This document shows positions 1-40,691 of a DNA stretch of 40,691 bases, piece by piece. Under the pieces are notes generated by a model. The model saw only the letters and a list, made by a program, of their open reading frames with translations, was not told the DNA's origin and did no database searches. Within the stretch, counting starts at the first letter, position 1, and each line of letters begins with the position of its first letter. This stretch comes from an uncultured Bacteroidales bacterium (lineage in GTDB: Bacteria > Bacteroidota > Bacteroidia > Bacteroidales > Paludibacteraceae): NCBI GenBank assembly GCA_902784425.1, contig CACZUS010000017.1:1-40691 (forward strand), read 5' to 3'. The translations under genes and the position numbers were made by a program.

Positions 1-95
1 AGTTTTATACAAAGCAGGGATTGAATTTGATCTCATATCGAAGAAAATAATAGAGGTGGACATACTACTTCGTTGCGTTTTGGTATGTAAGACAC

Positions 96-150
96 AAATC
101 TTCACAAATCTAACAAATATGAGTTTCTATAAAAGAGATTTGTAAGATTT
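96..150. repeat. Inverted/direct repeat hairpin in intergenic DNA
   Basis: The sequence at 96-111 (AAATCTTCACAAATCT) pairs with 136-150 apart from one bulged C, and the motif GATTTGTAAGATTT is repeated directly at 137-150 and 156-169. This is a small repeat cluster in the otherwise featureless, AT-rich stretch 1-335. I see no gene in that stretch; upstream genes lie outside the window. It could be a terminator remnant for a gene further left or a degenerate mobile repeat. Confidence 0.4.
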
Positions 151-217
151 GAACAGATTTGTAAGATTTCTCGCGAAGCGACTCATGATGAAATTCCCAT
201 TATTGATAGATAAAATA

Positions 218-225
218 TATATTTG
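218..225 (+). promoter_or_regulatory. Candidate Bacteroidetes -7 box
   Basis: TATATTTG matches the TAnnTTTG -7 element and lies about 110 bp upstream of the lipoprotein gene that starts at 336. It would give a leader of roughly 100 nt. No clear -33 element was identified, so this is a motif match only. Confidence 0.4.
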
Positions 226-335
226 CAAATACATAATATCGATGATGACATCATGAAAATATATTCACGTGCCATTGGATGTTATGTGATAGTAAAACAA
301 ATGGAATTTTTTAAGAAATTATAAAAAGTAAAAAA

Positions 336-851
336 ATGAGAACTTTGGTTATATCACTTTTCGCAGTCTGTACTTTAGGACTCTTTGGCTGCTCTAAATC
401 TAACAGTTGTATGGTTGGAAAATGGGAGACTACAGACTATGTATGTGAGAATAGAGGGACTGAAATAGGTGAAGCTGTTATTGAAGGTACTAAAGAAGGA
501 ATTTTGCTTGACAAATACGAGTTTGATGCTTCTGGCTCATATAAATGTATATGTTTCTATGGAAAGATTCTTCTCGAAGGATCATATAAGATAAAAGGCA
601 ACTCTCTTATAATGACGCATTCGAAAATTAGTTCAAGAGAGAGATTGCAAGACGAATTTAAGGAAGTTGATGATTCTGTTAATGAAATTTTCACGCATAA
701 TGGTATATTTTCTGCGAAAGAATCTAGAACAACACCTGCAAGATATTTAATTAGAGAGATAAATGACACAACAATGATTTTGACGTCAGACTACAAAATG
801 GCATCGTTTGATTATACAAATGTGTTTTTTCTGAAGAAAGAAACTAAGTGA
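336..851 (+). CDS. Small lipoprotein, lipocalin-like fold possible
   Basis: This 171-residue protein has a type II signal peptide: a short hydrophobic N-terminus ending in LFGC with Cys19 as the lipidation site. The mature part begins with a MVGKWETTDY segment and continues with a beta-rich pattern (a Gly-Ser-Tyr turn, then YKIKGNSLIMTH) that resembles small lipocalin-like lipoproteins of Bacteroidetes. The resemblance is by eye only. It is probably membrane-anchored in the periplasm or at the surface. The gene lies 25 bp upstream of the YARHG-domain gene and may be co-transcribed with it. The function is unknown and no catalytic motif is visible. Confidence 0.7.
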   Translation: MRTLVISLFAVCTLGLFGCSKSNSCMVGKWETTDYVCENRGTEIGEAVIEGTKEGILLDKYEFDASGSYKCICFYGKILLEGSYKIKGNSLIMTHSKISSRERLQDEFKEVDDSVNEIFTHNGIFSAKESRTTPARYLIREINDTTMILTSDYKMASFDYTNVFFLKKETK

Positions 852-876
852 TTTAAAATCATGGAATCAAAAAACA

Positions 877-2055
877 ATGGGGAAAAAGCTATTATTTGAT
901 ATTATGCCTAAAAGCTATTTATTTACAATTATATCATTACTTGCGTCAATTGTGACTTATGGAAATGATTATGCCGTTTTGGCAAGAGGATCTTCATTAG
1001 AACCAGTTGATTCCAAAGATATTAATATTGAGGTTAAGGAAGAAATATTGACCATTCGATTAACTGATGAAACTAATGTGGCCAAACCCTATGGCGAGAA
1101 TGAAGGCACGTTCTATAATACCAAAGCCTATGTCGATGTTGATTATACGTTCTATAATCATGGAGAGGCGACAGATATGTTAGTGGCTTTTGTGGCTTAT
1201 TTCCCCTCTACAAACCGCTTTTTAGATAATATATTTGACGGCAGTCCATATATCCATGATTTTACGGTAGAAGTGAATGGGCAATCACAGCCTGTAACCA
1301 CCTCTGTCCCTGGGTTACCCAAAAACTACAAACAAGAGTTATTAAAGGTTGAATACGGTCATTTGATTTACGAAGGAAAGTATATTTGGGAATATCTATA
1401 TACATTCCCTGCAAAATTTGTCAAGGGAGAAAACAAAGTACATCACACCTATTCTTATGATCTTTGTCATTCTTTTAATTTTTGGAATCTTGAGTATGCC
1501 CTATCCCCCGCTTCACATTGGAAAGGAGGAAAGATTGGCAAATTCACACTCCGAGTTGAATGTCCAAACACGGCTAAGCATTTTTATGTGAAATGTGAAG
1601 ACTTACAAAACGTGTCTCCAATATTTACAAAAGGAGTCGGGAAACAAAGGAAATCACCTAGATATTCTGGAAACAGGGAGATTTCTATGCGGGATGCCGT
1701 TGCTCAATGGACAATGTACGAGTATAGTCCCGAATCGAGACTTGATATATATTCAGTGGTTCTAACATATGTCGATGAGTATGATACGGAAGATTATCCT
1801 TGTGGCTATTCCTACGATCGAACTCTTGGATTTAGGCCTTCATGGGGAAAATTGAGCGGACAACCTCGTATCCTGCGAAATATGCCGTATGCTCATCGTG
1901 GCTACGTTTTCAAGACCAAAGAGATGAAAAAAATTTTCGGAAAACTATGGTGGTATATTCCGGATTCCACTTATGTACCTGACATGTCGGATTTTACAGA
2001 GCGGGAACTGGAATTTATCAATGGCACGTATAAGGAGAAAAAAGAAGAGAGATAA
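877..2055 (+). CDS. Secreted protein with C-terminal YARHG domain
   Basis: The 392-residue product has a hydrophobic export segment near residues 13-28. An internal Met10 (position 904) would give a more typical signal peptide, so the start is uncertain. The central 300 residues are beta-rich with many aromatic residues and resemble extracellular domains seen with YARHG modules. The C-terminal part (about residues 325-385) contains RNMPYAHRGYVF followed by a helix and a tryptophan-rich stretch, which matches the YARHG domain, an extracellular module of unknown function common in Bacteroidetes and Firmicutes. It follows the lipoprotein gene at 336 by 25 bp. No enzymatic motif is visible. Confidence 0.7.
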   Translation: MGKKLLFDIMPKSYLFTIISLLASIVTYGNDYAVLARGSSLEPVDSKDINIEVKEEILTIRLTDETNVAKPYGENEGTFYNTKAYVDVDYTFYNHGEATDMLVAFVAYFPSTNRFLDNIFDGSPYIHDFTVEVNGQSQPVTTSVPGLPKNYKQELLKVEYGHLIYEGKYIWEYLYTFPAKFVKGENKVHHTYSYDLCHSFNFWNLEYALSPASHWKGGKIGKFTLRVECPNTAKHFYVKCEDLQNVSPIFTKGVGKQRKSPRYSGNREISMRDAVAQWTMYEYSPESRLDIYSVVLTYVDEYDTEDYPCGYSYDRTLGFRPSWGKLSGQPRILRNMPYAHRGYVFKTKEMKKIFGKLWWYIPDSTYVPDMSDFTERELEFINGTYKEKKEER

Positions 2056-2074
2056 CGTCCTTCCCTTATGTCTC

Positions 2075-2560
2075 TTACTCGTTTGATGAAGGTTTTTCGC
2101 TATTGTTTTCTGAGTATTCCGCCCATATCTTGGCAGCAGTCTCTACGATCTGCACGCATGGACGTTTGCTATAGTAGGCTGCGGTTCGCTCTGCTGGCTG
2201 CGGACTCTCTTTCTTGTCCTTGTCCAATCCCAACAGATCGCGACATTTTAAGAATCCGTTTTCTGCCTTGAATCGTTCTGCCAATTCCTGCACAATTCGA
2301 TAGTTTTCTCCTTTGCCTGCTGCATCCTTAGGGTCGGTCGTGCCATATTTTAATCCTGCTAACAGAAACATTCCACAGGCGGCCCCGCAAGTCTCCCTCA
2401 TACGTCCGATTCCGCCACCAAATGATGCGGAGACTTTCAACGCTTGCTCCTCGGTCAGCCCATATTCATCTGCAAAGGCTCCCACCACCGACTGCGAACA
2501 GTTGTATCCACTCTTGAACAATTCTACTGCTTTCGCGATTCTTTTCTCTTTGTCTTCCAT
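2075..2560 (-). CDS. C_GCAxxG_C_C family protein
   Basis: This 161-residue cytosolic protein carries the signature cysteines of the C_GCAxxG_C_C family: Cys in SGYNCSQSV, then CGAACGMFLLAG, then later single cysteines (FLKCRDLL and KRPCVQIV). The family is a putative redox or metal-binding group with no firmly established reaction. I place the start at the ATG of MEDKEKRIAK because a longer reading frame upstream would run through the promoter; a TATATTTG box lies about 20 bp upstream at 2587-2580. The gene is divergent from the helicase-nuclease at 2630. It has no evident link to the sulfur region. Confidence 0.85.
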   Translation of the reverse strand: MEDKEKRIAKAVELFKSGYNCSQSVVGAFADEYGLTEEQALKVSASFGGGIGRMRETCGAACGMFLLAGLKYGTTDPKDAAGKGENYRIVQELAERFKAENGFLKCRDLLGLDKDKKESPQPAERTAAYYSKRPCVQIVETAAKIWAEYSENNSEKPSSNE

Positions 2561-2579
2561 ATTTGAACGTTTTATTTCC

Positions 2580-2607
2580 CAAATATACAATAAAAGTCTT
2601 ACATTTG
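2580..2607. promoter_or_regulatory. Divergent promoter pair
   Basis: Two opposing -7 boxes lie within 30 bp. TATATTTG is read on the minus strand (2587-2580) toward the C_GCAxxG_C_C gene, and TACATTTG on the plus strand (2600-2607) toward the helicase-nuclease gene. Both match TAnnTTTG and give short leaders of about 15-25 nt. Confidence 0.55.
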
Positions 2608-2629
2608 GATTGGTTTTTATAGTTATGTT

Positions 2630-5600
2630 ATGACGCACACTCAGAATGATAAAAGTCTGAAATTATACAGAGCATCTGCTGGCTCGGGTAAGACGTATCG
2701 CCTCTCTTTGGAGTTTCTCAAACTTCTGGTGAACGATCCGTATTGCTACAATAAGATACTGGCTGTTACTTTCACCAATAAGGCAACCACCGAGATGCAG
2801 ACTCGTATCATGGGCGACCTCTTCTCAATCATCAATAATCAGGATCCACAACTTTTGGCTACCTTGCGAAAAGAGTTGAAAGAGGAATATGATACCGACC
2901 TGACCGACAACGATGTGCGTCGAAAAGCCGAACGTGCCCTCTTCAACATCCTGCATGATTATAGTCACTTCCAAGTGAGCACCATCGATAGCTTCTTCCA
3001 AATTATTCTTCGTAATCTGGCTCATGAATTGGGATTGGGCGCCTATCTGAACATTATCATTGAGGCGGACGACTCTTTAGACGAGGCCATCGACCTGATG
3101 GTGGAGGAGTTTAAAACCAATGCCAACCTTCGCGCATGGATGAATGAGTATTCAAGCGAAAAATCGGCTGACTCTAAAAAATGGAACGTGGTTCAGGATA
3201 TCACCTCCTTCTCAAAAAATATCTTTAAGGAGGTTTATAAAGATTATGAGAAAACACTCGAGGAGAAATTGTCGGACCGATCTTTCTTGTCAGAATACAA
3301 AAACAAACTCTACGCCATAAAGAAAAAGAGGGTGGAAGAGATCCTCTCTTTGACGGCTGAATTTGATAAAATCCTCGGTGAAAACGGACTTTCTGTGAAT
3401 GATTTGTCAAATGGAGTAAAAGGGGCTTATTCTTTTATCAATTCCCAAAAGAAAGGGGAATTTAGTTGTTTGGATGAATATAAAAGAGCATCAGAAGCTG
3501 CGTTAGATCCAAATCGTTGGGCCTCCAAGTCGCATCCTCGCCGCGATGAAATCATTCGGTTGGGAGAGTCTCGACTGTCACCTTTGCTCCTTTCCATCGA
3601 GGAAATCCGTGCTAAAAATATTCAACACATCAATACGTGCGAATTGATTGTTAAACATTTCAACAAATTGGGTTTGTTGTGTGATGTCTCTAAACAGATT
3701 CGTACGGTCAATCAGTCGCGTGGTCAGTTTATGTTGGGTGATACGCCTAATTTGCTGAAATCGATGATCGATGATAGTGACACACCATTTATCTACGAGA
3801 AAATCGGTACGGTGTTGGAACATATTATGATTGATGAGTTTCAAGATACGAGTCAGACGCAATGGCGCAACTTCATGCCACTCATTAAGGAGTGCATCGA
3901 CAAGAATGCCATGAATCTGATTGTGGGTGATGCGAAACAATCTATCTATCGTTTCCGTAATGGTGATTGGAGTATTATTGAAAGTCTTGATGGCGCCTTT
4001 CCTGGGGTGAAACCGTACATTTTGAAGGCGGAAGACAATTGGCGAAGCATGGAGAATGTCATCAACTTTAACAATTCCATCTTTGCTCCTTCTGAAGGGG
4101 GGAATATCTCACCCATTTTGCTTCCCGTGGTGCCTAATGTCGAATCCGACCATCCTCTCTTCTCTATGTTGAAAGGGGTGTATGCTGGTGCTCGGCAGAA
4201 TTGTCCGAAGGCGTCCAACAAGGGAAAGGGTTTTGTTTCGGTGGAGTTCCTAGATAAAAATGTCGATGGAATGGGCAAAAATGCTATGCCTGCACTTCTG
4301 CTGAAACGCGTGACAGAGTTGCAAGAAAAAGGTGTGCGTGCGAGTGATATCACCATCTTGATACGAACCTCTAGCAACATTGCCGAGGTGGCAGATTATT
4401 TCACAACTTACAGAGACCGACATCGAAAAGAAGTCGATGAAAGGGGCTTATGTTACGATCTTATCTCGGACGAAGCCTTCCTGTTAAGTTCTTCCTCTGC
4501 CTTGAATATGATTATCAATGCCATGCGTGTCTCTGTCGATCCTCAAGATATGGTTTCGACAATGGATCTCTATTCCGTCTACTTAGATATTCTCTATAAG
4601 GAACATCCGGAGAAGAAGATAAAATTCTCTGATTTGAACTTTCAGTCCACTCCCGAATACATTGCGTTAATGGAAATTATTGAGAGTGTGAAGAATCTTC
4701 CTATCTATGAGATGGTGGAGGAGTTGTGCAGGAAACTGCAGTTGAACCGTTTGGATAATCAGACCTCCTTCCTCTCCAAATTTATGGATGAGCTGAATGA
4801 TTTTGTTTCTCGCCGATCGCCTGATGTAGCTATGTTTTTGGATTATTGGGATTCATATCTGAACAGAAAGAAGATTCCGTTGAGCGATAATGCCAATGGT
4901 ATTCAGATTATGACCATTCACAAGTCGAAAGGATTGGAGTTTCATACGGTTATCATCCCATATTGTGATGAGGATATGTGGAAAACGAATAAGGGGAAAG
5001 ATGGTAACCTATTGTGGTGTGGTACGGAAGGCCTTGAACCTCCATATAATGAGTTGCCTGTTGCTCCTGTTGATTTTTCAGACGAAATGAAAAATTCATT
5101 TTTCAATGCTGATTATGAGCGGGAGAAGATTCAGATGTTAGTTGATAGTGTCAATGTGATGTACGTTGCCTTCACACGTGCGATATGTAACTTGTACGTT
5201 TTATGTTTCGAGGAGAAAGATGATAAGATGAAACACACCTCCTCCTTATTGTCTGCTGCTTTGCAAAACCGTTTGGCTCCGGTGGAGGAGTCTGAATCGT
5301 TGGAAACAGAGGAGGGTGAACTGGTGGAAGCACCATTTGTTATGAGACGTTTTACCGATGGAAGCGTACTTTCTTCTGAAAGGGATGTAAGAAAAGAGAA
5401 TCGTTCCGATAATCCGTTTAAGGATAAGGCACACTCTCTAAAAGGGACTTTTGAATCTTTCCAACGAAGAACCCGTTTTAGAAATTCTAACAAAGCCAAT
5501 GCATATATCAATGGTGTGATGGACCCTTCTGCCTATACTAACGAAGCGATACAGAAGGGACTCTTATTGCACTATCTTTTCTCGAACATCATTTCAGAGG

Positions 5601-5962
5601 AGGATATTCCGAATGCCTCTCGTCGACTATTGTTTGAAGGACTGATATCCTCCGAGCAGGAACGGTTGTCATTGGTTGACTATGCCAAGGAGAAGATTAA
5701 AGAACATAGGGAGTGGTTCCAGCCAGGATTGAAAATCTATAATGAATGTTCTATTCTGTCTCGCGATGAAAAGACAAAACGGGTGAAAATCAGTCGCCCG
5801 GACCGTGTGATTCGTCAAGGTAACAAAATGATTATCATCGATTTTAAGACCGGTAAAAGATTGAAAAAACACCAAAGACAGGTGGATGAATACGCCTCTC
5901 TGTTGAAGAAGATGGGGTATGAGACGGAGACCTACCTGTGGTACCTTAATGAAGAGGCCTGA
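2630..5962 (+). CDS. UvrD/AddA-like helicase with C-terminal nuclease domain
   Basis: The 1110-residue protein is a superfamily 1A DNA helicase-nuclease of the AddA/RecB type used in double-strand-break repair. Walker A is ASAGSGKT at residues 15-22. Motif II is MIDEFQDTSQTQW near residue 405. Motif III/IV-like VGDAKQSIYRFRNGD follows, and IQIMTIHKSKGLEFHTVIIP and VMYVAFTRA are the usual late motifs. The C-terminus contains a PD-(D/E)XK-type nuclease with RPDRVI followed by MIIIDFKTGK and QVDEYASLL. Length fits AddA-like proteins of Bacteroidetes. An AddB partner would be expected just upstream but is not present, so the partner is elsewhere or absent. Confidence 0.9.
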   Translation: MTHTQNDKSLKLYRASAGSGKTYRLSLEFLKLLVNDPYCYNKILAVTFTNKATTEMQTRIMGDLFSIINNQDPQLLATLRKELKEEYDTDLTDNDVRRKAERALFNILHDYSHFQVSTIDSFFQIILRNLAHELGLGAYLNIIIEADDSLDEAIDLMVEEFKTNANLRAWMNEYSSEKSADSKKWNVVQDITSFSKNIFKEVYKDYEKTLEEKLSDRSFLSEYKNKLYAIKKKRVEEILSLTAEFDKILGENGLSVNDLSNGVKGAYSFINSQKKGEFSCLDEYKRASEAALDPNRWASKSHPRRDEIIRLGESRLSPLLLSIEEIRAKNIQHINTCELIVKHFNKLGLLCDVSKQIRTVNQSRGQFMLGDTPNLLKSMIDDSDTPFIYEKIGTVLEHIMIDEFQDTSQTQWRNFMPLIKECIDKNAMNLIVGDAKQSIYRFRNGDWSIIESLDGAFPGVKPYILKAEDNWRSMENVINFNNSIFAPSEGGNISPILLPVVPNVESDHPLFSMLKGVYAGARQNCPKASNKGKGFVSVEFLDKNVDGMGKNAMPALLLKRVTELQEKGVRASDITILIRTSSNIAEVADYFTTYRDRHRKEVDERGLCYDLISDEAFLLSSSSALNMIINAMRVSVDPQDMVSTMDLYSVYLDILYKEHPEKKIKFSDLNFQSTPEYIALMEIIESVKNLPIYEMVEELCRKLQLNRLDNQTSFLSKFMDELNDFVSRRSPDVAMFLDYWDSYLNRKKIPLSDNANGIQIMTIHKSKGLEFHTVIIPYCDEDMWKTNKGKDGNLLWCGTEGLEPPYNELPVAPVDFSDEMKNSFFNADYEREKIQMLVDSVNVMYVAFTRAICNLYVLCFEEKDDKMKHTSSLLSAALQNRLAPVEESESLETEEGELVEAPFVMRRFTDGSVLSSERDVRKENRSDNPFKDKAHSLKGTFESFQRRTRFRNSNKANAYINGVMDPSAYTNEAIQKGLLLHYLFSNIISEEDIPNASRRLLFEGLISSEQERLSLVDYAKEKIKEHREWFQPGLKIYNECSILSRDEKTKRVKISRPDRVIRQGNKMIIIDFKTGKRLKKHQRQVDEYASLLKKMGYETETYLWYLNEEA

Positions 5963-5976
5963 TAGTTAAACAAACT

Positions 5977-6915
5977 TTAATGTAGTCGAACCTTTTTGCC
6001 CACTTGAATGGATTCGCCTTTAGCCTTATTCATCTTTTTCAGTTTCTCTTTCTGAATACCATACTGTTGTGAAATGGAGAGCCAAGTATCTCCCTGACGT
6101 ACTATGTGATGATCGACAGATTTGTTCTTTTTCTGTTTAGGTTGGATGAAGATGTACTCTCCGACCTTTAGGTTATAATTGGCAGGGAAGTCGTTGATGG
6201 CTTGTAGCTCTTCTACGCTCATTCCAAGTTCTTTTGAAAGCTTGTAGAAGGTGTCGCCCGCCTTTATCTGAACACATTTCACACCATTGATCTTCCCATG
6301 TTTGACCACAGGCGTGCTATTTTGGTTTGAGTCGTTTTTAGGGGAGGGAGTCTCATTCCCGTTGATGGAGTAGTTTTCCGACACCTTTTCCGACAAGTAT
6401 TTATCAGGATTCTTATCGTACTCGTATAATTGATTTTGCTCGATGATTTCGATGAGCAGACTAGGGTATTTGGGGTTGGTGGCGTAGCCTGCGTTTTTGA
6501 GGCCTTTCGCCCAGCCCTTATAGTCGGTGGTTTTTAGTTTGAAGAGAGCCGCGTAACGGTCTTTGGTGAGGAAGATGGAGTGGTCGCGAAAAGATTCGTC
6601 GGCATGGGAGTAGACGCGGAAGCACTCGTGTCGTTTGTCATCATTTTTGTGGTATTTCTTTCCGTTGTAGTTGCCCGAGCATTTGATGCCAAAGTGGTTG
6701 TTTGCTTTGATGGCGAGGTCGCTTCGTCCGCTGGCAGATTCCAATATGCCCTGTGCGAGGGTGATGCTGGCAGGGATTTTGTATTTGTACATCTCTCGGA
6801 TGGCTGTTTTGTGGTATTTTTGAATGTAGGCGGTGGTCTCAGCCGATTTGTAGGATTGTCCGAAGAGTGAGAGGGAGAGAAGTCCTAAGAGAAGGGTCAG
6901 TCCGAGTCTGTTCAT
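5977..6915 (-). CDS. Secreted glucosaminidase with two LysM domains
   Basis: This 312-residue protein is a peptidoglycan hydrolase. It has a Sec signal peptide (MNRLGLTLLLGLLSLSLFGQ), a glucosaminidase/flagellar-FlgJ-type catalytic domain with the likely catalytic Glu in GILESASGRSDLA, and two LysM domains in the C-terminal third (IKAGDTFYKLS... and VRQGDTWLSIS...). I chose the start at 6915 because it begins exactly at a signal peptide; upstream in-frame sequence overlaps the small gene at 6926. It is the last gene of a four-gene minus-strand operon with 10 bp between it and the small membrane protein. It likely acts in cell-wall remodelling in the periplasm. Confidence 0.88.
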   Translation of the reverse strand: MNRLGLTLLLGLLSLSLFGQSYKSAETTAYIQKYHKTAIREMYKYKIPASITLAQGILESASGRSDLAIKANNHFGIKCSGNYNGKKYHKNDDKRHECFRVYSHADESFRDHSIFLTKDRYAALFKLKTTDYKGWAKGLKNAGYATNPKYPSLLIEIIEQNQLYEYDKNPDKYLSEKVSENYSINGNETPSPKNDSNQNSTPVVKHGKINGVKCVQIKAGDTFYKLSKELGMSVEELQAINDFPANYNLKVGEYIFIQPKQKKNKSVDHHIVRQGDTWLSISQQYGIQKEKLKKMNKAKGESIQVGKKVRLH

Positions 6916-6925
6916 AATGCAGGAG

Positions 6926-7066
6926 TTAAAATTCGTCGTCCGAAAAGGATTCTTCCTTCTCGTTGTTTTTATTTTCATAAGTAAAAACTTTCCAATAGAG
7001 GTATATCGTGATACCAAGAATAGCGCCTTGGACAACGGTCATTATGATAAATGAAAGTGTATTCAT
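6926..7066 (-). CDS. 46-residue single-span membrane peptide, MetS-like transporter subunit
   Basis: A short gene encodes MNTLSFIIMTVVQGAILGIT, then YLYWKVF and a charged tail rich in Asn, Glu and Lys. It has one predicted transmembrane helix (about residues 5-24). Its ATG overlaps the TGA of the upstream NSS transporter as ATGA, implying translational coupling. Some NSS-family methionine/alanine transporters have a small essential subunit (MetS of the Corynebacterium MetPS system) encoded right after them, and this gene has the same position and topology. No sequence homology was tested, and the functional match is inference. Confidence 0.65.
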   Translation of the reverse strand: MNTLSFIIMTVVQGAILGITIYLYWKVFTYENKNNEKEESFSDDEF

Positions 7067-8697
7067 GACATCATTGATTCATTATATTTTTGTACTCTTT
7101 TCTTTCTCACTCTGATGTTGATGTAGATGGTCAGCCAGATGGTAATCAGCAAGAGGAGCAGATAGATTCGAGCACCATCGATATAGATGATGTTAGAATC
7201 ATTGGCATCCATTCCCTTGTGCATGAGTTTGGCGATGATAGCGTTATTGTCTAGTTCCCATCCATGAATGCTGATAAGGCTCCAATCGTCGTTCAATGGC
7301 TTGAAGAGGGCGGAGATGAATATCAGAATCAGCATGGTTGGAGTGATGTATTTCAACACGAATTTAAAGAAGCGGGGCACTGTGATATTGGCATATCCCG
7401 TGATGAGTTTCCATCCCTTGTCCACTCCCAATATCCATGAGAAGGCGATGGCTTCGAACATAGCAAAGAGGAAGAGTGCCATGGTGCCACCCCAGTAGTC
7501 ATACTCGTCGAAGACCCCCTTGTCGAAGAAGAGAATGCAAGGCAATGCTAAGAAGAAGACGAAGCTTCCGGTTATGTAGGAGGATTTCTTCTGACTCCAA
7601 TCGAAGCTTTTTGATAGATGGGCCACTGTCGGTTGGATAATCGATAGTGTTGAGGTGATACCAGCGAAAAAGAGTAGTCCGAAGAAGGCAAAACCAGCCA
7701 GGGTGGAGAAGACGGTGCCCCACTGTTCGAAGAGGTAAGGCATGGTTCGGAATCCCAATCCGAAACCACCCGATTTTGTCAGTTCAATCACTTTGTCAAT
7801 GCCAAAATACCCGATGGAAATGGGAATTATGATGGAACTGCCTAGTATCACTTCTGTAAATTCATTGGTGAAAGCAGAGGTGAGAGAACTGAGGGCAATG
7901 TCTTGTTCTTTCTTTAAATAGGAGGCGTAAGTTTGTATGGCGCCCATACCCAGCGAGAGGGTGAAAAAGACCTGTCCGGCCGCTGCCAACCACACATTAG
8001 GATTGGCCAATGAGTCGAATTGAGGAGTCCATAGGAAATTGAGTCCCACCGTTCCGTCGAAGATGGCACCATCTTCACCTGCCTTCAGTGTGAATGCTTT
8101 GATAACGAGGAAGATACCAAAGATGAAGAGTAGGGGCATACAAATCTTTGCCACCCGTTCGATTCCACCTGCAATTCCCTTGCTAAGAATATAGATATTG
8201 AGTGCCAAACAGAAGACAAACGATAGGAAAGTATCATAAGGGATTCCAGAAACGGAAATAGAGAGGTTCAGATAGCGGTCGAAAAAGTCGGAGATCTGAA
8301 GTTCTGTCATTCCGTCGAAAGTGCCGAAGAGGCTATGGAGCATATAAGAAAAGATCCAACTTTCGATAAAACAGTAGTAGGAAGCGATGATGATACTGGA
8401 AAATAACCCGATGGAACCGATGTAACGCCAATGTACACGACGTCCGAGTTTCTGCATGATCATCGGAGGTGAGTGGTGTCCGAAGAGACCACCCAGTTTG
8501 CCTGTCGACCACTCAATCATGGTGAGGGGTAGACCCAGCAGTACGAAGGAGACCAGATATGGAATGATAAAGGCACCACCCCCGTTTTGAATGGCTTGGA
8601 TGGGGAAACGGAGAAAGTTACCTAACCCGACGGCTCCGCCAGCCATTGCGAGGATCAATCCTATACGTGAATTCCATGCTTGTCTCTTTTGTGCCAT
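7063..8697 (-). CDS. Sodium-dependent NSS-family amino-acid transporter
   Basis: The 544-residue protein is an inner-membrane symporter of the neurotransmitter:sodium symporter family. The N-terminus RIGLILAMAGGAVGLGNFLR is the characteristic TM1 sequence that forms the sodium and substrate site. About twelve hydrophobic segments follow. Bacterial relatives transport tryptophan, tyrosine, leucine or methionine/alanine. The 46-residue peptide gene that overlaps its stop codon favours the methionine/alanine (MetP-type) subgroup, but substrate cannot be read from the sequence. The gene lies 12 bp downstream of the outer-membrane barrel gene in the same operon. Confidence 0.88.
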   Translation of the reverse strand: MAQKRQAWNSRIGLILAMAGGAVGLGNFLRFPIQAIQNGGGAFIIPYLVSFVLLGLPLTMIEWSTGKLGGLFGHHSPPMIMQKLGRRVHWRYIGSIGLFSSIIIASYYCFIESWIFSYMLHSLFGTFDGMTELQISDFFDRYLNLSISVSGIPYDTFLSFVFCLALNIYILSKGIAGGIERVAKICMPLLFIFGIFLVIKAFTLKAGEDGAIFDGTVGLNFLWTPQFDSLANPNVWLAAAGQVFFTLSLGMGAIQTYASYLKKEQDIALSSLTSAFTNEFTEVILGSSIIIPISIGYFGIDKVIELTKSGGFGLGFRTMPYLFEQWGTVFSTLAGFAFFGLLFFAGITSTLSIIQPTVAHLSKSFDWSQKKSSYITGSFVFFLALPCILFFDKGVFDEYDYWGGTMALFLFAMFEAIAFSWILGVDKGWKLITGYANITVPRFFKFVLKYITPTMLILIFISALFKPLNDDWSLISIHGWELDNNAIIAKLMHKGMDANDSNIIYIDGARIYLLLLLITIWLTIYINIRVRKKRVQKYNESMMS

Positions 8698-8709
8698 ATT
8701 TTTAAAGAA

Positions 8710-9351
8710 TTACCATCTAAATCTTAATCCTGCTTGGACAATACCCATCTGACCAAAACCAACCTCTGCAAAAGCACCGATGTGGTTACCTACCTCAATG
8801 CCGAGTGGTGAAACCTGAAAACTGAAGATAGCCTCATTGGCGATTCTTGTCTTTACTCTGCCAATAAAATCGTTCGCATCCTCCAAATTCTCGTAGTGAG
8901 TCTCTCCTTTCGTGCGTTTCCACATAGCACCTGCGGCGAAACTGGAATAGATGACGAAATATTTATGATGCACCCAGTTGGCTTTTAATCTAGGCATGAT
9001 AGAAAGATAAAACACGTTTTTATCAGCTACTTTTAGATTGTGTTCCTCCCATTGTGACTTTTCGCCAGCGTAACTGAAGTCAATACCCAATCCCCAAGTG
9101 TGATTGAAACGATGGTTGAACATGATGTTGAAAGATCCCGTTGTTGTACCTTTCATCTCTTTAGATTCATCAAAATTGCCATGAACGAAATTCTCCCATA
9201 TCTCATCGTTAGGTGTTTCTTTAAAGTCAGAATAAGGGAAAAATCCATAACTGACTGCTACCTCCGATTTGGACAAATCACTCTCACGAATCGCAAAACA
9301 CGTTGTTCCCACAAAAAAGCATGCAATTAAGCATAAAAAAAGTTTCTTCAT
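8710..9351 (-). CDS. Outer-membrane beta-barrel protein
   Basis: The 213-residue product begins with a clear Sec signal peptide (MKKLFLCLIACFFVGTTCFA) and consists of alternating-hydrophobicity strands. Examples are TGSFNIMFNHRFNHTWGLGI and YFVIYSSFAAGAMW, and it ends with GLRFRW, an aromatic terminal residue typical of BAM-inserted barrels. Size suggests an eight- to ten-stranded barrel. No enzyme motif was recognised. It is the first gene of the operon that continues with the NSS transporter, the small membrane peptide and the glucosaminidase. Confidence 0.75.
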   Translation of the reverse strand: MKKLFLCLIACFFVGTTCFAIRESDLSKSEVAVSYGFFPYSDFKETPNDEIWENFVHGNFDESKEMKGTTTGSFNIMFNHRFNHTWGLGIDFSYAGEKSQWEEHNLKVADKNVFYLSIMPRLKANWVHHKYFVIYSSFAAGAMWKRTKGETHYENLEDANDFIGRVKTRIANEAIFSFQVSPLGIEVGNHIGAFAEVGFGQMGIVQAGLRFRW

Positions 9352-9539
9352 CTTTTTACAATTATCAAATATAAAATGAGGCCAAAAGCCCTGAAAATTA
9401 TCGACAAAGTTAAGATTTTCTTTTGAAAAATCTTGTTTTTTATAATGGGTTCTATTAATTCATCTCTTCACTTTGGGAAATTCTTGTGAGGTGTGATGAA
9501 CTGCGCCCGTTGTGAATGAGGTGAGATTAAATTTCCTGT

Positions 9540-10904
9540 TTATCTTGGTGCATTGTTATAAACCGATTGTAGTGTGTAACTAGGATCGTCGTTATTATAT
9601 GCATTCATCATTATGTCAATCACCTCTTTGCCGTTGTTGAGGTAGGCTCCTGTTCCGTGATCAATCAGGCCAGACTGTTCTTTGCCAGTGCCAGCAGAAC
9701 CGTTATCCCAGAAAAAGAGGGCTAATCCGTACTCTTTGGCGGCTTTACAGACATACTCGAGGTAATATTTGCGAAATGCTTCTGCACGATCGGTGCTGCG
9801 GTGTACACAGCCGAATTCTCCGAGGTAAACGGGAATGCCATTGTCAACAAACTTTTTCTTCATTCGGTTGAAGTTATCGACCACATTCTCTTCATCTCCC
9901 CATTCTTCCTTGTCTCTGCCAGTGTGACCCCATTCTGTTTTCTCATTATTGAGTGCGTAGGTATAGGGGTCGTAGAAGTGTACAGCGACAAGCAATCTGT
10001 TCTTAACTATGTCTGTAGGTAATTTTAGTTCGCTGATGGTGAGGTCTATGTTAGTGACATAGCCAGGGCATCCCAGGTATCTATATTTATTTTCACCACC
10101 AGTGGAACGGACCACATCAACAAAAAGTTGCAGCCACTCGTTGTAAATGCGGTATTGTTTGCCGCCATCGGTTCTGTTTTCGCCCCAACCCCAGTTGCCG
10201 TCGTGAATTTCGTTCATGGCTTCAAAGATCAGATAGTCGCCTTCTTGTTTGAATCTTTCGGCTATCTGTTTCCATATTGCAGCAAATTGGTTTTTCACTT
10301 GAGTGTTTCGTTCTTCGCTTTTGGATGCACCTAATATGTCCAACCAGTATTTGCTGTCGGCTCCATCGTGGTGTATGTTGATGATGGCTTTGAGGCCAGC
10401 TTCCTTTGCGTAGCCCACCACTTCTGCCACTCGATTCATATATTTCTCTTCGATCTTGTAATCAGGTGCGTTGCCGATGTGTCCCATCCATGTTATGGGG
10501 ATACGTACGGAAGAGAATCCAGCAGCTTTTACCGCTTGGAATGTTTTTAATGTTGCAATGTGGTTTCCCCATGCTGTTTCACTTGCATATCCGTTATTTT
10601 GGGCATCCAAGTTGTTGCCCAGATTCCATCCCAGTCCGAGGCTTTGTGTTATGGTTTGTACGGATGTGCCGTCGATAGCGTGGTTCTTTTTGAACTTGAT
10701 GTTGCTTGCGTTTCCGTCGAATGCTATGGTCTTTCCATCTTCTGTGGTGATGATGAAGTCGTTTCCTTGTCCGAAGTGAATGTTTTCGATAGAGGAAGTT
10801 GGGTAGGTCTGTGTTGAACCGTCGCCCATTGTCACCTCGATTATATTTTGTGCATTAAGTGTAATCGTACATATCGCTAATGCAAAAAGAATAAGTCTTT
10901 TCAT
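9540..10904 (-). CDS. Secreted GH5-family beta-glycanase
   Basis: This 454-residue secreted protein has a signal peptide (residues 1-18), a small N-terminal beta module (about 20-73), and a glycoside hydrolase family 5 catalytic domain from GLGWNLGNNLD (residue 90) onward. Visible GH5 landmarks are INIHHD (residues 175-180), the acid/base in FEAMNEIHDG (Glu232), VHFYDPY, and the nucleophile in PVYLGEFG (Glu363), followed by ALFFWDNG. Such enzymes cleave beta-1,4-glucans, mannans or related plant polysaccharides; the exact substrate is not resolved. It has no evident type IX secretion tail. It lies 19 bp downstream of the small secreted protein gene. Confidence 0.92.
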   Translation of the reverse strand: MKRLILFALAICTITLNAQNIIEVTMGDGSTQTYPTSSIENIHFGQGNDFIITTEDGKTIAFDGNASNIKFKKNHAIDGTSVQTITQSLGLGWNLGNNLDAQNNGYASETAWGNHIATLKTFQAVKAAGFSSVRIPITWMGHIGNAPDYKIEEKYMNRVAEVVGYAKEAGLKAIINIHHDGADSKYWLDILGASKSEERNTQVKNQFAAIWKQIAERFKQEGDYLIFEAMNEIHDGNWGWGENRTDGGKQYRIYNEWLQLFVDVVRSTGGENKYRYLGCPGYVTNIDLTISELKLPTDIVKNRLLVAVHFYDPYTYALNNEKTEWGHTGRDKEEWGDEENVVDNFNRMKKKFVDNGIPVYLGEFGCVHRSTDRAEAFRKYYLEYVCKAAKEYGLALFFWDNGSAGTGKEQSGLIDHGTGAYLNNGKEVIDIMMNAYNNDDPSYTLQSVYNNAPR

Positions 10905-10923
10905 GTGTGTCTGGTATTGAAGG

Positions 10924-11370
10924 TTATTTTTTTATGATTTTCACGATTTGGTTCCCTATTTTAATGAGATAAGGGGCTGGTGCCATTTCGTTTGTCGGTA
11001 TAGTCAGTTCTGTTTTTTCGGCAACAGTCGAGTATAATACTTTCCCATCAGTTTGTATGATTTGTATCTGAGCCCCGATTTCGAGTTCGGTCAAGAAGAT
11101 GTGGTCTTCTACGAGGGTGCTGATTGAGAATGTGTTTGCCGAAACTGCATTTAGGTTGTTAGAAGAGGAAAAATCAATTTCTACTGTTTCGATGTCTAGT
11201 CGGAATTTGCTTCCGTCTGTATATTCCAATTCGAGTTCATCTTCGTCAAAGATTATAGACGATACGTCGCTTCGTTCTGCTTTTTCCCCATTTATCATTA
11301 CTGCTTTTCCTGCATAAGCGAATGAGGAAAATCCTATAGCAAGTAATAGCGAAATAAGTTTGTTTACCAT
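10924..11370 (-). CDS. Small secreted protein with T9SS-like C-terminal tail
   Basis: The 148-residue product has a signal peptide (MVNKLISLLLAIGFSSFAYA). A small beta module at residues 20-70 has the same layout as the N-terminal module of the GH5 enzyme encoded next in the operon: a DGSKF-type turn followed by an alternating V/I-I-F strand. The C-terminal 50 residues (GAQIQIIQTDGKVLYS... through YLIKIGNQIVKIIKK) resemble a type A sorting domain of the type IX secretion system. The protein could be surface-attached and support the glycanase, but no direct function can be assigned. Confidence 0.65.
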   Translation of the reverse strand: MVNKLISLLLAIGFSSFAYAGKAVMINGEKAERSDVSSIIFDEDELELEYTDGSKFRLDIETVEIDFSSSNNLNAVSANTFSISTLVEDHIFLTELEIGAQIQIIQTDGKVLYSTVAEKTELTIPTNEMAPAPYLIKIGNQIVKIIKK

Positions 11371-11606
11371 GTTTTTCAGTTGTTTATGATTGGTTAGTTG
11401 AATTTCGAATTTAGGTGTTTTTCGTCCTTAAAATGAATGCTTTAAAACTCATTTGCAAAACTAAGAAAATCTTCGAAAAAATAATATTTTTGTTTAACAA
11501 ATAGAACTTCATCTTAATAGTTCTTGGTTGTAGAATTTAGAATACTTGCTAAGTTCGGAGTTGATATGTACATAACCGTATGTTTCGTATAGGGGGGGTG
11601 TCTTTT

Positions 11607-12665
11607 TCATGTGGTTGTCCGATTTTTTTGCGCTAAATAGCGTGTGTATCTATGATGAATGTAGAAAGCAAGCGAAATCATGATGCAGAAGAGAATGACT
11701 AATAAGATTTGGTTAATAAGGTTGTCACTTGCTTTTATAGCACTATATGCTTTGATGAGAGGCCAATGCAAACAATAGATTGGCATTGTCAGTTTTGCTA
11801 ATTTGACAATGATTCCATTGGAACGATGAGAGAATATGCCTATTCCTGATAATCCTATGGCTAATAGTAGATAAAGGGACCCGATAAATAGGACAAAATA
11901 GCAATCAATCTCACCGTGACTTGTAAGGGTGATATACGAGAAAAGAATAATAGACAGGATGATGCAGGAAGTATGAATCAGTTTCTTGTGGTTGGCTTTA
12001 TGGTATAATCTTCCTATACGATCGGAGGTGTAGTATAGTGTGCATCCCATCATTAATGTAGAGATGGCTCTTAAAATTCCGGAAGGTATGTGAAACAAAC
12101 TAACGCTCCATGGAAATGGCGAATGCAGGATTTGAATGAATAGGGACAATAAAATAATAGGGATTACCCATATTAGGTAGTGAGAAAAGAGATCGCGATA
12201 TCGGTTGGCAAGAAACAAGACGATTGGAAGGGCAAAAAGCATGGCAGATAAGAACCACAAAGGAACATCTCCGAAGAGGGTCATTAAATCAGGGTTATAA
12301 GTATTTATTAGAGGCAACTGCAATTGGAAAATTTCTAGGATGTCGTATGAAATGACGTTTAACCAATCTGTGCCGATGTTTTTTATGTAAGCGAGTGTTG
12401 ACAAGAGAGTTCCTGCTACAGCAAAAGGAGCAACTGGCAATAGTCTTGAAAGTGTGTATTTGACAGAAAATTTCATGGGTTCTGCTATCGGTGAGGTTCT
12501 CGCCATACAATTCTTAAAGGCAAAATATCCCATTAACATGAAAAAAAACTCAACACCGATGTTACCTAATGGCATGTGCAACTTTAGTGTTGATGCATGA
12601 TGCAACACGATGAAAAGACAAAAAATGATGCGAAGTAATTCGATGACAGTGAGTTTTGATTTCAT
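11607..12665 (-). CDS. Acyltransferase 3 family membrane protein
   Basis: The 352-residue protein opens with KLTVIELLRIIFCLFIVLHH, the usual first membrane helix and catalytic-His region of acyltransferase family 3 proteins. FFFMLMGYFAFKN and about ten hydrophobic segments follow. Family members O-acetylate cell-surface sugars, lipopolysaccharide or peptidoglycan. The start codon lies only five bases downstream of a perfect TATATTTG box at 12677-12670, so the message may be nearly leaderless or may come from another promoter. No neighbouring glycosyltransferase points to a specific polymer. The 236 bp downstream (11371-11606) hold no gene; a G7 tract lies near 11592. Confidence 0.82.
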   Translation of the reverse strand: MKSKLTVIELLRIIFCLFIVLHHASTLKLHMPLGNIGVEFFFMLMGYFAFKNCMARTSPIAEPMKFSVKYTLSRLLPVAPFAVAGTLLSTLAYIKNIGTDWLNVISYDILEIFQLQLPLINTYNPDLMTLFGDVPLWFLSAMLFALPIVLFLANRYRDLFSHYLIWVIPIILLSLFIQILHSPFPWSVSLFHIPSGILRAISTLMMGCTLYYTSDRIGRLYHKANHKKLIHTSCIILSIILFSYITLTSHGEIDCYFVLFIGSLYLLLAIGLSGIGIFSHRSNGIIVKLAKLTMPIYCLHWPLIKAYSAIKASDNLINQILLVILFCIMISLAFYIHHRYTRYLAQKNRTTT

Positions 12666-12669
12666 ATTG

Positions 12670-12715
12670 CAAATATAGATAGAATGAAGGATAGATAAAA
12701 ATTCTATCCTTCATT
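12670..12715 (-). promoter_or_regulatory. -7 box with adjacent perfect inverted repeat
   Basis: On the minus strand TATATTTG (12677-12670) faces the acyltransferase gene. Immediately upstream, AATGAAGGATAG (12683-12694) and its exact complement CTATCCTTCATT (12704-12715) form a 12-bp perfect palindrome with a 9-nt spacer. It overlaps where a -33 element would sit, so it may be an operator; read on the plus strand it is followed by a short T-run and could instead be a terminator-like hairpin. The rest of 12666-12991 is AT-rich and contains only the plus-strand promoter at 12910. Confidence 0.45.
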
Positions 12716-12909
12716 TTTGCTAATTTTTATTTGTCAACATTGTTTTTTGTTTTAATTAAACGTTGTGTTTTGAATCTAAAAACATCTTTTCTAACGTGTC
12801 AAAATCTAAAAGAGATAGCTATCTCATTATATTTCGTGCAATTTTTATGCCAAAAATTATTATAAAATAAATTTTTCAAATATTTGTGAGGATTTTATTT
12901 AAAAGACGT

Positions 12910-12917
12910 TATCTTTG
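12910..12917 (+). promoter_or_regulatory. -7 box for Ig/LRR lipoprotein
   Basis: TATCTTTG followed by CGAA matches the Bacteroidetes -7 consensus and lies 75 bp upstream of the start at 12992. It predicts a leader of about 68 nt. Confidence 0.6.
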
Positions 12918-12991
12918 CGAATTATGCTAAATGGCATAATTATTGCAATACATTTTGTGTTTGAAATTATTAAATTTAATCTATATAAAAA

Positions 12992-14155
12992 ATGAACAAA
13001 AAAAGATTGTTAGGAATGGCTGCCACTGCTGTGTTGGCATTGCCTATGATTTTGGTTTCTTGTCATAAGGAAGATGACGAAGATCCTGAAGTTTTAGTTT
13101 CGAAAGTTGAGTTGAACATTCACGAGAAGGATGTTTTTGTGGGCGAAAATTTTACGTTGGAAGCAACGGTTACTCCAAAGAATGCAAAGAACAAGAAACT
13201 TACTTGGTCAAGCGGAGACACGAAGATTGCTACTGTTGATAATGGCGAAGTAAAAACATTGACTACGGGTACTACTTACATCTATGTAAAGTCTGCAAAT
13301 GGATTGAAAGACTCTTGTAAGGTAATTGCTCATGGCAATATCGAATTTACAGATGCTAAATTGCTTTCTGCTCTTGTCGCTGATAAGAGTATCAATACAG
13401 ATGGTGATGATGGAATCTCTCGTGCAGAGGCTGCCGCAGCTGAAACTATGGATATAAGTGATAACGGTGTCTCTTCTCTTGATGGTATCGAATATTTTAC
13501 TGGTTTGAAAGAGTTGGATTGTAGCGAAAATGAGTTGACTTCAATTGATTTGACTAAGTTAACTAAGTTGACCAAGTTGAATTGTAGAAATAATAAGTTA
13601 ACTGCTCTTAATATTGAGAATAATACCGCTCTAACTTATTTGAATAGTTCTAAAAACAAGATTGACACATTGGATATCAGAAAAAATTCTTCATTGGAAA
13701 CAATTCTTTGTGGTAACCAAGACACAACACTTAAATTATTCCTTACTATTGATCAATATAACGGAGTATGGAACGAAAAGAAGGGTAATTCAAGCAATAG
13801 CGGAATCGACTTGGTAATGAACATTTTTGAAGATGTTGTTTTCCACTCTTCTGCTTTTGATAATGACCTAAAGAATGGGGAGTCTGCTTCTATTAGCGTG
13901 GATGAAAGTTCTTTCTCTTTCCGATTGTATAAAAATAATACAGATTTGTCTTTTATCGAGTCTTCTTTGTTGGAACAATTGAAGTGGGAAAGTTCTGATG
14001 AAGCAGTTGCAACTGTAAAATCTTCAGTTACAAAGAATGAAGATTCATACTACGTTCAGGTAAAGGTTTCTTTGAAATCTAAGGGAGAAACAGAGATTTC
14101 TGCTACAGATGGACAAGAAAACAAGATCGCATTTAAGTTGAAGGTTACAGAGTAA
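12992..14155 (+). CDS. Surface lipoprotein with Ig-like (Big2) and leucine-rich repeats
   Basis: The 387-residue protein has a lipoprotein signal ending in LVSC (Cys24). The acidic stretch HKEDDEDPE follows directly, as in Bacteroidetes surface-export signals. Residues 35-105 form a Big2-type Ig domain (KLTWSSGDTKIATVDNG). Residues 160-240 contain leucine-rich repeats of the LKELDCSENELTSID type, with cysteine or asparagine at the turn. A second Ig-like stretch (LKWESSDEAVATVKSS) closes the protein. Such proteins are usually adhesins or glycan/protein binders at the surface. A strong terminator follows at 14178. It stands alone and is not linked to the sulfur genes. Confidence 0.85.
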   Translation: MNKKRLLGMAATAVLALPMILVSCHKEDDEDPEVLVSKVELNIHEKDVFVGENFTLEATVTPKNAKNKKLTWSSGDTKIATVDNGEVKTLTTGTTYIYVKSANGLKDSCKVIAHGNIEFTDAKLLSALVADKSINTDGDDGISRAEAAAAETMDISDNGVSSLDGIEYFTGLKELDCSENELTSIDLTKLTKLTKLNCRNNKLTALNIENNTALTYLNSSKNKIDTLDIRKNSSLETILCGNQDTTLKLFLTIDQYNGVWNEKKGNSSNSGIDLVMNIFEDVVFHSSAFDNDLKNGESASISVDESSFSFRLYKNNTDLSFIESSLLEQLKWESSDEAVATVKSSVTKNEDSYYVQVKVSLKSKGETEISATDGQENKIAFKLKVTE

Positions 14156-14177
14156 TAAATCATACTTCTATGAAAAA

Positions 14178-14206
14178 GGCCGTCTCGTATGAGATGGTCT
14201 TTTTTG
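14178..14206 (+). terminator. Rho-independent terminator
   Basis: GGCCGTCTC (14178-14186) pairs with GAGATGGTC (14191-14199, two G-T wobbles) around a GTAT loop and is followed by a run of T. It ends the lipoprotein transcript and separates it from the convergent Rrf2 gene. Confidence 0.85.
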
Positions 14207-14248
14207 TGCTTATAACGTATGTAGGGAAACGTTTTAGAAACGCATTGT

Positions 14249-14674
14249 TTAAATCCACATGCCTTCTTCTGAGTTTTGCAGGTCGGCTATTGTGATACTA
14301 TCGAGATAGTTTGTGATGATTTTTTCTAGGTTTCTCCACATGGGTAATGTGCGACAGGTCTCCTTTTGTGGACACTCTGGTCCTTCGCAATCAAGACAAC
14401 TGACAGGCGCCAATGACAGCTCTGTCAGACGAAGAATCTCACCTACTGTGTATTCTTCAGGTTTGCGAGTCAGTTTATATCCGCCACCTTTCCCTTGTGT
14501 CCCTTCGACAAGTTTGTGTTTTACAAAGAGAGACATGATATTCTCTAGGTATTTAAGAGAAATTTTTTGTCTTTCCGAGATGTCTTTTAATCTGACGTTT
14601 TTAAAGGTGGAATACTGATCTGCGAGGTCGATGAAAACCCTCAGTGCATATCTCCCGCGTGTTGATATCATCAT
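14249..14674 (-). CDS. Rrf2-family transcriptional regulator with four clustered Cys
   Basis: This 141-residue DNA-binding protein has the Rrf2 winged-helix pattern: STRGRYALRVFIDLA at the N-terminus, ISLKYLENIMSLFVKHKLVEG as recognition helix region and GKGGGYKLTR as wing. The C-terminal segment contains Cys93, Cys96, Cys101 and Cys107, close to where IscR binds its Fe-S cluster (Cys92, Cys98, Cys104, His107), though the spacing differs. Rrf2 members include CymR (cysteine metabolism) and IscR. It sits downstream of metY and cysK and is the only classical regulator in the sulfur region, so it is the best candidate for binding the shared 19-bp operators; that link is inference. The start may be Met1 or the adjacent Met2. 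Confidence 0.88.
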   Translation of the reverse strand: MMISTRGRYALRVFIDLADQYSTFKNVRLKDISERQKISLKYLENIMSLFVKHKLVEGTQGKGGGYKLTRKPEEYTVGEILRLTELSLAPVSCLDCEGPECPQKETCRTLPMWRNLEKIITNYLDSITIADLQNSEEGMWI

Positions 14675-14697
14675 GGCTGTCTCATTTTATAGATACA

Positions 14698-14730
14698 CCC
14701 CAAGGAACTTTTGGAAACAGTTCCTTGGGG
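14698..14730 (-). terminator. Strong hairpin between cysK and rrf2
   Basis: CCCCAAGGAACT (14698-14709) and AGTTCCTTGGGG (14719-14730) form a perfect 12-bp stem. On the minus strand it lies just after the cysK stop. No strong U-run follows, so it may terminate cysK transcription partially and allow read-through into the regulator gene. Confidence 0.7.
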
Positions 14731-14767
14731 TGAGTTGTGAATTGAAATAATTATTTGCTGTCATGCT

Positions 14768-15700
14768 TTAGTTTGCGAAAAGAGGAGTACTCATATACCG
14801 ATCACCTGTATCGGGTAAGAGAACCACAATGTTTTTACCAATGTTCTCATTTCTCTTTGCCAACTCTATGGCCGCCCATGTGGCTGCTCCAGAGGAGATG
14901 CCTACAAGGATTCCTTCCTTCTTCCCGATGAGCCTTCCTGTTTCAAATGCGTCTTCATTTTTCACTGTGATGATCTCATCGTAAATGCTTGTATCCAATG
15001 TGTCTGGCACAAACCCGGCGCCGATGCCTTGTATCTTGTGCGGACCGCTGATTCCTGTGGATAAAACGGCAGAAGTGGCAGGTTCCACGGCTACTATTTT
15101 TACATTTGGGTTCTTACTCTTAAGAAATTTCCCTACCCCTGAAATGGTGCCTCCTGTCCCTACACCGGCAACGAAGATATCCACTTCCCCATCTGTGTCT
15201 TCATATATTTCTGGGCCTGTTGTCTCGAAATGGGTTCGAGGATTTGCCGGATTGACGAACTGACCAGGTATGAAACTGTTGGGTATCTCTTCCGCCAGTT
15301 CGTTTGCTTTGGCAATTGCTCCCTTCATTCCTTTTGCACCTTCTGTCAGTACGAGTTCAGCACCATAGGCTTTCATAAGCTGACGTCTCTCTACACTCAT
15401 TGTTTCGGGCATCACAATGATGATTTTATACCCTCTTGCGGTAGCGACACTAGCTAACCCGATTCCTGTGTTTCCAGATGTGGGCTCGATGATGGTGGCT
15501 CCTTTCTTTAGTTTGCCAGAGTATTCCGCATCGTCAAGCATAGCTTTGGCGATGCGGTCTTTGACACTCCCGGCTGGATTAAAATATTCTACTTTGGCAA
15601 CCAACCTTGCTCCTAGATTGAACTCCTCTTCTATGTGAGACAACTCAAGAAGGGGAGTATGTCCAATCAGCATGTCGGCCGTTTTATAAATTCTTGACAT
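14768..15700 (-). CDS. cysK: Cysteine synthase A (O-acetylserine sulfhydrylase), copy 1
   Basis: The 310-residue PLP enzyme makes cysteine from O-acetylserine and sulfide. The PLP lysine is Lys47 in NPAGSVKDR, the substrate loop is [12 protein letters not shown], the phosphate-binding segment is [12 protein letters not shown], and the motif [18 protein letters not shown] that closes the active site is intact. Length is typical. It follows metY by 58 bp on the minus strand and probably shares its operator-controlled promoter at 17107-17151. It is one of three CysK-like proteins here, alongside a separate cystathionine beta-synthase. Confidence 0.93.
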
Positions 15701-15758
15701 AAAATAGATTCTTTTTGTGCCGTAATTTATGATTTTTTTCTTTTAAAACATAATTTTT

Positions 15759-17051
15759 TTAGTGTTTTATACTATCAAAACCGTGCTGCAAATCTGCGAT
15801 AATGTCATCGATATGCTCCGTACCGATAGACAAACGAACTGTAGTCGGTTTGATACCAACACTCAACAACTCTTCTTCTGACAATTGTGAGTGTGTCGTA
15901 CTGGCTGGATGGATAACCAATGACTTAACATCGGCTACATTGGCAAGTAAGGAGAAGAGTTCAAGACTTTCAGTAAACTTCTTGGCATCTTCAGCAGTAC
16001 CTTTTACTTCGAATGTAAAGATGGAACCAGCTCCCTTAGGGAAATATTTGTTGTATAATTCTTTTGCTCTTCCTTGCTCTAAGGATGGATGGTTTACTTT
16101 CGCTACTTGAGGGTGTTTCTTTAAGAAATCTACTACCTTCAATGCGTTTTCAACATGGCGTTCAACCCTCAAAGATAGAGTCTCTAATCCTTGAATCAAC
16201 AAGAATGAGTTGAATGGAGATATAGCAGCTCCTTGATCTCTCATGAGTGTTGTACGAGCCTTGATGATGTATGCCAAGTTGCCAACAGCTTGTGTGAACA
16301 CAACACCATGGTAAGATGGATTTGGCTTGGACAATCCTGGGAACTTGTCGTTCTGTGCCCAGTCGAATTTTCCTGCATCAATGATGACGCCGCCCATTAC
16401 ACTACCATGACCACCGATGAACTTCGTAGCAGAGTGAACAACGATGTCAACACCATATTCGATCGGACGAAGTAGGTATGGAGTGGCAAATGTGCTATCT
16501 ACAATGAATGGAATGCCATGTTTGTGAGCAATATTGGCAATGGCTGCCAGGTCTATCACCTCTGAATTTGGGTTTCCTAAAGTCTCTGCATAAAGCAATT
16601 TCGTATTCTCTTTTATAGCTTTTTCAAAGTTCTCTGGGTTTGTCGGATCGACAAATGTTGTTGTTAATCCTTGCTCTTTTAATGTGTGAGATAGCAAGTT
16701 GAATGTTCCACCATAAAGATTTGAAGCAGAAACGATGTGGTCTCCTGTTGTTGCAATGTTTTGAATTGCGTATGTGATGGCTGAAGATCCACTGGCTGTT
16801 GCCAATGCTGCGGCACCACCTTCCAATGCTGCAATTCTTTTTTCGAAGATGTCAGATGTTGGATTCATTAATCGAGTGTAGATGTTTCCTCCCTCTGTTA
16901 ATCCAAATCTACCTGATGCCTGTTTTGCATCTTTAAACACATAAGATGTAGTGGCGTAGATAGGTACTGCTCTTGCATCTGTTGCACTGTCTGGTTGTTC
17001 TTGTCCGACGTGTACTTGTAAAGTTTCAAATTTGTAATTCTTGTTTGACAT
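15759..17051 (-). CDS. metY: O-acetylhomoserine sulfhydrylase (aminocarboxypropyltransferase)
   Basis: This 430-residue PLP enzyme of the Cys/Met metabolism family has the size and motifs of MetY: TLQVHVGQ near the N-terminus, [22 protein letters not shown] and the PLP lysine Lys210 in [13 protein letters not shown]. It condenses O-acetylhomoserine with sulfide to homocysteine or with methanethiol to methionine, so it can directly capture the thiol released by a methylthio-alkane reductase. In Rhodospirillum rubrum a MetY-type enzyme works with Mar. Its promoter carries the shared 19-bp operator. A good ribosome-binding site (AAAGGAGG) lies upstream of the ATG. Confidence 0.93.
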
Positions 17052-17106
17052 ATCGACCTCCTTTTTTTATTGTTATTTTTATTTCCTTTGTTTCATTTCG
17101 ATGTTG

Positions 17107-17151
17107 CAAATATACAAACAATAAATATATAAACCTACTATATTGGTGGGT
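17107..17151 (-). promoter_or_regulatory. metY promoter with shared 19-bp operator
   Basis: The 19-mer ACCTACTATATTGGTGGGT (17133-17151, plus-strand reading) is an interrupted palindrome with six of nine matching pairs. On the minus strand it ends 18 bp upstream of TATATTTG (17114-17107), the metY -7 box, and so covers the -33 region. The same layout recurs at 17517, 32273 and 35454, which marks it as a repressor-type operator. Confidence 0.75.
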
Positions 17152-17516
17152 AATTTAAATAAAAATTTAAAATTTGTTTTTATTCTGTTGGTAATCAACA
17201 ATTTAAAAATACTGTAAAATCGACTATTTAAGAGTGTTTTAGTTTAAAATTTCTTCTTTTGGAGTAAAAATTCCTTTTGTTGGATAGTATTTAAGGGTTG
17301 TTTTTGTGTATTTTTGTCGTCAAAATGATGTGCGAAACGATATTCGTGCCATTTTTGCACTAAAATCCCCTTTAATTTAATAAGGTATATATATTTTTTG
17401 ATTAAAATATGGGGTTGTTTCTTGTTATAATCCCCTAATAACATACTAAATTAGAATGATTTTAAAACATTAACACTCAGATAGATATAAAAATATTTTA
17501 CGAATTTTAATAAAAA
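17152..17516. other. AT-rich divergent intergenic region
   Basis: This is the middle of the 544-bp gap between metY and cysK-2. I see no convincing gene: a 66-codon minus-strand frame at 17244-17444 has a low-complexity Lys/Gln/Ile-rich translation and is probably chance. A TATTTTTG box (17309-17316) could start a short plus-strand RNA, and a CCCC/GGGG pair flanks 17366-17415. Neither is strong. Confidence 0.4.
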
Positions 17517-17561
17517 ACACACCAAATTAGTAGGTTAATAAAAAAATGTGTTTTATATTTG
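17517..17561 (+). promoter_or_regulatory. Promoter/operator of the main cysK-nitrogenase-like operon
   Basis: The operator copy ACACACCAAATTAGTAGGT (17517-17535) has a consensus right half (TTAGTAGGT). It ends 18 bp before the -7 box TATATTTG (17554-17561), which continues into GCATCG. The 18-nt block GTTTTATATTTGCATCGT spanning the -7 box is identical in the cysK-3 promoter near 32304, showing duplicated regulatory DNA. Confidence 0.78.
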
Positions 17562-17595
17562 CATCGTTAAATAAAATTAATGGGAGGATAAAATT

Positions 17596-18534
17596 ATGGC
17601 AAAGATTATTGAAAGCTCATTAGAGTTGGTTGGTAATACACCACTTTTAAAACTCAACAATTATTCTAAAAAAACAGGAGTGTCAAATGCAACAATTTTG
17701 GCAAAGTTGGAATACCTGAATCCTGCTGGTTCGGTAAAAGACCGTATCGCACTTGCGATGATTGAAGATGCTGAAAAGAAAGGTATTTTGAAACCGGGTG
17801 CTACGATTATTGAACCTACTTCTGGTAATACTGGTATCGGTTTGGCTGCTGTTGCTGCTGCTAAAGGTTACAAGGCTATTTTGACCTTGCCCGACACCAT
17901 GAGTGTAGAACGTAGAAATCTCTTGAAGGCTTACGGTGCTGAAATCGTATTGACCGAGGGTGCAAAGGGAATGAAGGGAGCCATCGCCAAAGCAGATGAA
18001 CTCAATAAGGAGATCAAGGGCTCTGTTATCTTGGGTCAGTTTGTTAACCCAGCCAACCCTAAAGTTCACCGTGAAACGACAGGTCCTGAGATCTGGGATC
18101 AAACAGATGGTAAGGTAGATATCTTCGTAGCAGGTGTTGGTACCGGTGGTACATTGACTGGTGTTGGAGAGTTTCTGAAGTCTAAAAATCCTAATGTGAA
18201 GATTGTGGCTGTAGAGCCGGCTACTTCACCAGTGTTGTCAAAGGGTACTGCGGGAGCGCATAAGATTCAAGGTATCGGTGCAGGATTCGTGCCTGATACA
18301 TTAAATACTAAAATCTACGACGAAGTGATCGCTATTGAGAATGAAGATGCCTTTACAGAGGGAAGAAACTTTGCAGTAAGCGAAGGTGTCTTGGTAGGTA
18401 TTTCTTCTGGTGCAGCGTTGAAAGCTGCTTCAATATTGGCTAATCGTCCGGAGAACAAAGGAAAGAATATTGTGGTTCTTTTGCCAGATTCAGGTGACAG
18501 ATACTTGTCAACTGCTTTGTTCTCAAATAATTAA
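17596..18534 (+). CDS. cysK: Cysteine synthase, copy 2, heading the nitrogenase-like operon
   Basis: The 312-residue PLP enzyme has NPAGSVKDR with Lys48, [24 protein letters not shown] and [18 protein letters not shown], so it should be a fully active O-acetylserine sulfhydrylase. A GGGAGG ribosome-binding site precedes the ATG. It is the first gene after the operator at 17517, and the NifB-like gene follows 87 bp downstream past a hairpin. Its position suggests it fixes sulfide made or released under sulfur limitation. It is more regular in sequence than copy 3 at 32346. Confidence 0.93.
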
Positions 18535-18566
18535 TAGTTAACATTTGGACATATCTTCCGTGATGA

Positions 18567-18588
18567 CCGAAGGCGAAAAAGCCTTCGG
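18567..18588 (+). terminator. Intra-operon hairpin between cysK-2 and nifB-like gene
   Basis: CCGAAGGC and GCCTTCGG form a perfect 8-bp GC-rich stem around GAAAAA. No T-run follows (the next bases are GAAGGGGGATACATTTTC), so it looks like an attenuator or RNA-processing/stabilising hairpin that lowers downstream expression relative to cysK. Confidence 0.6.
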
Positions 18589-18621
18589 GAAGGGGGATAC
18601 ATTTTCAAAAAAAGAGTTTTT

Positions 18622-19494
18622 ATGACTGAAAATCAAGAGAAATTACGAAATAATCATCCGTGCTTTGCCAATAAACCTGGTAATCTCGGAAGAATACACC
18701 TACCAGTCAGCCCTGCGTGCAACCTTGGTTGCCGCTTCTGCAGTCGCGTGCTCAACGACACGGAGCATCGTCCGGGTGTGACGGCAAAGGTGATTACGCC
18801 AGAGGAAAGTGTAGCCATTCTGAAAAAAGCGTTGAAGATATGTCCAGACATCAAAGTAGCTGGCATCGCAGGACCTGGAGACACATTAGCGACCGATACA
18901 GCTTTGGAAACATTCCGTCTCGTGGGTAAAGAGTTCCCTCAATTGCTCAAATGTATGAGTACCAACGGATTGCTACTCGACGAGAAGGCGGACAAAGTAA
19001 TCGAGGCAAAGATTGATTCACTGACGGTCACTGTCAATGCGATCGATCCTGAAATAGAAGCTAAACTAAATAAGTTTATTATCTATCATGGTAAGAAATA
19101 CGATGCGTTGGAAGGTGCCAAGATATTAATCGAAAATCAATTGAATGGTATTCGAAAAGTGGCAGAGAGTGGTATCACCGTAAAGGTTAATACAGTATTG
19201 GTACCAAGAATCAATGGTAGTCACATCGAGACGATAGCGAAGACGGTTTCTTCGTTGGGAGCCTCCATCTATAACATCATTCCGCTGATTCCGACGTATG
19301 AACTCAAAGACGAGAAAGCTCCTTTCTGTTTCCAAATCGAAGAGGCAAGAAAGAGTGCAGAGAAGTACATCGATGTGTTCCGTCATTGCAACCGCTGTCG
19401 AGCTGATGCGGTGGGAGTGCCAGGCGTAAGTGAGTTCTCTAAAGAGGTTTATTCAGACGATTTTGTATTATCAGATACTTTCTCACATGGATGA
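18622..19494 (+). CDS. NifB-like radical SAM cofactor-assembly protein
   Basis: The 290-residue protein matches the radical SAM core of NifB, which fuses two [4Fe-4S] units and inserts carbide to make the 8Fe precursor (NifB-co). Seen directly: HPCF at residues 12-15, the SAM-cluster motif CNLGCRFC (Cys33, Cys37, Cys40), GIAGPGD (81-87), and the C-terminal CNRCRADAVG (Cys256, Cys259), which in NifB holds auxiliary cluster ligands. It lacks the fused NifX-like C-terminal domain of many NifB proteins; a separate NifX-like gene overlaps its stop by 8 bp. It therefore likely supplies an iron-sulfur-carbide cofactor for the local DK proteins, like MarB in methylthio-alkane reductase loci. Confidence 0.9.
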   Translation: MTENQEKLRNNHPCFANKPGNLGRIHLPVSPACNLGCRFCSRVLNDTEHRPGVTAKVITPEESVAILKKALKICPDIKVAGIAGPGDTLATDTALETFRLVGKEFPQLLKCMSTNGLLLDEKADKVIEAKIDSLTVTVNAIDPEIEAKLNKFIIYHGKKYDALEGAKILIENQLNGIRKVAESGITVKVNTVLVPRINGSHIETIAKTVSSLGASIYNIIPLIPTYELKDEKAPFCFQIEEARKSAEKYIDVFRHCNRCRADAVGVPGVSEFSKEVYSDDFVLSDTFSHG

Positions 19495-19852
19495 TAAACA
19501 AAAATACAATGCTTTTCGAGTAGCGGCAGCTTCAACGGATGGATACACGGTCGATACTCATTTCGGTAGAGCTACGGATTTTTACATCTACCAGTTCTTC
19601 GATGGAGAGTGGATCTATGTTGAGAAACGTACAACGCCACCAGTGTGTCAAAATGGTGGACATTCCCGAGAAGACATGGAGAAGAGAGTGGAACTCTTTT
19701 CTGATTGTCAATACATCACAGCTTCACGCATCGGAACGGGTGCAAGTGCACTGCTGACGCAAAAAGGAATCATCGCGATGGCATTGCCGGGCGACTTGAT
19801 TGAAGCTTTAAACAAAATTTATACTTATAACGAGATTCAAAATTTATTTTAA
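19487..19852 (+). CDS. NifX/NifB-C-terminal-like cofactor-binding protein 1
   Basis: The 121-residue product belongs to the dinitrogenase iron-molybdenum cofactor-binding (NifX/NifY/NifB C-terminal) fold. It shows FRVAAASTDGYTVDTHFGRATDFYIYQF, split here at its STDG and HFGRA signatures, then CQNGGHS, LFSDCQYITASRIG and a terminal strand. I set the start at the ATG overlapping the NifB-like stop, because a longer upstream reading runs inside the nifB-like gene in another frame. The overlap implies translational coupling, as if a fused NifB-NifX protein had been split. It probably carries the precursor cluster from NifB-like to DK proteins. Confidence 0.85.
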   Translation: MDDKQKYNAFRVAAASTDGYTVDTHFGRATDFYIYQFFDGEWIYVEKRTTPPVCQNGGHSREDMEKRVELFSDCQYITASRIGTGASALLTQKGIIAMALPGDLIEALNKIYTYNEIQNLF

Positions 19853-20746
<894 letters not shown>

Positions 20747-20777
20747 TTGAGAACTAAAAGGTTAAGAGTTTAGAGTT

Positions 20778-21254
20778 ATGGGGTACAGGATTGCAGTTGC
20801 CACATCGGATGGATTAAATATCGACCTGCATTTTGGGTCGGCTCAACAGTTTGAGATTTATTCTGTTGAAGGTCTTGATTTCTACAAGATAGAGACAAGA
20901 AATGTACCGGTGTCACAGGAACAACAGTATTCTTATGCAAGAAATGTTGAGGCTGGATGTGGCAATGGTTTGGGTCCAGGTGATGGTAGTGGCTGCAATT
21001 CTGGATGTAACTCGGGCTGTGGCAGTCGAAACGGCTGTGGTGGCGGAGAAAAATCGGAATCGGTGGAGTTGCTTTCTGATTGCCGCAGTGTAGTCTGCAA
21101 GAAGATAGGTCGCAACATCCTTAAACAGTTCGAGAGAAAAGCCATCTCAGTTTTTGATGTAGAATTACCTATCAAAGAAGCCTTGTCAAAGATAGTCTCT
21201 TACTACTACAAGATCGATGAAAGAAAGTTGAATTTTAAAAATCAAGAAGAGTAA
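20778..21254 (+). CDS. NifX-like protein 2 with Gly/Cys-rich insert
   Basis: The 158-residue protein has the NifX-type fold (RIAVATSDGLNIDLHFGSAQQF at the start, split here by the SDG and HFG signatures, and VELLSDCRSVVCKKIG later). Between them an insert at residues 60-90 is extremely rich in glycine and cysteine: Cys61, Cys73, Cys77, Cys81 and Cys87, with CNSGCNSGCG as core. Two more cysteines are Cys102 and Cys107. Normal NifX proteins have no such insert. It may bind an iron-sulfur cluster or metal during cofactor transfer. The gene is 31 bp after nifH-like and 9 bp before the D subunit gene, so it is tightly co-expressed. Confidence 0.85.
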   Translation: MGYRIAVATSDGLNIDLHFGSAQQFEIYSVEGLDFYKIETRNVPVSQEQQYSYARNVEAGCGNGLGPGDGSGCNSGCNSGCGSRNGCGGGEKSESVELLSDCRSVVCKKIGRNILKQFERKAISVFDVELPIKEALSKIVSYYYKIDERKLNFKNQEE

Positions 21255-21263
21255 ATTTATTAT

Positions 21264-22826
21264 ATGGCGAATAGAATCAATTTAAACATGACCACCGTCG
21301 AGAATCGCGAGTTGCGACTCGGTACGATCATCGGGTGGGATGGCTCGGCAAAGCAGCTGATCGAACAGTCTGCCTATGATGAGCGAAGCATAAAGAAACA
21401 TGGTGGCTGTAAGGGTGCCGGACAAGGTTGTAGACTTTGCGAATTGCAGAGCCCGTTGAACCAAGAGACCATGTGTTCCAATGCTATCGTACAGTGTCAG
21501 ATAGGTAACCTAACCGATTGTGTCTTAATTAACCATGCACCGATTGGTTGTAGTAGTGAGGATGCGAAGTTCAATCTTACTATGCACATGGGACTTGCAC
21601 GTCGCGGCAAACCACAACAGAATACTCTTAATATTAGCACAAACTTACAAGAAAAAGATATGGTGTTCGGTGGCGCTGCCAAGTTAAGACAGGCCATTCG
21701 TATTGCCAAAGAGCGTTATAATCCGAAAGCTATCTTCATCGCCATGGCATGTGCAACGGCTATCACGGGTGAGGATATCGACAGTGTGGCAGAAGAGTTG
21801 GAACCAGAAGTGGGTGTACCTATCATTCCATTGCACTGCGAGGGCTTCCGAAGCAAACACTGGAGTACCGGTTTCGACGTTGCTTTCCATGGTGTCTTGA
21901 GACAGATCGTTGATAAGCATCCTAAGAAGAAGCAGAAAGACCTCATCAACATCATTGCTCTTTGGGGTACTGACTGGTTTACTGATCTTTTGAAACCATT
22001 AGGACTTCGGGTAAACTACCTTTTGGATTGTGCTTCGTTCGAAGAGATTCGTCAAGCCTCCGAAGCAGTTGCCACCACTACCTTTTGTGAGACCCTTGGT
22101 GGTTACATGGGTGCAGCGTTGGAAGATCAGTTTGGTGTTCCACAAATCGACGCTCCGCAGCCTTACGGTATCAAGGGAACAGATGCTTGGTTGCGTGCCA
22201 TAGCCAAGGTGGTTGGAAAAGAAAAAGAAGTAGAAGAGTTCATTGAAAGCGAACATAAACGTATTGCTCCTAAATTGGCGGAGTATCGCGAATATTTCAA
22301 AGGAAAATATGGAATGGTGCTTACCGGTTCAGCTTACGCACATGGATTGATCAGTGTATTGGCTGAGTTGGGCATCAAAAATGAAGCAGCTCTGGTCTTC
22401 CATCACGATCCAATTTATGATGGTGCTGGTAAGAACCAGGATACGCTGAAGGAATTGGTCGAGACATACGGTGATATTCCTCACTATACAGTTAGTAAGA
22501 CTCGTGCCTTCCAGTTGCCTCAGCTCTTAAATCGAATTAAAACAGATTTCTTAATCATTCGTCACCCAGGACTTGCCTCTGTGGCTGGTCATCTCGGTGT
22601 ACCTACATTCGCTTTGGGAGACGAACACATTCCGGTCGGTTATGACGGTATCTTGCGTGTGGGTGAAATCTTGAAAGGTGTGTTGGCTCGTACGAAGTTC
22701 AACAAGGTCCTTAAACGCCACGTTCGCTTGCCTTACAACGACTGGTGGTTCAGTCAGGTCGATCCGTTCAAACTGACAAATGATAAGAATGTGTTTGAAG
22801 AAATCGAAAAGAGACTCGGCGACTAA
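21264..22826 (+). CDS. Nitrogenase-like alpha subunit (NifD-like), pair 1
   Basis: The 520-residue protein aligns with NifD in its core. Likely P-cluster ligands are Cys71, Cys96 (HAPIGCSSED) and Cys163 (MACATAITGEDID). The cofactor cysteine is Cys275 (FCETLGGYMG), equal to NifD Cys275. The second-sphere residues differ: HCEGFRSKHWSTGFD puts Trp200 and Phe204 where NifD has Gln191 and His195. The NifD His442 region reads LGDEHIPVGYDG, where His455 is the nearest histidine. An extra GCRLC motif (Cys56, Cys59) precedes the first P-cluster Cys. This fits a nitrogenase-like C-S reductase (Mar-type) better than nitrogenase. Its partner K follows after a hairpin. Confidence 0.9.
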   Translation: MANRINLNMTTVENRELRLGTIIGWDGSAKQLIEQSAYDERSIKKHGGCKGAGQGCRLCELQSPLNQETMCSNAIVQCQIGNLTDCVLINHAPIGCSSEDAKFNLTMHMGLARRGKPQQNTLNISTNLQEKDMVFGGAAKLRQAIRIAKERYNPKAIFIAMACATAITGEDIDSVAEELEPEVGVPIIPLHCEGFRSKHWSTGFDVAFHGVLRQIVDKHPKKKQKDLINIIALWGTDWFTDLLKPLGLRVNYLLDCASFEEIRQASEAVATTTFCETLGGYMGAALEDQFGVPQIDAPQPYGIKGTDAWLRAIAKVVGKEKEVEEFIESEHKRIAPKLAEYREYFKGKYGMVLTGSAYAHGLISVLAELGIKNEAALVFHHDPIYDGAGKNQDTLKELVETYGDIPHYTVSKTRAFQLPQLLNRIKTDFLIIRHPGLASVAGHLGVPTFALGDEHIPVGYDGILRVGEILKGVLARTKFNKVLKRHVRLPYNDWWFSQVDPFKLTNDKNVFEEIEKRLGD

Positions 22827-22839
22827 GTTTTATTTAACA

Positions 22840-22872
22840 GAAGAGGCATGAAAAATGGATTAGTGCCTCTTC
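22840..22872 (+). terminator. Hairpin between D1 and K1 genes
   Basis: GAAGAGGCA (22840-22848) pairs perfectly with TGCCTCTTC (22864-22872) around a 15-nt loop, followed by ATTTTCC. It lies inside an operon whose products should be equimolar, so an RNA-stability or processing role is more likely than full termination. Confidence 0.55.
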
Positions 22873-22903
22873 ATTTTCCAAAACATCAAAAAGATTCAAG
22901 TAA

Positions 22904-24253
22904 ATGAGCGAAATACAAAAGAAAAAACCTTCGGTAATATCCGATGTTAGATATGCTTGTGCGGTAGGTGCAACCAATACCGTAGTAGCCATCAAAGGAG
23001 CTGTACCTATTGCCAATTGTAGTCCTGGATGTCAGTTGAAGACAACAGCCATGTTGACGTTTGAGAATGGATTCCAAGGAAGTATTGCCGCTGGAGGTGG
23101 TAACATGCCAAGTTCAAATGCTACGGAAAACGATGTGGTCTTCGGAGGTATCAAGACACTCGACAACCTGATTAAGTCAACATTAAAGATTTATGATGGA
23201 GATTTGTTCGTAGTCCTGACGGGTTGTACAGGAGAGTTGATTGGAGATAATGTTCCTGATTTGGTTGGTAAATATCAGAAAGCAGGATATCCGATTGTCT
23301 ATGCCAATACAGCTGGATTTAAAGGAAATAATCTTTACGGTCATGAGGTCGTCGTGGATGCCATTATCGACCAGTTTGTTGGAAACTATGACGGTGAAAA
23401 GCAGAAGGGTCTTATCAACCTTTGGTTTGAAACGCCTTATTACAACCAGAATTGGAGAGGTGATTATCAAGAGCTTGCACGTATATTGCGAGGCGCTGGC
23501 TTTGATGTGAATGTTCTTTTCGGTCCTGAAAATCCAGGAGTCGAAGCTTGGAAACGAATTCCTCAGGCGCAGTTCAACTTGGTGGTTTCTCCTTGGGTGG
23601 GTGTGAAAAATGCTGAACATCTCCAAAAGAAATATGATCAGCCATTCTTGCATATCCCAGAAATTCCAGTAGGCGAAGAGGCTACGACTAAGTTCATTCG
23701 CCAAGTTGTTGAATATGCTGGAATCGATAAGAAACAGTCCGAAGAATTTATCAAACAGGAATCGAGCATTTACTACTACTACCTTGAACACTTCTCTGAG
23801 TTCTTCGCAGAGTATTGGTACGGTATGCCAAGCGAGTTTGTGGTGACGGCAGACGCATCTTATGCGCTAGCTTACTCTAAATTCTTGGCTGACCAAATCG
23901 GACTTATCCCTAAGCGAGTGATTATCACCGATAACACGCCTGCCAAATTTCGTCCTGCCATCACAGAATACTTCAAAAACAATATTTCTGAAGGCGTGAG
24001 CATCGATGTTGATTTTGAAGAAGATGGTTACGAAGTGGAGAAACTCATCGAGAGTGTTGAATTCACGGCTGGTAAACCATTGATTTTAGGAACTTCATGG
24101 GAGTTGACTCTCGCCAACAAGAAAGGCGCTTTGTTCTTTGAGATTTCAACGCCATCGTCAGAGACACTCATCGTCAACCGCTCACATATCGGTTACAAAG
24201 GTGCATTGCAGTTCTTGGAAAGAATTTATAGTGCTTCCGTAGGAGGAAAATAA
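22904..24253 (+). CDS. Nitrogenase-like beta subunit (NifK-like), pair 1
   Basis: The 449-residue subunit has the three expected beta P-cluster cysteines: Cys19 (RYACAVGATN), Cys43 (NCSPGCQLK) and Cys108 (LTGCTGELIGDN). An additional Cys39 lies next to Cys43. The VVFGGIKTLDNLI segment matches the NifK FGGQQNM region. It lacks the long N-terminal extension of molybdenum-nitrogenase NifK, as is usual in simpler nitrogenase-like enzymes. It would form an alpha2-beta2 complex with the D protein at 21264 and accept electrons from the H protein. A strong hairpin follows the stop. Confidence 0.9.
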   Translation: MSEIQKKKPSVISDVRYACAVGATNTVVAIKGAVPIANCSPGCQLKTTAMLTFENGFQGSIAAGGGNMPSSNATENDVVFGGIKTLDNLIKSTLKIYDGDLFVVLTGCTGELIGDNVPDLVGKYQKAGYPIVYANTAGFKGNNLYGHEVVVDAIIDQFVGNYDGEKQKGLINLWFETPYYNQNWRGDYQELARILRGAGFDVNVLFGPENPGVEAWKRIPQAQFNLVVSPWVGVKNAEHLQKKYDQPFLHIPEIPVGEEATTKFIRQVVEYAGIDKKQSEEFIKQESSIYYYYLEHFSEFFAEYWYGMPSEFVVTADASYALAYSKFLADQIGLIPKRVIITDNTPAKFRPAITEYFKNNISEGVSIDVDFEEDGYEVEKLIESVEFTAGKPLILGTSWELTLANKKGALFFEISTPSSETLIVNRSHIGYKGALQFLERIYSASVGGK

Positions 24254-24260
24254 TAAAAGT

Positions 24261-24290
24261 GGATGTTGTCTGAATCTGCAGGCAACATCC
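24261..24290 (+). terminator. Hairpin after K1
   Basis: GGATGTTGTCTG (24261-24272) pairs with CAGGCAACATCC (24279-24290) with one G-T wobble, a 12-bp stem with a 6-nt loop. The following bases are CTTACTCAAAAAAATAAC, without a clear U-run. It probably ends or reduces the nitrogenase-like transcript. Confidence 0.7.
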
Positions 24291-24325
24291 CTTACTCAAA
24301 AAAATAACATAAAAAAGGCAAGTTA

Positions 24326-24514
24326 ATGACACGACTAAATAACATAAAATATATGGTTACAGCAGCGAAGATGCTCTTTGTTGCTGGTCGTGGACGAATT
24401 GCCGAAAATTCACCAATCCGTTTTGCGTTCCTGTTTTCTGTAGAACCTTACATGATGTATAGACAATGTTCCATGTGCGAATGTTGTTGCCGATGTATTA
24501 TGCCAGTGTGTTAA
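24326..24514 (+). CDS. Small ORF with Cys-saturated C-terminus
   Basis: The 62-codon frame ends with CSMCECCCRCIMPVC, seven Cys among the last 15 residues; the rest shows no known domain. Internal ATGs at 24452/24455 would give a 19- or 18-residue peptide consisting almost only of this tail. Two readings are possible: a small metal- or cluster-binding protein of the nitrogenase-like system, or a cysteine-sensing leader peptide whose translation controls the cystathionine beta-synthase gene downstream. An imperfect stem begins three bases after its stop. It sits in the 419-bp gap 24254-24672, which otherwise holds the two hairpins and no other gene. No homolog is known to me. Confidence 0.5.
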   Translation: MTRLNNIKYMVTAAKMLFVAGRGRIAENSPIRFAFLFSVEPYMMYRQCSMCECCCRCIMPVC

Positions 24515-24516
24515 TT

Positions 24517-24560
24517 AGGGTAGCTGGCCCCCCCCACAATACAATTACTAATCTTACCCT
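24517..24560 (+). promoter_or_regulatory. Stem following the Cys-rich ORF, with C8 tract
   Basis: AGGGTAG (24517-24523) can pair with TTACCCT (24554-24560), a 7-bp stem including one G-T pair. The loop contains a run of eight C (24528-24535), unusual in this AT-rich intergenic DNA. Its position directly after the stop of the Cys-rich frame would suit an attenuator, but the stem is modest and no competing structure was established. Confidence 0.35.
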
Positions 24561-24672
24561 GGATTTCAAATTAAGCATTTATTTGACGTATAGTGTAAAA
24601 CAACTACGCAAATGATTTGTTTTTAAGTGTTTATATCTTCAATATTTTATAATCGGCAAAACAATAACAGAC

Positions 24673-25650
24673 ATGGCAATTTACAATAATGTATTAGACT
24701 TAATTGGCAACACGCCCATCGTTCAACTCTCAAGACTGAACACGGGCAAGAGTTCCCTTTTCCTGAAACTGGAGAACCAGAATCCAGGCGGTAGCATAAA
24801 GGATCGAACTGGCTTGAATATGATTGAACAAGCGGAGAGACGTGGAACGATTCACCCTGGACAACTCATTGTGGAGGCTACGGCTGGAAACACTGGATTG
24901 GGTCTCGCATTGGCAAGCAGAATGAAGGGATACAAGCTCTTATTGGTGATCCCGGACAAGATGAGCGTCGAGAAGATTAATCACCTTCGTGCATTGGGCG
25001 TGGAGACGGTCATTACTCGTAGCGATGTTGGTAAGGGACATCCTGAGTATTATCAAGATTTAGCTGCTCGAATTGCTAACGAGAGGGGAGGCTACTACAT
25101 TAATCAATTTGAGAATCCTGATAACCCTGAGACCCATGTATTGACTACGGGTCCTGAGATTTGGGAACAATTGGAGCATAAAGTAGATGCCGTTGTTGTG
25201 GGTGTTGGTTCTGCTGGAACACTGACAGGTTTGACCAAATTCTTCAAGAAGGTAAGTCCGCAGACCGAGTTCATCCTTGCCGATCCGAAAGGTTCCGTTT
25301 TGGCGGACTACATCAACCTAAAGAAACTACGTAATGATGCAGGTTCATGGTTCGTTGAAGGTATCGGAGAGGATTACATCCCTAAATTGGCGGATTTTGA
25401 TTTGGTGAAGAAAGCCTACGAAGTGACCGATGAAGAGAGTTTCACCGCCGCCCGTCTTTTGCTGAGAGACGAAGGCATCTTGGCTGGCTCATCCACAGGT
25501 ACGCTCTTAAGTGCTGCTCTTCGTTATTGCCAGGAACAAACGGAGCCAAAACGTGTGCTTACGTTAGCATGTGATAGCGGTAATAAATACCTTTCTAAAA
25601 TGTTTAATGACAATTGGTTGAAGGAGAAAAACCTAACTCTCAACCTTTAA
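24673..25650 (+). CDS. Cystathionine beta-synthase (PLP core only)
   Basis: The 325-residue protein belongs to the CysK/CBS fold but has CBS hallmarks: NPGGSIKDR with PLP Lys43, EATAGNTGLGLA, FVEGIGEDYIPKLAD, DEESFTAARLLLRDEGILAGSS-type helix start, and CDSGNKYLSKMFNDNW near the C-terminus, as in eukaryotic and bacterial CBS. No regulatory CBS-domain pair is attached. It would join homocysteine and serine into cystathionine. Cystathionine gamma-lyase follows 39 bp downstream, so the two form a complete reverse transsulfuration route from homocysteine to cysteine. A CysK-type side activity cannot be excluded. Confidence 0.85.
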   Translation: MAIYNNVLDLIGNTPIVQLSRLNTGKSSLFLKLENQNPGGSIKDRTGLNMIEQAERRGTIHPGQLIVEATAGNTGLGLALASRMKGYKLLLVIPDKMSVEKINHLRALGVETVITRSDVGKGHPEYYQDLAARIANERGGYYINQFENPDNPETHVLTTGPEIWEQLEHKVDAVVVGVGSAGTLTGLTKFFKKVSPQTEFILADPKGSVLADYINLKKLRNDAGSWFVEGIGEDYIPKLADFDLVKKAYEVTDEESFTAARLLLRDEGILAGSSTGTLLSAALRYCQEQTEPKRVLTLACDSGNKYLSKMFNDNWLKEKNLTLNL

Positions 25651-25689
25651 TTTAAAATTTTTAATTCTAACTCTTAATTTTTATTATAT

Positions 25690-26847
25690 ATGGCTTTAGG
25701 ATTTTCAACAAGGGCCATCCACAATGGAGAGGAACCCGATTTCAGAGAAGGTGCGAGCGGTGATGTTGCCGTACCGATACATTTGGCTACTACTTTCGCG
25801 AGACGAAAAGCAGGTAGTCCCACAGCAGGATATGAATATACTCGTAGTTTGAACCCTACCCGTAAGGCGTTGGAAGAGAAATTGGCAGCGTTGGATGGTG
25901 CTAAATATGGCTTAGCTTTTTCGTCGGGCTTGGCAGCCGCTTCTACGTTGATTATCTCCCTCCTGAAGGCAGGTGACCATGTGATTGGTTTCGATGATCT
26001 GTATGGAGGAACGAGACGTCTGTTGAGTAATGTCTTTGTGAATTTTAATATAACGGTTTCATACGTCGATGCGACTGTCCCTGAGAATATAGAGAAGGCA
26101 ATAAAGCCTGAATCTAAACTGATCTGGATAGAGTCGCCCACCAACCCGTTACTAAAGATTGCTGATATTCGGGCTATTGCACAAATCGCCAAGAAACACG
26201 GACTCATTCTTGTGGTGGACAATACCTTCTTGTCCCCCTACTTCCAAAAACCATTGGATTTAGGAGCCGACGTAGTGGTCTATAGTACAACAAAATATAT
26301 TGGAGGACATAGTGACACATTGGGTGGATCCATTGTTCTAAACAACGAGGAGTTCTATAAAAAGATAGCCTATAATCAGAATGCAGTAGGAGCCGTTCTA
26401 TCACCTTTTGATAGTTACTTGACCTTGCGTGGAGCCAAGACCCTCGCCGTGCGCATGGAGCAGCACCAGAAGAATGCATTGGCATTAGCCGAGTTCCTGC
26501 AAAACTCACCCAAAATCAAACGTGTGCTTTACCCAGGATTAAAGAACCATCCACATCATGATATAGCAGCGTCGCAAACAACTGGTTTCGGAGGTGTCTT
26601 TTCATTTGAGTTGGAAGGAACCCTTGAGGATGCTGAGAACTTCTTGTCCAAGCTGAAACTCTTCTCTACGGCTGAGAGTTTGGGTGGCGTGGAAAGTTTG
26701 GCAGAGATCCCTGCCATCATGACACACGCTTCTGTTCCGAAAGAGGTGCGTGAGAAAAATGGTATTTCCGATACGCTGATTCGTATCTCGGCAGGTATAG
26801 AGAATACGGAAGACTTGATTGAAGATTTCAAACAAGCATTAGGCTGA
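25690..26847 (+). CDS. Cystathionine gamma-lyase / gamma-synthase family enzyme
   Basis: This 385-residue PLP enzyme of the Cys/Met metabolism family has the fold landmarks FSTRAIHNGEEPD, YEYTRSLNPTR, FSSGLAAAS, VVDNTFLSPYFQKPL, the PLP lysine Lys202 (YSTTKYIGGHSD), and LGGVESLAEIPAIMTHASVPKE. The last segment closely matches cystathionine gamma-lyases, although gamma-synthases share much of it. Pairing with CBS immediately upstream favours lyase activity: cystathionine to cysteine, 2-oxobutyrate and ammonia. The methyltransferase gene begins 37 bp downstream. Confidence 0.87.
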   Translation: MALGFSTRAIHNGEEPDFREGASGDVAVPIHLATTFARRKAGSPTAGYEYTRSLNPTRKALEEKLAALDGAKYGLAFSSGLAAASTLIISLLKAGDHVIGFDDLYGGTRRLLSNVFVNFNITVSYVDATVPENIEKAIKPESKLIWIESPTNPLLKIADIRAIAQIAKKHGLILVVDNTFLSPYFQKPLDLGADVVVYSTTKYIGGHSDTLGGSIVLNNEEFYKKIAYNQNAVGAVLSPFDSYLTLRGAKTLAVRMEQHQKNALALAEFLQNSPKIKRVLYPGLKNHPHHDIAASQTTGFGGVFSFELEGTLEDAENFLSKLKLFSTAESLGGVESLAEIPAIMTHASVPKEVREKNGISDTLIRISAGIENTEDLIEDFKQALG

Positions 26848-26884
26848 AAATAGAGATTTTTATTATCTGTAAAAACATAAAGTT

Positions 26885-27733
26885 ATGGGAAAGATTAAAC
26901 CAGAATTCCAAGAGAATGTTTCAGAAACACTCTTGATCCCTCTCTACATGAGAGCAAAGGAATCCAAAGAAGAAAATCCGATTATCACAGACAAAACATC
27001 GGAAGCAATTCTTTCGATGGTTGATTATAACTTTAGTAGGTTTTATACAGATGTACGATGTCAATTGTGTATTTCATTCAGAACCAAATATTTCGATGAT
27101 GCAGTACGAAACTTTGTAGCTAAATATGACGATGCAGTGGTGGTGTTGATTGCTTGTGGTTTGGATCCACGTGTCGAGCGTATCTCCATCAAAAAGAGTT
27201 ATCAGGCGTATGAATTGGACTTTCCTGATGTCATCAATCTCAGAAGACAATTCTTGCCTGAATCGTTGAACAACAGATACCTTACAGGTAACATAACGAC
27301 TGAAGGATGGATTAAAACCATCAAGGAGGAGCATCCCAGTGGTCATTTCCTCTTCATCTTGGAGGGGGTTGCCATGTATCTGACGGAAGAGGAGGTGAAG
27401 AGGGTCTTCAAGAATATTGATGATAATTTTGAACATGCTGAGATTTACATGGAACGCATGAACAAGTATCTGAGCAGGAGAACCTATCTTCACGAGTCGG
27501 TAAAGAACACCAACGCCACCTTCCGTTGGGGATGCGACAATCCGAAGGAGATAGAGCGATGGAGCGATTCCTTTAAACTGAAGAGTGAATATTACTACTA
27601 TTCAGACGAGTATAACAGGATTCGAAAGAGAATAGGTTTAAAAGCTATTCCGCTCAAATACCTTCCCCGAAATCGTCGTTCGTTGGGAATCTGGAGTTAC
27701 GAGAAAAGAGACAGAATCATTGCGAAACAATAA
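26885..27733 (+). CDS. SAM-dependent methyltransferase, LCM/TcmP-like family
   Basis: The 282-residue protein has the leucine carboxyl methyltransferase-type (PPM1/TcmP) fold: early ARG-free N-terminus with YMRAKESKEENPIITD, motif I as VVLIACGLDPRVER (about residues 86-99), YELDFPDVINLRRQF, and ILEGVAMYLTEEEVKRV. Family members methylate carboxyl or hydroxyl groups of diverse small molecules or proteins. In this operon it might modify a sulfur compound or consume/produce SAM-related intermediates, but that is only contextual. It is the last gene before a 219-bp structured intergenic region. Confidence 0.78.
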   Translation: MGKIKPEFQENVSETLLIPLYMRAKESKEENPIITDKTSEAILSMVDYNFSRFYTDVRCQLCISFRTKYFDDAVRNFVAKYDDAVVVLIACGLDPRVERISIKKSYQAYELDFPDVINLRRQFLPESLNNRYLTGNITTEGWIKTIKEEHPSGHFLFILEGVAMYLTEEEVKRVFKNIDDNFEHAEIYMERMNKYLSRRTYLHESVKNTNATFRWGCDNPKEIERWSDSFKLKSEYYYYSDEYNRIRKRIGLKAIPLKYLPRNRRSLGIWSYEKRDRIIAKQ

Positions 27734-27744
27734 TAATAAATATC

Positions 27745-27812
27745 TCATCATCAGTTATTTCGAAGTAAGTCCAACAAGCTTACATTCAATTCTTACCGAC
27801 AACAGATGATGA
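27745..27812 (+). ncRNA. Candidate structured RNA leader upstream of the porin gene
   Basis: The arms 27745-27756 and 27801-27812 pair over 12 positions with one A-A mismatch (CATCATC..GTT against AAC..GATGATG). They enclose 44 nt in which GTAAG (27765-27769) can pair with either of two CTTAC copies (27779-27783 or 27792-27796), offering alternative folds. A second hairpin (27873-27878 with 27890-27897, bulged) lies before the porin gene at 27953. It does not match any SAM riboswitch consensus I recall. It may be a riboswitch, a terminator region for the methyltransferase operon, or chance. Confidence 0.35.
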
Positions 27813-27952
27813 ATGAAATTTAATTAAAAAAATCCGTTCGATCACTTTTTATTACAGCCATTAGGCGGATGAGGGCATGTCAATATGATATGCTCCCAGG
27901 GAATTGTATGTCAAAATTTTTAAAAATTACACAATTAACAGAGTAGAATAAA

Positions 27953-29290
27953 ATGAAAATATATCATCAGTTATTAATAGTATTTTCGCTATATGCAGCG
28001 ACAACAAGTGCACAAGTGGTCCCTTCAGATACAGTTGCTAAGGGACAAACATCAACAGGGTCAACTGTGAGTACGCAAGACATCTCTTCGGAGACGGCTA
28101 AAGAGCTGATACCAGCCATAAAGTTTGGAGATGAAATAAAGGTGCGATTGGGTGGTTTTTTCCGTGCTGAATATTACGTGGATAACCGCGAGATCGTAGG
28201 TGCCTGCGATGGTCTTTTTGGCTTCTTCCCTGCAGACCATGTTTATGACAGTAATGGCGATGACCTGAATGAAGTGGTGAGACAGAACTTTTCCACGCAG
28301 GCTACTCGATTCACTGCCACATTGGATGGTCCAAAACTTGGAAAGGCAACTTCCAAGGCATACGTGGAATTTGATTTCTCGGGAGGAAACACTGTCAATG
28401 TCAGATTGCGACAGGCATGGGCTAAGTTTGGCTGGCAGAAGGGTGAATTGCTCTTAGGAAAGGCTTGGAACCCATTCTCTGACGTTCCGTTCCCATACGT
28501 GGCTGGATTGCATATTGGTATTCCATTCCGTCAATTCAACAGAGGTGACCAGATTCGTTACACGTTCAAGCCAACTGATCGTCTCAACTTAGTTGTGGCT
28601 GGAGTATATCAGACAGAGCATAAATCGATACTCGAGGAGTCATCGAATAGTGATATTCGTCAGAATCCAACACCAGAGTTCCATTTGCAGTTGCGTTATG
28701 CTTCTCCTGTAGTTAGTGCAGGAATCCTTGGTGAGTTCAAGAGCCTGCGCCCTGCGACTAAAATCGCTAATGAGGATGGTAGCGTGTATAAGACAGATGA
28801 AAAGGTAAATTCATACGCGTTAAGTTATTACTTTCAGGTGATAAAAGGAAAATTCGGACTTAAGACGGGCGGTTTATACGGCAGTAACTTGAGCGAATAT
28901 TTCCAGCAAGGAGGTTACGCTGTGAAATCAATAGATGAGAAAACGGGCAGACGCACCTATTCCACTTCGAAAGTTACATCGTATTGGCTCAACCTCTCGT
29001 ACGGCAAGACATGGGCACCAAGCCTGTTTGTCGGTTATTCAAAGAATTTAGGATTTAATGATAACATCTTGGCTGGCGGCGACTTCTTTGGTAGATGGCA
29101 AAACGTCGATCATATCTTCAGAGTATCTCCATCGTTGAAATTCTCTCACAAGCAATGGACCATTCAAGCAGAACTTGACTATGATTTGGCTGGCTATGGA
29201 TCCATAGATTATGCCGATCACGGAAAGGTGAAAGATACGCACAATGTGTCGGCTGTCAGAGGACTTTTCGCTACAACATTTTTCTTCTAA
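27953..29290 (+). CDS. DcaP-like outer-membrane porin
   Basis: The 445-residue protein has a signal peptide (MKIYHQLLIVFSLYAATTSA). A Ser/Thr/Gln-rich linker follows, then an outer-membrane barrel with alternating strands such as VRLGGFFRAEYYVD, ATRFTATLDGPKLG, SKAYVEFDFSGGNTVNVRLRQAW and GELLLGKAWNPFSD. It ends in TTFFF, the aromatic terminus recognised for barrel insertion. The pattern fits the DcaP-like trimeric porin group, which imports small negatively charged organic compounds. It precedes metQ by 46 bp, so it probably supplies the MetQNI importer with organosulfur substrates across the outer membrane. Substrate identity is not visible. Confidence 0.78.
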   Translation: MKIYHQLLIVFSLYAATTSAQVVPSDTVAKGQTSTGSTVSTQDISSETAKELIPAIKFGDEIKVRLGGFFRAEYYVDNREIVGACDGLFGFFPADHVYDSNGDDLNEVVRQNFSTQATRFTATLDGPKLGKATSKAYVEFDFSGGNTVNVRLRQAWAKFGWQKGELLLGKAWNPFSDVPFPYVAGLHIGIPFRQFNRGDQIRYTFKPTDRLNLVVAGVYQTEHKSILEESSNSDIRQNPTPEFHLQLRYASPVVSAGILGEFKSLRPATKIANEDGSVYKTDEKVNSYALSYYFQVIKGKFGLKTGGLYGSNLSEYFQQGGYAVKSIDEKTGRRTYSTSKVTSYWLNLSYGKTWAPSLFVGYSKNLGFNDNILAGGDFFGRWQNVDHIFRVSPSLKFSHKQWTIQAELDYDLAGYGSIDYADHGKVKDTHNVSAVRGLFATTFFF

Positions 29291-29336
29291 TCATTATAAA
29301 AAACTTATTGTCTAACATTTAACACATTAAAAACAT

Positions 29337-30212
29337 ATGAAAAAGAATAATTTATTTACAGTCGTTTTACTTATTGTATCCTCATTTTTCTTGTTTTCCT
29401 GCGGTAATGCCTCAAAGGAATCAACTAGTAGTAAAAAAGAACTTTCAGTAGGCTTCTCGCCTGGTCCTTATTCCGATCTCTTTAAAGCGACCATTCAGCC
29501 AGCTCTCGAAAAGAAAGGTTATACCGTGAAGGTGGTGGAATTCACTGATTGGGTGACACCTAACCTTGCTTTGGCCAACAACGAGATAGATGCCAATATT
29601 TACCAGAACACCCTCTATCGACAAAATTTCTGCGACACAAAAGGTGTTGATTTGACGGCAACTTTCTCCGTGCCTACAGCGGCTTTGGGATTATATTCCG
29701 ACAAGTATAAAGCAAAGAGTCTTGACGAGTTGAAAGCACAACTACAGCCAGGTGGCATCGTTTCAGTCCCTAATGATGCAGTCAACCTTGCACGTGCGTT
29801 GCGTTTCCTTCGCTCGATTGGCTTGCTCACGATAAAATCTACGGTTGATGATAAAACAGCAACAGAAAATGATATTGACGAGAATCCATTCGAACTTAAG
29901 ATTGTTCCATTGGAAGCAGCCCAGTTACCTCGTTCCTTGGATGGTAGCACACTTGCAGTGATCCCTGGCAACTATGCCATCTCTTCAGGATTGAAACTCT
30001 CTTCCTCCATTGTAGGAGAGGCTTTGCCTTCAGAACTTCTTATCTGGTTCGTCGTAAACACGAAAGATGCCGATGCTCAATTCGTAAAGGATGTGCAGGA
30101 GGCATACGAATCAGAGGATTTCAAGAACTATTTTGAGGATCCAAAAAATGAGTTCGACAGGTTCCAACGTCCACAATGGTATGTGGATAAATGGAATATC
30201 CAGAACAGATAA
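29337..30212 (+). CDS. metQ: MetQ/NlpA-family methionine-binding lipoprotein
   Basis: The 291-residue substrate-binding protein has a lipoprotein signal ending in LFSC. The NlpA/MetQ core follows: LSVGFSPGPYSDLF, VVEFTDWVTPNLALANNEIDANIYQN, TATFSVPTAALGLYSDKYK, GGIVSVPNDAVNLARALRFL and LAVIPGNYAI. MetQ proteins bind methionine or related S-containing compounds for the MetNI ABC importer. Gene order is the unusual Q-N-I (often N-I-Q), with a terminator-like hairpin between Q and N that would raise binding protein over the transporter. In this context the ligand could be a methionine derivative or another thioether. Confidence 0.92.
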   Translation: MKKNNLFTVVLLIVSSFFLFSCGNASKESTSSKKELSVGFSPGPYSDLFKATIQPALEKKGYTVKVVEFTDWVTPNLALANNEIDANIYQNTLYRQNFCDTKGVDLTATFSVPTAALGLYSDKYKAKSLDELKAQLQPGGIVSVPNDAVNLARALRFLRSIGLLTIKSTVDDKTATENDIDENPFELKIVPLEAAQLPRSLDGSTLAVIPGNYAISSGLKLSSSIVGEALPSELLIWFVVNTKDADAQFVKDVQEAYESEDFKNYFEDPKNEFDRFQRPQWYVDKWNIQNR

Positions 30213-30230
30213 TAGTTCAATTCCTTTTAT

Positions 30231-30264
30231 AGATGCTCGATCAAACAGGATCGGGCATCTATTT
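30231..30264 (+). terminator. Terminator-like hairpin between metQ and metN
   Basis: AGATGCTCGATC (30231-30242) pairs with GATCGGGCATCT (30249-30260) with one mismatch-like G-T, then ATTTGTATAA. It likely causes partial termination so that the periplasmic binding protein is made in excess of the ATPase and permease. Confidence 0.7.
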
Positions 30265-30293
30265 GTATAACTCATAAAAAGTAAGAAGTATAG

Positions 30294-31310
30294 ATGATAA
30301 AATTTAACAATGTAAGTGTTTCATTCAAAGATAAGAAGAGTCAGATAGTGCATGCTGTCAAGAATGTCTCTTTTGAAGTTGAGGATGGAGAAATTTTGGG
30401 AATTGTGGGCACCAGTGGAGCGGGTAAGAGCACACTTCTTCGTACGGTCAATCAGTTACAGCTTCCTACTGGCGGACAGACAATTGTGGATGGTAACGAC
30501 ATTGGCAGTTTGTCGGGGGCAGAGCTGGCAAAGGCTCGTCACTCTATCGGTATGATTTTTCAGCAATTCAACCTTGTCAGCACCAAGACGGTGGCACAGA
30601 ATGTGGCTTTCGCCATGGAGATAGCAGGGCGCAGCAAAGAAGAAATTAAACAACGAGTGCCAGAACTGTTGAAGCTTGTGGGTTTGAGCGAACGGGCGAA
30701 TGTCTATCCGAATACATTAAGTGGTGGGCAGAAGCAGCGAGTGGGAATTGCCCGCGCTGTGGCCAACAATCCCAAGATCCTGCTTTGCGACGAAGCCACG
30801 TCGGCTTTGGATCCAGAGACCACAAATGATGTCTTGCAGCTTTTGAAAGAGATAAACCACAAGTTCGGTATCACCATTGTGCTTATCACTCACGAATTAG
30901 ATGTGGTCAAAAAGATATGCCAGCGTGTGGTGGTGATGAATCGTGGAGAGGTGGTTGAAATAGGTGATGTGTTTGACGTCTTTACGAACCCACAGCATGA
31001 GTTCACAAAGACACTCTTGTCGCACACCTTCGACCTCGACCTTCCGGATCGTTTGACGCACGATTATTCGAAACCGTTGGTGAGAATAGTTTACAACGGC
31101 GAGAAAGCAGAAGATGCCATCGTATCCAACGTAGTGAAACAGTATGCGGTTGATGTGAATATTTTGCATGGTAAGATTGAGTACATCAATGACAGACCAT
31201 TTGGTATTCTGATTGTTCAATTGATTGGAGAACAGGATGAAATAGAAAAGAGTTTAGATTATTTGAGTAAAAACACATATAGAACGGAGGTGATAAATGA
31301 ACGAAACTAA
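30294..31310 (+). CDS. metN: Methionine ABC importer ATPase MetN
   Basis: The 338-residue ATPase has Walker A GTSGAGKST, Q-loop QQFNL, signature LSGGQKQR, Walker B LLCDEATSALD and the switch His in LITHELD. The C-terminal 75 residues (after about 262) are the NIL domain that senses methionine and inhibits transport in MetN proteins (LVRIVYNGEKAEDAIVS... GILIVQLIGEQDEIEKS). This distinguishes it from other amino-acid ABC ATPases. It overlaps metI by 14 bp, implying coupled translation. Confidence 0.95.
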   Translation: MIKFNNVSVSFKDKKSQIVHAVKNVSFEVEDGEILGIVGTSGAGKSTLLRTVNQLQLPTGGQTIVDGNDIGSLSGAELAKARHSIGMIFQQFNLVSTKTVAQNVAFAMEIAGRSKEEIKQRVPELLKLVGLSERANVYPNTLSGGQKQRVGIARAVANNPKILLCDEATSALDPETTNDVLQLLKEINHKFGITIVLITHELDVVKKICQRVVVMNRGEVVEIGDVFDVFTNPQHEFTKTLLSHTFDLDLPDRLTHDYSKPLVRIVYNGEKAEDAIVSNVVKQYAVDVNILHGKIEYINDRPFGILIVQLIGEQDEIEKSLDYLSKNTYRTEVINERN

Positions 31311-31959
31311 TTATTCAGAACTGGTTGGTAACTTGTTGCCAGCGTTTGGTGAAACATTGGAGATGTGTGGAATCGCGCTTGCTTTGGCGATTTTGTTAGG
31401 TGTACCGCTTGGCGTGTTGTCTTATCTTACGAGCGACCGCAATATATGTCAGAATAAACTTATCAATCTATTGGTCAGTTTTATACTGAATGTGATTATG
31501 TCAACCCCGTTTGTGATTTTGTTGGTGTTGTTGCTGCCTTTCACAAAGTTGGTGGTGGGCACCTCCATAGGACCTGAGGCCGCATCGGTGCCGTTAGGCA
31601 TTGTCGCCATTGCTTTCTATGCACGTTTGGTGGAGGGCAATTTGCATGGTGTGGACAAAGGGGTGATAGAGGCATCGATAGCCATGGGAGCCACATGGTT
31701 CAAGATTGTCACCAATGTCTTGTTGCCAGGTGCATTCAGTGGCATGATACGAGGATTGACCGTTCTGGCGGTCACGCTGGTGGGCTATTCGGCTATGGCT
31801 GGTATTGTGGGTGGCGGTGGCGTCGGTGACCTTGCTATTCGGTTCGGCTACTATCGTTACCAGACCGATGTTATGATCATCACGGTGCTTTTGCTTATTG
31901 GATTGGTACAGATTATTCAGACACTGGGAGAAAAGGCTTCTCAAAAAACGCAAAAATAG
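31297..31959 (+). CDS. metI: Methionine ABC importer permease MetI
   Basis: The 220-residue inner-membrane permease has about five transmembrane helices and the coupling-loop motif in VIEASIAMGATWFKIVTNVLLPGA, split here at EASIAMGA and the following LLPGA. TLEMCGIALALAILLGVPLG and AGIVGGGGVGDLAIRFGYYRY are typical MetI segments. It works with MetN and MetQ in import of methionine or similar thioethers. A terminator follows at 32011, closing the transcript that may begin at 17561. Confidence 0.95.
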   Translation: MNETNYSELVGNLLPAFGETLEMCGIALALAILLGVPLGVLSYLTSDRNICQNKLINLLVSFILNVIMSTPFVILLVLLLPFTKLVVGTSIGPEAASVPLGIVAIAFYARLVEGNLHGVDKGVIEASIAMGATWFKIVTNVLLPGAFSGMIRGLTVLAVTLVGYSAMAGIVGGGGVGDLAIRFGYYRYQTDVMIITVLLLIGLVQIIQTLGEKASQKTQK

Positions 31960-32010
31960 GCCGATTATAAACAATACATAAGAACCCAAATAGTGTTAAT
32001 TGTAACGAAA

Positions 32011-32043
32011 GACATTGCTCCGCGATGAGGGTGGGGCGATGTC
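32011..32043 (+). terminator. Rho-independent terminator after metI
   Basis: GACATTGCTCC (32011-32021) pairs with GGGGCGATGTC (32033-32043) using two G-T pairs, followed by TGTTTGATTTC. It separates the metQNI operon from the cysK-3 promoter region. Confidence 0.75.
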
Positions 32044-32193
32044 TGTTTGATTTCTAAAAGAAGTCCATAGAACCTACCTGTAATATTAAAATCAATCTGG
32101 CTTTTTGTCCTTCCTAACAAACTTACTTTTTTATCAATTCATAATCATGCGTATAATCACAGTGTCAATATCGAATACATTGTAAATGTATTA

Positions 32194-32212
32194 ATCTACT
32201 AAATTAATAGGT
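32194..32212 (+). promoter_or_regulatory. Distal copy of the shared operator upstream of cysK-3
   Basis: ATCTACTAAATTAATAGGT is an interrupted palindrome with seven of nine matching pairs and aligns with the other four copies. Its centre is 79 bp from the proximal copy. There is no good -7 box at the usual 16-18 bp distance, so it is an auxiliary site. A further imperfect palindrome (AATACATTGTAAATGTATT, 32174-32192) abuts it. The remainder of the 386-bp gap 31960-32345 shows no gene. Confidence 0.6.
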
Positions 32213-32272
32213 ATTTATAAATGTATTATAATCAATGCAATACAAAAAAATCTTTTTATTTTATTGAATATA

Positions 32273-32315
32273 ACCTACCAAAGTAGTATGTAAATAAAAA
32301 ATTGTTTTATATTTG
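32273..32315 (+). promoter_or_regulatory. cysK-3 promoter with proximal operator
   Basis: ACCTACCAAAGTAGTATGT (32273-32291) precedes TATATTTG (32308-32315) by 16 bp. The -7 box lies in an 18-nt block identical to the cysK-2 promoter. A TTG codon inside this -7 box is in frame with the gene but cannot be the start, because transcription begins downstream of it. Confidence 0.75.
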
Positions 32316-32345
32316 CATCGTAAAATCAAAAAAGGAGGATATTAT

Positions 32346-33332
32346 ATGGCAAACATTCATCAATCAATCGCAGAATTAGTAGGGAAGACCCCACTTCTTC
32401 AGCTTAATGGGTATAGTAAAGCAAAAAACCTTAAGGCTAACATTATAGCAAAATTGGAGTACTTCAATCCCAATCAATCGGTCAAGGACAGAATAGCCCT
32501 TGCCATGGTGGAGACGGCAGAGAAAGAAGGCAAGTTAAAGAAAGGAGACACCATAATCGAACTTACTAGTGGTAACACGGGTGTAGGTCTTGCTGCTATA
32601 GCAGCAGCTAAAGGTTATCCTTTCAGAGTCTATATTCAAGATCAGGTGTCGAAAGAACGTTTTCAAGTAATTCATGCTTTCGGAGGGAAAACGGTTAAAC
32701 TTTCTGAAGTGCCTGAAATAGTTGAAAGTTTTGAAAAAAATGGTCCTGATTTCATTGAGTGTGTAAAAGCGTTGGAACGTCATGTTGCAGGAGAAAAGAA
32801 TCTGTGGTTCGCTGATCAGACCCGCAACCCAGCCAATCCTAATGTCCATTTTCATACAACGGGTCCTGAGATTTGGAACGACATCGACGGAAAGGTGGAT
32901 GCCTTTGTGGCTTGCGTAGGTACGGGCGGTACACTTTCAGGCGTGGGAAATTTCTTGAAATCGAAGAATCCGAATGTAAAGATCTTCGGTGTACAGCCTA
33001 CAGAAGATTCTTTCCAATCACCTGAACGTCCTGACCAAGAGGAGATCACGGGTGTGCATCCGTTCGAGAACACCAAGGAGGAGTATATTCCAGCCAACCT
33101 CGACCGTAAGGTATATGATGGTTATTTTGAGGTACACACGGATCAAGCATACGAGGCAGCTCGTCTTTTGGCGAAAAAGGATGGTGTGTTGGTGGGCGCT
33201 TCTTCTGGTGCTGCCCTCTATGCCGCTACTCAACTGGCTCAGCGTGAGGAGTTCAAAGGAAAGAATATCGTTGTCCTTCTGCCAGACACTGGATTGAGAT
33301 ACTTGTCAACGCATTTATTTCAAGCAGAATAA
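32346..33332 (+). CDS. Divergent cysteine synthase-family enzyme, copy 3
   Basis: The 328-residue PLP enzyme starts at the ATG preceded by AAAAAGGAGG. It keeps the PLP lysine Lys47 (NPNQSVKDR), ELTSGNTGVGLA and the phosphate loop GTGGTLSGVG. It differs where the other two CysK copies have [10 protein letters not shown]: here ITGVHPFENTKEEYIPANLD. That segment looks more like the CysM-type sequence around GIRRWP...EYLP. It also has an extended, charged region before it (FQSPERPDQEE). It may use another sulfur donor or amino-acid acceptor. Shared promoter DNA with cysK-2 indicates duplication followed by divergence. A terminator follows. Confidence 0.85.
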   Translation: MANIHQSIAELVGKTPLLQLNGYSKAKNLKANIIAKLEYFNPNQSVKDRIALAMVETAEKEGKLKKGDTIIELTSGNTGVGLAAIAAAKGYPFRVYIQDQVSKERFQVIHAFGGKTVKLSEVPEIVESFEKNGPDFIECVKALERHVAGEKNLWFADQTRNPANPNVHFHTTGPEIWNDIDGKVDAFVACVGTGGTLSGVGNFLKSKNPNVKIFGVQPTEDSFQSPERPDQEEITGVHPFENTKEEYIPANLDRKVYDGYFEVHTDQAYEAARLLAKKDGVLVGASSGAALYAATQLAQREEFKGKNIVVLLPDTGLRYLSTHLFQAE

Positions 33333-33343
33333 TATATCTTTTT

Positions 33344-33380
33344 CTACCTAAAGGTTCTTTGTCTTTAGGTAGTTTGTTTT
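33344..33380 (+). terminator. Rho-independent terminator after cysK-3
   Basis: CTACCTAAAG (33344-33353) and CTTTAGGTAG (33363-33372) form a perfect 10-bp stem with a 9-nt loop, followed by TTTG and a long T-run. It resembles the operator in composition (CCTA/TAGG) but the arms are spaced and followed by T as in a terminator. Confidence 0.85.
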
Positions 33381-33398
33381 TTTTTATTTGAGGAGAAA

Positions 33399-34601
33399 AT
33401 GAATTTTATTTTTATATCACCAAATTTTCCATATACCTATTGGAATTTTTGCGACAGACTTAAACAAAATGGTGTTAATGTATTAGGCATTGGCGACTCT
33501 TCGTATGATGCGCTGAACATAAATCTGAAGAATTCACTGACCGAATACTATAAGGTGGATTCCTTACAGGACTATGACCAGGTGTTTAAGGCTGTGGCTT
33601 TTTTCTCGTTCAAATATGGCAAAATCGATTGGATTGAATCCAACAATGAGTTTTGGCTAGAACAGGATGCTCGTCTTCGTACTGATTTTAATATCAATAC
33701 AGGCATAAAATCTGATAAAATTGCCAACTACAAAAGTAAATATCAGATGAAGGAGTTTTATCGTAAGGCAGGTGTGCCTGTGGCACGCATCCAGCATGTC
33801 ACGACGATAAAGAAAGCTCAGGAATTTGTAAAACTTACAGGGTATCCGGTCTTCGCAAAACCTGAGATAGGGGTTGGCGCCACTGATACGTTCAAGATTA
33901 CGAATGATGAGGAGTTACAAGATTTTTTCAATCGAAAGCCCGATTTCCCATACGTCATTGAAGAGTTCGTGACGGGAGACATCTGCTCTTATGATGCTAT
34001 TGTGGATAATGAGGGCAATCCTCTCTTCGAGAGTATGACAGTTTGGCCTCCTTCTGTAGCGGACATCGTCAAATATCAATTGGATTTGATGTACTATACA
34101 GCCTCTGATTTGCCAGCGGGACTTCGTCGATTGGGTCGTGCGGCTGTGAAGGCTTTCGAGGTGCAGAACCGTTTCGTGCATTTGGAGTTCTTCCGACTAT
34201 CTGCAGACAAACCTGGACTTGGCAAAAAGGGTAGTTTCGTTGGATTGGAGGTCAATATGCGACCTGCAGGGGGGTACACTCCAGATATGATGAATTGGGC
34301 TCACAGCACGGATGTTTATCAGATATGGGCTGATATGGTGACATCCAACAAACGTCTTTTACCAGACAGCAACCAACATCAATATTGTGTCTTTGCTTCA
34401 AGACGTGATATCCATGATTATGTGCATAGCCATGAGGAGATTATAGAACGTTACGGAGACAAGATGCTCATGTGCGAACGTATGCCCGACATGATGGCTC
34501 CGCAGATGGGTAATCAGATGTACACAGCGTATGCAGCAGATTTGAAAAAAACTTTGGAGTTTATTAAATTTGTTCACCAACAAAATAACTTATCTATTTA
34601 G
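33399..34601 (+). CDS. ATP-grasp carboxylate-amine/thiol ligase family protein
   Basis: The 400-residue protein has the ATP-grasp fold: an N-terminal alpha/beta domain (FIFISPNFPYTYWNF), then KYQMKEFYRKAGVPVARIQ, the ATP-binding lid GYPVFAKPEIGVGATDTF, YVIEEFVTGDICSYDAIVD, and the metal-binding LEVNMRPAGGYTPDMMNWA. Such enzymes activate a carboxylate as acylphosphate and join it to an amine or thiol. The substrate is unknown. Its stop is 2 bp before the start of an esterase gene, a tight pair. Lying between cysK-3 and the second DK operon, it may make or modify a sulfur-containing peptide or conjugate; that is inference. Expression probably needs read-through of the terminator at 33344 or an unseen promoter. 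Confidence 0.82.
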   Translation: MNFIFISPNFPYTYWNFCDRLKQNGVNVLGIGDSSYDALNINLKNSLTEYYKVDSLQDYDQVFKAVAFFSFKYGKIDWIESNNEFWLEQDARLRTDFNINTGIKSDKIANYKSKYQMKEFYRKAGVPVARIQHVTTIKKAQEFVKLTGYPVFAKPEIGVGATDTFKITNDEELQDFFNRKPDFPYVIEEFVTGDICSYDAIVDNEGNPLFESMTVWPPSVADIVKYQLDLMYYTASDLPAGLRRLGRAAVKAFEVQNRFVHLEFFRLSADKPGLGKKGSFVGLEVNMRPAGGYTPDMMNWAHSTDVYQIWADMVTSNKRLLPDSNQHQYCVFASRRDIHDYVHSHEEIIERYGDKMLMCERMPDMMAPQMGNQMYTAYAADLKKTLEFIKFVHQQNNLSI

Positions 34602-34603
34602 GA

Positions 34604-35347
34604 ATGGAGATTAATTATTATAAAGAATATAGCCATTATCTTGGAAGAGATATGGAATTTAAAACCTATGGAAGACCGGGTGGTAAATTGGCCTTCGCCT
34701 TCGCACCTCAGAATGGAAGATTCTATGATTTCGAGAGCTTTGGGATGGTGAATGAGTTGGAACCTTGGATTAACTCAGGGAAACTGATGTTGGTCACTCC
34801 TGACAGTATCGATTTGGAGACTTGGAGCGATGAGAATGGTAATCCTCGCTATCGAATTGAACAACAGGAGCGCTGGTTCAAATATATCACCGAGGAACTT
34901 TTTGCCCGTGCTGTGCAACTTAATAATTCGTTTGGCTACAAAGCTTTGGTGACAGGCTGTAGCATGGGAGGCGTGCATAGTGGTAATTTCTTCTTTCGCC
35001 GCCCAGATCTGTTTGATGTGATGATTTCACTCAGCGGACTCTTCAATGCCCAGTATTTTTTTCATGACTATTTCGATGATTTGGTCTATAATAATTCTCC
35101 CGTTCACTTCTTGCGTAATCTTCCGCCTGATCATTACTATAACCAGCTCTACCGAGAAAGCCGCATTATCTGTTGCGTGGGACAGGGTGCATGGGAAGAT
35201 GAATTGTTGGCTGGTACTCGCGAGTTGGATACCGTCCTTGCAGAGAAAGGTATTCCTGCCTGGTTCGATTATTGGGGAACCGATTCTGCTCATGATTGGG
35301 CATGGTGGCGTAAACAGATTGTATATTTCATGGATAAGGTCTTGTAG
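34604..35347 (+). CDS. Esterase-like alpha/beta hydrolase
   Basis: The 247-residue protein has an alpha/beta-hydrolase nucleophile elbow GCSMGGVHSG with Ser120, an acidic candidate in GAWEDELLAG and the likely catalytic His in TDSAHDWAWWRKQ near residue 234, an arrangement like the esterase D/putative esterase family. It probably hydrolyses an ester, thioester or amide of a small molecule. It starts 2 bp after the ATP-grasp gene, so ligase and hydrolase likely act on the same compound. Esterase D relatives cleave S-formylglutathione, which makes a thioester substrate plausible here. Confidence 0.8.
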   Translation: MEINYYKEYSHYLGRDMEFKTYGRPGGKLAFAFAPQNGRFYDFESFGMVNELEPWINSGKLMLVTPDSIDLETWSDENGNPRYRIEQQERWFKYITEELFARAVQLNNSFGYKALVTGCSMGGVHSGNFFFRRPDLFDVMISLSGLFNAQYFFHDYFDDLVYNNSPVHFLRNLPPDHYYNQLYRESRIICCVGQGAWEDELLAGTRELDTVLAEKGIPAWFDYWGTDSAHDWAWWRKQIVYFMDKVL

Positions 35348-35453
35348 AAGTATTATATAGATGACTTTTGGGTGAATTAATTTCTTAAAGGTTATTTTAT
35401 AACTGATTGATATATATTGCATTATAAAAAATAATACATAATTTATTAAAATA

Positions 35454-35497
35454 ACCTATTAAAATGGTAGGTTGTAGTGTTTTTTGTATTATCTTTG
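35454..35497 (+). promoter_or_regulatory. Promoter/operator of the second nitrogenase-like operon
   Basis: ACCTATTAAAATGGTAGGT (35454-35472) ends 17 bp upstream of the -7 box TATCTTTG (35490-35497), matching the arrangement at metY, cysK-2 and cysK-3. It places the second DK pair and the C-S lyase in the same regulon. The leader to the start at 35529 is about 25 nt. Confidence 0.78.
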
Positions 35498-35528
35498 CAT
35501 CATATAACAAGAAAAATAACGTAATACT

Positions 35529-36995
35529 ATGACTATAAACTTAAACAACTCCAATGTGGCGGTCCGTGAGAACCGTATCGGTTCTATCACGGGGTACATT
35601 GGTTCTTTAAAAGATTTGGCGGAGAAGTCGGAATGTGGCACGCTGAAAGGATGCGCACGATGTTTCTCTCAATCCAGTACTTGCCTCTCGCTCTGTGGCT
35701 TGAGTCAGTTGGCGGGTATTCGTGATGTGGCGGTCATTCACCACGGTCCTTCTGGCTGTTCGGTAACTAGTTCCAACAGCTACTATATGTCGAAGGTGAT
35801 GGCGAAGAAACGTGGTGTCACTTCCGATACGGTGTATGTCGGTACGGATATGAACGAGAAAGATACCATCTTTGGTTCCACGGAAAGTCTTCGCAAGATC
35901 ATTTTGGAGACCAACCGTCGTTATCATCCAAAAGCGATTTTTGTCTCTAGTTCTTGTGCTACGGGTATCATCGGTGAGGATATTGACAGCATCGTGGATG
36001 ATGTGAAGTCAGAGATCGAAGTGCCTGTCGTGGCTGTCCACTGTGAAGGCTTCAAATCGAAGATATGGGCGACAGGTTTTGATATATCCGATCATGCGGT
36101 GATGCAGTCTATCGTACAGAAGCCTCGTCCGGGTGTTAAGACCAACAAGATCAACTTCAAGAACTTCTTTGAGTCGGCTCGTCCTGAGATCATCGAGATG
36201 TTCAAACAATTCGACCTCGACCCTGTCTTTCTTTATTGTAACTCAACGGTAGAGGAACTTTCACACTTGTCGGAGAGTTTGGCCACTACTTGTATCTGTG
36301 GTACGTTGGGCAATTACTTGGGCAACGCCTTGGAAGAGAAATATGGGGTGCCATACGTGCGCAGTATCAATCAATGTGGTATCACAGGCTTTGAGACATG
36401 GTTGCGCGAGATCGGAAAGGTTACTCACCGAGAGGATAAAATAGAAGCTTATATTCAAGAACAACGAGCCATCTACCTTCCTAAGATCGAGGAGGTGAAG
36501 AAGGAATTGATAGGTTTGACGGCTGTCTTGGGCATGGGACCTGGTTATACCTTCGAAGTATCCAGAGTGCTGAATGAACTCGGCATCAAGGTGGTATGGG
36601 CATTGGCTTGGCATTATGACAAGAAATATGAGAATGGGGACGTTCCACCGTCTATGAAGTATCTGTTGGATAACAACATAGATTTTGAAACATCGGTGGC
36701 CGACCAACAGAACTATGAGGTGATGAACATCCTCAATAAGTATAAGCCAGACATGTACCTTTCTCGTCACCCAGGCTCCACCGTTTGGGCAATCAAGAAT
36801 GGAACACCAGCTATTTACGTGGCAGATGAGTACATGATTTTTGGATATAAACACACGTTGGAGTTTGCGAACACAATTCTCGATACGATTCGAAATCGCA
36901 GTTTTGAAGCGAATTTGGCCAAACGTTCCAAACTTCCTTATACGCAATGGTGGTATGAACAAAAAGTTGATAAATTTTTTGAGGAGGCAAAATAA
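35529..36995 (+). CDS. Nitrogenase-like alpha subunit (NifD-like), pair 2
   Basis: The 488-residue protein is a paralogue of the D subunit at 21264. Likely P-cluster ligands are Cys52, Cys77 (HGPSGCSVT) and Cys143 (SSCATGIIGEDID). The cofactor cysteine is Cys257 in CICGTLGNYLG. As in pair 1, HCEGFKSKIWATGFD has Trp180 and Phe184 in place of NifD Gln191 and His195. Where pair 1 has DEH (His455), this protein has DEY (Tyr435), so the pocket differs. An extra GCARC motif (Cys42, Cys45) parallels pair 1. Its stop overlaps the K2 start by one base. It has no own H or B gene. Confidence 0.9.
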   Translation: MTINLNNSNVAVRENRIGSITGYIGSLKDLAEKSECGTLKGCARCFSQSSTCLSLCGLSQLAGIRDVAVIHHGPSGCSVTSSNSYYMSKVMAKKRGVTSDTVYVGTDMNEKDTIFGSTESLRKIILETNRRYHPKAIFVSSSCATGIIGEDIDSIVDDVKSEIEVPVVAVHCEGFKSKIWATGFDISDHAVMQSIVQKPRPGVKTNKINFKNFFESARPEIIEMFKQFDLDPVFLYCNSTVEELSHLSESLATTCICGTLGNYLGNALEEKYGVPYVRSINQCGITGFETWLREIGKVTHREDKIEAYIQEQRAIYLPKIEEVKKELIGLTAVLGMGPGYTFEVSRVLNELGIKVVWALAWHYDKKYENGDVPPSMKYLLDNNIDFETSVADQQNYEVMNILNKYKPDMYLSRHPGSTVWAIKNGTPAIYVADEYMIFGYKHTLEFANTILDTIRNRSFEANLAKRSKLPYTQWWYEQKVDKFFEEAK

Positions 36996-38293
36996 TGGCA
37001 AAGATACTTGACAAACAACGATATAAATGTGCTTTGGCGGCAATGCAGACCGTTCAGGCGATAGACCGTGCTTGCCCCGTGCTCCATTCAGGTCCGGGCT
37101 GTGCACAAAAACTTTCTGATACTACGGGTAGTTCGGGGTATCTCTCCCCACAGATCTTCCCTTGTACATCCATCAACGAGAAGGATGTGGTCTTTGGTGG
37201 TGTGAAGAAACTGGAGACGACCATCGCCAATGCGCTGAAGGTGATAGATGCAGACCTCTATGTGGTCTTGACTGGCTGTATTCCTGAGATCGTAGGTGAT
37301 GATGCCGCTGAGGTGGTGTCTAAATTCGCAGATGCTGACAAGCCTGTGGTTTTCGCTCCTACGGCTGGTTTCAAAGGCAATAACTATAAAGGCCATGAGC
37401 AGGTGGTGGAGGCGATTGTCACCCAATACCTCAAGAAGTCGGACAAGAAACAGAAAGGCCTGGTGAATATATGGGCGGATGTGCCCTACCAAGACCTCTT
37501 CTGGCTCGGTAATATTCGTGAGTTAGAGAACCTTTTGAGGGAGATCGGCTTGACCCCTAACACGATCTTTGGTTACCAACGTGGCATTGAGAATATTAAT
37601 AAGATACCTGAAGCAGAGTTAAATCTGCTGGTTTCTCCATGGGTGGGTCTGAAGAACATGAAGACGATGGAGAAACGATTGGGTATTCCATACCTACACT
37701 ACCCAGTGTTACCGATTGGTGCCACCGAGACAAGCAAGTTCTTGCGTGAGGTGGGTAAATTCGCCCATGTAGATGAGACAAAGGTAGAAGAGGTTATCAA
37801 GAAACATGAGGATTATTTCTATTACCTGATTTCCCGCTATGCAGATCTGTTCTTGGAGAACCGTGTGATCAACAAGCAATTTTCTGTGGTGGCAGATGCT
37901 CAATACGCATTAGGAATCACAAAGTTCTTGGTGAATGATTTAGGATTAGTTCCTGCCAAGCAATTCATCACGGATGATACGCCTAAAGAGTATCAGGAAC
38001 TAATCTCAGCAGAGTTCCAAAACCTCAACTATGGCATAAAGGCAGATGTGGCTTTCGAAACCGATGGCTTCAAAATCCATGAGGAGATAAAAAGTCATGA
38101 CTACCATGGCTATCCATTAGTGTTGGGTGGTTACTACGAAAAGGAGTTGACAGAGAAACTCAAAGGTAACTTCTTGAACATCTCATGGCCTGTGCTGGAC
38201 AAGGTGGTCTTCGATGATTTCTATGTAGGCTACACGGGTGGTATCCGTTTGATTGAAGATATTTACACGGTGGCAGTACAACGCTTCAATTGA
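36995..38293 (+). CDS. Nitrogenase-like beta subunit (NifK-like), pair 2
   Basis: The 432-residue protein has beta P-cluster cysteine candidates Cys12 (RYKCALAAMQ), Cys36 (HSGPGCAQKL) and Cys95 (LTGCIPEIVGDD), plus DVVFGGVKKLETTI. Like K1 it lacks an N-terminal extension. It overlaps the D2 stop by one base (TAATGG), so the subunits are translationally coupled, unlike pair 1 where a hairpin separates them. It would form a second alpha2-beta2 reductase that depends on the single H protein at 19898. The C-S lyase gene follows 22 bp downstream. Confidence 0.9.
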   Translation: MAKILDKQRYKCALAAMQTVQAIDRACPVLHSGPGCAQKLSDTTGSSGYLSPQIFPCTSINEKDVVFGGVKKLETTIANALKVIDADLYVVLTGCIPEIVGDDAAEVVSKFADADKPVVFAPTAGFKGNNYKGHEQVVEAIVTQYLKKSDKKQKGLVNIWADVPYQDLFWLGNIRELENLLREIGLTPNTIFGYQRGIENINKIPEAELNLLVSPWVGLKNMKTMEKRLGIPYLHYPVLPIGATETSKFLREVGKFAHVDETKVEEVIKKHEDYFYYLISRYADLFLENRVINKQFSVVADAQYALGITKFLVNDLGLVPAKQFITDDTPKEYQELISAEFQNLNYGIKADVAFETDGFKIHEEIKSHDYHGYPLVLGGYYEKELTEKLKGNFLNISWPVLDKVVFDDFYVGYTGGIRLIEDIYTVAVQRFN

Positions 38294-38315
38294 TGTATGC
38301 AAATAAGTATTATAT

Positions 38316-39491
38316 ATGAGTGAAAAAAACCTAGACTTTGATACCGTCATTGAACGTCGCAACACAATGTCTATAAAGTATGACTTTGCGGAGCGATTAG
38401 GTATGCCAGCTGATGTCTTGCCACTTTGGATAGCCGATATGGATTTCAAGACATCAAGCTATGTGCAGGAAGCCTTGATTGAGGCTGTCAATCATGGAAT
38501 TTTCGGGTACAGTGAGGCATTATCGGATTATAATAATACAGTGAGGGAGTATTTCCAGAAAAAATACAATTATGAATTTGTCGAAAGAGAATTGATAAAG
38601 ACACCCGGAGTTGTATTCGCGATAGCTACAGCCGTCAGAGCTTTGACGATAGAAGGAGATGCGGTTTTAATTCAAAGTCCGGTTTATTATCCTTTTTCAG
38701 AAGTTGTTACATACAATGGGCGAAAAGTGGTTGATAACACATTGATATATAATGAAAAAGAGAATAGATATTTTATTGATTTTGAAGATTTTGAACAGAA
38801 GATCATCGATAATCATGTGAAACTGTTTTTGTTATGTAACCCGCATAATCCAGTGTCAAGAGTATGGAGTAGGGAAGAGTTGTTGAGGCTTGGTGAGATT
38901 TGTTTGAAACACAAAGTACGTGTTTTGAGTGATGAGATACATGCTGATTTCACATTTGTTGGGAAACATCATATATTTGCAAGCCTCAGTCCAGAACTGG
39001 AAAAGATCACCATCACCTTTACCTCACCCTCTAAGACGTTTAATCTTGCAGGATTGCAGTTGGCGAATATCATCATCAAGGATCCGACCATCAGACGGAA
39101 ATTCATCCATGAATATAAAGTTTCAGGATACAGCGAAGTAAGCGTCATGGGGTATGTCAGCACCATTGCCGCTTACAAGAATGGTGATGTATGGTTTAAC
39201 GCTGTATTTGATTATATAAAGAAGAACGTTGAATACGTGAAGCAGTTTGTGGATTCAAATCTTCCTGGCGTTAAAATGATTAATCATGAGGCCACCTACC
39301 TTGTTTGGCTGGATTTCCGAAAATTAGGGTTGTCGGTGGATGAACTTGACAATAGAATAATCCATAAATCTAAGTTGTGGCTTGACAGTGGGAAAATATT
39401 TGGAAGAACAGGAGAAGGCTTTCAACGCATTAATGTTGCCTGTCCACGAAAGACATTGGAAGAGGCGATGAATAGGTTGAAGCTATTGTGA
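38316..39491 (+). CDS. PatB/MalY-type PLP C-S beta-lyase
   Basis: The 391-residue fold-type I aminotransferase-like enzyme matches the PatB/MalY cystathionine beta-lyase group: FDTVIERRNTMSIKYD near the N-terminus, LPLWIADMDFKT, LCNPHNPVSRVWSREEL, LSDEIHADF (Asp near residue 206 contacts PLP) and the PLP lysine Lys240 in TSPSKTFNLAGLQ. These enzymes cleave cystathionine or cysteine S-conjugates into a thiol, pyruvate and ammonia. It lies in the D2K2 operon, so it may release a thiol that D2K2 then reduces, or process a product of that reaction. The MITE-like hairpin begins 49 bp after its stop. Confidence 0.9.
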   Translation: MSEKNLDFDTVIERRNTMSIKYDFAERLGMPADVLPLWIADMDFKTSSYVQEALIEAVNHGIFGYSEALSDYNNTVREYFQKKYNYEFVERELIKTPGVVFAIATAVRALTIEGDAVLIQSPVYYPFSEVVTYNGRKVVDNTLIYNEKENRYFIDFEDFEQKIIDNHVKLFLLCNPHNPVSRVWSREELLRLGEICLKHKVRVLSDEIHADFTFVGKHHIFASLSPELEKITITFTSPSKTFNLAGLQLANIIIKDPTIRRKFIHEYKVSGYSEVSVMGYVSTIAAYKNGDVWFNAVFDYIKKNVEYVKQFVDSNLPGVKMINHEATYLVWLDFRKLGLSVDELDNRIIHKSKLWLDSGKIFGRTGEGFQRINVACPRKTLEEAMNRLKLL

Positions 39492-39540
39492 TGCACGACT
39501 GTACGTCTCCATTGTGACTGACTTATCATATACTCTAATG

Positions 39541-39630
39541 GAAGAGGGTGTATCAAAAATGAACTGAACCCCGAAAGTTGGACAAAAAAAACTTTCGGGG
39601 TTCAGTTCAAAAATGATACGTCCTCTTTTC
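39541..39630. repeat. MITE-like 90-bp inverted repeat with IS-type ends
   Basis: TGAACTGAACCCCGAAAGTT (39560-39579) and its exact complement (39590-39609) form a 20-bp perfect stem. The pairing continues outward with GTATCA/TGATAC and GAGG/CCTC, separated by AAAA/AAAA mismatches, to give arms of about 40 bp. The sequence ending in AAAGTTGGAC resembles terminal inverted repeats of IS3-type elements. It may be a miniature element, a pair of fused IS ends, or a bidirectional terminator. No target-site duplication was established. Confidence 0.6.
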
Positions 39631-39646
39631 GTATGTGAATTTTTTG

Positions 39647-39654
39647 TATATTTG
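39647..39654 (+). promoter_or_regulatory. -7 box for the Rpn-family gene
   Basis: TATATTTG followed by GGGC matches the -7 consensus, 35 bp upstream of the start at 39689 and just outside the MITE-like repeat. Confidence 0.6.
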
Positions 39655-39688
39655 GGGCATTAAAAATCTACAATAAAATCAAATAATT

Positions 39689-40663
39689 ATGGCAACATTA
39701 ATTGCAAACCCTATTTACGACTCTGTCTTCAAATACCTTATGGAAGATCAGAGAGTAGCGAAAGTAATTCTGTCCGATTTGTTGCAACGTGACGTTTTGG
39801 AAGTTGACATGAAGAACAATGAAAAAACTCAACCTATGGATGGTTATATCTCAGTTCTTCGAATAGACTTTGGAGCCAAGGTTCGTGATGCGAACGGAAA
39901 CGTGGAGAATGTTAACATCGAAATGCAGAAATCATGGCTCACGTCAGAAATCATTCGTTTCAGAAATTATTTGGCGACTCAATATAGTTCGTCAGACAAT
40001 CGAATCATCATTTCAGACAAACCTCTTAAGGAGAAACAACTTCACATTGTCTCCATTTATTTGTTGGGTCACGAGGTGGAGGGCTTGGACAATGCGGTTA
40101 CGTATGTCTATCCAAAAATGTATGATCAGTACGGAAAACCCGTTGGAAAAGAGGTGAAAGAGGTGGATTTTGTGAACGAGTTGGTTCATGACATGATCGT
40201 TGTTCAGATACCCAAAATACCTAAAACGAAAGTGAAAAGCCGCTTGGATAAACTACTCACTTTGTTCGATCAGTCTTATATGTGGCAGTCCAACCACCAG
40301 TTGCGGGTGGATGAATCTAAATATGTCGGTGATCATAAATATGTATTCCGCCGTTTGTTGCGTGCGCAAGCTGATCAGGATATCATTGATGGTATGGACA
40401 TAGAGGATATCTATCAAGTGGCGATGGATGAGAAAGAACAGGAAATTGAGTTGAAAGAGAGAGAAATTGCCATTCAGAAAGAACGAATTGCTAATCAGAA
40501 CGAACAAATCGCCAGTCAGAGTAAAGAGTTACATGAACAAAAGGAGACTTTAGTGAGACTAACGAATAGTTTGCTCCTGTCGGGTAAGACGATAGAGGAG
40601 GTGGCGGAAATTATGAATGTCCCAATCGAGAGGGTTAGACAATTGGTCAAAAAACATTCTTGA
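39689..40663 (+). CDS. Rpn-family PD-(D/E)XK nuclease/transposase-like protein
   Basis: The 324-residue protein opens with NPIYDSVFKYLMEDQRVAK and has RIDFGAK and a following VNIEMQKSW, the D and E-x-Q/K residues of the PD-(D/E)XK nuclease in Rpn/YhgA-type recombination-promoting proteins. Residues 245-290 form a repetitive coiled coil with heptad-like units (EREIAIQ, KERIANQ, NEQIASQ). The C-terminus (GKTIEEVAEIMNVPIERVRQLVKK) is a small helix-turn-helix-like segment. Such genes are numerous and repeat-variable in Bacteroidetes. It lies next to a MITE-like hairpin and marks the right border of the sulfur region. It stops 28 bp before the window end. Confidence 0.85.
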   Translation: MATLIANPIYDSVFKYLMEDQRVAKVILSDLLQRDVLEVDMKNNEKTQPMDGYISVLRIDFGAKVRDANGNVENVNIEMQKSWLTSEIIRFRNYLATQYSSSDNRIIISDKPLKEKQLHIVSIYLLGHEVEGLDNAVTYVYPKMYDQYGKPVGKEVKEVDFVNELVHDMIVVQIPKIPKTKVKSRLDKLLTLFDQSYMWQSNHQLRVDESKYVGDHKYVFRRLLRAQADQDIIDGMDIEDIYQVAMDEKEQEIELKEREIAIQKERIANQNEQIASQSKELHEQKETLVRLTNSLLLSGKTIEEVAEIMNVPIERVRQLVKKHS

Positions 40664-40691
40664 AATATATGTCGTAGAGACGCACGCCCGT

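Follow-up and report, generated by a model that had tools for sequence, protein, structure and literature searches.

Does a nitrogenase-like gene set that lies among sulfur genes fix nitrogen, or does it supply sulfur? The question is raised by a window of 40,691 nucleotides (the whole stretch of DNA analysed; contig CACZUS010000017.1, assembly GCA_902784425.1) from a rumen-type Bacteroidales genome, which is 95.76% complete in 170 contigs, so that a gene located elsewhere could be missing. The methylthio-alkane reductase (Mar) of Rhodospirillum rubrum is a nitrogenase-like enzyme that cleaves C-S bonds, and the methanethiol released is captured by MetY. The original prediction placed a NifB-like gene, two NifX-like genes, one NifH gene and two D/K pairs amid sulfur genes in the window and took them for a Mar-related system. 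Searches with NCBIfam and Pfam profiles confirmed this inventory, with every named gene present in its place, far beyond chance. MetY, a further cysK, an Rrf2-family regulator, a methyltransferase, an ATP-grasp protein and an esterase extend the list. The features are given below with the strand in brackets.

14249..14674 (-), Rrf2-family regulator, IscR/CymR-like, a candidate sulfur regulator (TIGR00738, 121.2 over 73.3; under the IscR and CymR equivalog cut-offs)
14768..15700 (-), CysK cysteine synthase, the further cysK (TIGR01139, 450.2 over 350.95)
15759..17051 (-), MetY, O-acetylhomoserine sulfhydrylase (TIGR01326, 645.8 over 495.1)
17596..18534 (+), cysK1 (TIGR01139, 445.5 over 350.95)
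18622..19494 (+), NifB-type radical SAM protein without NifX domain (TIGR01290, 257.3, under the cut-off of 343.65)
19430..19852 (+), NifX-like protein 1 (PF02579, 62.5)
19898..20746 (+), H, NifH-type Fe protein (TIGR01287, 462.1 over 394.35)
20778..21254 (+), NifX-like protein 2 (PF02579, 48.2)
21264..22826 (+), D1, catalytic subunit of the MarD clade (604 bits to 9fmg_A; ligand and pocket residues)
22904..24253 (+), K1, MarK-type partner (487 bits to MarK, 9d9u_C)
24673..25650 (+), CBS-like PLP enzyme (TIGR01137, 343, under the cut-off of 510.25)
25690..26847 (+), cystathionine gamma-synthase/lyase-like protein, CGL/CGS-like (PRK07811, 502.9, cut-off 513)
26885..27733 (+), LCM-fold SAM methyltransferase (PF04072, 69.5)
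27953..29290 (+), unnamed protein without family match, the "porin" of the original prediction
29337..31959 (+), metQ, metN and metI, transporter MetQNI (NCBIfam/Pfam profile matches)
32313..33332 (+), cysK2, divergent CysK paralogue, start more likely at 32346 as judged from the sequence (TIGR01136, 328.6, under 344.15)
33399..34601 (+), ATP-grasp protein, accessory (profile match)
34604..35347 (+), esterase, accessory (profile match)
35529..36995 (+), D2, second catalytic subunit, of a separate clade (308 bits to MarD, 119.7 to the best NifD)
36995..38293 (+), K2, partner of D2 (364 bits to MarK; K tree)
38316..39491 (+), PatB-type C-S lyase (TIGR04350, 446.7 over 340)

Neither NCBIfam nor Pfam gave a match at E 0.001 for the protein at 27953-29290, which precedes MetQNI in related loci too. 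The LCM-fold methyltransferase type also adjoins a Mar-type HDK set in locus L028. The ATP-grasp and esterase genes recur only in L032 and L044 among 13 Bacteroidota D2 loci, several of which are short.

Judged by clade and ligands, D1K1 is a relative of methylthio-alkane reductase. D1 is 55% identical to R. rubrum MarD (structures 9fmg and 9d9u) and lies inside the MarD clade in the D trees, joined to R. rubrum MarD with support of 100/100. The P-cluster residues Cys66, Cys91 and Cys158, the [Fe8S9C] cluster ligand Cys270, Arg428-His429, and the pocket residues His194, Trp195 and His375 are kept in 4/4 D1 rows. The three matching Cys residues are conserved in both K1 and K2, and the K tree yields the same groups as the D tree. 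From these features, D1K1 should cleave small methylthio-alkanes, its predicted substrates.

D2K2 departs from this pattern. D2 is 35% identical to MarD and forms a clade of its own (100/99) outside the MarD clade. A sister relation between D2 and Mar receives 99/98 in the D tree and 88/84 after removal of 11 rows, and the K tree leaves this relation unresolved. The cluster ligands and Arg428-His429 are nevertheless kept in 79/79 gut-type, 2/2 second-type Treponema and 5/5 Bacteroidales-type D2 rows. The His194 position is occupied by Ile in 78 of the 79 gut-type rows and by Val in the remaining one; the window D2 has Ile. His194 is one of three residues around the belt sulfur in MarD, and its loss suggests that the substrate of D2K2 may be quite different. 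Both D1 and D2 carry Trp, Phe and Arg where NifD has Gln191, His195 and Gly (the Arg428 site) in 3/3 NifD rows. The best fold match of the predicted D2 model is Mar (TMq 0.82); with a pLDDT of 78.1 and a poor N-terminus, the model was read at fold level only and its pocket geometry left uninterpreted. The rows of NifD, NifE, NifK and NifN lie beyond 100/100 branches from both pairs in the D and K trees, so the nitrogenase placement named as a possible refutation did not occur; the chlorophyll and F430 enzymes, also named there, stood outside the trees and score far below Mar against PDB and NCBIfam. The predicted Mar-related sulfur system with two catalytic pairs is thus supported, and membership of the Mar clade holds for D1K1 and fails for D2K2, with its separate clade and changed pocket.

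D2K2 is of gut clostridial origin. When 395 Bacteroidota genomes were searched with A2, only the window's own genome exceeded 500 bits. The next-best matches score 278 bits at most and come from a different family within the phylum; most ligands are missing from the five rows of it that were tested. Among the best 30 of 249 records in a plasmid search, Treponema saccharophilum (61%) and Chlorohelix (41%) are followed by nif-type genes at no more than 27%.

Only one Fe protein and one NifB appear to serve the two pairs. PF00142 matches one NifH genome-wide (432 bits), besides two short hits scoring 28 and 21 bits, and the NifB model matches this locus alone, in agreement with the prediction of one H and one B for two catalytic pairs. 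The predicted absence of NifE and NifN was also borne out: PF00148 matches four genes in the whole genome, D1, K1, D2 and K2, and none of the NifE or NifN type. The window H is 79.6% identical to Clostridium pasteurianum NifH and 50.6% to MarH, and it groups with NifH and apart from MarH in the H tree. It is thus an Fe protein of the type found in Mo, V and Fe nitrogenases and differs from the MarH-type reductase of Mar. To our knowledge, no Mar-type enzyme has been demonstrated to function with NifH. The TIGR01290 match of the NifB-like protein is confined to profile positions 7-277 of 441, since the NifX part is encoded by separate genes. In a NifB tree built without R. rubrum MarB and without NifB from any true nif cluster, it clusters with B proteins encoded at gut D2 loci, and it is 40.7-41.3% identical to B of three MarH-type loci. 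D1-type proteins occur without D2 in G004, G019, G030, G080 and G093. The same H type accompanies D1 in G004 and G019 (H tree) and in G030, assigned by its 83% identity because an overlapping antisense frame kept this H (L029) out of the tree. It also accompanies D2 as the sole pair in 9 of the 24 D2-bearing genomes, counted by PF00148 over 30 classified loci and leaving aside matches without a locus, such as those of a small pair in G604 and another in G607.

The surroundings of both pairs point to sulfur. MetY, the methanethiol-capturing partner in the R. rubrum account of the original prediction, adjoins the window system, a likeness to R. rubrum Mar. A cysK-type gene lies immediately upstream of D2 in 54/61 gut loci; the gut D2 count comprises 64 of 67 non-Bacteroidota loci, L071, L072 and L081 having been dropped as lacking an intact D2 frame as scripted. 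CysK types were found in 38/39 D2 stretches versus 1/32 control stretches (all at least 19 kb, from 40 requested), a comparison biased toward the D2 side by queries drawn from the window and D2 loci. A palindrome, AACCTACYANNTTGGTAGGTT, whose pattern was derived from the window sites, recurs upstream of metY, cysK1, cysK2 and D2, each time with 2 mismatches.

17132..17152 (+), operator-like palindrome between metY and cysK1
17516..17536 (-), operator-like site upstream of cysK1
32272..32292 (-), operator-like site upstream of cysK2
35453..35473 (+), operator-like site upstream of D2

Its three further places in the genome all precede Cys/Met genes (metE, metY and cysK types). The palindrome is not commoner than a backwards control pattern in the window genome (11 versus 10 rows); the control outnumbers it in 12/12 related genomes, of which 5 have no palindrome copy. 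Promoter-like sites are somewhat above chance (52 versus 40.4, sd 4.9), scored by a sigma-70 consensus that differs from the Bacteroidetes promoter consensus, and terminator-like sites are at chance level (14 versus 14.5); given that consensus, these counts were set aside.

Gene content, clades, ligands, the single H and B, and operator-like sites before both operons are consistent with a sulfur-supply system in which two C-S reductases with different substrates would share one NifH and one NifB, a reading to which we give about three chances in four. The single NifB would build the cluster, probably [Fe8S9C], and the NifX-like proteins would carry it. The NifH-type Fe protein would pass electrons to both D1K1 and D2K2. 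In an ATP-driven reaction, D1K1 would convert small methylthio-alkanes to methanethiol, from which MetY next door would form methionine. D2K2 would be a second ATP-driven C-S reductase with a different pocket, its substrate probably imported by MetQNI and its sulfur product presumably passed to cysK2 and the C-S lyase. A common operator, perhaps bound by the candidate Rrf2-family regulator, would turn on both pairs with the Cys/Met genes. Two substrate ranges, as originally predicted, are likely. Relative to R. rubrum MarBHDK, the window differs in its NifH-type reductase in place of MarH and in the extra pair; two NifX-like genes, several cysK, CBS, CGL and MetQNI also belong to it, the comparison having covered the Mar proteins.

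The NifH-type Fe protein also favours a different reading, in which D2K2, or both pairs, would fix N2 without NifEN as an unconventional nitrogenase like that of Endomicrobium proavitum (NfaHDK, group IV-A). The accessible sections of PMC9147875 report N2 fixation by E. proavitum and Heliophilum, both of which have group IV D/K and lack NifEN. NfaHDK and the NflHDK set of Heliophilum fasciatum thus resemble the window in lacking NifEN, and Heliophilum does so further in having several D/K-like pairs beside one H, as those sections record for heliobacteria. The E. proavitum type is termed a functional nitrogenase in the accessible part of PMC11257099, and Igai et al., in that of PMC4995403, find no grounds for ruling out N2 fixation by gut Clostridiales that have NifD of this kind. 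However, NfaH proteins group with MarH (PMC9147875, same sections), whereas the window H groups with NifH, and the sulfur context sets the window apart from NfaHDK and NflHDK. The Arg428-His429 anchoring in D2 is that of Mar, for which tests showed no N2 reduction (PMC12552129), and Trp and Phe in D2 stand in place of the Gln and His of NifD. The missing NifE/N, the sulfur neighbours and the operator placement also argue against this reading, which we consider unlikely; D2 may yet belong to the NfaD clade. A true Mo, V or Fe nitrogenase is disfavoured by the residues, the failure to find NifEN, the neighbours and the operator placement. Still less probable is that one pair serves as a NifEN-like scaffold maturing the cluster for the other, as proposed for linked nitrogenase-like pairs of Firmicutes (accessible part of PMC3464626): each pair is found without the other, D1 in the five genomes named above and D2 in nine of 24, which leads us to reject it, and both keep the buried-cluster ligands.

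A more serious but still doubtful alternative is that D2K2 acts on a sulfonate of the isethionate or taurine type, with release of sulfite. SsuA/TauC-like transporter genes (best matches, under curated cut-offs) occur in 14/38 fully flanked gut D2 loci, but the window has MetQNI as neighbour, a transporter for which the known ligands are amino acids. A precedent exists in Rhodobacter capsulatus IsrBHDK, a nitrogenase-like isethionate enzyme which, like the window, combines NifH/D/K-like proteins for a sulfur source with a radical SAM protein and a transporter (PMC11423573). IsrD, however, has one P-cluster Cys only and no counterpart of Cys275 or His442 (PMC11423573), whereas D1 and D2 keep three Cys and Cys270. 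Isethionate reductase identity is rejected for both on these ligands. IsrB is grouped separately from NifB and MarB (PMC11423573).

The sulfur-supply reading bears on gut nifH surveys. The original prediction knew of no such dual system in Bacteroidetes, and a literature search found no paper on one, the full texts of PMC4356463 and PMC8674449 lying outside its scope; the dual arrangement as such has precedents in the heliobacterial pairs beside one H and the linked Firmicutes pairs (accessible parts of PMC9147875 and PMC3464626). According to the accessible part of PMC4995403, Igai et al. (2016) named the Cluster III "Clostridiales" nifH OTU-08 and OTU-34 from human faeces as candidate N2 fixers and put their identity to the NifH proteins of Lachnospira multipara and Lachnospiraceae 3-1 at 97-98%. 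The H proteins of L. multipara LB2003 (L079) and Lachnospiraceae 3-1 (L107) show 91% and 95% identity to the window H and adjoin D2K2, and a PF00148 search found no other D/K pair in these two genomes. In the pseudo-nifH described in the accessible part of PMC8597730, neither nifD nor nifK accompanies nifH, whereas the D and K genes found here might satisfy a lenient nifDK check. On balance, we lean towards the view that a NifH was recruited to drive two Mar-type C-S reductases, that the NifH/NifB/D2K2 cassette was passed among gut Clostridia, Treponema and Bacteroidales, and that Cluster III nifH like those of Lachnospira and Lachnospiraceae 3-1 mark organosulfur scavenging and not N2 fixation.

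The window H resembles the NifH of N2 fixation, and its close gut relatives were counted as nitrogen-fixation genes. If a C-S cleaving enzyme kind runs on a nitrogenase-type Fe protein, gut nifH surveys would count sulfur scavengers as N2 fixers, and the presence of a genuine NifH would no longer equal that of a nitrogenase. One Fe protein for two catalytic proteins with different substrates would be a directly testable case. Rumen and gut bacteria would have an anaerobic organic-sulfur route, and gut bacteria of this kind could release methanethiol, methane or other hydrocarbons from dietary thioethers.

The genes of the window considered here are as follows.

14249-14674, minus strand, Rrf2 regulator
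15759-17051, minus strand, metY
17596-18534, CysK-type gene cysK1
19898-20746, NifH-type Fe protein, H
21264-24253, first NifD/NifK-like pair, D1/K1
32346-33332, CysK-type gene cysK2
35529-38293, second NifD/NifK-like pair, D2/K2

Both pairs find their best match among solved structures in the methylthio-alkane reductase (Mar) of Rhodospirillum rubrum. D1 and D2 score 604 and 308 bits against MarD (next protein, 140 and 120), and K1 and K2 score 487 and 364 bits against MarK (next, 63 and 87). D1 is 55% and D2 35% identical to MarD; D1 and D2 share 35% and K1 and K2 40% identity. In the D tree (49 rows), MarD and D1 form one clade (100/100), D2 forms its own (100/99), the two are joined at 99/98, and NifD and NifE lie past 100/100 branches. 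When 11 rows, long-branched ones included, are removed, the clades persist and the D2-Mar join drops to 88/84. The K tree recovers these groups as well, with the nearest-neighbour order among them not resolved. These trees, which hold no chlorophyll or F430 enzymes, place neither pair inside the true nitrogenases, which answers the comparison with NifDK proposed in the original prediction. The AlphaFold model of D2 (pLDDT 78.1) has the Mar complex as its top match (TMq 0.82) and Clostridium pasteurianum nitrogenase as its fourth (0.66).

The active site was compared with the described Mar residues: P-cluster ligands Cys66, Cys91 and Cys158, cluster ligands Cys270 and His429, the hallmark Arg428, and His194, Trp195 and His375 flanking the belt sulfur (PMC12552129). 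All listed ligand and pocket residues are kept in D1 (4/4 rows), and all except His194 in D2. At the His194 site, gut-type D2 carries Ile in 78 of 79 rows and Val in the other, and a Tyr directly follows His375 in 78/79. NifD (3/3 rows) has Gln, His and Gly at the Trp195, Phe199 and Arg428 sites.

The reductase belongs to a different kind. H lies above the cut-off of the NifH equivalog model; its identity to C. pasteurianum NifH is 80%, to 10zn NifH 67% and to MarH 51%. In the H tree it falls within NifH, grouped with H proteins from gut D2 loci (99/97), and MarH with the H of three other genomes (G038, G183 and G051) forms a separate 100/100 clade. The NifB tree, built without R. rubrum MarB and without NifB from any nif cluster, splits the same loci in the same way. 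Both D2-type and Mar-type catalytic genes thus occur with either kind of H. The proposal of a Mar-related system holds in part: judged from sequence, the clade and residues of D1K1 are those of a Mar-like enzyme but its reductase is not of the MarH type, and D2K2, a separate clade, has Mar-resembling ligands, yet is not classed as Mar.

The original prediction also had two pairs served by one H and one B, with no NifE/N. Genome-wide searches bear this out: PF00148 matches four genes, all in the window and equal to the two pairs, so no NifEN was found, and a single NifH and a single NifB region were detected. Unless further copies sit in the 4% of the genome that is missing, one H and one B must therefore serve both pairs. 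D1-type genes occur with NifH-type H and without D2 in G004 and G019, and also in G030, there by 83% identity, and 9/24 D2-bearing genomes have D2 with the same H type and no other D/K pair. These separate occurrences are the best evidence that one H would serve both pairs of the window. In Heliophilum, five D/K-like pairs are reported with one MarH-type H (PMC9147875). The same source places Mar in group IV-C and NfaDK of Endomicrobium proavitum, with reported 15N2 uptake, in IV-A; isethionate reductase is described elsewhere (PMC11423573). Our literature search, which was not exhaustive, found no account of Mar-type D/K with NifH or in Bacteroidetes.

Every gene named in the original prediction is present, apart from the 'porin' having no family match, and metY, a further cysK and the Rrf2 regulator lie beyond its left boundary on the opposite strand. 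Among 64 gut loci with intact D2, K follows D2 in 61 of the 63 long enough to show it. Directly upstream lies a cysK-type gene in 54/61, with H there instead in 6 of the remaining 7; H is upstream in 55/56 and NifB in 50/54. With family queries drawn from the window and D2 loci, 39 long D2 stretches contained cysK types (38), CGL/MetY types (22), C-S lyase (21) and SsuA-like genes (13), against 1, 0, 0 and 0 in 32 control stretches taken from genomes that carry D2. By family models, NifS and MetY exceed the cut-off beside D2 and NifU and Rrf2 are also present; the LysR regulators met no equivalog cut-off, and a CysE-like protein fell below its own. A cysteine synthase gene next to nitrogenase-like genes had been pointed out by 2012 (PMC3464626). 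Since cysK2 departs from cysK1 in several stretches (e.g. NPNQS versus NPAGS), its acceptor or sulfur donor may be a different one.

Two very dissimilar loci (window 26885-27733; L028 1526-2347) have an LCM-fold methyltransferase next to Mar-type genes, and this enzyme might convert thiols to methylthio substrates; MarHDK-like genes close to methyltransferase clusters are noted in PMC10418091. Other Paludibacteraceae loci (L033 1121-1603, L035 7176-7976) have ThiF-like and DsrE-like genes in or near the MetQNI-cysK2-D2 stretch. G038 carries three tandem D2-like genes and one K2-like gene (L025 5-11986), one D frame having a TAA stop as aligned; beyond them are MetN, MetI and three MetQ substrate-binding proteins, equal in number to the D subunits. 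A further D gene of G038 (L115 7009-9908) is 73% identical to R. rubrum MarD. A third clade, D'K', stands beside D2K2 in some gut loci (L045, L075, L110 and others); D' retains Cys270 and the P-cluster Cys, but in the alignment Trp195, His375 and the Arg428-His429 loop are missing (16/16 rows). In the Ruminococcus-type G616, D' and K' are fused in a single 910-residue frame (L165 1357). The D-like protein of L122-L144, in a different family (f97) of the Bacteroidota, lacks two of the three P-cluster Cys in 5 tested rows.

Visual inspection of the stretch between metY and cysK1 revealed a palindrome, and a search of the window for it gave four matches with 3 or fewer mismatches (0.82 expected; 0/100 shuffles reach 4): two between metY and cysK1, one before cysK2 and one before D2. 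The completed palindrome, AACCTACYANNTTGGTAGGTT, occurs at 7 places at up to 3 mismatches in the 3.32-Mb genome. Four of these built the pattern; the other three, an independent test, precede a MetE-type gene, a second MetY, and a CysK-ThiS-ThiF/MoeB-like run that has an Rrf2 gene close by. A backwards control pattern gives about as many rows in this genome (10 versus 11) and outnumbers the palindrome in 12/12 related genomes, so the case for an operator rests on placement and not on number. Sites recur at the corresponding positions of this locus in G003 and G002, and at metY/cysK1 in G004. Because the palindrome is absent from 5/12 related genomes, and from within 200 bases of cysK2 at up to 5 mismatches in 12 Bacteroidota loci (L033-L044), the candidate operator is young or fast-changing. 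That it is tied to the Rrf2 regulator is a guess.

At least 538 stretches of the genome collection hold D2 relatives. The best 80, which were retained, comprise, judged by record title, 13 from Bacteroidota and 67 others at 82-90% identity; most of the latter are Lachnospiraceae or further Clostridia, and a few are Treponema and Spirochaetes. The window D2 and K2 are nested among Clostridia in both trees, so the pair was probably acquired from Clostridia. D2 is patchy, found in 20/299 genomes of the Lachnospira multipara family (E up to 1e-150) and, at a level of at least 96%, in 16/199 other genomes among the relatives of the window; all 16 of the latter have a D1-type match, one partial. Plasmid pTS2 of Treponema saccharophilum carries a 61% D2 relative together with a gene annotated as nifH and another D/K pair.

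The linkage bears on gut nitrogen fixation. Exactly one NifH above 400 bits was found in 24/24 D2-bearing genomes (G604 and G607 have an additional weaker one). In 23 of them this main NifH shares the D2 contig, the distance being about 3 kb or less in 22 and 8 kb in G611; G602 has it on a different contig, beside the third-type pair. Igai et al. (PMC4995403) measured 15N2 uptake by human faeces, named Klebsiella and Clostridiales as candidate fixers, and detected faecal Cluster III nifH sequences that are 97-98% identical to NifH of L. multipara, Butyrivibrio and Lachnospiraceae 3-1. NifH adjoins D2K2 in L. multipara LB2003 (L079, genome G608) and Lachnospiraceae 3-1 (L107, G614), each with one NifH and two PF00148 genes. 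The same authors describe the FeMoco histidine as missing from NifD of L. multipara ATCC 19207, Ruminococcaceae AE2021 and P. bryantii and kept in other clade members, and cite E. proavitum as a ground not to exclude fixation. On these grounds, the NifH-D2K2 linkage is no proof against gut N2 fixation.
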